The translations under genes and the position numbers were made by a program. DNA of 64,000 nucleotides from a virus: IMG/VR virus record IMGVR_UViG_3300030107_003448, positions 1-64,000 of that record, one strand, 5' to 3'. The notes beneath the pieces are model-generated. The model saw nothing but the letters and a program-made list of their open reading frames with translations, was not told the origin of the DNA and made no database searches. Shown piece by piece: positions 1 to 64,000 of this stretch. Each line of letters begins with the position of its first letter. Within the stretch, counting starts at the first letter, position 1.

Positions 1-237
1 CTTGTGCGCCAAAGAAGGAACATATAGTGTAGTCCAACCGTATGGGTGGGTCAAGGGTATTGGCTTGCGCAAAAAATAGGGAGAGCATGATGCTGTTTCC
101 CCCGCCCGATAGTTGCAAAGCCACAGCCTTATGCGAGCGTGACGCTAACCAGCAAACGCTGTGCTGAAAGCCATTGCTTGTGTGGCTTAGGTTATTGGTG
201 GCGTCATTTATCGAGGGTCACATACACAGGTAAGAGG

Positions 238-256
238 GTGACACCTTCGGTGTCAC
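238..256. repeat. Perfect 8-bp hairpin
   Basis: GTGACACC (238-245) and GGTGTCAC (249-256) form a perfect stem with a three-base loop. A second stem, TCACGC/GCGTGA (253-258/264-269), overlaps its 3' arm, so the two structures are mutually exclusive. Confidence 0.7.
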
Positions 257-350
257 GCTCTTTGCGTGATGGTAGTAAGGCTACGCTTACACGTGACTAC
301 TGTAAGTCAGCAACTCCTTACTGCTTTTCTATAGAATGTTGCACTGCTAG

Positions 351-372
351 ACAATTGTGCTAACATTTGTGC
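351..372. repeat. 22-bp direct repeat, copy 1
   Basis: This copy is identical to 392-413. It begins with the palindrome ACAATTGT and continues GCTAACATTTGTGC. The two copies start 41 bp apart, about four helical turns, which would put bound proteins on the same face of the DNA. It may be an operator or iteron. Confidence 0.75.
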
Positions 373-391
373 GGGGCTTAGGCGGAGGCAC

Positions 392-413
392 ACAATTGTG
401 CTAACATTTGTGC
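392..413. repeat. 22-bp direct repeat, copy 2
   Basis: Exact second copy of 351-372. Here the palindrome extends to CACAATTGTG. It lies about 100 bp upstream of the first gene. A partial match (CACAATTGTGCTC) also occurs inside the lyase gene near 3154 and may be chance. Confidence 0.75.
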
Positions 414-480
414 TCCTTATAGTCACACACAGCGCTGAGAAAAAATTTGACTCAAACGACTTTCCGCACAAAAATTTTCA

Positions 481-490
481 AAAATTTTAT
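481..490 (+). promoter_or_regulatory. TATA-like box for the 515 gene
   Basis: AAAATTTTAT centred about 28 bases before the ATG at 515. There is no Shine-Dalgarno between them, which fits an archaeal leaderless transcript. Predicted from sequence and spacing only. Confidence 0.4.
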
Positions 491-514
491 TGCCTCCGTT
501 TGATTCCCCCATAC

Positions 515-2260
515 ATGAGCAGGCAGCAATCTCACGAGCCTTATCACACTATGCCGTATGATGATTTGCTGTTTTGGATGGACCAATTACCAGAAGGCAC
601 CAAAGAACATAATGCTGTTTGGAATGAGATAGAAACAAGGGCAATCGAACAAGAAGGCTCTACAGTTCGTGATATTCTTAACCCAAAAAATGAAGCGGGA
701 GAAAAAGTAGACGAAGAAACTGCTTTGTATTATGAACCACAATTTAGAAATTTACCATATCAATATAGTCAAGGTTTTCGGGATGTTGAGGGTGCAGAAA
801 TTCCTATGCAAGATTTATTAGATGACAAAAAACCTCGTTATGAAAATTTCCAAGAAGATGTAGATGTAAGGATGGATGACATTAGAGAGGCTATGCCCGG
901 TCAATACAATGTTTGGTTGAACGATGCACAAAAAGTATATAATCATTTGAAAGAAGTAGCACCACCAGAAGTAGCACAGCAATATTTAAATCGTTATATT
1001 AATTTTGCAGAAACACATTTAGCAGATAGAACCCCCGAATATATGTCACAATGGTTTGACCACTATTTTGATGAAGGCCCAGAGCCAACAGCACCTATGT
1101 TTGAAAATCCTATACCTACAGACGAAACTATTTTTCAAGAATACCCGGGTAGAGATGGGATAAGTATGAATACTTATGATGTTAGTGGGTTTCCCCATAA
1201 TTTCCAAAGTAAATTAGCAAGTGAACCAATGAGCATCGCTATGCAGTTGCTCAAAGGTAAGTTTGATTTAATGCCGATGGAGGCTGCTAATGAATTATTG
1301 GCTTTTAGTGATGACCCAACAACCATACGCTGGCATAACGATAAATATGGATTAGGTTTGAGTGAAGAAGGTTTGTCTCAAGATGAAATGGATGAATTAC
1401 ATAGTCATATAATAGATAGCGATACTGCTTTTGACCCTTTGGTTCCGGGTGGGATAAGTCACGCAGAAAATGTTGAACAATATGAACAAGAATCAGGAAA
1501 ACAAGCAAGACCTATGGGGTTAAATATACAATTAGGAGATGTTCCTATTATTGACCCTACTAAACCCGAAACTTGGAAAGACGGACCCGGCACTACTTGG
1601 GTTGGGGGAAAACCCACAGTATCTCCGCAGATAACTCAGCAACCATTTCCTTACGACTTTGATTACATTCACCAAGGCGAACCAATGGACATCGCTATGC
1701 GGCTGCTCAAACTTGAATCAGATGAATTAGAATTAACACCACCGATGACTCAAGGTGTCGAAGAACAAATGCCTATACAAGAAAATATTCCTATGGTTGA
1801 TGAAAGCATGGGAGGCGGCTATTTAGATTGTGATTGCGCAGAACGAGTAAGAGAGTATGAAATAAATGAATTAAATAATGAAATACAATATGCTAAGTCG
1901 CTAATAGACTATCCAGAAGAAGCCCGTGCACAGTGGATAAGTGATACACTAAACGAAATTGAGTTTTTAGAAAATGCTAGTTGTGAAGATATAGAGAATC
2001 ATTATCATGACTCGTATAACAGAATGTGTGTTTCAAATGAGTTCAGTGAAGAAGACCAAATGAAATACGCAGGTGAACCAATGGACCTTGCATTTCAATT
2101 CCTTAAAGCACCTACTCCCTTTTGGCGAGATGATATAACTCCAGTAAAACCCAAACCGATTACACAAGAAGACAAAACAGCGCCATGTCCATATTGTGTA
2201 GTTTCATATGAATCATGTAAAGAATGTGGAGGAACCGGGAGGATAAATGTTAATCAGTAA
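515..2260 (+). CDS. Acidic protein with three docking motifs and a C-terminal zinc finger
   Basis: A 581-residue protein of unknown function. It has three copies of the window's recurrent helical motif: SEPMSIAMQLLK (nt 1223-1255), GEPMDIAMRLLK (1679-1711) and GEPMDLAFQFLK (2075-2107). Acidic, Pro/Gln/Tyr-rich and probably disordered sequence separates them. The C terminus has two Cys pairs, CPYC and CKECGGTG, of the kind seen in DnaJ-type zinc fingers. The frame is open from a GTG at 398, but the ATG at 515 is preferred: the upstream part overlaps the 22-bp repeat and a TATA-like box sits about 28 bases before 515. The motif layout suggests a multivalent adaptor binding several copies of one partner, which is inference. 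Confidence 0.75.
   Translation: MSRQQSHEPYHTMPYDDLLFWMDQLPEGTKEHNAVWNEIETRAIEQEGSTVRDILNPKNEAGEKVDEETALYYEPQFRNLPYQYSQGFRDVEGAEIPMQDLLDDKKPRYENFQEDVDVRMDDIREAMPGQYNVWLNDAQKVYNHLKEVAPPEVAQQYLNRYINFAETHLADRTPEYMSQWFDHYFDEGPEPTAPMFENPIPTDETIFQEYPGRDGISMNTYDVSGFPHNFQSKLASEPMSIAMQLLKGKFDLMPMEAANELLAFSDDPTTIRWHNDKYGLGLSEEGLSQDEMDELHSHIIDSDTAFDPLVPGGISHAENVEQYEQESGKQARPMGLNIQLGDVPIIDPTKPETWKDGPGTTWVGGKPTVSPQITQQPFPYDFDYIHQGEPMDIAMRLLKLESDELELTPPMTQGVEEQMPIQENIPMVDESMGGGYLDCDCAERVREYEINELNNEIQYAKSLIDYPEEARAQWISDTLNEIEFLENASCEDIENHYHDSYNRMCVSNEFSEEDQMKYAGEPMDLAFQFLKAPTPFWRDDITPVKPKPITQEDKTAPCPYCVVSYESCKECGGTGRINVNQ
1223..1255 (+). other. Docking motif EPMSIAMQLLK
   Basis: Internal copy in the 515-2260 protein. 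Its bases match the next copy at 1679-1711 almost throughout, which suggests a recent duplication. Confidence 0.7.
1679..1711 (+). other. Docking motif EPMDIAMRLLK
   Basis: Second internal copy in the 515-2260 protein, with Met in place of the usual Trp. Confidence 0.75.
2075..2107 (+). other. Docking motif EPMDLAFQFLK
   Basis: Third copy in the 515-2260 protein, with Phe in place of Trp, just before the zinc-finger tail. Confidence 0.75.
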
Positions 2261-2444
2261 TCCTCCAGAAATAGATGGTCCGAGACTAGCAGATGTTTGT
2301 GAACAAGTAAAAGGATGCCTTAATGGGGATATATTCAAATTTGGTCCAGTCGTTGCAGGTATTTTAATAATGGCCGAAGTTTTATTTTGGGCTTCATTGA
2401 GTGTTTTCATTGTAAAACGATTTAAGAGAAACAGGCAGGAGTGA
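2247..2444 (+). CDS. Small single-helix membrane protein
   Basis: A 65-residue protein of unknown function. A soluble N terminus with two Cys precedes one strong transmembrane helix (about residues 34-57), followed by a short basic tail (KRFKRNRQE), as in an anchored protein with a cytoplasmic basic end. It overlaps the previous gene by 14 bases and has a GGGAGGA ribosome site just before the ATG, so it is probably translationally coupled. Codons near its start contain one copy of the TGGTCCGAGA decamer described at 3978-4057. Confidence 0.7.
   Translation: MLISNPPEIDGPRLADVCEQVKGCLNGDIFKFGPVVAGILIMAEVLFWASLSVFIVKRFKRNRQE
2276..2285 (+). promoter_or_regulatory. TGGTCCGAGA decamer inside the 65-residue membrane gene
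   Basis: Exact copy of the 5' arm of the inverted repeat at 3978-4057, about 30 bases after a start codon. It is read in a different codon phase from the copy at 2640, so the match is not due to shared protein sequence. Confidence 0.5.
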
Positions 2445-2445
2445 C

Positions 2446-2583
2446 ATGTACGATTTATTTTTGTGCTCTCTGTTTTTTTGGTCATTTATATTTGGTTTAT
2501 TCTATAAATCTGAAAAGACAAAAATTTGGGTAAGCATACCACCGAAACAAGCGCCTCCACCAGAAGCATTCAAAAAAGACTAG
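2446..2583 (+). CDS. 45-residue membrane miniprotein
   Basis: A short frame with an ATG one base after the previous stop and a GGAG ribosome site before it. The N-terminal half is a Phe/Leu-rich helix (about residues 4-20) that should insert in a membrane. The tail is basic then proline-rich (IPPKQAPPPEAF). Function unknown. It is one of four small, mostly membrane proteins around the HMG-CoA lyase gene. It is called a gene for its spacing, ribosome site and membrane-protein composition. Confidence 0.6.
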   Translation: MYDLFLCSLFFWSFIFGLFYKSEKTKIWVSIPPKQAPPPEAFKKD

Positions 2584-2604
2584 GTAGTTTACTTTTTACA
2601 CCTT

Positions 2605-2616
2605 ACATATTTAAGC
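2605..2616 (+). promoter_or_regulatory. TATA-like box for the lyase gene
   Basis: ACATATTTAAGC centred about 28 bases before the ATG at 2639, with no Shine-Dalgarno. This is the pattern of an archaeal leaderless promoter. Prediction only. Confidence 0.45.
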
Positions 2617-2638
2617 ACTAAAGCACATTGGGCCTATC

Positions 2639-3532
2639 ATGGTCCGAGAAGTTACGATACATGAGGTTGGTCCTCGTGATGGTTTGCAAGGTTTGCCTTA
2701 TGTGCTTTCTGTGGACCAAAAAAGGCATTTTATTGAGGCTATAGCACATTCTGGAATTAAAAATATAGAGGTTGCTTCTTTTGTTCACCCGAAGTTAGTG
2801 CCCACTATGGCAAACGCCGAAGAAGTTTACAATGAAGTGGAATATTTACAATATGAACCATATCAAAATATGAATTTGAGCACTCTTGTTATGAATCAAC
2901 GTGGTTTTGATAGAGCATTAGAATCTGGAGTCGAAAATTTTAATATTTGCTTTTCTACCTCTGAAGAATTCAATAAAAGGAACTTTGGTAAAGAACAAAC
3001 GGAAATTTTACAAGAATACGCACAAATGTTACAAAATATACCTAAAAATCAAGTCAAAGTATACATTTCTTGCTTTTTTGGTTGCCCATTCAAAGGATTA
3101 ATGTCCGATAGCACATTATTGACTGCTTTTCAAGAAGCAGCCAAGTTAGGTAACACAATTGTGCTCTGTGACACCACTGGAAGGGCTTTTCCACTACATA
3201 TTAAGTATAATTTGGCTTTAGTTGCTACTTTACCCGAATATAAGCAAGTAAGCATTGCCTTACATCTACATGAAGGCGAAAAAGGCAAAGAATTCTTATT
3301 TGATAATATAAAAGCGGCTTTTGATTTTGGTATTAGGAATTTTGATACTAGTATCGGAGGAATTGGAGGCTGTCCGTTCATGCCTCACTCTGGCGGCAAT
3401 GTCCCAACCGAAGATTTAGTCGAATGGTGCGAAAAACAAAATATTGATTGCGGTATTGAGCGCAAAAATTTAGATTCTCTTATTAATTTAGTAAAAAATG
3501 AGTTTAGAGAAAAGGAGTGTGAAATAAGATGA
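2639..3532 (+). CDS. Hydroxymethylglutaryl-CoA lyase (DRE-TIM family)
   Basis: A 297-residue TIM-barrel metallolyase, the usual full length of HMG-CoA lyases, which split HMG-CoA into acetyl-CoA and acetoacetate. Visible signatures: EVGPRDGLQ near the N terminus (R13, D14), E44 in IEVASF, the metal-binding HxH pair (H209, H211), and the family's C-terminal active-site loop GGIGGCPF with C245, then N254 followed by TED. All the catalytic residues I would expect are present, so it should be active. Related DRE-TIM enzymes such as citramalate or isopropylmalate synthases are less likely because the Cys loop is lyase-specific. The gene has its own TATA-like box and probably a leaderless start. 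In archaea HMG-CoA feeds membrane isoprenoid synthesis, so this may be a metabolic gene acting on host lipids, which is inference. Confidence 0.88.
   Translation: MVREVTIHEVGPRDGLQGLPYVLSVDQKRHFIEAIAHSGIKNIEVASFVHPKLVPTMANAEEVYNEVEYLQYEPYQNMNLSTLVMNQRGFDRALESGVENFNICFSTSEEFNKRNFGKEQTEILQEYAQMLQNIPKNQVKVYISCFFGCPFKGLMSDSTLLTAFQEAAKLGNTIVLCDTTGRAFPLHIKYNLALVATLPEYKQVSIALHLHEGEKGKEFLFDNIKAAFDFGIRNFDTSIGGIGGCPFMPHSGGNVPTEDLVEWCEKQNIDCGIERKNLDSLINLVKNEFREKECEIR
2640..2649 (+). promoter_or_regulatory. TGGTCCGAGA decamer at the lyase start codon
   Basis: Starts at the second base of the lyase ATG. The 3' arm of the inverted repeat at 3978-4057 is perfectly complementary to 2640-2650 (11 bases), so an RNA from there could cover the lyase start codon. 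Confidence 0.5.
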
Positions 3533-3705
3533 ATATATGGATAGGGACCATAATATGTTTTGTTCTATCAGTTTTGTTTTATATTTGGTATGCAATTATC
3601 ACATTGTTGAAAAATATAGACATAACATTGACAGAAGAAGACATAGACGGTTTACAGCAAGATTTTAAGAATGGATTGAGGAATGTAGGGAGAAATAATG
3701 ATTAG
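3529..3705 (+). CDS. 58-residue single-helix membrane protein
   Basis: Starts at an ATGA overlap with the lyase stop, preceded by AAGGAG, so it is coupled to the lyase. An N-terminal hydrophobic helix (about residues 5-27) is followed by an acidic then mixed-charge soluble tail. It is a membrane-anchored miniprotein of unknown function. Its coupling to the lyase hints that the enzyme acts near the membrane, which is speculative. Confidence 0.65.
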   Translation: MNIWIGTIICFVLSVLFYIWYAIITLLKNIDITLTEEDIDGLQQDFKNGLRNVGRNND

Positions 3706-3952
3706 ATTGTTAATGTATATCATGGGATATGTATATTGTTTTCTTGAACAGTTTGTATCTTACCCGAATGACGATATAATATTGGGTTTGCCTATTGACG
3801 AAGATTTGCAGCAAATGAGTAGAGCAGAATTGTGTGAATACATTGAAAGCAATACGCCTGCCAAAGGTTCATTTTGGCATTTAGATTCTACTAGCAAAAT
3901 TAGATTTGGTGCTCAAAACCTACGAAACGGTAAAATTAAACCCAAACAATAA
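3698..3952 (+). CDS. Unknown 84-residue protein with hydrophobic N terminus
   Basis: Overlaps the previous gene by 8 bases and has a GGGAG ribosome site. The first 20 residues are hydrophobic (LLMYIMGYVYCFLEQF) and could be a signal or membrane helix. The rest is soluble, with a short acidic helix and a basic C terminus (KIKPKQ). I do not recognise it. It ends the lyase transcription unit, just before the inverted repeat at 3978. Confidence 0.6.
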   Translation: MIRLLMYIMGYVYCFLEQFVSYPNDDIILGLPIDEDLQQMSRAELCEYIESNTPAKGSFWHLDSTSKIRFGAQNLRNGKIKPKQ

Positions 3953-3958
3953 AAGTAT
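3947..3958 (+). promoter_or_regulatory. TATA-like box before the inverted repeat
   Basis: The sequence CAATAAAAGTAT is centred about 25 bases before 3978, which would place a transcript start almost exactly on the 5' arm of the inverted repeat. Weak evidence that the repeat is a separate small RNA. Confidence 0.3.
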
Positions 3959-3977
3959 GGTGTTTGGTATTTGAGTT

Positions 3978-4057
3978 TGGTCCGAGACCTCCGCTACAGT
4001 ACCTTTCTTACCCTATTTCTAACTACGGATAATTCCATTGGGAAGTTTCTCGGACCA
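3978..4057 (+). ncRNA. Candidate 80-nt structured RNA or operator pair
   Basis: TGGTCCGAGA (3978-3987) and TCTCGGACCA (4048-4057) are perfect 10-bp inverted arms. Inside, CTTACCC (4007-4013) can pair with GGGAAG (4040-4045) with one bulge. No reading frame runs through it. The length recalls a tRNA but there is no T-loop or anticodon arm. The 5' decamer recurs exactly at 2276 and 2640, so the 3' arm would be antisense to two upstream genes, including the lyase start codon. It could instead be a pair of protein-binding sites. Confidence 0.4.
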
Positions 4058-4065
4058 CCCTAACT

Positions 4066-4073
4066 ATTATTAT
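4066..4073 (+). promoter_or_regulatory. TATA-like box for the 4096 gene
   Basis: ATTATTAT centred about 27 bases before the ATG at 4096, with no Shine-Dalgarno. Prediction only. Confidence 0.4.
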
Positions 4074-4095
4074 CCCTGTTACTTTACGCTATGAC

Positions 4096-4452
4096 ATGGC
4101 GAGTCTAGTAAGTCCGTTAGAAGCAGCATGGGCCGTGCTATTAAAACGAGACCCACATGAAGATGAAGACCCTTATTTAACTATGTATATGCAAGGTCAA
4201 GAAGAAGCAGATGAAGAAATGTATGGTGATTCATTTGACGAAGAAGGAAATCCTATTGAAGGTTTACCTAGTGCTCCCCGAAAAACACCAATGCCAAAAT
4301 TTGACACAGGTGCAGATAGCAAATTCAATTTACAAGAGCATGCTTTAGCAAATTTACTTGAACACGCCGAAGAAGCAGGAATGGGAGCAGGGCAATTCAA
4401 ACAACCAGCCCCAGAAATTCCAGAAGAAGAAGAAACTCCTCCGGAAGAATAA
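4096..4452 (+). CDS. Acidic 118-residue protein with N-terminal docking motif
   Basis: Begins MASLVSPLEAAWAVLLKRDP, a variant of the recurrent helical motif (nt 4111-4146). The rest is very acidic and probably disordered, ending PEIPEEEETPPEE. No enzyme domain is visible. The gene starts a unit with a TATA-like box at 4066 and is followed after one base by a small zinc protein. The design, a short helical tag plus an acidic tail, would suit an adaptor or a DNA-mimic-like protein. That is speculation. Confidence 0.7.
   Translation: MASLVSPLEAAWAVLLKRDPHEDEDPYLTMYMQGQEEADEEMYGDSFDEEGNPIEGLPSAPRKTPMPKFDTGADSKFNLQEHALANLLEHAEEAGMGAGQFKQPAPEIPEEEETPPEE
4111..4146 (+). other. Docking motif SPLEAAWAVLLK
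   Basis: N-terminal copy in the 4096 protein, with one extra residue (AVLLK) relative to most copies. Confidence 0.65.
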
Positions 4453-4453
4453 G

Positions 4454-4615
4454 ATGACTCCAACACGTAGACTAGAAGTTCGTTGTCTATGTGGTAAATG
4501 GGGAAGATTAATTTGGAAAGGTAAAATCAAAGACAATAAAGATGTTTGTTCTTTTACTTGTTCTTGTGATGTGCCTAATGTAGATTATGATAATCCTTAC
4601 AAAGGATGGGATTAA
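4454..4615 (+). CDS. 53-residue zinc-ribbon-like protein
   Basis: The ATG at 4454 lies one base past the previous stop. The frame extends upstream inside the previous gene, but that part overlaps an acidic gene in another phase and is unlikely to be used. The protein has a CLCGKWGRL pair and later Cys residues (CSFTCSC), enough for one zinc site. It is basic in the first half, so a nucleic-acid role is possible. Function unknown. Confidence 0.6.
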   Translation: MTPTRRLEVRCLCGKWGRLIWKGKIKDNKDVCSFTCSCDVPNVDYDNPYKGWD

Positions 4616-4617
4616 AC

Positions 4618-4779
4618 TTATTTTCCATATCCTGCGCAATGTTTATCAGACATTTTTCTATTACACATTACTGCTTTATCTCCTTCTATATAATTACCAT
4701 ATGGGCATTGAGGATTTAGGCATTGCACAAAACCAAAAAAATTAGGAGTTTGTTTAGTTATTTTTTCTTTTTTAGTCAT
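4618..4779 (-). CDS. 53-residue Cys-rich protein, leftward
   Basis: Not large, but a clean frame: ATG at 4779 overlaps the previous leftward gene's stop as ATGA, and TAA lies at 4618-4620. A Lys-rich start is followed by CLNPQCPYG, a later CNRK and CAGYG, giving four Cys that could bind one metal ion. It converges with the rightward 4454 gene, leaving only two bases between stops. Function unknown. Confidence 0.65.
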   Translation of the reverse strand: MTKKEKITKQTPNFFGFVQCLNPQCPYGNYIEGDKAVMCNRKMSDKHCAGYGK

Positions 4780-5060
4780 ATTACTAACACCTCTGCTTTG
4801 AGAGTTCCTCTTTCTTTGAAATGTCTAGCCCGATTTGTGTGAGGGTCTTCTGGAACTAAAGTATGTTCTTGTGTATGACTCATATCTGGACCACCTTGTC
4901 CATAAATTCCTCTTTTCCTTCTTTCACGATTTAAATCTTCACGATATTCTACTCTTTTTGGATTAGATTCATATTGCGTATCATATTCTCTTTTATGTCG
5001 TAATGCTTCGGGGCTTGTAGCATGTTTAAGTAAATCCCACGCCGCATTAAGAGGTCTCAT
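4776..5060 (-). CDS. Docking motif fused to an HNH-like small domain, leftward
   Basis: A 94-residue protein beginning MRPLNAAWDLLKHA, the recurrent motif placed at the very N terminus. The rest has the pattern YREDLNRERRKRGIYG, then DMSH, then NRARHF. This combination recalls a family of small phage proteins with an HNH-like Asp-His/Asn-Arg layout, but I recognise it only by pattern and nuclease activity is unproven. It is the first gene of a two-gene leftward unit, with a TATA-like box on the minus strand at 5080-5089, back to back with the promoter of the 5147 gene. Confidence 0.7.
   Translation of the reverse strand: MRPLNAAWDLLKHATSPEALRHKREYDTQYESNPKRVEYREDLNRERRKRGIYGQGGPDMSHTQEHTLVPEDPHTNRARHFKERGTLKAEVLVI
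5025..5060 (-). other. Docking motif MRPLNAAWDLLK
   Basis: N-terminal copy and the only one on the minus strand. It is close to the MRPIDIAWDLLK start of the 22190 protein. Confidence 0.8.
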
Positions 5061-5079
5061 TAAACTTCCCGATAACTAG

Positions 5080-5089
5080 GCATATAATC
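5080..5089 (-). promoter_or_regulatory. TATA-like box, leftward
   Basis: On the minus strand it reads GATTATATGC, centred about 25 bases before the ATG at 5060. With 5119-5128 it makes a compact divergent promoter pair in an 86-bp gap. Confidence 0.5.
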
Positions 5090-5118
5090 ACTCTTTTCCC
5101 AAAAACGCTATCAATTGT

Positions 5119-5128
5119 GTTTATATCC
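5119..5128 (+). promoter_or_regulatory. TATA-like box for the 5147 gene
   Basis: GTTTATATCC centred about 23 bases before the ATG at 5147, with no Shine-Dalgarno. It is the best archaeal TATA match in the window. Confidence 0.55.
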
Positions 5129-5146
5129 CATGTCACAGGGCCAGAC

Positions 5147-5179
5147 ATGTCTATCGATGTTGCGTGGGATTTTTTAAAA
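5147..5179 (+). other. Docking motif MSIDVAWDFLK
   Basis: N-terminal copy in the HD-like protein, with Ser-Ile replacing the usual Pro-Met. Confidence 0.75.
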
Positions 5180-8100
5180 CAATCTAACCCAGAATGGGCT
5201 CAACCTACATTAGAAGATTGGGGCCTAGAACCGCCTAAACAAATTACCCCTAAAAAGAGACTTTTTCAACGAAAAAAAACTTCCCGCACCCCTGTCAAAG
5301 AGCGTCCTGTATGGCAGTTTAATCAAGAGCCGCCAATTTTCGATTTCGGACCCCACGCAATTAATCATGTGGATGACGAGGCGTTGAAAAACATACAAGA
5401 ATACGAAAACGATGAAACAGGAAAGACTTTACATGATGTTTGGAGAAGGGCAGAGAGAGGAGTGCCTAAGCAAGTGTGGTTGCAATTAGATAAACTTTTA
5501 GAAGGAAAAAACCAAAACACACGTTTATTAGATTATATATCTCCAAAAGATATGAAATTAACAGAGACTATACGTCACTCTCCATCAGCGAGTTTATCAC
5601 AAATGATACACAAGAGCATGATATTTAGTTTCTTATTAACAGAAAAAGAAATAAATGATATTACAGGAAATAATGTAACATTTTTACATGACCCACAAAA
5701 TAAACTTAATAAAATAGCCTCTACAATTAATAGTAAATTTTTAGCCCTATCTCATAATTTAAATGTCCCTCCTTTAATATTAAGTTTATATTTACATGAT
5801 ATGGCTCGTCCTGCCGAGAAATATATGGATGATGATGAACTACCAAAATATATAACTCATGGATATGAGGTAGGTCCTTTAAATTCTGAATTAAAAACAT
5901 CAGAAATAAACAAATGGTTACAAAATATAGCAAGTGGTATAATAGATGACGATAACTATATCGATTTAACTCATAGTATACGAGAATATATACAAAGCCC
6001 TGCGTTTAATGAAGAAGTATCACGCATTTTTGATGATGATATTCATGGTGATAATTCATTGGGACAAAACTTAATAAGAAATCATCAAGATGCTTTAGAG
6101 CGCCGAAATTCTAAACAAATGAGAGAAGGAACCACAACAAGGCGACCTTCTGCCGACATTTATAATGAAGCCGTAAAAATAACTAAAACAAAACTAAATG
6201 GTCTTGCAGATTTTATAATAAATGCAGATAAATGGTATAGAAACGGGGTAATAAATAATCCTCATATAAATAATCAAAGCGAAGGGGTGAGTTGGAAAGA
6301 TATAGACGGCCCTATTCATTCGGGCGGAAAGCACGGAGAACCTATTATAACAACTCGGAAAAATGTTACATTACCTCATTCTGAAAATATGATGGATTAT
6401 TATACGTCATTAAAATGGTTTAAAAAAGAATTCGGTTGGGATAACTTAAATTCGGATATTAAATGGAATAGTGTAGGAGATGGCTATAAATCAATGGAGC
6501 CCTCCGAAATTTATCACAAATTAGTAAAAGAAACATTTCCTACTAGTAATTATGTATTATTTGCGCCTTACGATAAAATAATCGATTATTTACAAGATTC
6601 CACAGGTTATACGTTTCCAAAATCTGTACAAAAAATGATAAAAGAAGGATGGGGAATAGAAACTGATTGGAACGATTATGCCCCACGGCATGCAAGAAAA
6701 TTGCAAGATATACAGCAGGCTCATGATACACATGATATGGTTCCTATACAACACACTGATATGGTAGGCCCTTTTATTAATATGACTAATACGAATAAAT
6801 GGGTCAAAAGAGAAGGAATAGGGCAACTAATGAATAGTGCCATTCTTAATCGCACGGGTCATCTTTTATCAGATATGCGAACACCGTCTGGACAAGCCTT
6901 TACTGATTCATTAGAGCAATTAATAAATATGTTTGGTGAATCTGATATATATGATAAATTCGGCTATCCATATCATAAAACTAAAGAAGACCGTCTGTCG
7001 GGTATTAAAAATTTCTTAATGCAACCATTTGGGGCAAAAAAGTTACAAAGTATGTTTGGTGTAGTTCCCGAGTGGGTAAAGCATATTTCCCGAGGTGGCG
7101 GTGCTAATACATACTCTACTTTTTTGCCATCAGATTTGGGAGAAAAAGAAAAAGAGAAGTTTATGTCTAAAGTGGAATTTAAAGATTTACCTGAAGATTG
7201 GCAGTACACTCTCAAAAATGTTGACCCGGAAGACTTTAGAGATGACCCCGAACTAGTGTCGATTTTAACAAAGTTAAAGGAAGAAGAAATGTTTGACTGG
7301 GATAATGACTGGGAAAAAATAACACCAGCGTCACGTGTAATACTAACAAATGCTTTACAAGAGGAAGACCTGCACGGTAGGAGAGAAAGATATTTACATT
7401 ATCAATTGCCTTCTCCTTGGGGAGAATTAAGGCCACAAAGCGATGTTTTACCTCCTTTACAAGTAAAAGATGCCCCCGATGTATTGATAGGTGACCGCCC
7501 TACTCCTTATTTTACAGATGACACTAGAATTACACCCGATAGAACACGAAATTTACAAAGGCTACAAAATCTTTTATCAAGTCGCTTAGAAGATTTAGGT
7601 GAGAGGGGTTTACGAGGAAGACAGCAAGCAGTAAAAACGTTACAAGGGGCCCCTACTGATGTATTATTAGAAAATTTGAAATGGCCCGGGGATTATGACC
7701 GCCTATTTACTGGGAAGCCTAGAATAAGAAGTTTAAAAAATTTAAAAGACAAATTAAATCCTAGTGGCGTACCCGCCGAGTATTACGATAGATTACGAAG
7801 TTGGCAAGATGAATGGAAAGGCGAACACAGTACTTCACCATATTCATATTTGACAGGAGAGTTTGATGCCGGGCGCAGTTCTCCAAGACGTGATACGTTC
7901 AGACCTTATCGAGGACAAACGACATTATTTCCTAAGTTCGTTTCAGATTCGGAGCGTGTTCTATCGGGTCCCCCACAACGTCAAGGTTTACCTACATGGC
8001 AAGAAGTAAAAGAAAGAAATAAAAATATACAACAAATGAAGAATATGTATCAGCAAATGGTTGAGCGATATGAGCCTAACTTCAATCCACAAGAAATGCA

Positions 8101-8221
8101 AGAGATGTTTCCGCCCCCATTTGAATTGGACTTAACCAGTTACCAAATGCTCCAAGATAGGGCTCCTTACCAACATGTAAACCCAATCAATTGGTCTATT
8201 CCTAATAACGAGGTGAATTAA
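5147..8221 (+). CDS. 1024-residue protein: docking motif plus HD-like hydrolase domain
   Basis: Begins MSIDVAWDFLK, the recurrent motif. The upstream in-frame start at 5117 is rejected because it lies inside the TATA-like box. Residues about 180-370 look like an HD-superfamily phosphohydrolase: SHNLNVPP (H203), then YLHDMARP (H217, D218), then a His in YITHGYEVG, and finally ADFIINADKWYR (D361), which matches the family's last metal-binding Asp. Typical members cleave phosphate esters of nucleotides, including (p)ppGpp and dNTPs. The substrate here is unknown. The remaining 650 residues, charged and rich in Arg and Pro near the end, match nothing I know. It starts a rightward unit. The HD call rests on motif order only. 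Confidence 0.7.
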   Translation: MSIDVAWDFLKQSNPEWAQPTLEDWGLEPPKQITPKKRLFQRKKTSRTPVKERPVWQFNQEPPIFDFGPHAINHVDDEALKNIQEYENDETGKTLHDVWRRAERGVPKQVWLQLDKLLEGKNQNTRLLDYISPKDMKLTETIRHSPSASLSQMIHKSMIFSFLLTEKEINDITGNNVTFLHDPQNKLNKIASTINSKFLALSHNLNVPPLILSLYLHDMARPAEKYMDDDELPKYITHGYEVGPLNSELKTSEINKWLQNIASGIIDDDNYIDLTHSIREYIQSPAFNEEVSRIFDDDIHGDNSLGQNLIRNHQDALERRNSKQMREGTTTRRPSADIYNEAVKITKTKLNGLADFIINADKWYRNGVINNPHINNQSEGVSWKDIDGPIHSGGKHGEPIITTRKNVTLPHSENMMDYYTSLKWFKKEFGWDNLNSDIKWNSVGDGYKSMEPSEIYHKLVKETFPTSNYVLFAPYDKIIDYLQDSTGYTFPKSVQKMIKEGWGIETDWNDYAPRHARKLQDIQQAHDTHDMVPIQHTDMVGPFINMTNTNKWVKREGIGQLMNSAILNRTGHLLSDMRTPSGQAFTDSLEQLINMFGESDIYDKFGYPYHKTKEDRLSGIKNFLMQPFGAKKLQSMFGVVPEWVKHISRGGGANTYSTFLPSDLGEKEKEKFMSKVEFKDLPEDWQYTLKNVDPEDFRDDPELVSILTKLKEEEMFDWDNDWEKITPASRVILTNALQEEDLHGRRERYLHYQLPSPWGELRPQSDVLPPLQVKDAPDVLIGDRPTPYFTDDTRITPDRTRNLQRLQNLLSSRLEDLGERGLRGRQQAVKTLQGAPTDVLLENLKWPGDYDRLFTGKPRIRSLKNLKDKLNPSGVPAEYYDRLRSWQDEWKGEHSTSPYSYLTGEFDAGRSSPRRDTFRPYRGQTTLFPKFVSDSERVLSGPPQRQGLPTWQEVKERNKNIQQMKNMYQQMVERYEPNFNPQEMQEMFPPPFELDLTSYQMLQDRAPYQHVNPINWSIPNNEVN

Positions 8222-8223
8222 AT

Positions 8224-8403
8224 ATGCAACAACCCCCTTTAGAAGAAGAAAATGAAAGAGACGCAGCAGTTGCTCAAGCAAAAACAACTCAAGGCAAAAA
8301 GCCGGGAGATGCAAAATTTGGACAAAACGCTTTATTGATGACTAATAAAGCACACACTTTTGCTTTAAATTTAGCCCTTGAGGAACTTAAGAAACATACA
8401 TAA
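8224..8403 (+). CDS. Unknown 59-residue protein
   Basis: The ATG at 8224 lies two bases after the previous stop. An acidic, Gln/Ala-rich first half (MQQPPLEEENERDAAVAQ) precedes a predicted helix (FALNLALEELKK) at the C terminus. There is no known domain. It is judged real from its position in a tight gene series and its clean frame between two called genes. Confidence 0.55.
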   Translation: MQQPPLEEENERDAAVAQAKTTQGKKPGDAKFGQNALLMTNKAHTFALNLALEELKKHT

Positions 8404-8413
8404 TCTTTATTTT
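8404..8413 (+). promoter_or_regulatory. TATA-like box for the 8436 gene
   Basis: TCTTTATTTT centred about 28 bases before the ATG at 8436, with no Shine-Dalgarno. Prediction only. Confidence 0.45.
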
Positions 8414-8435
8414 GCCCTCTCGTGTGGCCTCTAAT

Positions 8436-8984
8436 ATGGCAAGCAGTAGTGATGAACAACAGGCCGAAATTAGATTAATGGGTTTAATACTCGCCCAATC
8501 TATTTTTGTTGGTGTAGCAGTTGGTATTTTTGAAGCGGAATTATGGTTGAAGTTAGATGGGGCATTAATGAATGGTATGACTTATTCAATGGCCGCTTTC
8601 GCAATGCAAGGGCTAGGCTATTATGTTTTCAAAATGTTTTTCCAACAAGGATTAGACGATAGAATGCATATACAAGAATCAGAGCGCAGAAGGCAAAGAC
8701 GTTATAATGATATGCAAAGAGTATTCGATACTCGTAGAGAAGACATGGAATTGCGTATGCAAGAAGCACAGATGGAACAAGAGTTACGTTGGATGGAAAA
8801 TAATCCCGGTAGAACTCCGTCTTGGGCCGCTTTAGAAAATGAACAAAAGATTTTCAATCCAAATCCTCCTGCTCATTCAGCAAATGTAGATGAATCTATG
8901 AATTTAGGAATTACATTTAATGAAAAAGACGAAACAGAGGCTCCTCGTGGAAAAGATGGAAAATTCAAAAAGAAAGAAGAATGA
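8436..8984 (+). CDS. Two-helix membrane protein with coiled-coil tail
   Basis: A 182-residue protein. Two transmembrane helices (about residues 15-32 and 46-68) are followed by a long, highly charged helix (about 72-130) likely to form a coiled coil, and a Lys-rich end. The ATG at 8436 is chosen over an upstream alternative start at 8412 because a TATA-like box fits the former. It opens a unit with another membrane protein and a membrane-anchored GTPase, so the three probably form one membrane complex. Function unknown. Confidence 0.7.
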   Translation: MASSSDEQQAEIRLMGLILAQSIFVGVAVGIFEAELWLKLDGALMNGMTYSMAAFAMQGLGYYVFKMFFQQGLDDRMHIQESERRRQRRYNDMQRVFDTRREDMELRMQEAQMEQELRWMENNPGRTPSWAALENEQKIFNPNPPAHSANVDESMNLGITFNEKDETEAPRGKDGKFKKKEE

Positions 8985-8993
8985 GGTCTGTTT

Positions 8994-9239
8994 ATGGGCC
9001 GAATCTTTAAGACACCTAAAGACGATGCTACCGAGGCTACTTTACGGGCTATGCATTTAGCAAATGAATTAGATAATGCATATGAAAGAGTATGGGGATG
9101 GGGAAGGACTTTATTATTAGGAACTATTGCTGTTTTCATAGTATCTGCATATGAACATTATACTAATTGGAATTTATGGGAATCTACTGGTAATTGGATA
9201 AGTGATTGGGCTATTAGGCAACTGGAGAAATTGATTTGA
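8994..9239 (+). CDS. 81-residue single-helix membrane protein
   Basis: Has a soluble helical N terminus, one transmembrane helix (about residues 38-58, with GRTLLLGTIAVFIVSAY) and a Trp-rich segment after it (NWNLWESTGNWISDWAI) that may lie flat on the membrane. A GAGG element lies upstream. The next gene starts directly after its stop, so the two are likely co-translated. It is probably the partner or anchor for the GTPase. Confidence 0.7.
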   Translation: MGRIFKTPKDDATEATLRAMHLANELDNAYERVWGWGRTLLLGTIAVFIVSAYEHYTNWNLWESTGNWISDWAIRQLEKLI

Positions 9240-9956
9240 ATGTCTGCAATAGCAGGTTCCGCTCTTGTGGGTGGAATGGTATGGGCTAAAGAATTATGGA
9301 ATTATTGGAAACCACGTAGAGTTGGTATTTATGGCCCTTCAATGGTAGGTAAAACTACTTTAGATAGATTTATGACAACTCCCGGAGAAATGGAACCTAT
9401 ACCAGAAGAAGAACGCACTAACCATTATCGAATATTAGGTAAACATCTTTTACCAAAGCCTACAAGAAAAAGAATAGGTTGGAAAGGAGATAGGAGAGTA
9501 GTATATAGTTCTGATATTGGTGGAGAAGAAAGATTTTGGAGTTTATGGATTGATGATATGGTTCATCGTCAAGTTGAATCTGTTATATTTATGTTCGATG
9601 ATAGGTCATTAAGAGGAGGAGATGATGCATTACAAGCAGTTGGTGGTTTCAAATATTTAGTTGATTCAATTATTAATAAACAATATCGTTATCGTAAGTT
9701 TTCTACATGGTGGAAAGGCAAAAAATATGCACCTAAAAGTATTATGTTAGTAGCCAATAAAGCAGATAAATGGTGGGATGATAATGCTAGTATACTTTGG
9801 CAACAACAAAGACTTGGTGAACATAAAGTATTTGATGCTTTTCGACCAGATTTAATCAGATTACAAAAAGCAGGTATTCCTACTAGACGTAGTTTTATGG
9901 CTACAAGAATTGGTTGGCAGGTAGAGACCACATTAATTGATTTATTAACTGGTTGA
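9240..9956 (+). CDS. Membrane-linked Arf/Ras-like small GTPase
   Basis: A 238-residue protein. The N-terminal hydrophobic stretch (residues 3-16) could be a membrane helix. The GTPase motifs are in order: G1 GPSMVGKT (32-39), G3 DIGGEE (from D92, closest to the DxGGQ of Arf and SR-beta types), and G4 NKAD (173-176). A possible G5, FMATR, lies near residue 219. The usual catalytic Gln after G3 is Glu here, so hydrolysis may be slow or need a partner. Nucleotide binding should be intact. The neighbours are two membrane proteins. Ras-superfamily GTPases are uncommon in tailed viruses. A role in membrane or cell-surface remodelling, or as a switch, is inference. Confidence 0.82.
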   Translation: MSAIAGSALVGGMVWAKELWNYWKPRRVGIYGPSMVGKTTLDRFMTTPGEMEPIPEEERTNHYRILGKHLLPKPTRKRIGWKGDRRVVYSSDIGGEERFWSLWIDDMVHRQVESVIFMFDDRSLRGGDDALQAVGGFKYLVDSIINKQYRYRKFSTWWKGKKYAPKSIMLVANKADKWWDDNASILWQQQRLGEHKVFDAFRPDLIRLQKAGIPTRRSFMATRIGWQVETTLIDLLTG

Positions 9957-9971
9957 TTTCGATAAGACTAT

Positions 9972-10403
9972 ATGAATCCCCGTATTCCGATAGGTATGAT
10001 GAGCCCATTTGATATGGCATGGAGTGTATTAAAATCCGCTTCAACTGATTCTATATTAAAATTAAGAAGGATTCGTGAAGATGGCTCTGAAATTGGTCCT
10101 CATGAATTACAAGCGTTATTCCAAAGAGTGCATCAGTTAGATGCAATGTTTGAGCAGACTGGAAATCCTGAATTTAAACAACAAGCAGATGAATTGGCTC
10201 AAATGTTAGAAGGCGCTGTAACTAGAGGAGCAGAAAATTTTTACGGTCCTTTTGATATGACAGGAGTAGAAGAAGCCCCAATTATGCCAGCGTTTAGTAC
10301 CCAAACGGCTGAACCAGTAGACGTAGACACAGGCGCAATGGCTACTATGCCACACCAACAATCTGTGGGTGTTAAACAACCAGAACAAGAGCCAGAATAT
10401 TGA
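9972..10403 (+). CDS. 143-residue protein with N-terminal docking motif
   Basis: Contains MSPFDMAWSVLKSA (motif at nt 10002-10034) within its first 25 residues. The start could be 9972, which has an AT-rich box about 26 bases upstream in the previous gene, or the ATG at 9999, which would put the motif at the very N terminus as in other carriers. After the motif comes a helical region (about residues 25-80, heptad-like Leu and Gln), then a Pro/Thr/Gln-rich disordered tail. No known domain. Confidence 0.7.
   Translation: MNPRIPIGMMSPFDMAWSVLKSASTDSILKLRRIREDGSEIGPHELQALFQRVHQLDAMFEQTGNPEFKQQADELAQMLEGAVTRGAENFYGPFDMTGVEEAPIMPAFSTQTAEPVDVDTGAMATMPHQQSVGVKQPEQEPEY
10002..10034 (+). other. Docking motif SPFDMAWSVLK
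   Basis: Near-N-terminal copy in the 9972 protein. Confidence 0.8.
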
Positions 10404-10419
10404 TTGCCCTCATGAGCAA

Positions 10420-10431
10420 CCTTTTTTTGTC
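10420..10431 (+). promoter_or_regulatory. TATA-like box for the AbrB-type gene
   Basis: A T-rich run (ctttttttgtc) centred about 26 bases before the ATG at 10451, with no Shine-Dalgarno. It could also act as a T-rich terminator of the upstream unit. Confidence 0.35.
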
Positions 10432-10450
10432 TGTTTCACTTGGAAGGTAC

Positions 10451-10639
10451 ATGGCGTACCCTACAGACACGACTTTAATTGTCCGCACTTCGACTAAAAG
10501 TGAGTCTTTACGAGTTACAATTCCACAATGGGTAGTGAAACAATTAAAGTTGAAGCCGGGTCACCGTGTACAATGGGAATTAAAACCACAAGGCGATGAG
10601 TTTCGTTTAATTTTAAACCCAATTAAAAAAGAGGAATAA
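10451..10639 (+). CDS. AbrB/SpoVT-type swapped-hairpin DNA-binding protein
   Basis: A 62-residue protein with the AbrB pattern: TLIVRTSTKSESLRVTIPQW, then a Val-Val-Lys-Gln-Leu helix and a KPGHRVQWEL strand, ending at a basic tail. These small proteins dimerise through interlocked hairpins and bind DNA as regulators. Archaea carry many. The longer frame from 10400 is rejected because it overlaps the previous gene and lacks the family start. It heads a unit with the genes that follow three bases later, so it may regulate itself. Confidence 0.78.
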   Translation: MAYPTDTTLIVRTSTKSESLRVTIPQWVVKQLKLKPGHRVQWELKPQGDEFRLILNPIKKEE

Positions 10640-10641
10640 AT

Positions 10642-11646
10642 ATGAATTTTGGTTTACCGACATTTGGAACACAACAACAAGGAGCGCCTTTAGCGGCAGC
10701 AAACGAAGCGCATTTGAAAAGTTTGTCACAGCAAGGAAATATGTCTCTTAGTTATGCTGAATTAATGGAACAACAAGTTGCTCAGTCACAAATGCAAAAA
10801 GTGGCTATGGAGCATAATATAGAAGTTCCTAAAGTTAACTTTTATCCTAGCCGACACCCAAATCCATTAAAGGCTAGAAAGCAAGATATTAAACAAGCAT
10901 ATCGTTTACTTAAACCTGTTAAAAGGTCTATTTTTTCTCCTAGGCGCTGGTTATTTGGCGGTAAATATAAACATAATAAACAAAGTCATGTATGTGTAAT
11001 TGATGGTTGTGATGTTAGAACATTAATACAACACGATAATTTATACATGCGAATTACAGATGAAGAAACAGGGCGCAGTTTATGGGAAATGTATTGGCAA
11101 AACCCTGTAACAGGAGAGCCTAATGCTTTTGTCGCTCGTGAAGGAGTGACAAGTGGAAGAAAAATGGCAGGCACTTATTGCCCAGAACACTTACATTTGT
11201 ATCATTTATTGTGTAAATGGGAAGCAGAAGAAGAAAAAGAGAAACTCAACAATCCTAGAACAATTAAAGAAAGAATCAAAAAAGGTGTATCAACTGTTGC
11301 TGTGCCTGTATCTGTAGTTAAAAAGAAAGATAATACCCCTCCGATGCTTCAAAAATATGAGGGATTTTTTACAGAATTAAATAAAGATTCCAAAAAGACT
11401 GCTGGTATTGATGTTTTACATTATCAAAATCCAATAACAGGGTTAAATGATGTTACTATGATTGTTTTTGACTTAAGAATTTTTCAACATGAATTAGAAC
11501 AAATGGAATTACAAGCACAGGAAGCATTCCAAAATGTATTATTACAACAACAACAAGTCCAAGCCCAACAAACATCGATGGTTGCCCCACAAGCAGAATT
11601 AAATCAGCAACAAACTAATGAAGCAGGTATTACTGCGGGAGTATGA
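10642..11646 (+). CDS. Unknown 334-residue protein with Cys/His cluster
   Basis: The ATG lies two bases after the AbrB-type stop, downstream of a GAGGA site. The N terminus is Gln/Ala-rich. The middle holds Cys/His residues that could bind zinc (CVIDGC, then CPEHLHLYH with a later Cys). The C-terminal 70 residues are an extended Gln-rich helix. It also contains DIKQAYRLLKP (nt 10885-10917), faintly like the docking motif. It ends in an ATGA overlap with the next gene. Likely virion or morphogenesis protein by position only. Confidence 0.65.
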   Translation: MNFGLPTFGTQQQGAPLAAANEAHLKSLSQQGNMSLSYAELMEQQVAQSQMQKVAMEHNIEVPKVNFYPSRHPNPLKARKQDIKQAYRLLKPVKRSIFSPRRWLFGGKYKHNKQSHVCVIDGCDVRTLIQHDNLYMRITDEETGRSLWEMYWQNPVTGEPNAFVAREGVTSGRKMAGTYCPEHLHLYHLLCKWEAEEEKEKLNNPRTIKERIKKGVSTVAVPVSVVKKKDNTPPMLQKYEGFFTELNKDSKKTAGIDVLHYQNPITGLNDVTMIVFDLRIFQHELEQMELQAQEAFQNVLLQQQQVQAQQTSMVAPQAELNQQQTNEAGITAGV

Positions 11647-12305
11647 TACGTATGGGATTATTTGGTAATAACGCACCCGCTAATGCTGGTCCTTCATTGA
11701 ATTTAAGTGCATCAGGAGCACCAGCAGTTAGCCCATTTCAAAATGTCGGAGTAGGTTTACCTGCTGCTCAACATGTGCCTCAACAACAAACTTTTATGGG
11801 CGGAATGATGGGAGGAATGGGAATGAACCAACAACAACAACAAATGATGCAAAATGGACAAATTACCCCCCCTTCAGAAACAGAAATAATGTTGGCTATG
11901 CTAAATTCTGGCTATCCTATAGAAAAATGGATTACAAGCACAGGTTTTCAAAACTTTGTCCAAATGATGTCAAATATGATGGAGTTAGCCATTGTAGGAT
12001 TTTTTCGTGACGCTAAATTCATACTAGATGAAGAAACAGGTATGATGTCACTTGACCCGACATCGTTACCGTCTAATTTACAAACTATTTCTAGCGAAAA
12101 TGTAGTTAATGAGTTTTCAAGTGTTGTGAGTAACGCAGACCAAGTTAAAAATATGCAAATGGCTCAACAACAACAAATTTTGACTTTTGCTCAACAAAGC
12201 ATGATGGGAGGCGCTTTAAATGCTGCTCTGACTAATCCCGGCATGATGGAAAAAATGGGCAGTGGAATAGGTTCACTAGGCCGTGGATTAATAGGAATGA
12301 AATAA
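11643..12305 (+). CDS. Gln/Met/Gly-rich 220-residue protein
   Basis: Overlaps the previous stop as ATGA. The N-terminal 75 residues are low-complexity (Gly-Met and poly-Gln). The middle (about 80-150) may fold, with a hydrophobic helix around FVQMMSNMMELAIVGFF. The end returns to Gln/Met/Gly-rich sequence. It shares this Gln-rich style with the previous protein, so the two may interact. Function unknown. Confidence 0.65.
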   Translation: MIRMGLFGNNAPANAGPSLNLSASGAPAVSPFQNVGVGLPAAQHVPQQQTFMGGMMGGMGMNQQQQQMMQNGQITPPSETEIMLAMLNSGYPIEKWITSTGFQNFVQMMSNMMELAIVGFFRDAKFILDEETGMMSLDPTSLPSNLQTISSENVVNEFSSVVSNADQVKNMQMAQQQQILTFAQQSMMGGALNAALTNPGMMEKMGSGIGSLGRGLIGMK

Positions 12306-12314
12306 GGTGATAAA

Positions 12315-12560
12315 ATGAGAAAGCAACAACCAATACTTCCAATAGGATTTAGCGAAACAACAATGAGTATATTGAACCCAAAGAAAAGAGTTATCATAGA
12401 TATGATAATGGTACAATTACTAAGTTTAATGGCTACATTTACATTAATTTTAGTATTTGCAAGTGGTAGATTAGATTCTACTGAAATGACTTATGCTTTA
12501 GTAGGATTATTTGTTAGCATTTTAATGTTAGGAAGTGTTTACTCTCGCATAGCAAAGTGA
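12315..12560 (+). CDS. 81-residue two-helix membrane protein
   Basis: A GGTGA ribosome site precedes the ATG by a normal distance. Two transmembrane helices are predicted (about residues 28-50 and 58-77) with a short loop between. It is small enough for a holin-like role, but without a lysin next to it that remains a guess. Its last 22 bases overlap the 3' end of the leftward gene that follows. Confidence 0.65.
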   Translation: MRKQQPILPIGFSETTMSILNPKKRVIIDMIMVQLLSLMATFTLILVFASGRLDSTEMTYALVGLFVSILMLGSVYSRIAK

Positions 12561-12793
12561 GCGTCCCATTTTCCTAATGGACAACTGCTACTCGCTAATG
12601 CAGTTTTAACTCTCATTTGACAACCACATTGAGTGCAACGATTAAGTGACTTTTGCCAATGAGGACATGATGCACAAATAGACCTTCTTTTTTCTTTAAT
12701 TTCTGGTGAAACATATCTTCTATAGAATACATCGCTTGCTGCTTTTTTAAGGTCTTTTAATGTAGACCTTGGGGCTCGTGGTAATCTCCGCAT
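12539..12793 (-). CDS. Small zinc-ribbon phage protein, leftward
   Basis: An 84-residue protein. A basic N-terminal helix is followed by CASCPHW, CTQCGC and a final CPLGKW. This Cys pattern ending in CPxGKW is familiar from small phage and archaeal-virus proteins near packaging genes, whose role is not known to me. It has its own TATA-like box on the minus strand (12811-12825) and converges with the 12315 gene with a 22-base overlap of 3' ends. Confidence 0.75.
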   Translation of the reverse strand: MRRLPRAPRSTLKDLKKAASDVFYRRYVSPEIKEKRRSICASCPHWQKSLNRCTQCGCQMRVKTALASSSCPLGKWDAHFAMRE

Positions 12794-12810
12794 TCATACT
12801 ATCCTATTCC

Positions 12811-12825
12811 TTTTTAACATAAAGG
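12811..12825 (-). promoter_or_regulatory. TATA-like box, leftward
   Basis: On the minus strand CCTTTATGTTAAAAA is centred about 25 bases before the ATG at 12793. It forms a divergent pair with the weaker box for the 12856 gene. Confidence 0.4.
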
Positions 12826-12831
12826 CTTATC
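12824..12831 (+). promoter_or_regulatory. Weak TATA-like box for the packaging unit
   Basis: GGCTTATC about 28 bases before the ATG at 12856, with no Shine-Dalgarno. Sequence match is poor; spacing is right. Confidence 0.3.
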
Positions 12832-12855
12832 CACTTGCTTAGTTTCACGTAGTCA

Positions 12856-13545
12856 ATGGCGGGGCGTGAGCGTGTGATGAAAAGGTCTTGCGCCTTTTGT
12901 CAATGCGAAGATAGAGATGCTTTAGAAGAAGAATTACAACAAGGCTTAATCTCTACAAAAGAGTTGGATAAAAAGATGGGTTGGAGGGCTAATACAGCAG
13001 ACCGTCATTTTCGTAATCACATGGGAGATTATGTAAAAGCCGCTAACCCTTCTTGTCCTATTTGTTCACACCCAGATAGGGCCGATATTGAGCGTTCATA
13101 TTACGAAGGCATCGTTAGTAGCGAAGAAATTGCTAATGAAACTAATGTTCCCGAATCTACTATTTATCATCATATGAAAATGCACTTCCAACCATTAGTG
13201 CAACGCAGTGCTGCTTTAGAAGTAGCCTTACAAGCAGGCACAGAAATCCAAACATTACGCCAAAACGTAGAAGGATTAAATCATAAATTACAACAATTAT
13301 TAGGAGAAGGTAGTGTGCACGAAGATGGATTTGTTCGTGATGCAGTATCTTTACATAAAGAAGTAAGAGAAAGCGTCAAAGATTTATTGAAGTTTGAAGA
13401 AAAATGGGCAGAACCAGAAGCACAAACTGTCAATCAAACAATTAATGTGTTAAAGGTAGAGTTAGCACAAGAAAGTCCAGAAGTGTGGAGGAGAGTTAAA
13501 AAGCGTTTGTTAGAACAAGACGCCGAAGTTGAGGTGGTAGAATGA
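12856..13545 (+). CDS. Tandem zinc/HTH DNA-binding protein, possible small terminase
   Basis: A 229-residue protein with two copies of one module. Module 1 runs from CAFCQCEDRDAL to HFRNHM and module 2 from CPICSHPDRADI to YHHMKMHF. Each has a CxxC knuckle, an acidic helix, a helix-turn-helix-like segment and a HxxxH end, so each may bind one zinc. A long coiled coil follows (about residues 110-175). DNA-binding heads plus an oligomerising helix, first in the unit that leads to TerL, make it the best candidate for the small terminase that selects viral DNA. It could instead be a transcription regulator. Confidence 0.65.
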   Translation: MAGRERVMKRSCAFCQCEDRDALEEELQQGLISTKELDKKMGWRANTADRHFRNHMGDYVKAANPSCPICSHPDRADIERSYYEGIVSSEEIANETNVPESTIYHHMKMHFQPLVQRSAALEVALQAGTEIQTLRQNVEGLNHKLQQLLGEGSVHEDGFVRDAVSLHKEVRESVKDLLKFEEKWAEPEAQTVNQTINVLKVELAQESPEVWRRVKKRLLEQDAEVEVVE

Positions 13546-13967
13546 AAGCCATCCATGTTCCAATGAATGTTTTGTTGGCATACGGCACACCTTATACTCC
13601 ATTTTTACATGGTAAGGATAAATTAAAACCAGAAGAAATTGAAATATTTTTTGATGGTGTGCATGAGTGTGTAGAACGTTGGTTGTATTATCTAAATCAA
13701 CAATTTATTGCTGAACCAATTCATTTACCATACCATGCCCCTGTTGAAAATCTAAGAGAATCTTTGTTAAGTTTAATGGAAGTTGATGATGAATCTGTAT
13801 TCCAAGTTAGAAAACAAGCACATCATGCAATTATTGAGTTTGAACATCTTTGCACTGATATGGCTCGTTCATTTACTCATCCTCCTCGTATTAAAGATTT
13901 TTATCATAATTTAGCAAGTAGGTCTAGGTCTACTTTAGAAAGTTTGACGGATGGTGATGTTAAATGA
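13542..13967 (+). CDS. Unknown 141-residue protein
   Basis: ATGA-overlapped at both ends with its neighbours, so it belongs to the packaging unit. Predicted mostly helical, with many His, Trp and aromatic residues (ECVERWLYYLNQQF, HHAIIEFEHL). No motif or known family. It might cooperate with the zinc/HTH protein in packaging. Confidence 0.65.
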   Translation: MKAIHVPMNVLLAYGTPYTPFLHGKDKLKPEEIEIFFDGVHECVERWLYYLNQQFIAEPIHLPYHAPVENLRESLLSLMEVDDESVFQVRKQAHHAIIEFEHLCTDMARSFTHPPRIKDFYHNLASRSRSTLESLTDGDVK

Positions 13968-15847
13968 CTGCTCCAATGGGAAGGGGTTCTGATACCCGTT
14001 TATTCAACCCACGTTCTGAATCTACACGTATGTTTGGGTATGAAGAAGATGATTTAGGACATGCTCATGGTGAAGGAGACCCAGAAATTACAGCACAGAA
14101 ACGTGAAAAGAAGCGTGACGAAAAAGAAGATAAGAAAAAACGTCAACATTTACAGCATCTTAAAATTCAACATAAAGATGTTTTAGATATGTTACCAGAA
14201 GATGGTAAAGAAGCATCTCAAGAAGGAGACTTAGAATTAGGCAATAACGATGAAGCAGAAAATGAATTATCTGCATTAACTGGTGCTAGTGGTTCTCGTG
14301 GTGCTATGCTCGACCAAGCAGTTGGGGCAAAAACAGGAACTGGTTCTGCAATGGGTGGCACACCTCCTTTGCTTGGGCCGATGGGTGTTTACCGAAGTGA
14401 CGATGCTATGGAATTGGCTTGGGATGAATTAACAATCCGTAAAGATGAAGAAAATGTCGAAAAATGGTTACAAGCCATTCCCGCTCTTGTACAAGGAGCA
14501 GCAAGGGTTGCTGCAAAAGTAGCCCCTAAAATAAAGGAAGCGGGTAAAGCGTTTCTTGGATTTAAAGGAGCACAATCAGTATTAGGTGGTGGTGGACAAG
14601 CAGCAGCAACAGGGACACAAGCAGCAGCAACAGGGACACAAGCAGCAGCAACAGGGGCAACAGGAGCAGGGACAAGAGCAGTTGGAGTAGCAGATGACGT
14701 AGCGCCTCCTAAATCAGCAGGTCAAGAAGTACAAGAAAACGCTCAACAACAGCAGCAGCAACAACAGCAAGCAGGTCAACCACAAGCAGATTTAACTGCA
14801 CAAGCGACACAATTTAGAGACCAAACCCATGCAGATAAAGCAGCAGCCGAACAAGCAAGAGACGCAAGAGCATCAGGCCAAATAGCCGCTAGTGAGCCAA
14901 TGGATTATGCTTGGTCTCTTTTAACTAAATCAAAAAAAGATAAAGACGAAGGACCAATGGCTTCTGGTGATATAGGAACTGCTGGTACATCTATCGGTAG
15001 ACGTAAAGAACAAGCCGCTAAATGGGCTCACCCTCGTTTCAAAGGGCCTCCCGGAGGAAGAAGACCATGGACTGCAACTAGCCGTAGGGCTAAAGCAAGA
15101 AGCAGAACATTATCTCCTCGACATCGTGTTCATGACATTAAAGGTGGATTGATGAGTGCGCCTTTGGCTGTTCACATGTCTCACCTTGGTGTGCAAACTA
15201 AACAACCTATGCGGCAATTCCCAGAAAAATATCGTCAATATTATGGTCAACAATTACGTAGAAGACTGCAAGGTAATGTGCCTTTACCATATTCGCCCCA
15301 CGGTATTATGGGAGAAAGAACGCAAACTCCCGGACCAACAGGTGGAGGTATTCTTCCGGGTCAATTGCCGGGGCAAGCAGCAGCAGCCCGTATACCTTCA
15401 ATGCGCAGATTAGCAAGACCACGAGTTCCAAGACTACGTAGACCTACAGGTTTTGCCCCAATGACTCCGCCTAGTATACCTCAAGCGCCTTCTTTACCTC
15501 AACCTGCACAAGTAGGTTTGCCTTCTTCTTCAATTCAAATGTCTGATAAAGTAGGAGTAGGTAGTAGTTTACAAAAGAATTTAGATATTTTAAGGCCCGG
15601 CACATTTTCTTATTTACATAGTCGAGAAATCGCAAAACTTCTTAGAGAATTAAAAGAGGCTATGAAACACCAAAAGATGCAAAAATCAGGCGTTAAAGAT
15701 GTATCTGGTGCAGGTGAAACTAAACCTAAACATCCTGCTAATAGTCCAAGTAAAACAACTAGATTAGAAGGAGCAACTGAAACAGACCCAGATGATGACC
15801 CTCGATATTGGGGCATGGAACCATCTGCTATGATAGGAGCACATTGA
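13964..15847 (+). CDS. 627-residue disordered protein with two docking motifs
   Basis: Carries DDAMELAWDELT (nt 14399-14434) and SEPMDYAWSLLT (14894-14929), both variants of the recurrent motif. Between them lies an Ala/Gln/Thr/Gly-rich linker built from a 21-bp repeat (14600-14660) and a poly-Gln tract (about 14740-14770). The N terminus is highly charged, the middle Arg-rich, and the C terminus Pro-rich. No catalytic domain is seen. Flexible, Arg-rich and multivalent, it could organise DNA or other motif-binding partners in the capsid. This is inference from composition and its place among packaging genes. Confidence 0.7.
   Translation: MTAPMGRGSDTRLFNPRSESTRMFGYEEDDLGHAHGEGDPEITAQKREKKRDEKEDKKKRQHLQHLKIQHKDVLDMLPEDGKEASQEGDLELGNNDEAENELSALTGASGSRGAMLDQAVGAKTGTGSAMGGTPPLLGPMGVYRSDDAMELAWDELTIRKDEENVEKWLQAIPALVQGAARVAAKVAPKIKEAGKAFLGFKGAQSVLGGGGQAAATGTQAAATGTQAAATGATGAGTRAVGVADDVAPPKSAGQEVQENAQQQQQQQQQAGQPQADLTAQATQFRDQTHADKAAAEQARDARASGQIAASEPMDYAWSLLTKSKKDKDEGPMASGDIGTAGTSIGRRKEQAAKWAHPRFKGPPGGRRPWTATSRRAKARSRTLSPRHRVHDIKGGLMSAPLAVHMSHLGVQTKQPMRQFPEKYRQYYGQQLRRRLQGNVPLPYSPHGIMGERTQTPGPTGGGILPGQLPGQAAAARIPSMRRLARPRVPRLRRPTGFAPMTPPSIPQAPSLPQPAQVGLPSSSIQMSDKVGVGSSLQKNLDILRPGTFSYLHSREIAKLLRELKEAMKHQKMQKSGVKDVSGAGETKPKHPANSPSKTTRLEGATETDPDDDPRYWGMEPSAMIGAH
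14399..14434 (+). other. Docking motif DDAMELAWDELT
   Basis: Internal copy in the 13964 protein. The usual LLK is replaced by ELT, so this is one of the most divergent copies counted. Confidence 0.6.
14600..14660 (+). repeat. 21-bp tandem repeat, about three units
   Basis: Unit reads gcagcagcaacagggacaca plus one base and encodes the linker AATGTQA. The third unit is diverging. It is in frame, so changes in copy number would keep the frame. Confidence 0.7.
14894..14929 (+). other. Docking motif EPMDYAWSLLTK
   Basis: Internal copy in the 13964 protein, followed by a Lys/Asp-rich stretch. Confidence 0.8.
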
Positions 15848-15848
15848 T

Positions 15849-17945
15849 ATGCCACAAATAATCGTACTCAATCCTGCTGAAATGCTACTTAAGTCATTTT
15901 TCAGAGAAGTAGTTGAGCCTGCTATTATCATGAAAGGAGACGGTGTCCTCTATATGGGCCCGGGCGGAAATAAACTGATGGGTTTTCCTCCAGAACATGC
16001 GTTCAATATGGACCCTAATGTGCCAGACCACCCTATGTGGTCACATGACCCTCATACAGGAGATTTGCTTGAAGGAGGAATGCATCCTATAGATGGCGCT
16101 TTATATCATTTACAAGAATTTTTGAGCAAACATGGGATTAAAGGCGTACAGGCAGAACAAATAATTCAACAAGCAATTGATGATTACAATAGAAGCCATA
16201 CCTCTGATAACCATCATTTACCACCTTTTAATTCTCCAGAATGGAGGAAATTAGTAATAGGCCCTCATCCTACTAATGTAGCCAGTAGTGAAATTGCTTC
16301 TCGTGGAAAAGATGGTAAATTATTTACTCATTATGGTAATAGAGGAGGGGCTATTGGTTTATTCCCTGAATCTGGGGCTATACCTTTCTATAAAGAATTA
16401 GAAAAAATTCTAACCGATATGGGTTTAGGACACGCTAGAGATGAATTAGAGTTTGTAAAATATCCAAATATTAGTGCCCAACATTTAGCCTCTAATGTAT
16501 ATCGTACTAAAAAAGGAGAATTATCTGCACACGGTATTGTTCCTTCTCATGTTTTAGAACAACATGGACCAGAAGGAGCATTATATGATGCAGCACATGG
16601 TGCTCGACATACATGGGAAACTGTGCATCATTTACCTCCTGCTATGTTTGCTCCGGGTTATGCTTTACGTTCTAATAGTGCAACCTTACGAGAAATGAAT
16701 GCACAGATAACTCAAGCATTAGCAACTGTGCCCCCTCAAAAATTACCAAATATACCAATTCAATTACACGATGGCACTAGAATGGGATTTAGAGAGGCTA
16801 TGTCAAATCCTAAAGCCAGAGAAATGCTGATTAATGATATGGCTACTTCTGCTGCATCTCAATATATGTTTGCAGGAGCAGGTAGTCCTGCTACACGCAC
16901 TAAAACAAGAGAAATTTTAGGACCTTTGATGGGAGAAGAAAATATTGAAGGTTTTGATATACACAGTTCTCATTCATACACAGGCACTCGTAGAAAAGGG
17001 AGAAGCCCACATTCTTTTGCTGCCAAAGTAGCGGCGGCGGCGGCAGCACATGGTCCTTGGGAAAAAGACTCATCACGTTCTGCTTTAGCAGATAATCCAC
17101 ATGGATTAAAACCAAATGCCGATTTTAATGAAATTGAAAGGCGTAGAATTGCTATTGAAGGACTTGCTGATTTATTATCTGCTGCTAATGGGCATGATAG
17201 ATGGACTCCAGATTGGGATAATTTACCAACAGAAGCATTGGCTTCTCGTGATATTGGTAACATGGGTCAAATATTACATGAACAAGTCCCAGACCATTTT
17301 TCAAATCGATTTTACACAGATTTGAATATTGCACCAATGGCTATGGCGGGTATACCTACAGGTATGGGACAAGGTCCTTCTGTTGTAGAACCTAAACCTG
17401 CACCTCCTCCAGCCCCTGCTCCACCTCCTGCACCTGTTCCACAGGCTGCAATTCCTAGTTCACCTGCGGCGACAATTATGAGACCACAAACCCCCGCTTT
17501 AGTTGCTGCTCGTCAACATATAGGTGCGCAACCTAGTATGGGAGAAAGACAAAGAGTAGCAGAAGATTATGGATTAAAAGTGCCAGAATTTGAAAGAAGA
17601 AGATACCTAGAAACAATGGGAGACCCTGCTCAGACATTTTTATCTCAATGGGGAATGAAATCTGAAACTCAACCAGTTGAAATGATTGACCGTATTGAAA
17701 AAGCAATGGAAGAATTACAACTTAAAGATGCTATTAGGGATGATTCAGTTATCAAGTATCTTCCAAATAAAAAGAATCTTAATTTTAATATAGAGGCTGA
17801 TGTATTATTTATGGCTCAACATGTAGGTTTGACTAAACATGATATTCGTTCTATTATAGTTTCAAAAGGCGATTGGCATCGTGTCGCTGATATATATCAA
17901 GTATCTCCTTCTATTGTAGGAGCAGTTAAGGTGGTGTTTTCATGA
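15849..17945 (+). CDS. Unknown 698-residue protein
   Basis: The ATG lies two bases past the previous stop, and the end overlaps the next gene as ATGA. The first 460 residues look folded, with many His, Gly and Pro. A Pro/Ala linker follows (about residues 516-540, nt 17395-17460), then a helical C-terminal domain (about 570-698) ending in an apparent helix-turn-helix-like helix set. The N-terminal NPAEMLLKSFF only vaguely recalls the docking motif. It is probably a packaging or virion protein by location. Confidence 0.65.
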   Translation: MPQIIVLNPAEMLLKSFFREVVEPAIIMKGDGVLYMGPGGNKLMGFPPEHAFNMDPNVPDHPMWSHDPHTGDLLEGGMHPIDGALYHLQEFLSKHGIKGVQAEQIIQQAIDDYNRSHTSDNHHLPPFNSPEWRKLVIGPHPTNVASSEIASRGKDGKLFTHYGNRGGAIGLFPESGAIPFYKELEKILTDMGLGHARDELEFVKYPNISAQHLASNVYRTKKGELSAHGIVPSHVLEQHGPEGALYDAAHGARHTWETVHHLPPAMFAPGYALRSNSATLREMNAQITQALATVPPQKLPNIPIQLHDGTRMGFREAMSNPKAREMLINDMATSAASQYMFAGAGSPATRTKTREILGPLMGEENIEGFDIHSSHSYTGTRRKGRSPHSFAAKVAAAAAAHGPWEKDSSRSALADNPHGLKPNADFNEIERRRIAIEGLADLLSAANGHDRWTPDWDNLPTEALASRDIGNMGQILHEQVPDHFSNRFYTDLNIAPMAMAGIPTGMGQGPSVVEPKPAPPPAPAPPPAPVPQAAIPSSPAATIMRPQTPALVAARQHIGAQPSMGERQRVAEDYGLKVPEFERRRYLETMGDPAQTFLSQWGMKSETQPVEMIDRIEKAMEELQLKDAIRDDSVIKYLPNKKNLNFNIEADVLFMAQHVGLTKHDIRSIIVSKGDWHRVADIYQVSPSIVGAVKVVFS

Positions 17946-19351
17946 GTAATATTTTGGTGAGAAAAGGACCAAACATAGCAGAATCAGTAGAACCTGCTGT
18001 TACTGGTGGCTCATCTACCGCTATAATGCCCGGCGGTCAAATATTTTTTAGTGGACCAGCAGGTTATCAAATACCTATTGGAGGAGGTAGAAGTAAAGGA
18101 AATATTACTCCTTCGCAGCGAGATTTGACTCGTCTTAGTAGAGATAGACCTGCTATTGGAAATATTAAAGTAATGAAACCAGAACAAAGAGCGGTTTTGA
18201 ATCGACCAACAGCACCAGTAGATTCAGTGGGCGTTATACGTGATATGGGACGTAGAAATGAATTAGCCAGAGGAGCAAAGCGAGATAAATTAGCGAGACT
18301 ATTAGGTCGAGGGCTTGCTGGATATGCTGCTTTGGCCTCATCAGATAGTGATGATTTAATGGATGCAGGTGGCCGTATGTATGGTACTTATGCAGCAACC
18401 CGTGCTGCAACTGGAGAGGGTGCTCTTGAAGGTAGTTATGACCAAGACGAAGAAGGTAATATTACTAGAACTCCAAGTGCTTTTGAAAGAGGATTTGGAG
18501 ATTTAAGAGAAGGTGCCCAAGAAACTGGGGGCGCTATTGGTAGAGGACTAGTTGGAGTCAAAGATTGGGCTAAAGAAAAATGGAGTCAATTAAAAAATAA
18601 ATGGCCTACTAGAGAATCTGTAGCAGTAGAGCCGTCTATGTATGAAAGAATTGACGCAATGCCTCACCCTGCTCAAACATTGAGTGGGGGATATTTTGAC
18701 CCACGAATGCGAGCATTAGTGAGTGATGATTCACAATTAGCAGTAGACGCAGTGGCAAGAAGGCAAGCAAAACAACAAAGACAAAATCAAATAAATACTC
18801 AAAAGATAGGAGAAGTTCTTGTTAATCCAACAATGACTGGACAAGCCCCTCCACCACCAGTAGGTATGGCAACTGTAGGTATGAATATGCCTCCACCAAC
18901 TCAAGCCACAGGTTTCAACCCACAAGCAGTAGGCCAAGGAGAGGTGGGAACAGAACCTGTTATGAATACAACACCTACTGACCCCAAGCAAGGGACTCTT
19001 GACCCATGGTTGAATAATCCAAATCAACAACCAAATGCTGTTGGTGGAGGTCCAGAAGACCCATTTAAGGACTTAAAAGGAGAACCAATGGATATGGCTT
19101 GGTCATTATTGAAAGAAAATCAACCATGTAAAGATTGTGGGCAACCTGCCCCTACTAATTTTCGTATGCCGATTTGGGAATTAAATGGTTTATGTTTTGA
19201 TTGTATTGACAGAAGAATGAAAGAGATGGGGGCAACACAAGAAGCGAATGAAGAAACAGGGCAACCTGCAACAACAATGCGTGACTTACTTAATGCTAAA
19301 ATAAGTGAAGCAGGAATAGCAGGAGACCGACAAAGAGAGGATTTAGCATGA
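17942..19351 (+). CDS. 469-residue protein with docking motif next to a zinc finger
   Basis: Rich in Gly, Arg and Pro with little predicted structure in the first 370 residues. Near the C terminus GEPMDMAWSLLKENQP (motif at nt 19082-19114) is followed at once by a zinc finger, CKDCGQPAP then CFDCIDRRMKE. Motif plus zinc finger also occurs in the 515 protein, though in looser order. The gene overlaps TerL by ATGA, so it is made together with the packaging motor. Function unknown. Confidence 0.7.
   Translation: MSNILVRKGPNIAESVEPAVTGGSSTAIMPGGQIFFSGPAGYQIPIGGGRSKGNITPSQRDLTRLSRDRPAIGNIKVMKPEQRAVLNRPTAPVDSVGVIRDMGRRNELARGAKRDKLARLLGRGLAGYAALASSDSDDLMDAGGRMYGTYAATRAATGEGALEGSYDQDEEGNITRTPSAFERGFGDLREGAQETGGAIGRGLVGVKDWAKEKWSQLKNKWPTRESVAVEPSMYERIDAMPHPAQTLSGGYFDPRMRALVSDDSQLAVDAVARRQAKQQRQNQINTQKIGEVLVNPTMTGQAPPPPVGMATVGMNMPPPTQATGFNPQAVGQGEVGTEPVMNTTPTDPKQGTLDPWLNNPNQQPNAVGGGPEDPFKDLKGEPMDMAWSLLKENQPCKDCGQPAPTNFRMPIWELNGLCFDCIDRRMKEMGATQEANEETGQPATTMRDLLNAKISEAGIAGDRQREDLA
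19082..19114 (+). other. Docking motif EPMDMAWSLLK
   Basis: Close to the consensus of all copies, directly ahead of a four-Cys zinc finger. Confidence 0.85.
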
Positions 19352-20811
19352 GTGACGTTAATCAACTCATTCGTGAAATGGACTGGGAAATGTCCTCTAA
19401 GTCTTTTGAATATTTTTTCACCGATGTATTAGGATATGATTACAATGCTCATCATGAGCAGTGGGTAGACCGTTTGAATAACAATAGATACTATGTTGTT
19501 AAAGCGGCTCGTGACCATGGTAAGTCTACATTGTTTATGTCATATGCACTATGGATTGCCGCATTTAATCCTAATACACATATCATGATATTTTCACACT
19601 CATTAGAACAGACACTTGAGCACATGCGTATGATTCGTAGTCATATTGAAGGTAATGATTTGCTTGTTCATTTGAAACCAACAGGACAGCCTTGGGCTAA
19701 ATCGTATTTTGAATTTTCAAATGGTAGTCGTCTTATGGCTAAATCGGTAGGTGGTGCTACTCGTGGTTTCCACCCCGATGTTGTAGTTTGTGATGATATT
19801 CTCTGGGGTTCGACTGCTGGAGAGTTAGCCAGAACTGCTGATTGGTTCTATTCCGTTCTATTACCAGTTCTGCACCACACTGGTCGTTTGATGATTGTTG
19901 GAACGCCGTTTTCGTATAATGACTTGTATACGGAATTAGAATCTAAAGATGCGTTTATTGTAGAAACATTTCCCGCTATGGATAGTGAAGGAGTAGCGTT
20001 ATGGCCTAATCGTTGGGATGAAGAATCTTTAATGCAAAGGCGTATGTCTATGCCTGCTATACAATTCGCTCGTGAATATCTCTGTGAGCCTATTCATGAT
20101 GTTGCGAGTATGTTCCCAATGGATATTTTAGAAACTGCTAGAGACCCCGATTTAGTTTTAATGAGTCGTGCCGAATCTGAATATAATGAAGCAGGTGAAG
20201 TAGCAGGCGTATTTGGTAATCATTTCATAGGTTGGGACCCTGCGATTGCGTCTGATAAAAACGCAGATTATACAGCAATGATAACTATGCGTACTATAGA
20301 TAATGTAAAACAAATTGTAAATCATGTTCATCAAAAAGGATTAAATTCTGAAGCACAAAAAAGGCATATTATTTTATTGAATAATAGATTTCAACCAGAC
20401 CTTATTGAACTAGAAGGTAATAATTTCCAAAGAATGTTTGAAACTGAATTAAGAGGAATGGATATACCGATAAGAACTTTCATGACTACACGTGCACGTA
20501 AAGAGAGTTTATTTATGAGTTTACTTATGGCTTTTGAACAAGGAGATATACGCACCCCTTATGGTAATGAAGAAAGCAAAAAGTTTACACACGAGTTAGA
20601 AACCGAGTTGAATAGATTTGGTATGACTAAGCAAGGTAAATTAGAAAGTGTAGGTGTGCACGATGACCTTGCTATGGCTTTAGCATTGGCTAATTGGGGT
20701 TCTAAAGAATTCAAAGGTAGTGTAGTTATGTTAGATGATTTCTTGCCCGGCTTTGGTGATTGGGTTGAAGGTAATTTAAGACCTGCGGGTCATGATTGGT
20801 TTGTGGAGTGA
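19348..20811 (+). CDS. Terminase large subunit (TerL)
   Basis: A 487-residue packaging motor that pumps DNA into the prohead and cuts it. The ATPase domain has Walker A ARDHGKST (K59) and Walker B VVVCDD (D149, D150), with a coupling-type segment MIVGTPF after it. The C-terminal RNase H-like nuclease domain has D297 (FIGWDPAIAS), E354 (LIELEGNN) and D439/D440 (GVHDDLAMA). Both enzyme centres look intact and the length is normal. It overlaps the previous gene by ATGA and precedes the LAGLIDADG protein and portal. Confidence 0.95.
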   Translation: MSDVNQLIREMDWEMSSKSFEYFFTDVLGYDYNAHHEQWVDRLNNNRYYVVKAARDHGKSTLFMSYALWIAAFNPNTHIMIFSHSLEQTLEHMRMIRSHIEGNDLLVHLKPTGQPWAKSYFEFSNGSRLMAKSVGGATRGFHPDVVVCDDILWGSTAGELARTADWFYSVLLPVLHHTGRLMIVGTPFSYNDLYTELESKDAFIVETFPAMDSEGVALWPNRWDEESLMQRRMSMPAIQFAREYLCEPIHDVASMFPMDILETARDPDLVLMSRAESEYNEAGEVAGVFGNHFIGWDPAIASDKNADYTAMITMRTIDNVKQIVNHVHQKGLNSEAQKRHIILLNNRFQPDLIELEGNNFQRMFETELRGMDIPIRTFMTTRARKESLFMSLLMAFEQGDIRTPYGNEESKKFTHELETELNRFGMTKQGKLESVGVHDDLAMALALANWGSKEFKGSVVMLDDFLPGFGDWVEGNLRPAGHDWFVE

Positions 20812-20816
20812 TATAT

Positions 20817-22193
20817 ATGTGGGGTTCATCATTAGTCGGAGATGAGTATGATTTACCTATAGATATTAGTAATATTGATAGCCCTCTTACGAGGGCAATA
20901 ATTAAAGAGTTAGGTAAACACCCACACTTTGACAAAAAGCCCGGAGGGTTGGTAAGTATTGTAATTAGCCTACAAGGAAAGAAACCAAAAGAAGATACTA
21001 TCGAAGAAAAAAAGGATGAGAATATGACTAATAAATCTGCTTTACAATTTTCATCTGATGGCACTGGTTGGTTTGAAGACCAATTAGGTAAAAGTGCAGA
21101 TGCTATAGTCAAAGACTTGCGTAGAGCAAGAAGACACTATAAAGATTTCAAAGATGATATTGATACTATAATTCGTAGTGTCCAAGATTTAAAAAGTTTA
21201 GAAGTAGAAACTACTTTAAAAATGTATAATTGGATGGACGGCAGAGAATCCACTATACGAGATTTAGGATTATCTGATAGAGATTTAAAGTCTTTAAGAA
21301 AATTCGGAGGCGCTCGTGCTCATTCTTTAATTAAAGCATGTCAACAATGGGATAATGCAACTAGTGTAATTAAAACTTTAGAATCTGTAGAAGATGCTTG
21401 GGATAATAGTCAAAAACAAGATTGGGCTAATGCTATGCAATTAAGAAAAGATGCACGTAAGTCGTGGAGACACGCTTTACATCAAACAGACTCTCTTACT
21501 AAACATGAACAAGTATGGTTAGAAATCGCTCGTGAAGATTTATCACATCGAGGACCTATGAAAGCAGCAGATATAGTGAATAATATTTTAACGAAAGGAG
21601 TAGACCAAAATCAATTTAAGAGTTTAACACCTAAAGGTTTGGCTAGTCTTTTGAATATTTATGGAGAAGAAGTAGATATTATGAAAGGAGGACGTAGAGG
21701 ACAATATGTATTAATTAAAAATGACGCACTAGTTATTAAATCTGAACAAATTTGGCCATATGCTGCTGGCTTTTTAGATGCTGATGGTTATATTTCTATT
21801 ACTAAAAGAGGCGAACCTCGTGCTGGATTTATTGCTACTGGTTCACGTGGTAGAATTCATTGTGAACAATTACATAAAACATTAGGATGTGGTGTTTTAC
21901 AATTAGACCAAAAAATATACAAAGATGGACAAAGAAGCCAACATAGATTACAATTTTATTCAAAAGATGATATGAGAAAACTACTAAATGGAGTATTACC
22001 TCATTTACATATGAAAGATATTCAAGCCAAAGCAGTGTTAGAATTTTTAGATGCAGACGCAGAAAGAAAGCAACAATTACAGAAAGTAGTGCAATACGAA
22101 AATTGGAAAGACACACAAAAGGCTCAAGAACTGCTTACTGAGTGGGGTGTACAGGCCGAAGTCATCGGTAAGTGGACAGAGGGATTAATATGA
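20817..22193 (+). CDS. LAGLIDADG-domain protein between terminase and portal
   Basis: A 458-residue protein. The C-terminal third is a single LAGLIDADG unit: AAGFLDADGYISI (core GFLDADG at residues 318-324), then basic strands, then HRLQFYSKDDMRKLLNGVL. The acidic residues that hold the metal in homing endonucleases are present. With only one motif it would have to work as a dimer. The N-terminal 300 residues are helical and unlike any homing enzyme I know, and end with a winged-helix-like segment. There is no intron or intein around it. It may be a free homing gene fused to, or captured by, a morphogenesis gene. The ATG at 20817 follows a GGAG site; 20796 would overlap TerL. Confidence 0.75.
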   Translation: MWGSSLVGDEYDLPIDISNIDSPLTRAIIKELGKHPHFDKKPGGLVSIVISLQGKKPKEDTIEEKKDENMTNKSALQFSSDGTGWFEDQLGKSADAIVKDLRRARRHYKDFKDDIDTIIRSVQDLKSLEVETTLKMYNWMDGRESTIRDLGLSDRDLKSLRKFGGARAHSLIKACQQWDNATSVIKTLESVEDAWDNSQKQDWANAMQLRKDARKSWRHALHQTDSLTKHEQVWLEIAREDLSHRGPMKAADIVNNILTKGVDQNQFKSLTPKGLASLLNIYGEEVDIMKGGRRGQYVLIKNDALVIKSEQIWPYAAGFLDADGYISITKRGEPRAGFIATGSRGRIHCEQLHKTLGCGVLQLDQKIYKDGQRSQHRLQFYSKDDMRKLLNGVLPHLHMKDIQAKAVLEFLDADAERKQQLQKVVQYENWKDTQKAQELLTEWGVQAEVIGKWTEGLI

Positions 22194-22225
22194 GACCAAT
22201 AGATATAGCATGGGACTTGTTGAAA
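22190..22225 (+). other. Docking motif MRPIDIAWDLLK
   Basis: N-terminal copy, nearly identical to that of the leftward 4776-5060 protein. Confidence 0.85.
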
Positions 22226-22732
22226 GCAGCAGGTAGAGGCTCTCCAATAGGAGGAGGAGCGACTAAAGATTCGTTTAGTCATGGGCCGGGGCCAAGAGGA
22301 TTTCCCGGAAGCCCACGAGCATCAGAAAGAGTAGACAGACCGAGAGAAGGACCACCTATGGCTACCACTGGTCCTGTTAAACCTACTGGAACAGCAGATA
22401 CTGGTTTTATGAATATAAACGAAGGACAAGATGTAAGTGGTAGAGCAGCAGAAGAAGAAGCAATGTGGAGTGCTCTTAAAGATAGAACTCAAGCCGCAGC
22501 ACAAAGACACTCGTCATCTGCTATTAATAATGAACAAATGATAAATGATGCTCTTAGCGCTGATGATTTTACATATGATTTACATCACGATGATGAATTT
22601 GAAGGTGCAATGCCAGACGAAGAAAAAGAATATTTAACTCATCAAATGGAAAATTATCCAGCAGATTACGGAATTCAACCAAGAATAGGATGGCGCCAAA
22701 CCCCTGTACATCCCCCTGTACATCGTGGATAA
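22190..22732 (+). CDS. 180-residue protein with N-terminal docking motif
   Basis: Begins MRPIDIAWDLLKAAG, the recurrent motif right at the start codon (22190-22225), with ATGA overlap on the LAGLIDADG gene. The rest is Gly/Pro/Arg-rich, then acidic with a Gln/Asp/His-rich helix near residues 120-160. No domain is seen. It sits directly ahead of the portal, so a head or packaging accessory role is likely. Confidence 0.72.
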   Translation: MRPIDIAWDLLKAAGRGSPIGGGATKDSFSHGPGPRGFPGSPRASERVDRPREGPPMATTGPVKPTGTADTGFMNINEGQDVSGRAAEEEAMWSALKDRTQAAAQRHSSSAINNEQMINDALSADDFTYDLHHDDEFEGAMPDEEKEYLTHQMENYPADYGIQPRIGWRQTPVHPPVHRG

Positions 22733-22743
22733 AAGTGATTTGA

Positions 22744-24516
22744 ATGGCAGAAGGCGAAAGTAGAATTGGTAGATTTCTGTCTACATTAGCGAAACCTTTC
22801 AAACGTAGAGAAACCCCTGCTCCACAAATGCCACTTTGGACAAGTGGTATTCAAGAGCCTGTTTTAAGTCAAGGTATTACTTTACCTGCATTATATGCTG
22901 TATCTAATGAAAATCTTATTCTTAGAACTGTATTAAGCACAATTCGTCAAGAAATGTTTAGGAGAGGGTGGTTTTGGGAAAAGAAATTTCGACACAAATG
23001 TGATACTTGTGATATGGAATTCCAACATGATGTAGAAACTTGTGAAGATTGTGGAGGACCAGTGCGTACCCCCGACCATGATGATTTAATATATGCTAAA
23101 TGGTTATTTGAAAAAGACAATAGTATGGAACAAAACTTTTTACAAGTATTATCTGAAATTGAAAATGATTTAAATATCGTAGACGATGCTTTTTTAATTT
23201 TAGTAAAAGAGTATTTTGTAGATAAAGAAACTAATACTCCTGCTTTCTTTAGAATTAAAGAAATAATTAGAGGAGACCCTGTGTTTATGCGTATTGTTTC
23301 TGATAAAAGAGGAGTTAGGGGAGGGCGGTATAAAGTTTGCTTATTGCACCGTGACCAAGTTTCATATCCGGGCCAAGAAGATGAATGTCAAGTGTGTGGT
23401 AGTGAATTACATGATGTTCACCACATTAATACAGCAGGTTCTGGAAAAACTCAATATTATGTAGAAGGAGAAGTTATCCATGTTTCTAAATATAATCCTT
23501 CTAAATTATATGGACGTCCTCCTGTAAACACACTTTGGAGACAAGCCATGACATTAACAGCCATGGATAATTATATTTATACCGCTTATCAAAAGAGAAG
23601 GACCCCTAAAGGTATTATTTCTGTAACAACAGACAATTTAGAATCAATGAAATCATTTTGGAAATCTGTAGATGAAAAAATGGAGCGTGACCCTCACTAC
23701 GTGCCTCGTGTAGGTATTGAATCGAGTAGTGGTAGAGGTGGAGTAAATTGGGTTAAATTTATGGACACTTTAGAAGAAATGCAATATATCGCTGTTCGTG
23801 ATGAGATTAGAATGCGAATTGCTTCATTTTATGGAGTATCAAATGTATTTATGATGGACACTGGTAAATCTGGTGGTCTCAATAATGAAGGTATGCAAAT
23901 GGTTGTAACTAATAGGTCTGTAGAATTTGGACAGAAAGTATACAGCGATTTATTATTTCCAAAATTATTAGCCGCTATGGGTATTAAAGATTGGAAATTA
24001 ACTTTACGACCATCCGAAGAAGAAGATGAAGTCACTCGATTGCGTAGAGATGAGATGGAAGTTAATATTGCGCAAAGAATGATGATGCTTGGGTTTAAAC
24101 CTCAATTAATAGACGAACATGAAAAAGATATTCGGTTCTCTTATGCTGCTCCTTCACCAGAACAAATGGGTGCTATGCCACCCGGTGGTGGTGGAATGAT
24201 GCCACCCGGCGGGATGATGCCTCCGGGAGGTGGAATGATGCCTCCGGGAGGTGGAATGATGCCACCCGGTGGAATGCCACCTAATATGATGAGAGGAATG
24301 CCTATGGCTGGTGCAGGAATGCCTCCAATGCCTCCTTCTCAACCCGGCGGTGAAGGTGTAGGAATTAGAACTCCTAGTGGTCCTGCGGCACCAACAAGAG
24401 GGACTATGACTTCTGGTGCACCAGTTCAAACTACTCAACAAAGAGGAGTTCAACCCGGCCCTGCTGGACAAGCATCACAGGCTTTAATGAATGCTAGAAG
24501 ACCGAGAGGACTATAA
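22744..24516 (+). CDS. Portal protein with two zinc-ribbon insertions
   Basis: A 590-residue portal, the dodecameric channel at the capsid vertex. It is recognised by its central region: EVIHVSKYNPSKLYG, the helical stem AMTLTAMDNYIYTAY, then RDEIRMRIASFYGVSNVF and the later LRRDEMEVNIAQRMM. Two Cys clusters are inserted in the wing: HKCDTC...CEDCGG (about residues 84-106) and HRDQ...CQVCGSELH (about 203-226), each fit for one zinc. The C-terminal 100 residues are low-complexity, with MPPGG repeats from 24175 and a Pro/Gly-rich tail. Zinc ribbons in portals are unusual and may stabilise the ring. Confidence 0.9.
   Translation: MAEGESRIGRFLSTLAKPFKRRETPAPQMPLWTSGIQEPVLSQGITLPALYAVSNENLILRTVLSTIRQEMFRRGWFWEKKFRHKCDTCDMEFQHDVETCEDCGGPVRTPDHDDLIYAKWLFEKDNSMEQNFLQVLSEIENDLNIVDDAFLILVKEYFVDKETNTPAFFRIKEIIRGDPVFMRIVSDKRGVRGGRYKVCLLHRDQVSYPGQEDECQVCGSELHDVHHINTAGSGKTQYYVEGEVIHVSKYNPSKLYGRPPVNTLWRQAMTLTAMDNYIYTAYQKRRTPKGIISVTTDNLESMKSFWKSVDEKMERDPHYVPRVGIESSSGRGGVNWVKFMDTLEEMQYIAVRDEIRMRIASFYGVSNVFMMDTGKSGGLNNEGMQMVVTNRSVEFGQKVYSDLLFPKLLAAMGIKDWKLTLRPSEEEDEVTRLRRDEMEVNIAQRMMMLGFKPQLIDEHEKDIRFSYAAPSPEQMGAMPPGGGGMMPPGGMMPPGGGMMPPGGGMMPPGGMPPNMMRGMPMAGAGMPPMPPSQPGGEGVGIRTPSGPAAPTRGTMTSGAPVQTTQQRGVQPGPAGQASQALMNARRPRGL
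24172..24345 (+). repeat. MPPGG repeat tract in the portal tail
   Basis: Short in-frame repeats of ATG-CCA/CCT-CCC/CCG-GGT encode Met-Pro-Pro-Gly-Gly units. The tract is probably disordered and may hang inside the capsid or at the neck. Confidence 0.7.
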
Positions 24517-24560
24517 GAAGGTTCAAGGAGTGCTTACATATCGGACATACAGGTGAGACA

Positions 24561-24899
24561 ATGACAGACCTAAGTAAAATGGACCCTATGGCTAGAAAAT
24601 TGCAGGTCGAAATCGAAGCATTTCACAAAGCAATAGAAGGAGGAGACGCATCCAGTGCACGCTCTCATATCATGGAAATTCAAAAGTTTGCTGATTATTT
24701 AGCAGATGATATTGATATGGCTGTGAAGAAAGCAGAAAAATTACAAGGACCAAACGATGTATATGCAGGAGGAGTTCCTGTAATGAAGTTTAATGAAACA
24801 CAAAATGTATTTGATGTTTCACAACGTAATGATGTGTTGCCCGGAACAATTTTACCTGCTAGAACAGGTAATATTATGAAACCATGGAGAAAGGTGTAA
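24561..24899 (+). CDS. Unknown 112-residue helical protein
   Basis: Begins after a GGTGAG ribosome site, 44 bases after the portal. Mostly helical, with an amphipathic N-terminal half (MARKLQVEIEAFHKAIEGG) and a possible strand at the C terminus. No known motif. It may be a small head protein or scaffold helper; only position supports this. Confidence 0.6.
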   Translation: MTDLSKMDPMARKLQVEIEAFHKAIEGGDASSARSHIMEIQKFADYLADDIDMAVKKAEKLQGPNDVYAGGVPVMKFNETQNVFDVSQRNDVLPGTILPARTGNIMKPWRKV

Positions 24900-24903
24900 A
24901 ACT

Positions 24904-25281
24904 ATGACAGAAAGTAATCAAGATGCAGCCAGCACTTTAATGACTGCACTTATTACTAAAATGGAAAGTATGGATAGTGACATACATTTACTTAAAGCAG
25001 AAAATCAAAGACTAAGACGAATGATTTCTAATCCTAATTCTTTAATGAAAAAAATGGGCCTTGTATCAATGTCCACTCCTTTTGCAGAAGATGTTCAACC
25101 AGACGGTTTTAGAGAAGATTTAGGAGAACAAGCAGTGTTAAAAGGGATTGATTCGCCTAGTAATAATTTAGAATTCCACAATACATCTTGGGATGATATT
25201 CACGAAATGGCCGACCAAGCAAAAGCAGCAGGTCACGTGGATGAGCCCTTTAAAGTGATTAGTGGGAGGGATGAATCATGA
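24904..25281 (+). CDS. 125-residue protein with N-terminal coiled coil
   Basis: Residues 10-40 form a likely coiled coil (ALITKMESMDSDIHLLKAENQRL). The rest is acidic and short of clear structure. It overlaps the next gene by ATGA. Small coiled-coil proteins at this place often assist capsid assembly, which is inference only. Confidence 0.6.
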   Translation: MTESNQDAASTLMTALITKMESMDSDIHLLKAENQRLRRMISNPNSLMKKMGLVSMSTPFAEDVQPDGFREDLGEQAVLKGIDSPSNNLEFHNTSWDDIHEMADQAKAAGHVDEPFKVISGRDES

Positions 25282-25790
25282 AACCACGTTGGACAGACAC
25301 TTCACCTCGTGTAGGTAAATTAATGGAAAAAGCAAAAGAATTAGACACTCGTATAGAAAAAGCACAAATGTGCCCTTGTGGTAGTGGGAAACCAAAAGCA
25401 GAATGTTGCCCTAATGTTAAGAAAGCAGGTTGGGAAAGCGCTCCTACAGAAGGTTCTAAAATCGGTGGCGCTAATTTAGAAATAGAAACTGGTGGCCGTA
25501 TTGCACAAAGACCACAATATTGGACTAATCAAAGTCTTATAGAAGTAGAAGATGTAACCAATAAGGGCGCTTCTCCTGTAGCAAAAGACCCTGTTAAAAT
25601 GATGGATGCACCGCCTCATCAATATGGACCAAATGGTTCTACAAAACATTTACATGAAAGCGGTTCTGATACTACAACTGATGCTTTAACAAAATCTGAA
25701 GACACAGTTCTAGGTTCATTACATAATGGTGATAACTTCCGTTTACGTAAAATTGCAGAAAACACAGAGGGCCTTGCTCGGAGACTTTGA
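25278..25790 (+). CDS. 170-residue protein with SEC-C-type zinc motif
   Basis: After a helical start, CPCGSGKPKAECC (residues 32-44) matches the SEC-C metal-binding motif known from SecA C termini and many standalone proteins. The remaining sequence is polar and rich in Gly, Ser and Thr. The role in the virus is unknown. It might be a protein-docking module. Confidence 0.7.
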   Translation: MKPRWTDTSPRVGKLMEKAKELDTRIEKAQMCPCGSGKPKAECCPNVKKAGWESAPTEGSKIGGANLEIETGGRIAQRPQYWTNQSLIEVEDVTNKGASPVAKDPVKMMDAPPHQYGPNGSTKHLHESGSDTTTDALTKSEDTVLGSLHNGDNFRLRKIAENTEGLARRL

Positions 25791-25809
25791 TACCGGGTGA
25801 GTGATGTGA

Positions 25810-28800
25810 ATGAAGCAAGAAGGACCAATTGAGATTTATGAACGAGCACGTACTACGCTAGTTAAATCTTTAATGGATGGGCTTGATGTCCGTAACTCTG
25901 CTGCTGATTTTTACTTTTCTTTATTAAATTTACAAAGACACGAAGTTATATATCCTTGGAAAGAAGAAGATTCTTCTCTCCAAAAGATGGCTGATATAAT
26001 TTTGAAAGATAGGTGGGAAGGAGACGATACTAGAATGGATTGGATGTTTCCTGCTGTATTAGGAGAAGGCGGAGGGTATGATGCTATAAGAGAAACAGAA
26101 GGCTCTTTAGTAAATCATAATTGGAAAGGCAGAATTAAACCATTCCATCCTCCTGTTATATGGGAAGGTGGCAAACAAGTATTTGGTAATAAAATCAAAA
26201 GTGGATTAATGCATGGTACATGGCCGGGATTAAGACACCCTAAGCCCGGAGAAGATATACACTTTGCAAATGACCATGGGTTTAGTTCAGATAATCATCC
26301 ATTATTACAAGGGTTAAATTTTGGTATGCCTCAATTTGTAGAAACATTAGCATCTTTTTATTTACGTCCAGACCCTAACACTCCTTCTCTTGCAGAACAA
26401 ATTGCTGAAAAAGAACGTAAATATGAAACACATCATGCTAACCACGCAATTACTAATTCTTTATCTCGTAGTGAACCACGTTCAGAAATAGAGGAAACTC
26501 CATCTAAAAAAGAAATACCAACAGAAGGAGAAGACCCATTGAAAGAAGTACAAGATTTATATGATAGTTTAGATATTCCAGAAAGAGGTTGGTGGGAAAA
26601 TAGTTCTAAACAAACACATAAAGACAGGAAAGACGAAACTCGTTATCCGTTTTTAGGACCATTATTAGGACAAGGCGAAGGAGTGCATGGTGTGCATTCA
26701 AATGATATGTATAATAATCATTATCAAAATTGGATTGCAAATAACCCAGATGTATTAAAAAATGCAAAAGGAAAAACTGAACAAGAAAAAGAATGGAATG
26801 CAAGAAAAGAACATATGAATCATATGGCTAATCAATGGGTAAATGGAGAAAATCATATTGATGATACAGGGGAGGAACATTCTGCTAAGTTAGGATGGCT
26901 TAGTTATATGTTAGGTTTAGAATTTTTAGAACCAAAAGAACGCACTGATATTATTAATCATATGATGGAACACGGAACTGATTATAATCAAAATTCCCCA
27001 CATATATCAATGGGTAGAATAAAACGTAATTTCATGCAAAGGTCATTACCAGAGTATTTATGGTGGTATAGGCATTCTCATATGAATGGTCCTAATTTAA
27101 ATCAAGTATTAGAAAGACCCTTTAATTATGATGGAGATATAGGACATCAAGAATTAGCAGAAATGACTCAAATGCTAGGAGCAGGAGAAGAAGGAGACAA
27201 TATGCATGATATTTTAATAGACCACTTTAATGAATTAATGGGTAAAGAAGGTCCATCTGCTCATACTCTTTTACCAATAATAAATCCAGAAACTGGTAAA
27301 ATCAAAAAACAAAAACATCATGCTCAACGTAGCCCATTTTTAAGCCCTCATACTCTAAGTATGTTAGCAGGTTATGATGAAGATGGAAATGAATTTGATG
27401 AACACCCATTATTTGGTGAAGCGTGGGATGGGGCTAGATTGAGCCCTAAAGAATATCAAATGCTATTAAATGAAGCCAGAAAAAAAACTGGTAACAATCT
27501 AAATTCTATGAATATACGCAATGCGGCTATAACTCATCGTGCGGCATATGGTCCTTCTAAAGCAGATATAGAAAATCATAATTTAGATGATTTTTATTTA
27601 ACAGATACAAATGGACCACATACAGAAACTTTTGCCAGCCATTTCCATAAACCGTTTAATAAAGGAGGTATGAATAGGTCTGTAATGTCTTATTTAGAAA
27701 CATTGCATGATTTTTTGACAACAGGATTAACAGATGATATAGATTCTCAAAACAGAGGGCGTGATATTTTTAGTCATTCATTATTTGGTACTGGCTCACA
27801 TGCACCGGATGGAGAAAAACAAAGTTTAACTTTTAGAGAAGATATGTTAGGTTTACTTGGTTCTATTTTAGGGCCTGTAACAAGACCTCCTGTTACTAAA
27901 GATATGGAGACTGGAGAAAAATGGGCACCAGAAGGAGATAGATTAGCAGGTATTATGAATTTATGGGAGACTTCCTCTCCTACACCTATGGATGAAAACC
28001 TAAATCCTATTACTCCTCCTCGTTTACCAAAAACTAATATTACATTAACTAGTTCTAGCAATCATCCTAATTTTTCAGAAAAAGCAATGAGAATGGCAGA
28101 TAATCAAAGAAAAAGTGAATTGGGCACTACAATGGATTGGCACATGGATGGCCGTAATTTACATACATATGCACCATTTACAAGATTTGAATCACCTTAT
28201 CAAATGCATATCAATCCTCGCACAGGAGGAGTTGCGTCTAATCGTTTAACTACTTTGCTAGGCCGTTTACACCCTCCAACTAAACCCATGCGCACAAAAA
28301 CATTAAATTTCAAAGATGTAATGGGAGGTAAAGTTAATCCAGAACATTTGCCTACAGGGAATCTTGATATGTGGTTAGAACAACAAGGTTTAGTCCAAAA
28401 ACCTATGATGGGCGAAGGTATAATGTCTGGTGGCGCAGATATGAATATAGTAAGAGCAATGAGAGAATTAGGACCGCATGCTTCTCCAGAAAGTATTGCT
28501 CATCATCTTGGTTTAATACCACCAGAACCTAGCCCACAAGATGCTTCTATCAATGAAGAAGGCCAGACCCCTCATCAAGTATGGCAAAATAAGAGAGAAG
28601 AACTATTCCAAAAAATAAGCCAAACTATGAATCATTTACCAGAAAAACCAACAACTCCAGAAGAAGATGCAATGTTAGATAGAGCCGACACTATCCTAAA
28701 TGAATTACATCATTTAGAAATAGGTATACAAGAAGCAGAAAAACAAGGAGATGTTAATAAAGTCAAAGAATTAACTGATGAATTTAGTTTTATGCAAGAA

Positions 28801-31602
28801 GATTTACGTCAATTAGAACAATCATTAAGCGTAATGCCTATTAGAGATACAGAAAAAATGCATGGTAAAGCCTTGTGGCCTGTTACTCAACATAATGAAA
28901 TGTTAAATAGTCACTATGATGCTATTACTAATGTTGCTAAACAATTAAAAGAAAAAATGGAAGAAGAACATCCAGATTTATTTTCATTAGATGACCCACA
29001 AACTGCTTTATCTAATATGATGCAATTGTTTAGATTTGCTAATCGTTATTTAATGGATATGCCTCATGAATTTCATGGCCAACATGCTTTTGGTTATGGC
29101 GAAAATGAAACTAGAACAAAAAGTGCTGCTGATTTATTAGGCACATCACAAAGTCCTTTTGCTTCAATAGCACAAGGAATGCAAGGATTAGAGGCTAGAA
29201 CAATTAACCCTAACCACAGTGTTGAAGAAGTAATGCAATTATTAGATATGGATTCAGATAATCCAATACATCAACAAAATGCCCAAAAGATATTACAAAG
29301 TTTAAATGGTGAGGCAAAAATACCATTAAAAATATCAGAACTCCATTCTTCTGGTTTAATTCCTAGAGTAAACCCAATTGATGGAGATTTACATGAATTA
29401 GCCCATGGAGGCGATGAACAATTACAACATGGTTTAAGACAGGCTCATCAATTATTTAATCTCAAAAATAAAGAAGCAACAGCACATGGGTTAGAATGGA
29501 TTCAATCTGAACCAATAGAAGAAAGAAGGGTTATGCCTCGTTCTGGTGGTAGTGGTCGCTCTAAAGTTAAACAATATAATAATAGATTAGACGGTATTGA
29601 TAGATTAAATTCTTTTATTCTAATGAACCCTAATGTGGAAATGCCGGGACAAATGCCCGATATAGTAGAAAAAAGAGCACAATGGGGTCATTTCCCAATT
29701 GGTGCTGTAAGTCCCAATAATAATACAATTTTAGATTTATTAGAAGCAGACCGTATGAATTGGGGTTGGGGAATGAGCCCAGACTTTATGCCTCGGTTTG
29801 GGGCAGATGGTAGTGTCCATGTAATGCGTTCTGATGTGCCAGTCCCTACTCGTTTACATAGTGTGCCAGAACCATATTTATTACAAGTATTCCCAGAAGC
29901 AAGCGAATTATTAAATGGTCCAGATTTGCATTTACAAGAACCTAATATGATGACAATGTCATCTATGGGCTCTTTACCCACAGATAACTCTGATACTTTA
30001 TTGGCATCAGAAGACACTCTTAGTTTGTTAAATTTAACAGACCCAGATAGTATGTTAATCAAAGCAGGCCCAGAAGGATGGGCCCCACCTATTCGGCCAA
30101 TGCATCGTATTTTTAAACAAAAAGATTTAGACGCCCTAAAAGGATTTAGTGGAGACTGGGTTGTTAATTCTATTATTGAAGGAGATAGATTAATTGTTAA
30201 AAAGAAAGGAGGGCGGATTACTGCTTATGATGAAAATGGCTCTCGTAAATCTTTAGATACAGGAATGCCGGGCTCATTTAAATCTATATCAGATGACGAT
30301 TATGTTATAGATGGTATTCTTTCTAAAGACGAAGATTATTTCCAAGTTCTTGATATTATCAAACATATGGGAGACGATGTGGCTGATTTATTGACACATG
30401 AAAGAGTTAAACTATTGAGAGCACATTATTCTAGTAATGATAAAGTAGAAATCCCTGCTCCACATAATACTAGAACAACAGATGAAGAAGGACTTAAGAA
30501 GGCTTTAGAAAATCTCAAAGGAGATAAAAAGATGTATCTATTGAGAGATTCTCAATCTACTTATATGAAAGGAGAAAGAAGACATCCTAAATGGGTATTA
30601 TTGCGTTCACCAAAAGAATTGAATTTTATTGTATTAGACCGTAAAGGGAAAGGGCCTTACTCTTATAGATTAGGAGCAGGGCCATTATTAGATAATGAAG
30701 GATTAGGAAATAGAGCCAAATCTATAGATGAGAAACCATATATGGATATTGGCACAATTGTCCGTAGTGATGAAACATATAATGTGGGAGACATTGTTAG
30801 TGTAGGAGTAGACAGCGTTACTCAAAATAGTAGAAGCGGTAGAGATGTTTATACTATTCAAGCCCAAGATATTACAGGAGATGGATATGGAGAAGGTCCT
30901 GCAAGTTTAGAGACATTATCTCTACTAACTAAATCTCATTCCCCTATACTATGGCCTCATGCTGTTACTTTAGCAAATAATAATATTCATGTAAGTTTGC
31001 CTTGTTTAGAAGATAATGTTGTCTATAAAGCAAGTGAATGGCCAGAAGGTTGGCAATTACATTCACCTAGTGCATTGATGGGTGATATGTCTGATAATTC
31101 ATATGCTATCCGATTATCTGAAAGTTTGAAACCTTATTGGACTCCAATAGCAGGTGCGTTATTGAAAGGTATGGATAACATAGAAGAAGAAAAGAAAGAA
31201 GAAGTGCATGAGTCTGAAGATGATGCTGAACCATTAATTGAGCCTAAGAAAATTAAAGACACATTCCATAAGCCCGAAGATGAAATGGTTAAACGAGCAT
31301 TAGAAACTGCACTACGTGCACTTGATATGCTTCACAAAGAACGTACTACTTCAACAGGTGCACAAGGCTTAGGTTTAGATTATGGCACACCTACAGAGTC
31401 TCCACAAGGCCCAACTAAGTTAGTTAATGAGTCTGCTCTCCCAGATTGGGATATGAAGAAAAGACCTGCTATCGACCCAGAAAGGCCATGGAAGAAGAAA
31501 AACAGCAACTCAACTGATGAAATACATGAAAAAATTAAAACAGAAGATGGAGACGTGGCAGATTTAGACGTGACTACAGATGAGGCGACACTATCTATTT
31601 GA
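25810..31602 (+). CDS. 1930-residue protein with degenerate DNA-ligase-like domain
   Basis: Starts with an ATG after a GGGTGA site and ends just before the prohead protease. The first about 1430 residues, helical and rich in His, Asn and Met, match nothing I know. Residues about 1430-1700 resemble an ATP-dependent DNA ligase: IIEGDR at the KxDG position (with Ile1455 for the catalytic Lys), DYVIDGIL (motif III region), FQVLDIIKHMG, a LTHERVKLLRAHY segment, KMYLLRDS, HPKWVLLR (motif V region), and an OB-like domain with GTIVRSDETYNVGDIVSVGV. The adenylation Lys is missing, so it cannot seal nicks as ligases do. It may bind DNA ends in the virion. Known ligase residues at motif IV also look changed. 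It lies between portal and protease, so it is probably packaged. Confidence 0.75.
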   Translation: MKQEGPIEIYERARTTLVKSLMDGLDVRNSAADFYFSLLNLQRHEVIYPWKEEDSSLQKMADIILKDRWEGDDTRMDWMFPAVLGEGGGYDAIRETEGSLVNHNWKGRIKPFHPPVIWEGGKQVFGNKIKSGLMHGTWPGLRHPKPGEDIHFANDHGFSSDNHPLLQGLNFGMPQFVETLASFYLRPDPNTPSLAEQIAEKERKYETHHANHAITNSLSRSEPRSEIEETPSKKEIPTEGEDPLKEVQDLYDSLDIPERGWWENSSKQTHKDRKDETRYPFLGPLLGQGEGVHGVHSNDMYNNHYQNWIANNPDVLKNAKGKTEQEKEWNARKEHMNHMANQWVNGENHIDDTGEEHSAKLGWLSYMLGLEFLEPKERTDIINHMMEHGTDYNQNSPHISMGRIKRNFMQRSLPEYLWWYRHSHMNGPNLNQVLERPFNYDGDIGHQELAEMTQMLGAGEEGDNMHDILIDHFNELMGKEGPSAHTLLPIINPETGKIKKQKHHAQRSPFLSPHTLSMLAGYDEDGNEFDEHPLFGEAWDGARLSPKEYQMLLNEARKKTGNNLNSMNIRNAAITHRAAYGPSKADIENHNLDDFYLTDTNGPHTETFASHFHKPFNKGGMNRSVMSYLETLHDFLTTGLTDDIDSQNRGRDIFSHSLFGTGSHAPDGEKQSLTFREDMLGLLGSILGPVTRPPVTKDMETGEKWAPEGDRLAGIMNLWETSSPTPMDENLNPITPPRLPKTNITLTSSSNHPNFSEKAMRMADNQRKSELGTTMDWHMDGRNLHTYAPFTRFESPYQMHINPRTGGVASNRLTTLLGRLHPPTKPMRTKTLNFKDVMGGKVNPEHLPTGNLDMWLEQQGLVQKPMMGEGIMSGGADMNIVRAMRELGPHASPESIAHHLGLIPPEPSPQDASINEEGQTPHQVWQNKREELFQKISQTMNHLPEKPTTPEEDAMLDRADTILNELHHLEIGIQEAEKQGDVNKVKELTDEFSFMQEDLRQLEQSLSVMPIRDTEKMHGKALWPVTQHNEMLNSHYDAITNVAKQLKEKMEEEHPDLFSLDDPQTALSNMMQLFRFANRYLMDMPHEFHGQHAFGYGENETRTKSAADLLGTSQSPFASIAQGMQGLEARTINPNHSVEEVMQLLDMDSDNPIHQQNAQKILQSLNGEAKIPLKISELHSSGLIPRVNPIDGDLHELAHGGDEQLQHGLRQAHQLFNLKNKEATAHGLEWIQSEPIEERRVMPRSGGSGRSKVKQYNNRLDGIDRLNSFILMNPNVEMPGQMPDIVEKRAQWGHFPIGAVSPNNNTILDLLEADRMNWGWGMSPDFMPRFGADGSVHVMRSDVPVPTRLHSVPEPYLLQVFPEASELLNGPDLHLQEPNMMTMSSMGSLPTDNSDTLLASEDTLSLLNLTDPDSMLIKAGPEGWAPPIRPMHRIFKQKDLDALKGFSGDWVVNSIIEGDRLIVKKKGGRITAYDENGSRKSLDTGMPGSFKSISDDDYVIDGILSKDEDYFQVLDIIKHMGDDVADLLTHERVKLLRAHYSSNDKVEIPAPHNTRTTDEEGLKKALENLKGDKKMYLLRDSQSTYMKGERRHPKWVLLRSPKELNFIVLDRKGKGPYSYRLGAGPLLDNEGLGNRAKSIDEKPYMDIGTIVRSDETYNVGDIVSVGVDSVTQNSRSGRDVYTIQAQDITGDGYGEGPASLETLSLLTKSHSPILWPHAVTLANNNIHVSLPCLEDNVVYKASEWPEGWQLHSPSALMGDMSDNSYAIRLSESLKPYWTPIAGALLKGMDNIEEEKKEEVHESEDDAEPLIEPKKIKDTFHKPEDEMVKRALETALRALDMLHKERTTSTGAQGLGLDYGTPTESPQGPTKLVNESALPDWDMKKRPAIDPERPWKKKNSNSTDEIHEKIKTEDGDVADLDVTTDEATLSI

Positions 31603-31646
31603 AACTGAGGGTATTATATACATGAACAAATTTGGAGGTAGATTGT

Positions 31647-33014
31647 GTGTTATCTGAACCAAGACTCCGGACACTCCCTAGAGAGGGTATTACTATCCTT
31701 AAAGGGAATGACCTTGTTGTCGCAGGATATGCAAGCGTAGAATTGGTAGATAAACAAGGTGACTTAATAACAAAGGAGGCATTAAAGAACGCATTTCATA
31801 AATTCATGGAAAACCCGGGATATAGAAATGTACAATTAGCGCACTCAAATATACAAGTAGGAGAAGTAGTCGGAGAACATACAGATACAAGTGGGAGGTT
31901 ATGGAAAAGCGAAGTTGACGATGTCGGAATGTTTGTAGTAGTAAAACTGAGAAATGACATCGAAAAAGCCAGAGAAGTCGCAGCCGAAATCCGAAAAGGC
32001 AATCTTAAAGGATTTAGTATAGGTGGACAAGCATTCAAAAGGATGAATAAAAGTGACAAAGAACATGGCTCTTATACAGAAATATCGAAACTAGAACTTC
32101 ATGAAGTAACAATCTGCGAAAAAGGAATAAACCCAGAAGCACAATTTAGAATATTAAAACAAGATAAAGGTGAAAAAATGACAATAGAAAAAAATGAGCA
32201 AACAGATACTCTTGACCAATTATCAAGTGTATTAAATCGTTTGGAAGGTAGAATTGATTCTATGGAAAAAGGCGAAATGCCTCCATTCATGGAAGATAAG
32301 AAAGAATCCAAAGACGATAAGAAAGAAGAAAAAGAAAACGGCGACAATGGTGACAATGGTGACGATATGGAAAAATCACAATACAGTGATGTTATTTCCA
32401 GTGAATATTTGTCATGGTTAGAAGACACAGTAAAAAGCGGTGGTGTAGATACTGCTGCTGCTCGTGCTCACTTTGACCAAACCAACAAAGCACAACTTGG
32501 AGGCTATGATACAGGTAGCCCGGGTAGTGACCATGGACAAGCAGCCGGTAGAACTCAAACAGAAGGTAAACCAGAAGTACCAAAGGCTAACTTTGGGACT
32601 GGAGGAAAAGGTAAGGCTTCTAGTATGAACAAAGGACAATTCTTGAATCCTTCCAATGTAAGTTCAACAGACATGGAAGCAGCATACCAAGTGTATAAAG
32701 CAGCAAGAATTGAACAAGAAATGAAACAAAACCTTGGAGACATTTACAATGAGAGATTCGCAAAAGAAGCACAAGTAGAAAAATCAGAAGCAGCAAAACG
32801 TTCTTTTGATGCTCGTGGACCTCTTGGTGAAATCCAAAAATCACTTAGTGCGCTATCAGAAAGAATTGATAACCTATCAAGTGATAATACAGGAGTTACA
32901 TTACAAAAATCACAAAATGTAAGTAACGTTGAAATTCCATCTACAGAACAATTAGCAACAATGGAGTGGAATGATGTCCACAACCTAGCAAACAGTGTAT
33001 GGAGAGGAGAGTGA
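31647..33014 (+). CDS. Prohead protease fused to a scaffold-like tail
   Basis: A 455-residue protein. Residues 1-150 are a HK97-type prohead protease: AGYASVELVDKQGD, the catalytic His in LAHSNIQ (H66) and the nucleophile Ser in GFSIGG (S124). The remaining 300 residues are acidic, Lys/Asp/Glu-rich and helical, with SVLNRLEGRIDSMEKG as a coiled coil, as in a scaffolding domain joined to the protease. The GTG at 31647 is chosen over a TTG at 31632 because GGAGG ends 8 bases before it. It precedes the capsid protein, with 5 bases between the stop and its ATG, and would cut scaffold and capsid proteins during maturation. Confidence 0.9.
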   Translation: MLSEPRLRTLPREGITILKGNDLVVAGYASVELVDKQGDLITKEALKNAFHKFMENPGYRNVQLAHSNIQVGEVVGEHTDTSGRLWKSEVDDVGMFVVVKLRNDIEKAREVAAEIRKGNLKGFSIGGQAFKRMNKSDKEHGSYTEISKLELHEVTICEKGINPEAQFRILKQDKGEKMTIEKNEQTDTLDQLSSVLNRLEGRIDSMEKGEMPPFMEDKKESKDDKKEEKENGDNGDNGDDMEKSQYSDVISSEYLSWLEDTVKSGGVDTAAARAHFDQTNKAQLGGYDTGSPGSDHGQAAGRTQTEGKPEVPKANFGTGGKGKASSMNKGQFLNPSNVSSTDMEAAYQVYKAARIEQEMKQNLGDIYNERFAKEAQVEKSEAAKRSFDARGPLGEIQKSLSALSERIDNLSSDNTGVTLQKSQNVSNVEIPSTEQLATMEWNDVHNLANSVWRGE

Positions 33015-33019
33015 ATAAA

Positions 33020-34153
33020 ATGGCAAGAAATTATATACGAACAGTCACAGACTTAGAAAGATATTATTATGGTGCAGGAAACGCTATGGGATATTCCTAC
33101 AGTGGTTCTGAACTATTAAAAAGCGATAGCCCAATGATGAGTACCACAGCAGGTACATACCAAGCAATCTATGGAAGAAAAGTATGGAGTCAATTGAACC
33201 AAGAATTCAATGCTTTCTCTATACTACCTAAGAAACCATGGGACAGAAGTGGATGGCGAATTATCACTGGCAGAGCATCCTTCACAAAAGGTGGCGGTGT
33301 AGCAGAGAATGCAACTCTACCAGACACAACAAAACCAACATTCCTACATGTTGCAGCAAAACCAAAGACAGTTGCTCACACATTCGATATGAGTGAAGTA
33401 GCAATCTTCCTTGCTGACAAAGATGATGGTATGGGTGACATCAGACAAGTTCTAAAAGAAGAAATGGGTAAACACCATGCAGAACATGTCAACAGAATGT
33501 TACTACAAGACATGGACACAGTAGCAGGTAACGACTTTGAATCATTAGACCGTATCACAAGTGATGCAGGTTCATCAATGGGCGGTACATATGGTGCAGC
33601 AACAGACCACGACTTGTATTCAATTACTAGAGATGCATCTTCTGCCTTCCACAGTGCAGAAGTAAGTGTAAGTGGTACAAAAGGGACTAACAGAACTCTA
33701 TCACTAGACCACTTGGATGCAATATTCCAACAAATCTGGACTCGTGGTGGAAATCCAAAAGTATTAATGACAGGATATGACACATTAATGAGAATCCAAC
33801 AATTGTTGCAAACACAACAAAGATTCATGGAAGAAAAGAGAGTTACTCCAACATTCAATGGTGTTAAAGGTGTACCCGGTATCGAAGCAGGATTTGTAGT
33901 AGCAACTTACAATGGTGTGCCACTAATCCCATCCAAAGATGTAACAGCAGATGGAATTAGTCGTATATATGCACTCGACACAGATTACACATGGTTCAGT
34001 ACTGCAATACCAACGCAATACTTTGAATCTGGAATTGAAACTGGTGACCCATTCGGTATCAACCGTCTAGGTCAAGAAGGACTATACAGAACAATGGGCG
34101 AAGTATGGTGCTCATTCTTCGGAGGACAAGGTTCAATACGTGACCTAAGTTGA
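33020..34153 (+). CDS. Major capsid protein (HK97-fold type)
   Basis: A 377-residue shell protein. Position after the protease and sequence traits support it: an N-terminal arm, a spine-helix-like region (EEMGKHHAEHVNRMLLQDM), then the DRTLSLDHLDAIFQQ segment, GYDTLMRIQQLL and GVPLIPSKDV, typical of archaeal and bacterial HK97-type capsids. Codons here end in C much more often (ttc, aac, gac, atc) than in neighbours, as expected for a highly expressed gene. The ATG at 33020 follows GGAG; the upstream start at 32999 would overlap the protease gene. Confidence 0.88.
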   Translation: MARNYIRTVTDLERYYYGAGNAMGYSYSGSELLKSDSPMMSTTAGTYQAIYGRKVWSQLNQEFNAFSILPKKPWDRSGWRIITGRASFTKGGGVAENATLPDTTKPTFLHVAAKPKTVAHTFDMSEVAIFLADKDDGMGDIRQVLKEEMGKHHAEHVNRMLLQDMDTVAGNDFESLDRITSDAGSSMGGTYGAATDHDLYSITRDASSAFHSAEVSVSGTKGTNRTLSLDHLDAIFQQIWTRGGNPKVLMTGYDTLMRIQQLLQTQQRFMEEKRVTPTFNGVKGVPGIEAGFVVATYNGVPLIPSKDVTADGISRIYALDTDYTWFSTAIPTQYFESGIETGDPFGINRLGQEGLYRTMGEVWCSFFGGQGSIRDLS

Positions 34154-34191
34154 GGATTAATGGAGAAAAAAATTAAAGGAGATGAAAAATT

Positions 34192-34614
34192 ATGGTAGCA
34201 ACAACAGGAGCAAGCGGAATAATATACACATATGGCGGCGCAGGAACCGTTAGAATAGCAGAAGAATTTGTCCTAGAACTATATGCAGGAAGTCCAGTAG
34301 ACGACACAGCATGGTTAGACGGTGGAGCAGCAGCAGGTAACTATCCCGGTAATATTGATGTATTCCAAGCAAAGAATAGTGAAACAACAAAAGCAGCAGG
34401 AGGAATGAAATTAGTTGGGCTTAGGGTCAGTACGGCACAAGCAAATACAGATACAATTACTCTAAGTGGTAATGCAACTAAAGTACAATCAGTAATGTTT
34501 GGTAGCACAGACCGTGATGGAACAACAACAGTAACGTTCCCAAATGGTGTGTTGACTTTTGCAGTAGCAGGAACAGCAGTAGTCGGTGCTAAAATCTGGA
34601 TGATTGTCTCTTAA
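34192..34614 (+). CDS. Putative capsid decoration or head protein
   Basis: A 140-residue protein, Ala/Gly/Thr-rich, predicted all-beta, with a GGAG site 7 bases before its ATG. It follows the capsid gene and shares its C-ending codons, so it is probably abundant. No known family is seen. A decoration or minor head role is inferred from place and composition. Confidence 0.55.
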   Translation: MVATTGASGIIYTYGGAGTVRIAEEFVLELYAGSPVDDTAWLDGGAAAGNYPGNIDVFQAKNSETTKAAGGMKLVGLRVSTAQANTDTITLSGNATKVQSVMFGSTDRDGTTTVTFPNGVLTFAVAGTAVVGAKIWMIVS

Positions 34615-34624
34615 GGTGATTTAA

Positions 34625-35038
34625 TTGCCTAAAGTGACCTTCCTTGGTCCGTTCTATAGACGGAGAGCCCCCGATAAGAGTGAAGATTGGGAGCGAGGTA
34701 TAACCAGAACTGTAACACAAGCATGGTTAGATGAATGGAAACATTGTTTAACTTCAACTCATTTTAGAATTGAAGGGGATAACCCTGTTAAAACTATGGA
34801 CGATGATGGTATACCAGACAAAGATTGGACCAACAAAGATATTAAAGCATGGCTAGATAAATATGATGCAAAACCTACTGGCTATGCAACTAAGACACAA
34901 CTACTTAATATAGTAGATACATTAATGAATCCAGAGAAAATTGACGAAGTAGAAGACGTAGTAGATACGGCTCCTATGGAAGACGATGAGGACAACCTTC
35001 AAGAGGTGTCTCCATCTGGAGAGGATATAACGGAGTGA
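34625..35038 (+). CDS. 137-residue protein with HeH/LEM-like domain
   Basis: Begins with TTG, after a GGTGA site. Residues about 60-100 (WTNKDIKAWLDKYDAKPTG, then TKTQLLNIVDTL) match the helix-extended loop-helix (HeH/LEM) fold, which binds nucleic acids or proteins. The tail is acidic. It lies between head genes, so it may help hold DNA inside the capsid or join virion parts. A related SAP-like helix occurs in the 41952 gene. Confidence 0.7.
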   Translation: MPKVTFLGPFYRRRAPDKSEDWERGITRTVTQAWLDEWKHCLTSTHFRIEGDNPVKTMDDDGIPDKDWTNKDIKAWLDKYDAKPTGYATKTQLLNIVDTLMNPEKIDEVEDVVDTAPMEDDEDNLQEVSPSGEDITE

Positions 35039-35043
35039 TTTAA

Positions 35044-35574
35044 ATGGCCGCAGGAAATACAAAAGACACAAGAGTTCATGTATTGGGAGACCTTTACATG
35101 TTGACAGGAACTTTCACAGATGGTGGGTTAGACGTTTATTACGGAGACCACATAAGCACAGTATTAGCAGCAGGTGCTAATTCTACTGAACTATACGCTA
35201 CAAATGTTACAAAAGATGGTGCGCTTTCAGCAGGAGCAACAGGTACATTCACAGTTGCAACAGTAGATATGAGACTTCACTTCAATGTTGGTGATACAAT
35301 TTATGATTCAGCAGGAGACAGAGTCGGAGTAGTTAGTGCTATGGCAGCAGATGCTACAGGCATGGAAGTTACAAAAGTTCTCAAAGATATTGGTAATACT
35401 GATGTATTATACAAAAAAGGTGTAGCAAAACCCGCAGTAACTCTGATGAATACTGGATTAGACGTTGGTATTGATACTAAAAACAAGTACATCGTAATTG
35501 ATGGTGGTAATTTAGGGGCTGCGAGTAGGGCACACACCATTGATGGTACATGGTGGATTTTAGGACAACGCTGA
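35044..35574 (+). CDS. Virion protein with the shared VGD module
   Basis: A 176-residue all-beta protein, Ala/Gly/Thr-rich. Its middle (nt 35218-35415) is a module also found in the tail tube and giant protein: TVATVDMRLHFNVGDTIYDS then VGVVSAM. It follows GGAG and is probably a head or head-tail decoration protein. The module may be an exposed accessory domain. Confidence 0.65.
   Translation: MAAGNTKDTRVHVLGDLYMLTGTFTDGGLDVYYGDHISTVLAAGANSTELYATNVTKDGALSAGATGTFTVATVDMRLHFNVGDTIYDSAGDRVGVVSAMAADATGMEVTKVLKDIGNTDVLYKKGVAKPAVTLMNTGLDVGIDTKNKYIVIDGGNLGAASRAHTIDGTWWILGQR
35218..35415 (+). repeat. VGD module, copy in the 35044 protein
   Basis: Shares TVDxRxxFxVGD, then GxxxGVxxA, with the copies at 40519, 40786 and 47461. 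The 3' half is divergent. Confidence 0.55.
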
Positions 35575-35589
35575 TGGGGGTAAAGACCC

Positions 35590-36084
35590 ATGGCGCACGC
35601 AGCAATCAATATACAGGAATATAGATTTCCTGCTAATGGTCCATATTATACAGGACTAAGTGTTAAAACAGAAGTTACTATTAATGCAACTGGTACTTCA
35701 AGTGTAGTAACTAACGATGCTGCTGATGCAGATACAGATTTTACTACTGCTAACGCATTAGCATGTTTAAAAGACAACGCAAAGGCCAATAGTGCTACTA
35801 GACTATATGTTAAAAATTCTGATATTACTGGTCTTACTGGTCTAGGTTATACATATATTGGTTTTGTTAGTGGTACAAATGTAGGAACCGATGCAGAAAC
35901 TTTTACATTAACAGAAGCGGCTTCATTAACTATTCCTGCTGATACTAAATTATATTCTGCTACTTTTGCACCAATGCTTAATGGTCGTATTGTAGATACT
36001 ATAGCAGGAGCATCGAGCAAAGTTACTGGTGTTGATATAAATACAGTAAGAGGAGAAATCTGTGTTGTTGTTAATTATTCATGA
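35590..36084 (+). CDS. 164-residue virion-like protein
   Basis: All-beta, Ala/Thr/Asn-rich and of low charge, like the neighbours at 34192 and 35044. No family recognised. It is probably a head-surface or head-tail protein judging by place and composition. Confidence 0.6.
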   Translation: MAHAAINIQEYRFPANGPYYTGLSVKTEVTINATGTSSVVTNDAADADTDFTTANALACLKDNAKANSATRLYVKNSDITGLTGLGYTYIGFVSGTNVGTDAETFTLTEAASLTIPADTKLYSATFAPMLNGRIVDTIAGASSKVTGVDINTVRGEICVVVNYS

Positions 36085-36093
36085 TGTGATACA

Positions 36094-36387
36094 ATGAAAC
36101 AAGAGACAATGGAATTGCAAGATATTATGCGTCTACAAAAACAAGGTTATTCATCTGTAGAATCATATGGCGACTCTAGTGTAATAAATAAAGAAAAACC
36201 ATTACAAGGTGTCACACATAAACAAAGACAACGTAATACTGACGTAAGAGATGTATTAAATATTGGAGCAGGTACACGCTGCACAGGTTGTGGATTACTA
36301 TACTTTTGTTGGACAGAAATATGCAGCGCATGCGGAAAGGTTATGGATTTCAACCTCGGAGACCGTGATGAGGTGAATCGACTATGA
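36094..36387 (+). CDS. 97-residue zinc ribbon protein
   Basis: A basic, polar N terminus with low complexity precedes a C-terminal ribbon CTGCGLLYFCWTEICSACGK, with four Cys in the CxxC...CxxC order for one zinc. It overlaps the next gene by ATGA. The role is unknown. It belongs to the series of zinc-ribbon proteins in this head module, including the portal. Confidence 0.7.
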   Translation: MKQETMELQDIMRLQKQGYSSVESYGDSSVINKEKPLQGVTHKQRQRNTDVRDVLNIGAGTRCTGCGLLYFCWTEICSACGKVMDFNLGDRDEVNRL

Positions 36388-36908
36388 GCAACATTTTAGT
36401 TAAAATGCCTGTGAAACCAAACAGACAAAAAGTATTTTGGAATAAAGGAGGAGAAGAAGCAGCCGCTCCTATGAAACTACAATCATGGGCTAATAAGGTA
36501 GCCTTTTCAGAAGGACTACAAGGAGAAGAAGCAGTCGCACGTAGAGATGAATTAATGAGGCAGGCTGTACAAGACCCAAAACAATTCAAAGAATTACAAT
36601 TTATGAGTGACCCAATTCCTTTTGATGACGTAGCAACTGATGCAGAAGCGGATTTCGCATTAAGAGAAGAAGAATTAGGGCAAGCAACCGAAGAAGGTAC
36701 AATACCAAATGAAACTCAAGAAGATATTGATGCTGATAAGAAAAGATTTGCAGAAGGTGCACCAGAAGAAGGAGCATCTGCAAGTGCTCCAGTTCCTACA
36801 GGACAAAGAAGCCTAGATGAATGGATGAGCGATGAAAAGAAAACTTCCTTTGACCCACACCCCGGAGACGTAATGCTAAAAGCCATCCGTGCACGTCTTG
36901 GATGGTGA
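36384..36908 (+). CDS. Acidic 174-residue protein
   Basis: Begins MSNILVKM, like the MSNILVRK start of the 17942 protein, perhaps by chance. Highly charged, Glu-rich middle, low-complexity linker, and a C terminus HPGDVMLKAIRARLGW that faintly recalls the docking motif but lacks AWxLLK. Function unknown. Placed just before the connector. Confidence 0.55.
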   Translation: MSNILVKMPVKPNRQKVFWNKGGEEAAAPMKLQSWANKVAFSEGLQGEEAVARRDELMRQAVQDPKQFKELQFMSDPIPFDDVATDAEADFALREEELGQATEEGTIPNETQEDIDADKKRFAEGAPEEGASASAPVPTGQRSLDEWMSDEKKTSFDPHPGDVMLKAIRARLGW

Positions 36909-36920
36909 GGGGGATGAAGG

Positions 36921-38507
36921 ATGCCAATAGTTTACTCACCCGGTGAAGCAGAAGTAAGACCTCTTGACCCTACTGCTGTTGTATATACTACTGCACAAAG
37001 AGTAGCAGATTTACTTGAAATTGATAAACCAGAGCCAGTCTTAGTTTCTGCTAATTCTGACACTGGGGCTATGTATATTCTTGGCTCTGATTTAAGAGAA
37101 CATGGTTTTGAAGCAGGAGATACTGTATTTGTATACAGCGATGCAGACCCTGTTGGTGAAACATTAACAATTAACACAGTAGCAAGTAGTGCAGGAGGAG
37201 ATAGTGCAGGTGTAGGATATGTTAAAATTACATTTACTACTAGCCCTTTAACTGCTGCTGATTATCAAGTAGCAGATAATGCATATATTCAAAATCAAGC
37301 AAGTTTCACAAATCGTAAAGGCAGAGGAGTTACTAAATCTAAAGTAGAAAATCTTATTCTTCGTGCCCAAGATATTATCGATAATAAAACACATAATTCT
37401 TGGAGACCATATTTGGTTGCTGGAGAATACCTTAATTTTGATACATATAAGCCATATAGAAGGCGATATTATACAGATTATGTAGGTACAGCCCCTCTTT
37501 TATTCCGTAATGTTCAACAAATCCTTCGTCTTGAATTATGGCAAGGTGACGATTATAGGGAAATAGGAGCAGCAGAAGCACGAATTCATTTACCCGAAGA
37601 TGTAAGAGCCATTTCTGGTTCTATTGTGATGTCTCCCGGTAATGGTAGTGCGGCTACACTTACTGCTGGAACTAGTAGTGCACAATGGAGAGCAGACTTT
37701 GATTCAACAACTACTGCTCAAAATCTTGCTGACTTAATTAACAAAGAAGATAGAGTAAGTAAAGGCCAAGTTGCATTTTCTCCTACTTTTACATTAGAAG
37801 GTAGTTCTAATCCTGTAGCAATTCATAATGAGTTTTTGGCAAGTGCTAATTCTGATTATGGAACTGGTAAAGTTAAAGTCACTAGTATGAGACCAGTAAA
37901 AGCAGGAGAGAGTTGCTCTATTGTTACTACAGATAGTAGTATTACATTTAAAGAAACTTCAACCCATACTGCTACTGTTACTAGTGTTGTCTCTACTACA
38001 ATTAACGTAGACTCTACTGCGGATTTTGCAACTGCTGGAGTTTGTGTAAAAGGAGATACTGTCTTTAGGTATACAGGAAAAACAGCAACAAGTTTTACTG
38101 GTTGTGTATCAGTTACAGGTAGCCCTATTGCTGATATTACTGCAACTATTACTCAAGATACATTTGTGGTAGACCTCCAAGGAGGCAGCAGTAGTGGAGA
38201 TAGTGGCCGTCTTAGAGATTGGTGGTATGATGCAGAAATGGGTATTATTTATTTTAACAACTCATATCCTTTCTTTGAATGGAATGCTATTAAAGTAGCA
38301 TATATTTATGGAGAAAGATATATAGAAAAAGCCATTGAAGATGTATGCACTAAGATGGTCGCAATTGAATTGTTAATGAGTGATGACCGTAGTGTGCTTA
38401 TTCCAGAGGGTACACAGAATGTTGATTTAACATCTAAAATACAACTCTGGCAAAAAGACATTGAAACTATATTACCCCGATACCGAGAAGTGGTGGTGTT
38501 TGAGTAA
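36921..38507 (+). CDS. Head-tail connector (gp6-like) with beta insertion
   Basis: A 528-residue protein. The ends match the small gp6-type connector fold that joins the portal to the neck: the N-terminal helix TTAQRVADLLEI, then the central helices RKGRGVTKSKVENLIL and the C-terminal IEKAIEDVCTKMVAIELL. Usual length is about 100-200 residues, so most of the protein is insertion. Those inserted parts are beta-rich, one with FEAGDTVFVY like the VGD module (nt 37105-37190), others Thr/Ser-rich. The extra domains may face outside the neck. Confidence 0.72.
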   Translation: MPIVYSPGEAEVRPLDPTAVVYTTAQRVADLLEIDKPEPVLVSANSDTGAMYILGSDLREHGFEAGDTVFVYSDADPVGETLTINTVASSAGGDSAGVGYVKITFTTSPLTAADYQVADNAYIQNQASFTNRKGRGVTKSKVENLILRAQDIIDNKTHNSWRPYLVAGEYLNFDTYKPYRRRYYTDYVGTAPLLFRNVQQILRLELWQGDDYREIGAAEARIHLPEDVRAISGSIVMSPGNGSAATLTAGTSSAQWRADFDSTTTAQNLADLINKEDRVSKGQVAFSPTFTLEGSSNPVAIHNEFLASANSDYGTGKVKVTSMRPVKAGESCSIVTTDSSITFKETSTHTATVTSVVSTTINVDSTADFATAGVCVKGDTVFRYTGKTATSFTGCVSVTGSPIADITATITQDTFVVDLQGGSSSGDSGRLRDWWYDAEMGIIYFNNSYPFFEWNAIKVAYIYGERYIEKAIEDVCTKMVAIELLMSDDRSVLIPEGTQNVDLTSKIQLWQKDIETILPRYREVVVFE

Positions 38508-38923
38508 TGCCCGATAATAGCGTGCAAGTGGGTTCTAAGTTTTTCCCTGCTGACCCTAAATTTGAACCAGATAAATGGGAAAAAGAAACAATTGGTAGAG
38601 ACCCTACATCTCGTGCTTATGCTAAAGACTTAAGAAAAGAGTTTGATATAACTACTAATGCTCAAATGATGCAAGAGACATTAGACCAAATGAGGAATAG
38701 TGACCCTGCTAAAAAACAACGATTAATGAATATAGAAGCACAAAATGAAGATTATTTCATAAGTGAAACAGGAGGATATATACATGCAGATAGTAAGAGG
38801 CCAGCGACAGAAGGAGCAATTAAAAAATGGGAAACAAGAGTTAATCGCACCTTAGTTCTAAATCACCCTTCAATGAGAGACTTTCCACCATATGCCCGTG
38901 ATGCAATAAGGAGGGCTGCATAA
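38507..38923 (+). CDS. Putative neck/closure protein
   Basis: A 138-residue, charged, mostly helical protein, overlapping the connector and the next gene by one base each. No family recognised. Its place between the connector and the tail-terminator-like protein suggests a head-closure role. Confidence 0.55.
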   Translation: MPDNSVQVGSKFFPADPKFEPDKWEKETIGRDPTSRAYAKDLRKEFDITTNAQMMQETLDQMRNSDPAKKQRLMNIEAQNEDYFISETGGYIHADSKRPATEGAIKKWETRVNRTLVLNHPSMRDFPPYARDAIRRAA

Positions 38924-39372
38924 TGGTAGCAACATGGACAGAAACAATCCCTTTAGTAAAAGGGCTATTAGATGATGGATGGAATAGAGGTAACACAAAT
39001 AACATTAAACCTATTATTCAAGATATTGCAGAAATAGCACCAGAGAGAGGAAAGCGTTTAGACCTCAATAAACACGATTATGTGTTGATTTATGAGACAG
39101 CACATAACGAAGAAGCACCAGAACTATTCTATGATTTTGTAACAACTCGTGTAAATCTAACTGTAGATATGAGAACAATAAGAAGCAGAGAACATTTATA
39201 CAAGATGGAAAATGAAGTGCGGAGAGTTATACACGCAAACAGAAAGGGAGATGCGACCAATTATGACCGTTTACTATTTAAAGTAAGGACAGATTTGAGT
39301 GACAGAACTAAGCGCTTATGGCGGTTTACATTTCAAATCGAGGTCATTACATTTGCAGAATTGATTCCATAA
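38923..39372 (+). CDS. Putative tail terminator / neck protein
   Basis: A 149-residue protein with a helix-strand pattern (LVKGLLDDGWN, then DYVLIYETAHN, and the C-terminal strands LWRFTFQIEVITF) resembling tail-completion proteins that cap the tail tube at the head. It is a weak match from secondary structure and gene order. Confidence 0.55.
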   Translation: MVATWTETIPLVKGLLDDGWNRGNTNNIKPIIQDIAEIAPERGKRLDLNKHDYVLIYETAHNEEAPELFYDFVTTRVNLTVDMRTIRSREHLYKMENEVRRVIHANRKGDATNYDRLLFKVRTDLSDRTKRLWRFTFQIEVITFAELIP

Positions 39373-39410
39373 GGTTTAGAGGCTAATTAGTTATCGGAGG
39401 GACGAAGCGC

Positions 39411-41942
39411 ATGCCATCAACAGTATACAAGGGAGATTTAGCAGAAGTAACAATGGGTCACGAAAGTGGTCTATATATCGAAGATGACCATTGGGGAGCA
39501 TTAGTTTTTACAACATCAGCAGGGACTGGAGATTCTTCAATTATTACTTTTTCTGGCACAAGTAGTCACGCTACTGGCTATCTTTTTGATAGTAGCCATA
39601 GATTACTTTATCCAACTAATATGCTTGTAGGAGCACGTTTAATTGTAAAAGGTGGTGGAAATTTTGGGGATGATGATTGGGAGGCTACTGGTAGAGAATA
39701 TACAATTATCGCTAATAGTCTTACTACAATCACAGTATCTCCTGCTATGAAGTATACTGGTGGTTCTGATACTGGTGATGTTCTTATTATACCTGCATTT
39801 AGTGTGCCTTCGCCAGATGTAACTAATACATCTTATGCTGTTGGAACATCAGCAAAAGAAGCCAAAGAATCATTACTTACAGACCAATTTATTGGAATTG
39901 CTGGAACAGTAGGATTACCAGAAACTAAAGTAGATTTGAAACGTTATCATGTAGTTGGTGTCGGTAGAGATGTTGTAGTACAAGCGCCGGGTAAATTCAC
40001 TAATGAAGGAGGTTCATTGGAAGTTATGGTAAATAATGCTAGATGGTTTTATTATTGTTTAGGTAAAATGTCATCTGTCCCAAGCCATAAAGCACTTATC
40101 GAAGCGTCTAATTGGTACACAACTGCACCAATTGCTTCTGCACTTGATGCAGGACAGATATATATTGATACACCAGATAGAACCCTAAAAACAACTGCTG
40201 GTTCTACTCTTGCTCCCGGCCACTATGTGTATATTAGAGACGGTAATGCAGGTTCAGATGCTAACGATGTTGTCGGTTCTAATTTGCTACCTATACATCA
40301 ACATAAAGAAGTGAATTTGGCTACCGCAGGTGATGTGACAAGTAGCCCTTCTTATTTTGGTTCATTACATTCTGCTAATGTACCTAGCCACGATGCGCCC
40401 CATTTTGATGCAACTGGTAGGTCTGAAATTAGAAGAATCGCAGCGATAGATACTGATAACGATAGAATTTATTTAGATGAACCGCTTTGTTTTTCACATA
40501 AAGTATCAGCAACAACTACTACAATCAACGATGTTAGTGGATATGCAATAGGAGAAACTGGTGCGATGACTGTAGATGAAGGGGGCAGTGCTGGTGTAGC
40601 ATTACAACACTTTGCAGTAGGAGATACTATTTTTACGGCTAATGGTGCTGAAATTGGAGTTTTAACTGCTGTTACAGATACCCAACTTACTTGCGGTGGG
40701 GGCACTAGAACAGCAGTTGCGAATAATGATATTATACATTTATCTGCTATTTCGTTCCTTGAATTTAGAGCGGCTGTAGCAAATACTACTATAAAAATAA
40801 ATAATGGTGGAGGATATGCAGTAGGAGAAACTGGTGCTATGACTGTAGACACTACTAACCCTAATACAATATTGGCTGTTGGGACAACTCTTTACAATGC
40901 TAGTGGTGGAATACTAGGTAAAGTTACAGTAATGGCTTCTAATTCAATTACAATAGGCGGTGGATTAGAAATAGCAGTAATTGATAACCAAGATTTGTAT
41001 TGGATGAGAAGCCCTAATATTACTTCTGATGGAGAATTAGGAGATTCTGTAGACCATCTTATATTTAGTAAAGATACTATTCCGTCTTTTTCAATTGAGA
41101 CATCTCTGCGTAGCCGTGATGTAGGGGCGTATAACCAAGAAGATGCTTCTAATGCGCCGGGTAGTTCTACTGATGCTAAAATATTGACTAGAGTATTCCG
41201 TGGTTGTAAAGTAAAAGATTGGTCTTTAACTGCTGATACAGATGCCGCAGTAAAAATGAGTGTGAATTTTGATTCGGCTTATTGTTATACTGATACTGGT
41301 AGACTAGAAGCAACAGCCTCTAATCGTGGTGACCGATTACAAGCACATAGAATGTTTGAAAATACAGCCAATACATTAGAAGCACGTAAAGAATCTGGTA
41401 TTGCTCAATATGGACAAAAACCATATTTCTTTTACAATGGCACACTTACTGTTGGTGGAGTAGCAATAGCACAAGTAACTAACTTTACCCTAAGTGGAAG
41501 CACTGGTGTAACTTATCATCACACAATTCGTGGCACACCAGCCGCTAGTAGCACAGGTATGACTGGAGCAGCAGGTCATGTTTTATCTACAGAACAAGTG
41601 CCATTTGGTGGTAGCCGTAATGCCTCTTTAGCAGTTGAAGGAAAAGAAACCTTTGATTTGAATATGGAAGTTATCGTAGATGACCCAATTTTCTGGCATC
41701 ATATGAGAACTACAACTGAATTTAATAATGCTATTGGTTCTAATGCAGATGGTATAGTTTTGAAATTACACAAACAAGGAGCAGGTACAAGTAGAGAACG
41801 TATGACAATAATTATAGATGATTTCTTTATTACAGAAGCACCTTTACCGATTCCAGAAGATAAAGGTGTAATCCGCAGCAGTCTAAAAATTGCACCAAAG
41901 CATGTGCGTATTTTGGCTACTGATACATTGTATCATTATTGA
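39411..41942 (+). CDS. Tail tube protein with large insertions
   Basis: An 843-residue protein after a CGGAGGG site. The ends look like a tail tube fold: an N-terminal region (KGDLAEVTMGHESGLYI) and the C-terminal VAQVTNFTLSGS-like strands, ending at IPEDKGVIRSSLKIAPKHVR. Tube proteins are commonly 150-300 residues. The middle carries at least two copies of the VGD module (nt 40519-40748 and 40786-41006) and other beta domains, probably projecting from the tube surface. It is directly followed by chaperone-like genes, as expected. Confidence 0.75.
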   Translation: MPSTVYKGDLAEVTMGHESGLYIEDDHWGALVFTTSAGTGDSSIITFSGTSSHATGYLFDSSHRLLYPTNMLVGARLIVKGGGNFGDDDWEATGREYTIIANSLTTITVSPAMKYTGGSDTGDVLIIPAFSVPSPDVTNTSYAVGTSAKEAKESLLTDQFIGIAGTVGLPETKVDLKRYHVVGVGRDVVVQAPGKFTNEGGSLEVMVNNARWFYYCLGKMSSVPSHKALIEASNWYTTAPIASALDAGQIYIDTPDRTLKTTAGSTLAPGHYVYIRDGNAGSDANDVVGSNLLPIHQHKEVNLATAGDVTSSPSYFGSLHSANVPSHDAPHFDATGRSEIRRIAAIDTDNDRIYLDEPLCFSHKVSATTTTINDVSGYAIGETGAMTVDEGGSAGVALQHFAVGDTIFTANGAEIGVLTAVTDTQLTCGGGTRTAVANNDIIHLSAISFLEFRAAVANTTIKINNGGGYAVGETGAMTVDTTNPNTILAVGTTLYNASGGILGKVTVMASNSITIGGGLEIAVIDNQDLYWMRSPNITSDGELGDSVDHLIFSKDTIPSFSIETSLRSRDVGAYNQEDASNAPGSSTDAKILTRVFRGCKVKDWSLTADTDAAVKMSVNFDSAYCYTDTGRLEATASNRGDRLQAHRMFENTANTLEARKESGIAQYGQKPYFFYNGTLTVGGVAIAQVTNFTLSGSTGVTYHHTIRGTPAASSTGMTGAAGHVLSTEQVPFGGSRNASLAVEGKETFDLNMEVIVDDPIFWHHMRTTTEFNNAIGSNADGIVLKLHKQGAGTSRERMTIIIDDFFITEAPLPIPEDKGVIRSSLKIAPKHVRILATDTLYHY
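40519..40748 (+). repeat. VGD module, tail tube copy 1
   Basis: Contains SGYAIGETGAMTV, FAVGDTIFTANG and AVANNDIIHL. Begins with the same SGYxxGET start as copy 2. Confidence 0.7.
40786..41006 (+). repeat. VGD module, tail tube copy 2
   Basis: Contains GGGYAVGETGAMTV, LAVGTTLYNASG and AVIDNQDLYW. Separated from copy 1 by about 37 bases, so the pair is nearly tandem. Confidence 0.7.
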
Positions 41943-41951
41943 GGTGACAGA

Positions 41952-42368
41952 ATGGCTAGAATTTACATGAATCCATCTACTGCTCAAAACATGATGAAAT
42001 CTATAGATGACCCGTCATGGGTTAAATCTGCTAAAGAAGTATTAGCATCAGCCGATACATTTGACCCAGAAGCAGGTAAAGCAACCGATGTTCCTTTTGT
42101 AGAAGAAGTTACAGACGAATATGATAACCTTACTGTTGCTGAATTAAAAGAATTATTAAAAGCAAGAGGGTTATCTATTGCTGGCGTTAAAGCCGACCTT
42201 ATCCAACGTTTGCGTCTCGATGATGCAAATACATCAAATTCCACCGAAGCCCCCGTTGAAGAAGCGGCTGTTGAGGAGGAAACGGAAGCACCATCCACGC
42301 AAGAGGATGCTGTTACCAATGAAGCCAATGAAGGTGAAGTAAGTGAGTCAAAGGAGAATAGCGGATAA
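41952..42368 (+). CDS. 138-residue protein with SAP domain, tail chaperone region
   Basis: A GGTGA site precedes the ATG. Residues about 57-85 (LTVAELKELLKARGL then GVKADLIQRLR) match the SAP helix-extended-helix fold, often DNA- or protein-binding. The C-terminal half is acidic and disordered. It overlaps the next gene by 26 bases. Chaperone-like genes normally sit between tube and tape measure, so it may be one of them. Confidence 0.65.
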   Translation: MARIYMNPSTAQNMMKSIDDPSWVKSAKEVLASADTFDPEAGKATDVPFVEEVTDEYDNLTVAELKELLKARGLSIAGVKADLIQRLRLDDANTSNSTEAPVEEAAVEEETEAPSTQEDAVTNEANEGEVSESKENSG

Positions 42369-42726
42369 AAATACACTAATAAGAAATGAACAAACAGTGC
42401 AAAAGCATGAAATTGAAACAGACCCAGAAGACCCCGATGTCTTTATGGAGGTCTGGATTAAAGAATTAACATTTCTGGACATACAAAAAGCAGCACAGAA
42501 TATGCTAAAATTAAATGATTCCGGAGGAGTTGATTTTTCTTTTGAAGGTTATTGGTCACATGCTTTTGAAAATTTCATAGTGAAAACAAACCCTCCTATG
42601 ACAACACAAGAATTATTAAATCTCAAAGGATTTGTCGGTGACAAACTCTCTAAAGTGCTTCCTCAACCTAATGAATTAGTGGAGGAAATGCAAGGGGGGT
42701 TTCACAACGCTACCGAGACAGAGTAA
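42343..42726 (+). CDS. Tail assembly chaperone, short form
   Basis: A 127-residue protein starting at GTG after a GGTGA. It has the helical content of phage tail chaperones (gpG-like), the shorter of two proteins usually made at this locus. Its last ten codons contain a run of six G at 42694-42699. A second open frame in the -1 phase continues from there, see the separate frameshift entry. It lies between tube and tape measure, its normal place. Confidence 0.65.
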   Translation: MSQRRIADKNTLIRNEQTVQKHEIETDPEDPDVFMEVWIKELTFLDIQKAAQNMLKLNDSGGVDFSFEGYWSHAFENFIVKTNPPMTTQELLNLKGFVGDKLSKVLPQPNELVEEMQGGFHNATETE

Positions 42727-43001
42727 AGAGATTCTTATCTCAAAAACAGGTAGCGAGCCCAGAAGACCACGCTTTACATTTAGAATATTGGGCGGTAATA
42801 ATTGCTCAACATTTTCATATTTCTCCAATGGAGGTTTATTCAATGCCTCCTTTAATGGTACAGAAATTATTAGGATGGGTATTAGCACTAACTGATGAGA
42901 GGGAGAGGATGATGCAAGAAACTAAAGGAAAAAGCAGCACTACAAGCAAAGATGTTGTAAGCCTTGACTATTCTGCTTGGTTCAACGAGGAGGGCATCTA
43001 A
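42343..43001 (+). CDS. Tail assembly chaperone, long form by -1 frameshift (gpGT-like)
   Basis: The -1 frame is open from 42675 to the stop at 42999-43001. It encodes, after the overlap, RVKRFLSQKQVASPEDH then LEYWAVIIAQHFHISPMEVYSM and LLGWVLALTDER, with no start codon near its beginning. A shift at GGGGGG (42694-42699; in-frame CAA GGG GGG TTT) would give a protein of about 219 residues. This mirrors the conserved frameshift of many tailed phages. It is not a perfect X-XXY-YYZ heptamer because position 42693 is A. Frame and stop are seen directly; the shift itself is inferred. Confidence 0.65.
42694..42699 (+). other. Candidate -1 ribosomal slippery run
   Basis: Six consecutive G in frame CAA GGG GGG TTT, an uncommon run in this AT-rich DNA. 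It lies inside the window (42675-42726) where both frames are open. Confidence 0.55.
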
Positions 43002-44263
43002 TGGTAGCAGTATCGGCGGCAGTTACTTTGGCTAATGCTTTTTCGGCAGCAAGTGCTGGTGCTGCTAAAGTTCAACAAAAAATAACTGAAATAAGTAATA
43101 CTTTGAGCACTAAATGGAATGAATTCAAAAACAAAGTTAAAGAAAATTGGCCAGATGTTTTAACTAAATCATATTGGACTAATGAAGAAGGGACAGGAGT
43201 ATTTGATTTTAATATTGATTGGGGAGCGTTATTTGCGTGGATTCCAGAAGGAATATTCACTAAGGCATATTGGACTAATGACGAGGGGTCGGGTGTTTTA
43301 GACTTCGATATAGATTGGGGCGCATTATTTTCATGGGTCCCAGAAGGAATTTTTACAAAAGCATATTGGAGTAATGATGAAGGTACTGGTGTTTTAGATT
43401 TTGATATAGATTGGGGTGCTTTATTTTCATGGGACCCTTCTCCCAATAGTGTTTTTCATGAAGATTATTGGTTTAATGACGAAGGTACAGGAGCATTAGA
43501 TTTTGATATAGATTGGGGTGCTTTGTTTAGTTGGGTGCCCGATGGCATTTTTACTAAAGATTATTGGACAAATAATGAAGGGACAGGTGTATTAAATTTT
43601 GATATAGATTGGGGAGGAATATTCTCATGGGTGCCTACTGGTGTCTTTTCAAAAACATATTGGACAAACAACGAAGGCACAGGTGTATTAGATTTTGATA
43701 TAGATTGGGATGGTATTTTTTCTTTTTCTCTACCCGCAATATTAACTAAAGATTATTGGACAAATAATGAAGGCACAGGTGTATTAGATTTTAATATCGA
43801 TTGGAGTGAAATATGGAGTGGTTTTATTCCAGATTGGTTAGAAGATTTTAGTATAGGAGATAGTATGAATGCTATAGGAGATACTCTTTGGAGCGCTGTA
43901 AAAGGCCCTTTAAACGATATGATTGGCGGACTTAATTCATTGGTGGCTTATGATTTACCAGTGATTGGTCCTATACAAGATTTAGAATTATTAAGCGGTA
44001 TGTTTCCTATCCCTGCATTGGCGGCAGGTGGTGTAGTAACAGGTCCTACTCTTGCTATGATTGGTGAAGCAGGACCAGAAGCCGTAATACCATTAGATAG
44101 GTCTGGTTTACAAACTGGTAGTCAAACTTTCAATATGTCATTCAACTTAAGTGGTATGACAGACCGTTCAGATAAAAGACAAATGGCTCGTGAAATCAGT
44201 GATTTAATTCAACAAGAATTGAGAAGAACTGTGGGAGCAAATACAACAAGAGGTAGGTTCTAA
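43001..44263 (+). CDS. Tape measure protein built of seven tandem repeats
   Basis: A 420-residue protein. Its C terminus holds the signature AAGGVVTGPTLAMIGEAGPE, then VIPLDRSG, common at the C termini of phage tape measures. The central part is seven tandem units of 32-34 residues (nt 43172-43849). A unit starts like YWTNNEGTGVLDFDIDWG, and four have the extended spacer containing a FSWVP core. Such repeats are unlike the usual long helices of tape measures. If length is set as usual, about 1.5 angstrom per residue, the tail would be short, perhaps 60 nm, which is inference. The ATG at 43001 overlaps the chaperone stop; the 42977 start is rejected. Confidence 0.8.
   Translation: MVAVSAAVTLANAFSAASAGAAKVQQKITEISNTLSTKWNEFKNKVKENWPDVLTKSYWTNEEGTGVFDFNIDWGALFAWIPEGIFTKAYWTNDEGSGVLDFDIDWGALFSWVPEGIFTKAYWSNDEGTGVLDFDIDWGALFSWDPSPNSVFHEDYWFNDEGTGALDFDIDWGALFSWVPDGIFTKDYWTNNEGTGVLNFDIDWGGIFSWVPTGVFSKTYWTNNEGTGVLDFDIDWDGIFSFSLPAILTKDYWTNNEGTGVLDFNIDWSEIWSGFIPDWLEDFSIGDSMNAIGDTLWSAVKGPLNDMIGGLNSLVAYDLPVIGPIQDLELLSGMFPIPALAAGGVVTGPTLAMIGEAGPEAVIPLDRSGLQTGSQTFNMSFNLSGMTDRSDKRQMAREISDLIQQELRRTVGANTTRGRF
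43172..43849 (+). repeat. Seven tandem 32-34-residue repeats in the tape measure
   Basis: Units start at 43172, 43268, 43364, 43466, 43562, 43658 and 43754. The third unit has two extra residues. The core YWxNxEGxGxLDFxIDW is nearly constant while the spacers vary. Codon choice differs between units, so selection acts at the protein level. Confidence 0.9.
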
Positions 44264-45453
44264 TGGCTTCGACAGGTGTACCCATTCGTTTAGTTAGAAA
44301 TGATGGTGAACTTATTCCTTTAATGGCTGAAAATATAACTTTTACAGTCGATAGAAGTGTGCCTACTATGTCTATGCCTTTGACTGGAAATACTAGAGTA
44401 GGTATGGATTTGAATCGGTCTAAAGCAATGATTGTCGTAACTGGAATATTAACAGACGATGAATCAAATCTTATTCAAACAGGTTCATATTCCAAAGCCA
44501 CTGTTGATTTTTCTTTTACACAAACAAATGGTCAAACTTGGTATCATAGTGATTTTGCTTCTGATTCTAATTTTACCAGAACGTTAGGCATATATTCCGA
44601 TGAAGGTAGTAAAAACTTTGTTTTTTATTTAGATAGCAGTGTGTCTATTGGTACGGGAGTAAGTAGCATGGGAGTTGGTAATACAATAGTAAAAGTGCCT
44701 GTGGGAGGTGCGTCAAGTGCCAGTGCTATTACTGCTAAATTAGTAACTGCGATTACTCAAACTAGTCATCCTACTGGCTATAGCGCAGGGCAAAGACCGG
44801 GTGATTTTTTTACAGCCACACAAGCAAATAGTTCAAGAAATAGTTCTAGTGTAGGAACTAATGCTGTTCTTGAAATTACACATAAAAAAATTGGACCAAC
44901 AAAGAGTAGTACACCTAACTGGGGAGGAGGATGGGGTGTTGGTAATGAGACTTATTGGAAACATCCTTACATTACTACATTTGCTGGAGGCAGTGAAAAT
45001 GTAGGAAAATCGGCAGGAGATAAAGCCATGGATTTGTATGGCACATTAAACAATATGAATAACGGTGGTGCTGTTGGGGGTAGTCTTACTTGGATAGCAG
45101 GATTATTCGGTGTTGATGATGAAGAAGGTTGGGGTGGGCCGCAAGCCGCTTTAGATAATAAATATGGAGATTATATTATAGGTATTCAAATCCCTTATGA
45201 TTCTAAAGTTCAAGCGACTACAGGAACAGTCCAACGTAATTTTTTCATGCCCACAGGAGGCTCTCATACAAGACATAGTAAAGGCTCTACAGCAAATGAA
45301 AATGAAGTCAGTGTGGATTTTAACCCATATTGGAAAGAAGGAGACTATACTGGAATAAAAGGCACTGTTAAACAATTCCAAATGAGTTATGATGCTGGTG
45401 AAACAGTTTATAATTACCAACTATCATTTTTACCAGTTGATTGGATTTTATGA
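44263..45453 (+). CDS. Putative distal tail / baseplate protein
   Basis: A 396-residue, mostly beta protein. The C terminus, IKGTVKQFQMSYDAGETVYN then YQLSFLPVDWIL, resembles the end of distal tail proteins. The start overlaps the tape measure stop, and the next gene is the giant protein. It is called distal-tail-like by order and weak likeness only. Confidence 0.55.
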   Translation: MASTGVPIRLVRNDGELIPLMAENITFTVDRSVPTMSMPLTGNTRVGMDLNRSKAMIVVTGILTDDESNLIQTGSYSKATVDFSFTQTNGQTWYHSDFASDSNFTRTLGIYSDEGSKNFVFYLDSSVSIGTGVSSMGVGNTIVKVPVGGASSASAITAKLVTAITQTSHPTGYSAGQRPGDFFTATQANSSRNSSSVGTNAVLEITHKKIGPTKSSTPNWGGGWGVGNETYWKHPYITTFAGGSENVGKSAGDKAMDLYGTLNNMNNGGAVGGSLTWIAGLFGVDDEEGWGGPQAALDNKYGDYIIGIQIPYDSKVQATTGTVQRNFFMPTGGSHTRHSKGSTANENEVSVDFNPYWKEGDYTGIKGTVKQFQMSYDAGETVYNYQLSFLPVDWIL

Positions 45454-45462
45454 GGTTTTAAT

Positions 45463-48400
45463 ATGGTAGTAGTATCAAAGGCAGGGCACGCTCTTGTATT
45501 AAATGGTATCAGTGATGGTATTATTATCCCAGATTCTCATTTTTCTCATACAGGTATTCAAAGTGAAAGAGGGGATTTTTCTGGCCCTAGTATAGATAAT
45601 GTTGCTTTAAACACACAATCAGATACAACTGGTATAGGTAGATTACATACTTTAACTATTGAAGCATGGGTAAAACCAGATTGCGGTGGAGTGGTTCTTA
45701 GTAAAGATGGTTTGTTTGAATTAAAAGTAGGACAAGTAGGAGAACCCGGGCCTGCTGTTTTAACTGCTCATATGAATAATCCACATCAAAATAAAACAAT
45801 TATCGTTGCTAGTGCTATTAAAAATACAGGCACCCCTAGATGGGAAGGTACAGTTTTTCCTCGGCATGGAGTTGATGTACACGGCTCTTACAATAGTGAT
45901 GCTTCTGCTACAATTGCTACTGGATTAAATATAGGACATAGGGAATTATTACATGTAGTCGGTCTTATCAGTAGCAATAAAGTTGCTTTATTTATTAATG
46001 GGACTTTAATGGCTCAAGAATTATTACCGACAGGAGATTTCATGCTTGATTTTTCTAGCAGTGATATATTTATCGGGGGTAAAGGAGGAGAATTTCGTGG
46101 AGCAATTGAATCTGTTCATTTATCAAGAGGGTTTGATGCTCAAATTCTTAAACCAGACCCCCCTATAATAAATAATAATACAATTGCTATTTGGAGATTT
46201 GAAGAACCTGCTGAAGTCCATAATACTGTTTATCAAAGTGGAGGGGAAACAGCAGCAGCCGATGGTAGCACGAAAACTGTTTCATTGTCAACTGCTGATG
46301 CTCAATCTTTAATTGCTACAATTACAGGTAATGCATATGATTCTACTTCTCCTTCCCTTGATTTAACTGCTTCTCCTTACTCTAGTGGTAATTATAAAGT
46401 AATGGATTTAGTTAGCGCCCCTGCTAGTCCTACTACAATTTTAGTGCCTCATACTCCTTATAATATTCTATTTAACCCAGATGGTTTAAATTTGAGCACT
46501 AAAAAGCCTAATCAAAAACCCCCAGAACGTTTGCGTTTATTAGGAATAAATGGCTCTACTGGTGTAATTAGTGTTGAAAGTATTCATTTAGATTTTTCAA
46601 TAGCAGGGGCACGTAGAGGGTTATTGCATAGTAAAACAGCAAATGTAGATGACCATTTTGTATTAATTTCTGGAGATTTATTAATTGATGGTGGAACTGG
46701 TCAACCTTATCAGCCCCCTCATTATGGTTCACAAGTTATTGATAGAACAGGACAAATGGTAATTGACGAAGGTAACTTTCAATACCATGGTTTAATTTAT
46801 TCTTCCAGAATGGCTACTACTACAACAGATAGTGATAATCCATATGCTGTCGTCTGGCCTTCTATAGATACAAAATTCCAAATGGGACATACTGGTAGAC
46901 ACACATTATCTATTCAAGAAGGACATCATTATTTACGACAATTACCAACACCGAATAATGAAATTATACACCAAAGCACAGACGCATCTGCTGATATTGC
47001 AGAAATTTATTTTGACGCATCCCACAAAGGATTAGAATCTGTTATACCTATTAATAGTAGATTAGATATTTATCGTGAAAGTCTAATATCGCCTGTTAGT
47101 AATATTATTAATTCTAGTTGGGCCTTTGGATTAGTCGATAATGGTAAAGCAGAAGGAAGTGGTCGAGAATTATTAGCCATAGGTGGAGTAGGTGCTAAAA
47201 CTGGAATAGGGCAGACGATATTTGACTATACTCCATTTTTATTGAAAGGTCCTATTGAAGCGCCATCGATGTCGCACGATTTTACTAATTATCGTAAACA
47301 TCATTTGCGACCAATTACTAAAAGTAGAATTGCTATTTTATCTGTACCTTCTTTAAATGATGCCTCTTTTGTAGGTGCAGGAAATCAAATAGCGCCTTTT
47401 GTTCAAATTCATTATAATGCTGTAGATATAACTGGACAAAGCGTAGGCTGTAAAGATAGTGGAGTAGAAATTGATAATGGTGGTGGATATACCGCAGGTA
47501 CTGCAACTTCTATGCAAGTATCTACTGTGGATATTAGAACAAAATTTGTAGTAGGCGATGCCGTATTTACTTCAAACGGAGATTTACTTGGTGTGATTAC
47601 TGCTATACCAGATGGTACACATTTTACTATAGGAGCAGGGACTAATGTAGCAGTAGCAGATAATGATAATTTATTTTCAATTAATCCTTTTTTACTAATA
47701 GAAAAAACTGTGCCTTCTGCTGATACTGTTTTAAATTCTACTGGGCCTGTAACAGTATACGATGCTATTCTTAATGACTTAGCAGATGCTGCAAAAGATA
47801 CACAATTATATGCGCCGGGTGGTTTAATTACTTTAGATACTTCAAATTCAGATGGGCAGTTACCCGATGTTGAATTAGAAAGTTTATTTCAATCAGACCC
47901 AGAAGAAGGAATCCATAATGAAGACGAATTAAATGAATCTTTAACTCCTCAAAATTATAGTTTGGTTCATCCTAGTGATGTGGCGAAAGCAAATCCTCAA
48001 CTCATCAATGCAGAACATACTACTATTGCTCATGATGCTGTATTCCATAGACTAGTGATTAATCAACAAAATATAGATTTAATAAATCAGTTAACAGAAA
48101 GTGCAAATTATTTTAGAAGAAATTCAAGTATTACAGGTAGTGGCGCAGGCGGTTACGATATAGGCAACACTAGTGCTGCTAGTCATTTAAATGAATCTTT
48201 TGATATTATATCTGCTAGAAAAATAGATGGGATGGAAAGTCAGTCTAAGCAGTTTTTGATACACCCTAGCGATAGGGCTCGTTTTTCTCAATTAACTAAA
48301 TTAAATACTACAAATAGTCGCCCCGAAGAACCAAATATAGTTTCTATTCAATATTTAATGACAAAAACAAGAGCGACTTCTATATCTTCTCAAGAGGGGT

Positions 48401-51400
48401 CTTCTGATAGACAAGTAGAAATGATATGCACTGGATTAATAGGAGATGCTGGAGCAATAGGTATTGATGTATTAGGTAGTGGGGCACCAGATTCTCATGC
48501 TATTAAAGAAGTAATGCCGGGCGCACCTGTTGTAACTGTTACATTAGGAGGACCCGGGCAAGGTGCTGTGAATACTAAACCTACGTATGACCCATCACCA
48601 TTCACGAGACTGGGTTGGAATACTCGTAAAGATTGCGGGGCTATTATTACTAATATAGCAGCCACTGGAGGCACAGTAGCATGGACTGTCGCTCCTTTAA
48701 ATAACGCTTCTACAGATTTGGCCAGTTGGGGAACATATTGTTTCCCTAGGGTAGGAAGAATTTATTTAGAAAATGGAGCGCACGCTGCATATAATGCTAA
48801 ATCGGGTGCTTCTTTCACTATGGATGGCACTGCTTCTGGCCTAGCCTCATCTGGTAAATATATCAAACCAGATGGCACCCCTGCTGATGGATATGCTGAA
48901 TGGTTAGTTGCTTGTGGTTTAACTGCTAATTCTAAATGTAATTTCAAAGTATTTGTTGATGGTAGTTTTGGAGAAGATACTGTTTGTAATGACGGCTCTA
49001 CTATTAATGATAGAATGTTTCAAACTATGGACAGTGTCACCCATGATTATCAATTAGGGACACAATATGCTTCTACTCGTTCATTAGTAGAAATACCAAT
49101 ATTCCCAGATTTATTATTTACTAATACAGAAAGATGTATTAATCCGGGACCAGATAACTCATTAAAACTCCATATAGATGCTACATATACAGCACACAAT
49201 TGGGCACCAAGCCCTGTAGGAAGAAGATGTCCTTCTTATTCGCCTAGAGATAGAACTGCTTTTGGTGTTTCTGGGCATAAAATATCATTACAAAGTTCAC
49301 TCAAAGGCGCTCATATTACAGGCGACCCTTATCTAAATGGTGGTGATTTACGTTTACCAGTTTCTAATTACTCATTATTTCAAAATAGCACAACAACCCC
49401 TACTACATTAGGGGGTAAAAATCTCAGCACTCGTTACTTTAAAGCATTTTTAGCAAATGGAGAATGGGCTACTTATACGACATCTCATTCTGGTGGCTAT
49501 TTAATTTTAACAAATGGACCAAGCACCGATGTAGGTAAAGATATGTCGGATAATTTCTTAGAAACTGTTGAGCCCGGTATGAGTATTTTTCCGGGACCTT
49601 CTTTAATTAATGATAATCTTATGCCTATTAGAGACCACCCAACAGTAGCATCTGCTGCTTATGAAGGCAGGTCTTCGTATTATTATAATAGGTCTAACGT
49701 GCAAACCCAAGGCGGAAATATAGATTATGGTTTAAGGCAATATGTATCAGCAATCGAATTGAAAGCAGGCCCTCGTGAGAATCCTCATTTACCTAAAACC
49801 AAAAATAAAAGAGCACGCAGCACAGTAGTTTCGTGGACTGCGGGCAGTCATCTTTTGATATTAGATGATGCGTCTGATTTCCCGTTAGGTGGAACTACTC
49901 TATTATATTTGAATGGGGCTACTCATCAATTTCAATATAGAGTAGCATATATTGACACCAGTGGAAATGAGCAAACTGCTCATTATAAAGCCGAAGCCGT
50001 TACTGGAAATAATATTATTTTATCTTCTGGATTATATAGTGGAAGTTGGAATCCTCCTGTAGGCACAGAAATTTATGTTAAAGATTTCCATAATATTACA
50101 GCAAATAAATACCCCGAAGTAATAGAAGAAATACCATTGAGTAATGCTTGGCTTAATCCATATGCTGCTGGTGGTTTGAGAGAAGGAGATACTGTTTGGA
50201 TGAATATGCATTATACAAATCCGCACGCAGTTGAAGGATTGTTTTGTAAAAGCCATGGAGTATTCGATGAATCAAAAGTGCATACTATGTTTAATGGGGG
50301 CGAAGGTCTATTTACTACAACCCCAAGAAGCAGTATTCCTATGGAAAATTTCCTTATTGGTAATACATGTTTAGAAACAGCCAAAAATTTAGTGCAACAT
50401 ATTAACCAAACTGTAACTAAAAACTTTGAAACATTAGGAAGAAAGAAGACTTTTACTGATAATACTTGTGATACTAACCACACTTCTGGTTTATCTGATG
50501 GCACAACTACAAGCGTTAGGCATATCACACACACTGCTAATTCTAATATTGTAGCAGGTTTGTTGGTAAGCGGCACAGGCATCCCAGATGGGGCATATAT
50601 TACTGCAATTAACACTGCTACTTGTTTTACTATAAGTGCAGATACTAGTGCCACAAATACAAATACAACTCTTACTTTTACCACTCCTACACATGCTCCT
50701 GTTGCCTTTTTAGACCCATATCAAGCAACAGAAACATTTGCTCGTGTATTACTTTATGATGTATCGCAAGATAGAGAATTTATCGCTATGCAAGATTTAC
50801 ATATGCAAGTGCAAACATCTCCTCAAACACCTAAACTTGGCAGCCCTGCTAGTTACTTAGTATCAGGGCCTGCTGCCTTTGATGGGACTCCAGTTAGTGC
50901 TAATTATAGCACAGAAATAGATGTTGCTAATGGTTTCCCGTCACAAGTTAAATCTCATTCTCCTACTGCTGCTTCTGAATATATAGAATCTGCATACACA
51001 CATAGTGCTCATTGGAACCAATATGCCCCTGTAGGTTTAAGCGCAGGATTTGAACATACAATCAATTCTTTTAGTTGTTTAGGAGATTTTGGTCATGCAA
51101 GAGTGAAAGAGTCTGCTTGTTGCCCCGATACTGCTTATTTGACACATGCGTATAGACAAAGCGGTGCTGCTGAGACTTCAGAAACAATTTATTCTACTAC
51201 TTTTGATACCCCAATGGGAACAAGAGTAATTCCTTCTTTTTTATGTTTGAAAGGAATTCGTAATGAAGCATTAGATTTATCTCAATATGCTGACACTAAG
51301 TTGCAATATTTACCTCAATGGACTCAAATGGATTTCGTAAGACGATTGACTGTCGACCTTGGTGAAATTGGGCTAAGAGAAGGAGTAACAGATATAGAAG

Positions 51401-54400
51401 CAGCCATAAATGAAGTAGTGCGCTTAATTAATCAAGCAGGAGCATTAAAAGGCAGAACACACGCTAGAAGACCTGCTAGTCAATATCCCGGTGAAACAGA
51501 TAGATTAGATATTGATAACGTTGGTCCTAACCCAGATGTATCTCATTCTGATTCTGATGCATCTGCTCCTCATTTATCTGCTGATTTCTCTGCAACAGGC
51601 TCTACTCATGACCCTGCTCCGTTTTGGGAAAATAGTATTAGTTTTGCAAGTCATGATAGAGGTTCTCATATGGGTTATGTAAGAGCCCATGTAGGTAGAG
51701 TTGTAGAAGATTCAGATGGAAATGAAGGCTATACTATAGTCATACACAGCACTATACCGGGAGCAAGTGGGCGTAATTTCTGTATATGGTTGGATAATTC
51801 TAAAGGACAATCCGCATATAAGCCTCAATTTTTAATTGGCCATGGTGGAAGATTCCGTAATTTCTGGTGTAGACCAGATGAAATGACTTTAGAAAACATG
51901 CACCCTGCTCCTATGCCTATCAATAAAGACGGGAGGCCCTTTGCTCCTATTACAACTCTTAAAGAAATATTACCACCAGAAGAATCGACTGATGAATATG
52001 TGAATAATTTGTATTTAGGTAAAGGAGTATTAAGCACAGCAGGGGCTTCTAGTGATGGTACAGAAAATGCCAATACTGTAGGTGTAACTGGTAATCACCA
52101 AAATACTGTATATGACGAATCTTATGAAACTCAAGGGACAGAATCTGTATTAGTAGAAGGACTGCGTGCAGGTACTCCTGCTTTGGCTCGTATCAATTTT
52201 GGAGGTATGGTCATGGCAGGTATTCCCGGTTGGTCACCTAAAGCGGGCCAGTGGGGTTGTGGCCGAACTGGTAATACCCGCTACCTAGCAGCATATGGTC
52301 AAACTACTGTTGGGGGTTTTAATTATGTTAAGTATAATTCAAGCACTAATGGACATGTTCCTAGCGATGATTATAAAGATGAAAATATCGGTAATGGTAA
52401 TTTATATGGAATTAAATTAACTGACCATTTAGGTAGAACTCATATTATTCGTTTTATTTATTCCCAATTTGAAGAATCTTTCACAAACGATTTAACAGAA
52501 TTACCCCCAACAATCGACCAAGAAATTTGTATTTGGTTTGACGATAGGGATGTAGGACAAGGCGGTTTTACAATTGGCCGACATATGTTAGGCGAAGGTG
52601 ATGTATGTGCTAAATCTGCTTTAAGTGTAAACGATGAGTTTGTAGGAAATAAATGGGGCCCTTACCCTTCTCCATTCGTAGGATTAGGAGTTACTGCTAG
52701 TACAGCATGGGATGCTGCCAATACCAAATTAACTGTAGTATTAGCGGCACCTTATGATACATCTAGTGCTTTAGGTGCTCACCCAGATATATTAGGATAT
52801 ATGGGATTCCCAGATTCTGGTGTCTTACAATATAACGGTAATAGTAAATCTGGTGTTACTTTATCTTATACATCTCGTACCCATAATAATGAAAACGGAC
52901 CACATGTATTTTATGGAGTGACAGGTAATGGTGCTTTGGCTCATAATCAAGCAGGTAATATTACTTCTCGTATAAATTGGAATACGTTATTAACAGACGA
53001 AATTATTGCTGCTGCTGTCGAATTTGCTATTAATATGGATGACCCTAATAGTATTAGTGTTACTAAAACTAGATTTGATTGCACAGAAATGTATGCTGCT
53101 GATGGTAAAAAATTAAAAGATTGGGGTTTAACTAAAAATTCTATACGAATAAGAGCGCATAGTAAAACAAGTAGAGTTACTCCTTTAAATTGTTTATTTG
53201 AAGCAACTACTGCAAAAGATTGGGGAATCCACGCTAGTACTATTTTAGCAGAACACGGCACTGCTGAAACTAGTGAAACACGTATACCGACAGGGTATTT
53301 ACCTGCCACTGTATTAAATTTAAAAACAAGATATTATGGAACTAATGCAAATACTGCTACACCTGTTGTAGTAGATAGTGCAAATAATGTTATCGATACT
53401 ACAGTATGGAAAGATAATTTACGTGGCACTCGTTTTATAGATACGCCCGGAGATTTAATCATACCTAGGATTGACAGCCCTTCTGTCGAAATTGATGGCA
53501 GTACACATAGCGCAGGCGAAGTGCAGACTACGAATGGGGATTCATTCTGGCATGTATTAAGACCTACATCAACTGGTGGATTTGGAGAAAGAAAACGTAT
53601 TTGGTGGAATGAAAAAGAATGGGCATTAGTTACTGGTTCTGTCCAGAGTGGGCCTCGTCATCAGTTCGATTGGCCTACTACAGCAGAACAAGCAATATCT
53701 GCTAACTGGGAAACCGAATTAACAGATTTAGGCACTAATGCCGCTTTGGTTTATACTCATACAAATATAGAACATGCTAACGAATTTGATGGACTAAGGT
53801 TAACAGGTAATACAGGTGGGGAGCCATTAGTATATTTCCGTGGAGCACGAGATAGTGTTGACCATGAGGTTCCACTATACTTTGGTGGTGGATTTAGTGG
53901 TGTAACATTAGATATTAATGATGGCACACAAAATGACTATAGTGATTTCTATACTCACCCATATGCTAATGGTCCAACAGGTAGCACAGGTTTACAAAAC
54001 ATAGGTGAAAAATCTACTTCTTATTGTTTGCTAGATGCACATGCTATGTTGGCTATGTTCCCCGGAACTCCTTATTTAGATGACCATAAAGGACAAAACA
54101 ATCCTCCATATTTTAATCAAAATTCTATTTTGAGTCATGATATGGCAGGAGGGGCTATGACTCATCCTGACGGAAATACTCGATATGGTGCTGTCGCAAG
54201 AGGTAGTAGAAGTGTTAGTAAATACGTCCCAGTTACAGTCCCTAGCCCTATAGTATTGCGGTTTTCACATCCACACGCTCGTTATCATCCTGCTTTATTT
54301 TCAGAAGGAGGCTATCAAGATTCAGATACTTATAGTATGTATGTGGTATTTGGTCCCGGACAATCTTTTCCTATGAATAATGCGGTTTCTACTGAACCCC

Positions 54401-57400
54401 AAGTAGGTATATTCCATGCTCTATCAGGTAATATGTGGTCTTCTACACCACCATATAGTGATTGGACAGGCGGCGGCACTCCTGAATCTACCTATTTACC
54501 TAATTTATTAGTTTGTGGAGGAGGAGACCATATAAGTATGGCAGGTTCTTTAGATGTATATTTACCTCCTAGTAATAATCAACAAAGAGGAAATTTAGCA
54601 GGGTGGAATTATGAAATGAATTGGGAGCCTGCTCAAGGCATGCCTAATCTTATTACAGAAATTAATTCTGCTACTTCTTCTATCCGCTATGGGTTTGACC
54701 AAGGGGCTAACGAAGGAAGATATTATGGTAATCATTTTAAAGCACCTACTACTAATTCAACTTCTCCACCATTTTCGCATCCATTCGATTCTCCTGCTCT
54801 TAATTCAGTTCCTGCGAGCACTTCTGTTATACGGACTAGTGGATTTAAATGGCATATGGATGGGGGTTATCATCCCGGTGGACATTGGCTTGATAATTGT
54901 GTATTGAAAAATACATATCAACCTATAGCCAATGCCCCTATTCCTAATAAATTCACTTCTGGAAGCAGTCCCGGTGACAAAGGCACCCCTTATCCTGCTG
55001 CTTTTAGAGTAGGCTCACTTTTAACAGCAGCATATATGAATAGTGATTCTGCACAAGCGGCAAGTGGAGATACTACTGGTAACGATGTAATTTTAATTGA
55101 TGCTACCCGTTGCCAAAACGCAGAAGAATTAGCCACAGTTATATCTTGCGCTATTAATGAATTTCCCGGAAAGGCAGGATTAAAATCATTAGGAGGTACA
55201 TTTTTACCTTCATTCCAAAATAGTCATAAACAAGATAAATATGGGTGGGTTCCACTTCTTGGAGAAAATGCTAGTTACACCGAAGGGACTTCTATACCTA
55301 ATGGTCATGTAACTATAACTAACCCTAATGGAGGAGGTTCGACTGTTATGCCTCCTATACCACGTTATGGTTGGATTAGAACTGTTAGAGGAGGAAACCA
55401 TGGTCCTATAGTCGGAGATTATAGTGCAGGGGCAACAGGAACTTTTGCTCCATATGTTGCTGTAGATTCTACTACTACAGCAGGAGACCTCAAATTTATT
55501 CTTGGAGCAAATGGTGGAGGGCATATGAAATTTTGTGACCCTATTAGCACAACAGCCACTCCTCCATATGTTACTGCCGCTACATTAAACGCTGAATTAG
55601 ACCATGGTGTATATGTTTGGTCTAAAACTGGTAATTGGATTTACAACAATGGTAGACCTACTGGTAGAATGTCTAAGAATGCAGATACTAGTAGTGCTAT
55701 CAACGCTAATAGCCAAGACCATATGTGTCATGTTCATTTTAATGGTCTCACTGATGCAATAGACCGCACTAGACCTATTGGGGCAATAGGCTGGCATGGA
55801 GAAAGATATTCTTATTTAAATAGTTTAATTTTAGATAACGGAGCGCCTGTAGCAGGCACTGCTGTATATTCAGCAGGATTAGGAGCATGGTATAGTGAGT
55901 TAGGTTTTTCTCCTTATGGTTCTATGACAACTTGTAATTCTATAGCAAGTAAAGTATCAAGAAATGATAATCAACAACTTTTCCCTGCACAATGTCCTAG
56001 TGGTTTAAGTTCTCGACATTTAATAGCCGTAACATATGAATCAGAAATGGCTATAGTAGCCAAGGCTATGCAAGATGGTCAAGTGTGTGGTGGAGATTGG
56101 TTGTATAAAGCACAAGCAGTTGGAACAGGTACAACTTCTGCTGTTACCCCTCCTAACACAACCGCAGGCACACGTAAATGGAGTCCTAATATTCAAAATC
56201 TTTCTCGATATACTGCTCCTGCTACAGGAGGACCTAATGTTGAGGCTCAATTCATTAAAGACCAAATCCAACCTTATCAAGCAGGAGTAATAACTGGTCT
56301 TACTATCACTAGTGGAGGAAGTGGGTATAGTGCTGGCACTGCTGATTTAACTGGTGGTTCTGGAAGTGGAGCATCTATTACTTATACAGTAAATTCTGGT
56401 GCTGTTAACGCTATCACGGCTATCGCATCCGCAGGGACAGGTTATCAGATAGGTGATGTGTTAACAGTCGGTGGCGGTGGAGGTAATGCTACAGTTACTG
56501 TAAGCGCTGGTACAGGTTATTGGTCTTCTGAAGTTACCACTACTGCTCATTTATTGCATCCTGTAATTAGTGCAGATGGTGGAGCATCTGAAGGAGTGTT
56601 ATCTACTCCTTGCGCTTCTCCTACAGGCGATTTATTTTGGGAAGAATCTACTGTTGTAGGTAATAGGTTTCATGTAGATGACAATAATTATCGAGTAAAA
56701 TGCACTGAAAATACTGATGCTAATTTTAATGCTGTCGAAGATGATACAGACCCTTGGGGATATTGGAAAGATAAATCAGCAGGGCGTAATTTCAATGTTG
56801 AACATATTGTTTGGAAAAGAATGGATGGCGGAAATCTTACTATGCCTGCTTCTAATGCTCGTGGTTTAGGAGCAGTGCCTTGGTTATGGAGAGGAACTCC
56901 CGGATATGCAGGTAGTTACAAAACAGGAGAGACCATTTATGGTAATTGTAGATTTAGTTTTGAAACTACTAATTCGGCAATGTTCCCAATTATACAAGCA
57001 CAAGAGTTAAGCCATCCTCAATTGGCTGAACAACATCCTTTTGAATTAAGAAATATTTTGATGATACCTAATGAAGATTTACAATTTGAATCTATGGAAG
57101 TAATAGATGATACAGGCCAAACCCACACAATAGAAGGTGGGTCTCCATTAGGTACAATTATTCGTGACTTTGAAAAAATTAGCGATAGAGGCTCAGAAGG
57201 TTTGTCTCCGTCTTTAGCAAATAGTGGATTAGCACCTAATATGAAAATTCAACTACCTCATCCAGATGCTATTCCGGGCAACATAGTAGTTCGTTCTGGA
57301 TTCGATAGAATACAATCATACCAAAATGAAACAATTGGTAGTGGAGGTATGATGCATCCTGCTCAACCAGAACAAGGGGTCAAAGACATGTTTGCAGAAC

Positions 57401-60400
57401 CAGATAGTGCACTTGGTCCAAGGACGTGGCCTACATGGGAAAATAAAGGATGGGAACATATTTCTCAAGATGCAGATGATGTTAGTATAGAAGCAGGTAA
57501 AACTAGATTATCTTTCCCAGACACCCATAGTCAAGGCTGGCCGAATCATACTAATGATAATCCTTTAGAAACAGCATATGAACAACACGATAGAACTCTA
57601 TATTTCCATATTACTAAAATGGGTCACACTAGTACAAGCAGAGAGCCTACTTGTATTAGCACCAGCACTGGTATGGTAGAAAGTCAAACTATTACTTATT
57701 CAAGTCATAATGCTTCTGCGGGCACATTAACTGCTAGTGCTACTATTAATGCTAATATATTCAAAGCAGAGACAGGAACTTCTGATAGTAGATATTTTGC
57801 TCGTGTAGAAGATAGCACAGGGCAAGGTGCTGTATTTTCTTTTACTAATACGAGCAGTGCTAATTTTACAGGTGTTAAATTTGAGCCAAACTTTGAAACA
57901 TTTATAGCAGGTAAAACAGGATTAACTATCAAGCCTTCTTATTATGTACCTGCTGGTTCTACTAGATTTTTTGCTGCTAGAAGATTAAGAGACCACTGTG
58001 AAATTTCTGGTAATAGTCCAGATATGAGAAAATTACCATGGCATACAATCATTAATGACGCTGCTGATGCGTTTTCTGCTATAATTGTACCAGAAACCAT
58101 GATGACTCCTATGCCTATTCCAAGAATGGGCCACCATTATGTGACACCTACTATGTCTTTTATGCCGGGGCATTTTACTCATCCGTTTTATGAAAATGCT
58201 TTTTCATTACAATTTGGTTGTAGCAATGCTAATGTTTCTCCTGAAGAAGACAAATATACACAAAGCGCTTTAGACCCAGACACAGGAGTACATCCTGTCA
58301 TTAATAATATATCTACACATAATCCTTTAGTTTGGTTTTCAACTCCTTCTAGTCCTTATCGTCCTAGTGATATACATGGAGGAGCATTTACATTACTTAC
58401 GGAAACTAAAGTAGCCTACGATGGATATGGAATTGCTGCTTCTAAAGGAGATGCAGGAACAGAAAATGCTACAGGCCGACATATATTATATTTAGAAGCG
58501 GCTTCGTCTTATAGTTTAAAATCACATTTCCCCGACCCTATGGAAGTAGGTGCATATCAAATCATAATTCAACCTAATGTGCACAAACAACAATTACAAG
58601 GGTTTCATAATAATCATGGCACAGCCACTAAAGGTCCTGATGAAGGAGGGACTAAAGTAGTAGAGTTAACTGGTCAACAAGTCAATTTGGTAGTAGGTAT
58701 TTCCCATGACCCGGGAGGCACTGTGAACCCAGATGGTAGTATAGCCTTATTGTTAGCAGAAGCAACCATGGCTGATACTCGTGGGTGTGAAATTTTTATC
58801 AACGAAGTCATGTTAGATTTCAGTCCAGATTCTGGAGAACAATTTACTAATATTCCTCCGTTGGGATTATACAATCCATTAGGTGTAAATGAAAATACAT
58901 CACCGCCTTTCTCAAGAAAGAGCCTTCCATATAGACCGGGAACTTTTGATAGGGCTACTCCGGGATATACTATTACCGTTCCTTGGTGGGCTATTTTACA
59001 TAGAGAAAGACCACCAGCGCCCGGCGCTTCTGCTAATACAACTGCTGGATTTAGGCATTTAGAATGGCATAAGCCAGATGATTATTATCAATTTTGTAGA
59101 GCGACATATGGGGCAATAGGAGCGCAGATTACTTTAGCGGGTTACCCTTCTTTATATGCAGATACATATGCCCCACATCAAAATTTACGTAGTTTAAATC
59201 CTCATTGTAAAGTATTGAGTGCTACATTAGATAGTGGTAGTGGTATTGGAGGAGTAGGCACAATCGTTGTCGACAATAATGAAACATTCCCAGTTTATCC
59301 ATATTATGGAGAAATATTAGAATACATAGATTACCTTGGAGTTAGACAACGTGCTACATATGCGACTAGAGATGGTCATTTAGGTTCTAATATAACTAAT
59401 GGTCCTGCTATATTCAAAAATGTAACTGCTCTTACTTTGGATTTTTGGCCTAATATAGTATCAGTCCCTAAAATGAAAGATGGTATTATTAAATTATCAA
59501 GACCTTATGATAATTTTGTTACAGGAGATATTTTCACAAAATCTACTAGCAGTGCTATTACTCGTGTATTACCTCAAACATTACATGGTACAAGAGATAC
59601 TAATAGTCTGCATATGGGAGATGCATATCTATGTTTATGGCACCCTAATTTAGGTAGACCATATACTTTTTATAGTGATAACACAAGTAGAAGTTTCCAA
59701 GTATATGCTGCGGTAGATGCTTCTGTAAATAAAAATCCATACAACGCTCCTCCAGAACATTTTGAAACTATACACTATCATGATTTCTTATACAGTATTA
59801 GTAAAGGTCCTTTCGGCTTCCATATGGGAGCAACTGACCCCGAAGGAGACGGTACATATGCTGAAATGAAAGGGCTGTTAACAGGTACTATTACGGCAGG
59901 TGGTAGTGGACATGCAGCCACAGATGTACTTACTTTAACCGCAGGGACTGGATTCTTAGGCACTTCTGCGACTGTTACAGTTTCTACCGTAAGCACAGGA
60001 GCAGTAACTGCGTTTGCTATAACTACAGCAGGGGCAGGATATTCAGTAGGTGACGTTTTATCACAAACAGCCACTACTGGTAGTGGTTCTAGTTTCCAAT
60101 TAACGATAACTGCTATAGGTTCATTTGATTCAACAAAAGTCCCTCAAGGAGATGCTACTAGACATTACACAGGTTTCTGGCCCGGAGGTAGTCGTGGTGG
60201 TCCGGGAGCAAGTAGATTAGATGGTTATGGATATATCAAAGCGGGGTGGGGAGACAATGATTTCGGTATGGATTGTAAACCTTATGCTTTAGATGGGGGT
60301 GTTGCTGGTGGTATTGCAAGAAGTACCCACGCTACTTTATTAGCAGCAGGCGATAATATACACGGTAGACAATTTTGTTTTGGATATAGATTTGCTGTAA

Positions 60401-62565
60401 GACCTCCGTTCAATAGGCCACGTTGGGCATTAAGTGTAAGAGGAATAGATGAAGCAGGCGGTAGCGCCACTAGTCCACATTTATTAGCAGGTTATGGGCA
60501 TGGTCCTTTTGTTGCTCAAGATAATTTAACAAGCGGGTGGAAAGAAAATGCCCATGCTAATTTAGGCACAACAGATGTAAATTGGAGTGCTACTACTACA
60601 GGTATTCTGGAGAGACAGACACAAGCCAGCGCTATGTTACAGAACGACCAATTAGGTAAACAAGTAAGATATAGTGAAGGTAGGCGTATTACTCGACCAT
60701 TTGGTTGTCCTGTAAGAACAATACGTAATGCTTCTACTATGAGGAAGAAATTCCCGGGCGACAATAGAGGAAAAGATATTGATGAATTAGCCGATGCTCA
60801 TCGTTTCTATATGATAGATTGGTGGGGTAATACTCGTGGTGAAGATGTGCGTAGATTCCCTGCACGTGGATTTGGTATACGCCCTGCTTGGGACCCACAA
60901 GATGTATACACACACGCAGGTAATACTACTAATCCTCAACTCCATGAGACTACTGTTATGTTATATCCTGCTGGTCTTAGTGATTGGTCTAGTGTGGGTG
61001 GAGTTGTTGCGGCGACCATCAGTGCAGGTGGTAGTGGATATAGTGCAGCCACAGCAGCAACAACTGGAGGAAGTGGAACAGGCTGCACTGTTACTTATAC
61101 AATAAGTGGCTCTGCTGTTAATGGTATTACTGCTTTTGCTACAAGAGGAACTGGATATGTAGTAGGCGATGTATTAACTATTTCTGGTGGTGGTGGTAAT
61201 GCAACAATTACAATAACTACTTTAGATGATTATCCAAGTGAACAACAAGGTAATGCTAATTCTGGTAACCAAGTAGGGCTGTCTCCTTCTGATATGAAAG
61301 TAGATTGGTTTAATCCTTTATCTGCACATAGAGTAGGAGATAGAGGGGATGGTAGAGGAGTTAGATGGTCTACTGCATTTAATGAAAATTTATTACAAGA
61401 AATTGATGTGCCTGTATTAACTACTGGTCTAGTAGTTTCACATAGCACAGCAGAGCCCCCATTTGGTACAGGATATTTACGGCCTTCAAATGATATATTA
61501 GGGGCTAAAGAGTTGCCTCGTGGTATTAGTAGTAGATTAGGTATTGCTGAACATGGTTTATTAAAACCAGAGGCTAATGTTAGTGAAAATGTAGAAACAT
61601 TAACTGGCACATTTACTAGTGGTGGTGAAACTTTAGCAGACCCATTCTCTCGTGGTGCACCTCGTATTGGTCTTGATGCTGATACAGTCTCTGAATTAAG
61701 TGGAGGTCAAGAAATAGACCACATAGGTATATCTACACAAGCCTATAGTTTACACACTGATACAGAAGTAGGACAGAGATTATCTATTAGAGGTGCTATT
61801 GATAGTGGAGATGAAAGTGTAACTTTAGATAACTTTGATTTAACATCTTTGTCTTTTGCTACAAATCCTACTAATAGTGTTGTAAGAGTTTCTAATGCGC
61901 ACGCAATATGGGCTTTAGGTGGAACATATATTTTAGAAGCCAAGAGTTATGCTGGTACATTTAATGATGCTGAATGGGGAGAAGGAAGTGCATCTAGTTC
62001 TTCTAACCCATATCAAGATTCTAACCATGACCCTACTACTGGCACAGGAGTTCAAACAAATCGTGCAGATAAAACAATTAGATTCTTAATGAGACCATTC
62101 CGTAGATTAGATAATAGGCATATAGAACTATTTAGACCAAAAGGAATGAACACAGGTCCACAAGTAAATAATGATGGTTATCGTGCTACAGCAGGTGGTA
62201 AATATGGATTGTTTAATTATGATATGCCTAATGCTCGTAGTGGCACAATCAATCCGACTAACCCTCCTTATCAACCATCTTATACATTCAATACTAGTGG
62301 TGTAATTACTTCAACAGGACCAAAAATACCCGGTGCTGATGTATCAACTATGGGCTTAAGCACTACAGTAGGTCGTATTATCATAAGTGAAAATACATTA
62401 GAACACTTTAGGTCTGATGCTCCTCGTAGAACAGCCGTTAAAGACGATGGTTCAAGTGCCACTAGAACAGACTATACAGTTCAACCACGACATAGTCAAA
62501 CATTACATCCGAAAGGTGAATCGGGCACAGATAGTTTTAACACAGGAGACCACAGTGCGGAGTGA
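45463..62565 (+). CDS. Giant 5700-residue tail protein with LamG and GSGY modules
   Basis: A single uninterrupted frame of 17.1 kb, a quarter of the window. Residues about 60-225 form a LamG/concanavalin-like lectin domain (LHTLTIEAWVKP, LLHVVGLISSNKVALFINGT, then IFIGGKGGEF). A VGD module follows (nt 47461-47682). Three GSGY modules (nt 56280-56521, 59872-60118 and 60997-61224) show the ITSGGSGYSAGT and YQIGDVLTVGG patterns seen in phage fibres. The rest is polar beta-rich sequence with many Tyr, Gly, Asn and Thr and hardly any coiled coil. It sits between the distal tail protein and the hub, so it is probably a baseplate or receptor-binding spike. Function of most of it is unknown. Confidence 0.8.
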   Translation: MVVVSKAGHALVLNGISDGIIIPDSHFSHTGIQSERGDFSGPSIDNVALNTQSDTTGIGRLHTLTIEAWVKPDCGGVVLSKDGLFELKVGQVGEPGPAVLTAHMNNPHQNKTIIVASAIKNTGTPRWEGTVFPRHGVDVHGSYNSDASATIATGLNIGHRELLHVVGLISSNKVALFINGTLMAQELLPTGDFMLDFSSSDIFIGGKGGEFRGAIESVHLSRGFDAQILKPDPPIINNNTIAIWRFEEPAEVHNTVYQSGGETAAADGSTKTVSLSTADAQSLIATITGNAYDSTSPSLDLTASPYSSGNYKVMDLVSAPASPTTILVPHTPYNILFNPDGLNLSTKKPNQKPPERLRLLGINGSTGVISVESIHLDFSIAGARRGLLHSKTANVDDHFVLISGDLLIDGGTGQPYQPPHYGSQVIDRTGQMVIDEGNFQYHGLIYSSRMATTTTDSDNPYAVVWPSIDTKFQMGHTGRHTLSIQEGHHYLRQLPTPNNEIIHQSTDASADIAEIYFDASHKGLESVIPINSRLDIYRESLISPVSNIINSSWAFGLVDNGKAEGSGRELLAIGGVGAKTGIGQTIFDYTPFLLKGPIEAPSMSHDFTNYRKHHLRPITKSRIAILSVPSLNDASFVGAGNQIAPFVQIHYNAVDITGQSVGCKDSGVEIDNGGGYTAGTATSMQVSTVDIRTKFVVGDAVFTSNGDLLGVITAIPDGTHFTIGAGTNVAVADNDNLFSINPFLLIEKTVPSADTVLNSTGPVTVYDAILNDLADAAKDTQLYAPGGLITLDTSNSDGQLPDVELESLFQSDPEEGIHNEDELNESLTPQNYSLVHPSDVAKANPQLINAEHTTIAHDAVFHRLVINQQNIDLINQLTESANYFRRNSSITGSGAGGYDIGNTSAASHLNESFDIISARKIDGMESQSKQFLIHPSDRARFSQLTKLNTTNSRPEEPNIVSIQYLMTKTRATSISSQEGSSDRQVEMICTGLIGDAGAIGIDVLGSGAPDSHAIKEVMPGAPVVTVTLGGPGQGAVNTKPTYDPSPFTRLGWNTRKDCGAIITNIAATGGTVAWTVAPLNNASTDLASWGTYCFPRVGRIYLENGAHAAYNAKSGASFTMDGTASGLASSGKYIKPDGTPADGYAEWLVACGLTANSKCNFKVFVDGSFGEDTVCNDGSTINDRMFQTMDSVTHDYQLGTQYASTRSLVEIPIFPDLLFTNTERCINPGPDNSLKLHIDATYTAHNWAPSPVGRRCPSYSPRDRTAFGVSGHKISLQSSLKGAHITGDPYLNGGDLRLPVSNYSLFQNSTTTPTTLGGKNLSTRYFKAFLANGEWATYTTSHSGGYLILTNGPSTDVGKDMSDNFLETVEPGMSIFPGPSLINDNLMPIRDHPTVASAAYEGRSSYYYNRSNVQTQGGNIDYGLRQYVSAIELKAGPRENPHLPKTKNKRARSTVVSWTAGSHLLILDDASDFPLGGTTLLYLNGATHQFQYRVAYIDTSGNEQTAHYKAEAVTGNNIILSSGLYSGSWNPPVGTEIYVKDFHNITANKYPEVIEEIPLSNAWLNPYAAGGLREGDTVWMNMHYTNPHAVEGLFCKSHGVFDESKVHTMFNGGEGLFTTTPRSSIPMENFLIGNTCLETAKNLVQHINQTVTKNFETLGRKKTFTDNTCDTNHTSGLSDGTTTSVRHITHTANSNIVAGLLVSGTGIPDGAYITAINTATCFTISADTSATNTNTTLTFTTPTHAPVAFLDPYQATETFARVLLYDVSQDREFIAMQDLHMQVQTSPQTPKLGSPASYLVSGPAAFDGTPVSANYSTEIDVANGFPSQVKSHSPTAASEYIESAYTHSAHWNQYAPVGLSAGFEHTINSFSCLGDFGHARVKESACCPDTAYLTHAYRQSGAAETSETIYSTTFDTPMGTRVIPSFLCLKGIRNEALDLSQYADTKLQYLPQWTQMDFVRRLTVDLGEIGLREGVTDIEAAINEVVRLINQAGALKGRTHARRPASQYPGETDRLDIDNVGPNPDVSHSDSDASAPHLSADFSATGSTHDPAPFWENSISFASHDRGSHMGYVRAHVGRVVEDSDGNEGYTIVIHSTIPGASGRNFCIWLDNSKGQSAYKPQFLIGHGGRFRNFWCRPDEMTLENMHPAPMPINKDGRPFAPITTLKEILPPEESTDEYVNNLYLGKGVLSTAGASSDGTENANTVGVTGNHQNTVYDESYETQGTESVLVEGLRAGTPALARINFGGMVMAGIPGWSPKAGQWGCGRTGNTRYLAAYGQTTVGGFNYVKYNSSTNGHVPSDDYKDENIGNGNLYGIKLTDHLGRTHIIRFIYSQFEESFTNDLTELPPTIDQEICIWFDDRDVGQGGFTIGRHMLGEGDVCAKSALSVNDEFVGNKWGPYPSPFVGLGVTASTAWDAANTKLTVVLAAPYDTSSALGAHPDILGYMGFPDSGVLQYNGNSKSGVTLSYTSRTHNNENGPHVFYGVTGNGALAHNQAGNITSRINWNTLLTDEIIAAAVEFAINMDDPNSISVTKTRFDCTEMYAADGKKLKDWGLTKNSIRIRAHSKTSRVTPLNCLFEATTAKDWGIHASTILAEHGTAETSETRIPTGYLPATVLNLKTRYYGTNANTATPVVVDSANNVIDTTVWKDNLRGTRFIDTPGDLIIPRIDSPSVEIDGSTHSAGEVQTTNGDSFWHVLRPTSTGGFGERKRIWWNEKEWALVTGSVQSGPRHQFDWPTTAEQAISANWETELTDLGTNAALVYTHTNIEHANEFDGLRLTGNTGGEPLVYFRGARDSVDHEVPLYFGGGFSGVTLDINDGTQNDYSDFYTHPYANGPTGSTGLQNIGEKSTSYCLLDAHAMLAMFPGTPYLDDHKGQNNPPYFNQNSILSHDMAGGAMTHPDGNTRYGAVARGSRSVSKYVPVTVPSPIVLRFSHPHARYHPALFSEGGYQDSDTYSMYVVFGPGQSFPMNNAVSTEPQVGIFHALSGNMWSSTPPYSDWTGGGTPESTYLPNLLVCGGGDHISMAGSLDVYLPPSNNQQRGNLAGWNYEMNWEPAQGMPNLITEINSATSSIRYGFDQGANEGRYYGNHFKAPTTNSTSPPFSHPFDSPALNSVPASTSVIRTSGFKWHMDGGYHPGGHWLDNCVLKNTYQPIANAPIPNKFTSGSSPGDKGTPYPAAFRVGSLLTAAYMNSDSAQAASGDTTGNDVILIDATRCQNAEELATVISCAINEFPGKAGLKSLGGTFLPSFQNSHKQDKYGWVPLLGENASYTEGTSIPNGHVTITNPNGGGSTVMPPIPRYGWIRTVRGGNHGPIVGDYSAGATGTFAPYVAVDSTTTAGDLKFILGANGGGHMKFCDPISTTATPPYVTAATLNAELDHGVYVWSKTGNWIYNNGRPTGRMSKNADTSSAINANSQDHMCHVHFNGLTDAIDRTRPIGAIGWHGERYSYLNSLILDNGAPVAGTAVYSAGLGAWYSELGFSPYGSMTTCNSIASKVSRNDNQQLFPAQCPSGLSSRHLIAVTYESEMAIVAKAMQDGQVCGGDWLYKAQAVGTGTTSAVTPPNTTAGTRKWSPNIQNLSRYTAPATGGPNVEAQFIKDQIQPYQAGVITGLTITSGGSGYSAGTADLTGGSGSGASITYTVNSGAVNAITAIASAGTGYQIGDVLTVGGGGGNATVTVSAGTGYWSSEVTTTAHLLHPVISADGGASEGVLSTPCASPTGDLFWEESTVVGNRFHVDDNNYRVKCTENTDANFNAVEDDTDPWGYWKDKSAGRNFNVEHIVWKRMDGGNLTMPASNARGLGAVPWLWRGTPGYAGSYKTGETIYGNCRFSFETTNSAMFPIIQAQELSHPQLAEQHPFELRNILMIPNEDLQFESMEVIDDTGQTHTIEGGSPLGTIIRDFEKISDRGSEGLSPSLANSGLAPNMKIQLPHPDAIPGNIVVRSGFDRIQSYQNETIGSGGMMHPAQPEQGVKDMFAEPDSALGPRTWPTWENKGWEHISQDADDVSIEAGKTRLSFPDTHSQGWPNHTNDNPLETAYEQHDRTLYFHITKMGHTSTSREPTCISTSTGMVESQTITYSSHNASAGTLTASATINANIFKAETGTSDSRYFARVEDSTGQGAVFSFTNTSSANFTGVKFEPNFETFIAGKTGLTIKPSYYVPAGSTRFFAARRLRDHCEISGNSPDMRKLPWHTIINDAADAFSAIIVPETMMTPMPIPRMGHHYVTPTMSFMPGHFTHPFYENAFSLQFGCSNANVSPEEDKYTQSALDPDTGVHPVINNISTHNPLVWFSTPSSPYRPSDIHGGAFTLLTETKVAYDGYGIAASKGDAGTENATGRHILYLEAASSYSLKSHFPDPMEVGAYQIIIQPNVHKQQLQGFHNNHGTATKGPDEGGTKVVELTGQQVNLVVGISHDPGGTVNPDGSIALLLAEATMADTRGCEIFINEVMLDFSPDSGEQFTNIPPLGLYNPLGVNENTSPPFSRKSLPYRPGTFDRATPGYTITVPWWAILHRERPPAPGASANTTAGFRHLEWHKPDDYYQFCRATYGAIGAQITLAGYPSLYADTYAPHQNLRSLNPHCKVLSATLDSGSGIGGVGTIVVDNNETFPVYPYYGEILEYIDYLGVRQRATYATRDGHLGSNITNGPAIFKNVTALTLDFWPNIVSVPKMKDGIIKLSRPYDNFVTGDIFTKSTSSAITRVLPQTLHGTRDTNSLHMGDAYLCLWHPNLGRPYTFYSDNTSRSFQVYAAVDASVNKNPYNAPPEHFETIHYHDFLYSISKGPFGFHMGATDPEGDGTYAEMKGLLTGTITAGGSGHAATDVLTLTAGTGFLGTSATVTVSTVSTGAVTAFAITTAGAGYSVGDVLSQTATTGSGSSFQLTITAIGSFDSTKVPQGDATRHYTGFWPGGSRGGPGASRLDGYGYIKAGWGDNDFGMDCKPYALDGGVAGGIARSTHATLLAAGDNIHGRQFCFGYRFAVRPPFNRPRWALSVRGIDEAGGSATSPHLLAGYGHGPFVAQDNLTSGWKENAHANLGTTDVNWSATTTGILERQTQASAMLQNDQLGKQVRYSEGRRITRPFGCPVRTIRNASTMRKKFPGDNRGKDIDELADAHRFYMIDWWGNTRGEDVRRFPARGFGIRPAWDPQDVYTHAGNTTNPQLHETTVMLYPAGLSDWSSVGGVVAATISAGGSGYSAATAATTGGSGTGCTVTYTISGSAVNGITAFATRGTGYVVGDVLTISGGGGNATITITTLDDYPSEQQGNANSGNQVGLSPSDMKVDWFNPLSAHRVGDRGDGRGVRWSTAFNENLLQEIDVPVLTTGLVVSHSTAEPPFGTGYLRPSNDILGAKELPRGISSRLGIAEHGLLKPEANVSENVETLTGTFTSGGETLADPFSRGAPRIGLDADTVSELSGGQEIDHIGISTQAYSLHTDTEVGQRLSIRGAIDSGDESVTLDNFDLTSLSFATNPTNSVVRVSNAHAIWALGGTYILEAKSYAGTFNDAEWGEGSASSSSNPYQDSNHDPTTGTGVQTNRADKTIRFLMRPFRRLDNRHIELFRPKGMNTGPQVNNDGYRATAGGKYGLFNYDMPNARSGTINPTNPPYQPSYTFNTSGVITSTGPKIPGADVSTMGLSTTVGRIIISENTLEHFRSDAPRRTAVKDDGSSATRTDYTVQPRHSQTLHPKGESGTDSFNTGDHSAE
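47461..47682 (+). repeat. VGD module in the giant protein
   Basis: Contains GGGYTAGTATSMQV, TVDIRTKFVVGDAVFTSNG, GVITAI and AVADNDNLF. Closest to the 35044 copy in its VDIR-F-VGD part, and to the tail tube copies elsewhere. Confidence 0.7.
56280..56521 (+). repeat. GSGY module 1
   Basis: Reads GLTITSGGSGYSAGTADLTG, then AGTGYQIGDVLTVGG. Type known from tail fibres. Confidence 0.75.
59872..60118 (+). repeat. GSGY module 2
   Basis: Reads GTITAGGSGHAATDVLTLTA, then AGAGYSVGDVLSQTA. More divergent than modules 1 and 3. Confidence 0.65.
60997..61224 (+). repeat. GSGY module 3
   Basis: Reads ATISAGGSGYSAATAATTGG, then RGTGYVVGDVLTISGG. Nearly the same as module 1. Confidence 0.75.
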
Positions 62566-62569
62566 TAAT

Positions 62570-64000
62570 ATGGCTTTAGTAAAAAATACCAATACAGGCA
62601 GGTCTGATGCAGACCAACCTAGTGCTATGAAACATATTCGTTCTCCAGTATTTGTTGATAACTGTATACATTATGCTATTTATTCCACAGATTCTACTAG
62701 TAAGAAAATGAAAGTTACACCATCCACGGGCGGGGAATTTCAACTAACTCATGACCGTTCTTATCTAACTGTTGAAGAAGAAAGCGCTATCAGATTGGTC
62801 CATAATCCTATATCGGGTCACAATTATACAGGAAGTGTGTTTTTCAATGATGGAAAATTGACTAGCACAGCCACTATTCCTTCTATTCTATATGGAGCAG
62901 AAGATGACTCTTTACGTCTAGTAGGTAAAGAGTTAGAAAACGCTACTATAGGTTCTCGTTTAATACTAAATAACATGAAAGGTAGGAATTTGTTTGGTAT
63001 AGGTTTCGATGAGACCCATGTTAGATTAGGACAAGAAATAGATATAGGGTTAAGAACCACAGACCTTGCTTTAAAATTAGCAGAACCTACTATGGCTAAA
63101 ATATTACCTTCTGTTAACATTTCAGATAAAAATAAAATCTCTACAACTAACGAAGAACGCATAAAACACAGTCGTAAATTTTTATCCCAAGATTTCTATG
63201 GTGTTAATTTAGTAACAGCCTTAAGATATGTAGGTAGACATGATGGGCGCATTTTATACAATGACCGTTGGGGTAATTTGTTATATTTACCGTTCCGTTC
63301 TGGTGGTAAGGGTAGAACAATGCAAGGTTGGTATTCGTTTGGTAACCAAACTAAAACTTCTGTAGAAAATAGCCCAAATCGAATCACTGTATTAGGTAAA
63401 CAAAGAGCATTAAACCATCTTGCCCATGTTACTATGGATGACCGCTCTAATCAAACTGTAAAAGATGGAAGTAATATAATAAAAGAAGGTCCTCCGATAA
63501 ATGACCCTAGTGTTAAAAATTTATCTTCTGCTAGAAGGGTAGCAAGACAAATTTTACGCTCTCATGATGCTATGAAAAATAAAAAAGCACAAACAGGGGT
63601 TCCACATTCTTGGGATATTAAAGCAGGGGATGTAGTTAGGTTTGAAGGGACAGCAAGTGGTGCTGAAATAGTTACAATTTCTCGTGCTACCCATCGTTTA
63701 CAGGAAAAGAAAAGTGATTTTGAATTTTTATCTTTATCTACAGGCGTAGAGGGCGTGTTACAAGGCGTGACTGAAAGCGCTTTGTCTATGGGTGATTTAA
63801 TGGAAGATAATATAGTGCAATCACAAGAAGAAAATTTCAGTTTCTTTATGGGTATAGAAATTAAGATTAATTTATACATGAGACAAAGAGTTGTCTCTGT
63901 TAAAGGGAAAAGGCTTGGTTCTCATAATGGAAGTATTATTGGGCGTAAACGTCAAACTAATTATGCAGCAGAAACTGATAATAATGGAGAAACAATGGGC
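62570..64000 (+). CDS. Tail hub / baseplate protein, cut by the window end
   Basis: Starts with ATG after GCGGAGTGAT and is open to the last base, at least 477 residues, with no stop seen. The order of segments, VTALRYVGRHDGRILYNDRWG, then the repeated-strand PNRITVLGKQ, then ARRVARQILRSHD and HSWDIKAGDVVRFEGT, resembles gpD/gp44-type tail hubs that form the tip of the tail. The call is from pattern and place, after the giant protein. The C-terminal part is missing. Confidence 0.65.
   Translation, partial: MALVKNTNTGRSDADQPSAMKHIRSPVFVDNCIHYAIYSTDSTSKKMKVTPSTGGEFQLTHDRSYLTVEEESAIRLVHNPISGHNYTGSVFFNDGKLTSTATIPSILYGAEDDSLRLVGKELENATIGSRLILNNMKGRNLFGIGFDETHVRLGQEIDIGLRTTDLALKLAEPTMAKILPSVNISDKNKISTTNEERIKHSRKFLSQDFYGVNLVTALRYVGRHDGRILYNDRWGNLLYLPFRSGGKGRTMQGWYSFGNQTKTSVENSPNRITVLGKQRALNHLAHVTMDDRSNQTVKDGSNIIKEGPPINDPSVKNLSSARRVARQILRSHDAMKNKKAQTGVPHSWDIKAGDVVRFEGTASGAEIVTISRATHRLQEKKSDFEFLSLSTGVEGVLQGVTESALSMGDLMEDNIVQSQEENFSFFMGIEIKINLYMRQRVVSVKGKRLGSHNGSIIGRKRQTNYAAETDNNGETMG

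Follow-up and report, generated by a model that had tools for sequence, protein, structure and literature searches.

A twelve-residue helical tag on unrelated late proteins of magroviruses, a candidate head-cargo targeting peptide

Magroviruses carry a twelve-residue peptide tag that recurs on a diverse set of proteins, behaves as a module, is restricted to these viruses and to their late genes, and forms an isolated helix in one predicted structure. The best explanation, held here with moderate confidence, is that the tag is a modular, T4-CTS-like targeting peptide for head cargo, with a partner, a virion location, delivery, and cleavage that we infer. A literature search found no description of the motif, although an earlier mention in magrovirus papers beyond that search is possible.

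Magrovirus hosts rank among the most abundant archaea in surface ocean waters. To our knowledge, metagenomes are the sole source of these viruses and the majority of their genes are unannotated. The DNA analyzed here (the window) is a stretch of 64,000 nt from a 100.7 kb IMG/VR record. The source virus fits Magrovirales, viruses of Poseidoniales archaea, with TerL, portal, S78 protease, and capsid on the plus strand and PolB, RFC, PCNA, and thermosome on the minus strand; members of this order have genomes of about 90-110 kb in which the PolB replisome and the head-tail module are transcribed in opposite directions (compare PMC12999244).

All 11 copies that the initial annotation placed in the window are present, and they are the top 11 six-frame hits of an independent two-register profile (Table 1). 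This profile was trained on 713 tags, leaving out the source virus and its closest fetched relatives, and was run on every window ORF and in six frames, with 100 shuffled windows as the control (maximum 16.3 bits, 95% point 11.3 bits). Eight tags, at 22.9-35.2 bits, exceed the shuffle maximum, and the three weak ones (hits at 4108, 5144, and 14399) all exceed the 95% point. The latter are backed independently by tags in orthologues (14399), by the gain in score on insertion of one residue (5147), and by proximity to the start codon (4108). The window yielded no twelfth copy, and the rest of the source record (bases 64,001-100,678) yielded none at all. A MESMD...LLK segment found in the 24904 protein, as well as in its orthologues, is part of a coiled coil and was removed as a false positive.

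Table 1. Tags and related features of the window (tag scores in bits, independent profile)
Feature	Sequence	Positions	Strand	Context	Support
Tag 1	SEPMSIAMQLLK	1220..1255	+	internal, 581-aa protein (515-2260)	22.9
Tag 2	GEPMDIAMRLLK	1676..1711	+	internal, 581-aa protein (515-2260)	28.9
Tag 3	GEPMDLAFQFLK	2072..2107	+	internal, 581-aa protein (515-2260)	26.3
Tag 4	VSPLEAAWAVLLK	4108..4146	+	close to N-terminus, 118-aa protein (4096-4452)	14.7
Tag 5	MRPLNAAWDLLK	5025..5060	-	start codon, 94-aa phrog_6437 protein (4776-5060)	26.7
Tag 6	MSIDVAWDFLK	5147..5179	+	one residue short; large protein listed as 5117-8221	12.6 ungapped (hit at 5144); 26.9 after inserting one residue
Tag 7	MSPFDMAWSVLK	9999..10034	+	N-terminal, 143-aa protein	35.2
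Tag 8	DDAMELAWDELTI	14399..14437	+	degenerate, p627	12.2
Tag 9	SEPMDYAWSLLT	14891..14926	+	internal, p627	33.3
Tag 10	GEPMDMAWSLLK	19079..19114	+	internal, 469-aa protein (17942-19351)	33.3
Tag 11	MRPIDIAWDLLK	22190..22225	+	start codon, 180-aa protein (22190-22732)	32.5
p627		13964..15847	+	late protein, mostly disordered; flanked by HTH protein and p698, upstream of TerL	
Prohead serine protease (Peptidase_S78)		31632..33014	+		Pfam PF04586, E=6.9e-12
Major capsid protein N-arm	GSELLK	33107..33124	+	candidate maturation site	

The tags occupy varied settings. Tag 3 precedes the C-terminal DnaJ-like zinc finger of its protein, Tag 10 is directly followed by a zinc-ribbon-like CxxC segment, and the gene starting with Tag 11 is immediately upstream of portal. 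The ATG at 5147 is likely the true start of the Tag 6 protein, and the Tag 7 protein has candidate ATGs at 9972, 9996, and 9999. The site of Tag 8 is clearly tagged in p627 orthologues, one of which reads SEPMENAWSELLK in the same context (G001), and the p627 orthologue bears a tag in the genomes compared. Two labels of the initial annotation are refined: its "HNH-like" protein belongs to phrog_6437, a PHROG of unknown function, and, with regard to "HD-like", Pfam places no HD domain in the protein at 5117-8221. The absence of the tag from TerL, portal, capsid, and tail genes holds for this window. Relatives have a small number of tagged genes right behind the capsid gene (G005, 24997-25907) or where the fibre gene ends (G037, 52978-53592); those adjoining the fibre gene rather than head genes count against a head-cargo reading.

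The tag is a short amphipathic helix with a proline/acid start (mean hydrophobic moment 0.50 vs 0.29 shuffled). Its consensus is M-x-[P/A]-[F/M]-[D/E]-x-A-W-x-[L/V]-L-K at start codons and [G/S]-E-P-M-[D/E]-x-A-[W/F/M]-[R/S]-(x)-L-L-K in internal or C-terminal positions. Conservation in related viruses, which the initial annotation had proposed as a check, amounts to 755 non-redundant copies, 393 of which begin at a start codon and 362 of which do not; that about half are internal or C-terminal, unlike in T4, counts against a head-cargo reading. Profiles read backwards gave 0 hits, and chance or composition as the origin of the tag is ruled out by these reversed profiles together with the shuffles and the independent profile. 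Once the motif is masked, the first 341 tagged proteins, which hold 439 copies, sort into 112 unrelated families, and one protein may hold as many as 8 copies (in 1,205 aa). The tag is modular. In the 94-aa protein the phrog_6437 match begins at residue 16 and the cyanophage homology, in the longest matches, at residue 13. Across loci the tag stands before the phrog_6437 domain in 28 and after it in 2, so one domain can bear the tag on either side, depending on the virus.

The tag is present in all 49 loci longer than 19 kb that were selected by terminase alone, and in ten near-complete genomes the TerL strand holds 125 of 128 copies, with no tag seen in the replication genes. No spread to other virus groups was found among 50 tag-positive contigs, 40 of which have a magrovirus capsid gene. 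Of the remaining ten, nine show, on the fetched piece, genes for a magrovirus fibre, thermosome, PolB, or helicase, and the tenth (L223) has an HMG-CoA-lyase-like gene in common with this window; because a TerL search of all ten gave no match, they are fragments without TerL or not resolved. Cyanophage and pelagiphage homologues of tagged proteins are without the tag. Among 257 Gb of cellular genomes the exact pattern matches once, in a 32-aa ORF of a Cyclobacteriaceae MAG, and this match is probably due to chance.

The initial annotation had proposed a docking or targeting tag for one common partner. There is strong support for the part of this that concerns a docking or targeting peptide borne by otherwise unrelated proteins: conservation breaks off sharply with the lysine at position 12, Met occupies residue 0 in 96% of start-type copies, the tag may stand anywhere in a protein, it is confined to magroviruses and their late genes, and the homologous domains of other phages are untagged. 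The common partner, perhaps a capsid part or scaffold, is something that we infer.

Tagged proteins supported by Pfam include members of SLOG/YAcAr, DUF7831, GNAT, HD_4, and DUF5872/DUF6321, to which ART-like, ParB-like, and metalloprotease-like proteins can be added by reading of the sequence. As judged from sequence, the set resembles takeover or anti-defence cargo. From its residue 15 onward, one of the tagged HD proteins matches a (p)ppApp hydrolase of solved structure (Foldseek 7smg, TM 0.82). The AlphaFold model of the tagged protein has a pLDDT of 53 for the first ten residues and >90 for most of the remainder; in this model the tag is an isolated helix preceding a complete fold. The predicted structure of the ART-like protein is unusable (pLDDT 42), so the ART label is a sequence reading only. 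In three pelagiphages the DUF6321 domain, tagged in magroviruses, is encoded at a site flanked by scaffold and capsid genes, and in S-CRM01 by the gene directly preceding terminase gp17, which associates it with the head module elsewhere.

In the proposed mechanism, a partner common to all late-expressed tagged proteins would bind their helix and draw them into the head as it assembles; the probable partner is either the scaffold/protease core or p627, a core protein that always bears the tag. The recruited proteins would then be packaged alongside the genome and enter the host upon infection. The S78 prohead protease, whose C-terminal extension is probably the scaffold, is a candidate for partner and/or cleaving enzyme. 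The terminal Lys may be its P1 residue, and the tag may therefore be trimmed at maturation, as is the T4 targeting sequence. Among isolated conserved lysines, the candidate pattern [LIMVF]-x-K-[ASGM] fits 8 of 20 from head proteins vs 3 of 35 from tail and replication proteins (Fisher p=0.011, with the pattern picked after the data were seen). A broader version, put forward only tentatively, is an order-wide and position-independent address in which a 12-residue helix at the start, middle, or end makes any late protein virion cargo, and multi-copy proteins are multivalent organisers that hold cargo in the head.

Docking inside the cell is an unlikely alternative, in which the tag would bind a host protein or a virus-made hub (e.g., thermosome, replication or assembly site) during infection and packaging would be unneeded. 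Tagged proteins do resemble enzymes acting inside the cell, and in ART-like proteins a PIP-box-like RQTTLGEF follows immediately behind the tag. Start-type tags of non-homologous proteins are also more alike within a virus than between viruses (0.633 vs 0.541; permutation maximum 0.561), as expected of co-evolution with a partner. However, codon identity is likewise higher within a virus (0.462 vs 0.325), so this similarity may reflect copying of the tag, and no higher within-virus similarity was seen for internal tags. Confinement to the late strand would be late for host takeover unless the next particle delivers the proteins, and the near-absence of the exact pattern from cellular genomes means that the tag in that form does not mimic a host motif.

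Less probable still is a processing signal that would mark late-polyprotein boundaries, mainly as a recognition or cleavage site of the S78 prohead protease. Proteins with multiple tags would suit this role. In addition, the terminal LLK resembles the capsid N-arm GSELLK, which is similar to the C-terminal half of the tag and whose pattern is kept in 20/20 homologues covering the site, as well as other conserved LxK sites of head proteins, a pattern chosen post hoc. Against this, the whole helix is conserved, even A and W, which lie at a distance from the putative cut, and a tag at the extreme N-terminus of a small enzyme would have no boundary function. The P1′ residue is not fixed: the position behind the Lys is unrestricted (A in 26%, and E, K, or M), whereas simple cleavage sites are usually stricter; this counts against the head-cargo reading as well.

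Homotypic assembly, in which tags would pair with each other and p627 and the multi-tag proteins would form a core gathering single-tag proteins, is harder to credit. The amphipathic character of the peptide, the tagging of p627 orthologues themselves, and the suitability of multi-tag proteins for multivalent gathering are consistent with it, but the tag lacks a heptad or coiled-coil extension, and the near invariance of its Trp and Ala points to a specific groove.

The initial annotation took the motif to be a peptide and not a DNA signal, which is mostly right, as the 755 copies have 734 distinct DNA versions; codon use is nonetheless non-random, with TTG at Leu9, CTC at Leu10, and ACC at Thr1 over-used in the classes where this is countable. 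Such bias points to at least partial inheritance or copying of tag DNA, or to some mRNA-level preference. Spread of a DNA cassette, in which the tag would be mainly a short recombination boundary shuffling accessory genes and the peptide would have little function, accords with these common preferences and the within-virus codon identity but can practically be discarded, given that only 4 DNA versions are common to non-homologous proteins and that the amino acids are kept despite varied codons, in frame and also within genes.

If the broader, order-wide version is true, the tag would be a general protein-delivery code in an archaeal virus group, distinct from T4 in sequence and layout. Such a code would be the first in an archaeal virus within the literature searched. 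The tag would group dozens of uncharacterised proteins into one functional class, make cargo findable from sequence alone, and predict which magrovirus proteins reach the host first.

The closest parallel is phage T4, whose diverse internal proteins have only a targeting propeptide of 10-19 residues in common (PMC3012670, PMC9026906); residues 4 and 7 of this CTS matter for targeting, and the prohead protease trims the peptide (PMC9026906, PMC3012670). Both systems place a short N-terminal peptide on otherwise unrelated proteins, and magrovirus tags are encoded among late/morphogenesis genes; residue 4 of the magrovirus tag is Phe/Met and residue 8 is Trp. Unlike the T4 CTS, the tag is not solely N-terminal, may occur up to eight times per protein, marks far more protein families, and goes with a prohead protease of family S78. 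The sequences do not match, with T4 IPI and IPIII (AF158101) scoring -14 and -9.9 with the tag profile. In phage P1, the N-terminal 30 residues of DarB send a reporter into the capsid (PMC9024508); the passages on it describe no shared 12-residue motif of this kind. Giant phage SPN3US and its relatives package and deliver many different head (E) proteins, several with N-terminal propeptides cut by the prohead protease (PMC10052503); these propeptides are mostly 111-254 residues long and have another protease consensus, in contrast to the 12-residue tag. The PIP box is likewise a short helical docking motif reused across many unrelated proteins, but the position frequencies of the tag hold neither the Gln nor the aromatic pair of Q-x-x-[ILM]-x-x-[FYW]-[FYW] at those places, and the magrovirus tag is a separate motif.

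The initial annotation had described a recurrent helical peptide at 11 sites in the window, and all 11 are real. The six-frame translation was searched with an independent profile, trained on 713 tags of other viruses and excluding both this virus and the nearest of the relatives fetched, and the 11 best matches are the 11 reported sites. Eight of these score above the best of 100 shuffled windows and three above the 95% point. Neither the window nor the remaining 36 kb of the record yielded a twelfth copy.

After duplicate removal, 755 copies are known, of which 393 have the start codon as first residue and 362 are internal or C-terminal. Start-type copies read M (96%), any, P/A, F/M/I/L, D/E, any, A (97%), W (90%), any, L/V/I, L/I, and K (90%), after which conservation ends. 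Internal copies show a hydrophobic residue three positions ahead, followed by T/M/K/A, G/S, E, P, M, D/E, x, A, W/F/M, and R/S/Q, with an optional additional residue ahead of L-L-K. The start-type starts are credible because, among the 392 with a visible upstream stop, that stop lies within 30 codons in 347 and a Shine-Dalgarno-like tetramer occurs in 298. As a helix, the peptide is amphipathic (moment 0.50 vs 0.29 for its own shuffles).

Searched with the degenerate DNA pattern for PMDxAWxLLK, the IMG/VR collection gives 78 stretches and 257 Gb of cellular genomes give one; the pattern for the N-terminal form matches 84 stretches. Loci selected by TerL only carry at least one tag in 67 of 80 cases, and in 49/49 of those longer than 19 kb. 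The magrovirus capsid gene is present in 40 of 50 tag-positive contigs tested; of the other ten, nine have other magrovirus genes on the available piece, and the tenth has an accessory gene in common with the window. On the basis of these counts and gene contents, the tag looks specific to magroviruses. The source record (100,678 bases, the window being its first 64 kb) itself matches the gene set and opposed transcription of the ICTV profile of Magrovirales, viruses of Poseidoniales archaea (PMC12999244). Its replication genes were assigned by sequence reading and homology among the ten genomes compared.

Features of the window and its source record
Feature	Position	Strand	Basis or remark
TerL	19348	+	PHROGs
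Portal	22744	+	
Second motif, first copy	~25183-25218	+	near C-terminus of 125-aa protein
S78 prohead protease	31632	+	Pfam
Second motif, second copy	32961-33011	+	C-terminus of S78 protease/scaffold protein
Major capsid protein	32999	+	PHROGs
Capsid N-arm, GSELLK|SDSP (candidate cleavage site)	33107-33124	+	kept in 20/20 homologues covering the site
Tail genes	window	+	
TFB, thermosome, helicase, PolB, PCNA, RFC	final 36 kb of record	opposite to head genes	

The tag behaves as a module. With tags masked, 341 tagged proteins still form 112 families, and the consensus of 128 aligned tagged proteins contains almost nothing else. It stands ahead of the phrog_6437 domain (window 4776-5060) in 28 loci and behind it in two (genomes G004 and G005); cyanophage homologues of this domain have no tag, and their longest matches begin at residue 13. 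In its best matches to (p)ppApp and (p)ppGpp hydrolases of known structure, a tagged HD protein aligns no earlier than about residue 15. AlphaFold models the tag of this protein as a separate low-confidence helix spanning residues 3-11 (pLDDT averages 53 in the first ten residues), ahead of a confident domain that most resembles 7smg, a (p)ppApp hydrolase, in structure. Such tagged hydrolase-like HD proteins occur in several loci from viruses of archaea (L016:4815-5237 (-), L036, L039, L048, L078, and L199).

Pfam-supported tagged members include SLOG/YAcAr, DUF7831, GNAT, HD_4, DnaJ-type zinc finger, DUF5872, and DUF6321, mostly with one protein per domain and weak E-values for several; others, judged from the sequence by eye, resemble ADP-ribosyltransferases (ART), ParB, and metallopeptidases. 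Four ART-like proteins have a PIP-box-like RQTTLGEFHPDLPSP directly after the tag (L039:1198-1614 (+), L104:317-778 (+), L005:1909-2379 (-), and L030:1647-2126 (+)). A 1,205-aa open frame (L026:1-3615 (+)) contains eight tags, possibly as a multivalent organiser or polyprotein. DUF6321, a small basic domain, is tagged in many magroviruses. Three pelagiphages (L299, L300, and L297) encode small basic proteins of this type, whose function is unknown, between their scaffold and capsid genes, and in cyanophage S-CRM01 the domain is encoded by the gene preceding terminase gp17. At least one tagged domain is thereby linked to head modules.

Ten near-complete genomes contain 128 tags (9-20 each), 125 of them on the TerL strand. 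The accessory block upstream of TerL and the orthologue of p627, a largely disordered late protein, hold most of these tags; some fall between TerL and portal, a few follow the capsid or fibre gene, and none was seen among the replication genes. The accessory block also holds an HMG-CoA-lyase-like gene (window 2639-3532 (+)) with a counterpart on another tag-bearing contig (L223:11094-11969 (+)). Start-type tags, and also their codons, are more alike within one virus than between viruses. In the tag classes where codons could be counted, Leu9 is TTG in 51-60% (21-26% expected), Leu10 CTC in 39-49% (14%), and Thr1 ACC in 56% (24%). Either a partner with which the tags co-evolve or the copying of tag DNA would account for these patterns.

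The terminal tag lysine could be a cleavage point. In the capsid N-arm, where homologues keep GSELLK or GDILK, the sequence suggests a candidate maturation cleavage site, and translation of the capsid protein probably begins at the MARNY methionine, seven codons past the listed ATG. Similar LxK sites are kept in the protease extension and in the 125-aa protein encoded between portal and protease. Isolated conserved lysines fit [LIMVF]xK[ASGM] in 8/20 cases in head proteins vs 3/35 in others (p=0.011, for a pattern picked after inspection), a lead only. A second short motif, [MS]-x-W-[DNE]-[DE]-[VI]-H-x-[LM]-A, is kept in the relatives examined, possibly as a motif for scaffold docking. Also between portal and protease is a 1930-aa late protein (window 25810-31602 (+)), possibly ligase-like; its residues 1445-1548 weakly match an mRNA-cap-binding/nucleotidyltransferase-like Pfam domain (E=1e-4, below the curated cut-off).

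We favour the reading of the tag as a head-cargo targeting peptide, since late expression, placement in the head module, a diversity of small enzyme-like proteins, and a single short helix common to them match what is established for T4; the whole explanation, delivery and cleavage included, we hold at somewhat better than even. A comparable signal lies at the N-terminus of P1 DarB (PMC9024508). In T4, the capsid targeting sequence is the sole common element of diverse internal proteins and is trimmed later (PMC3012670, PMC9026906). The T4 and magrovirus peptides are dissimilar in sequence, so the resemblance to T4 lies in use and not in membership.
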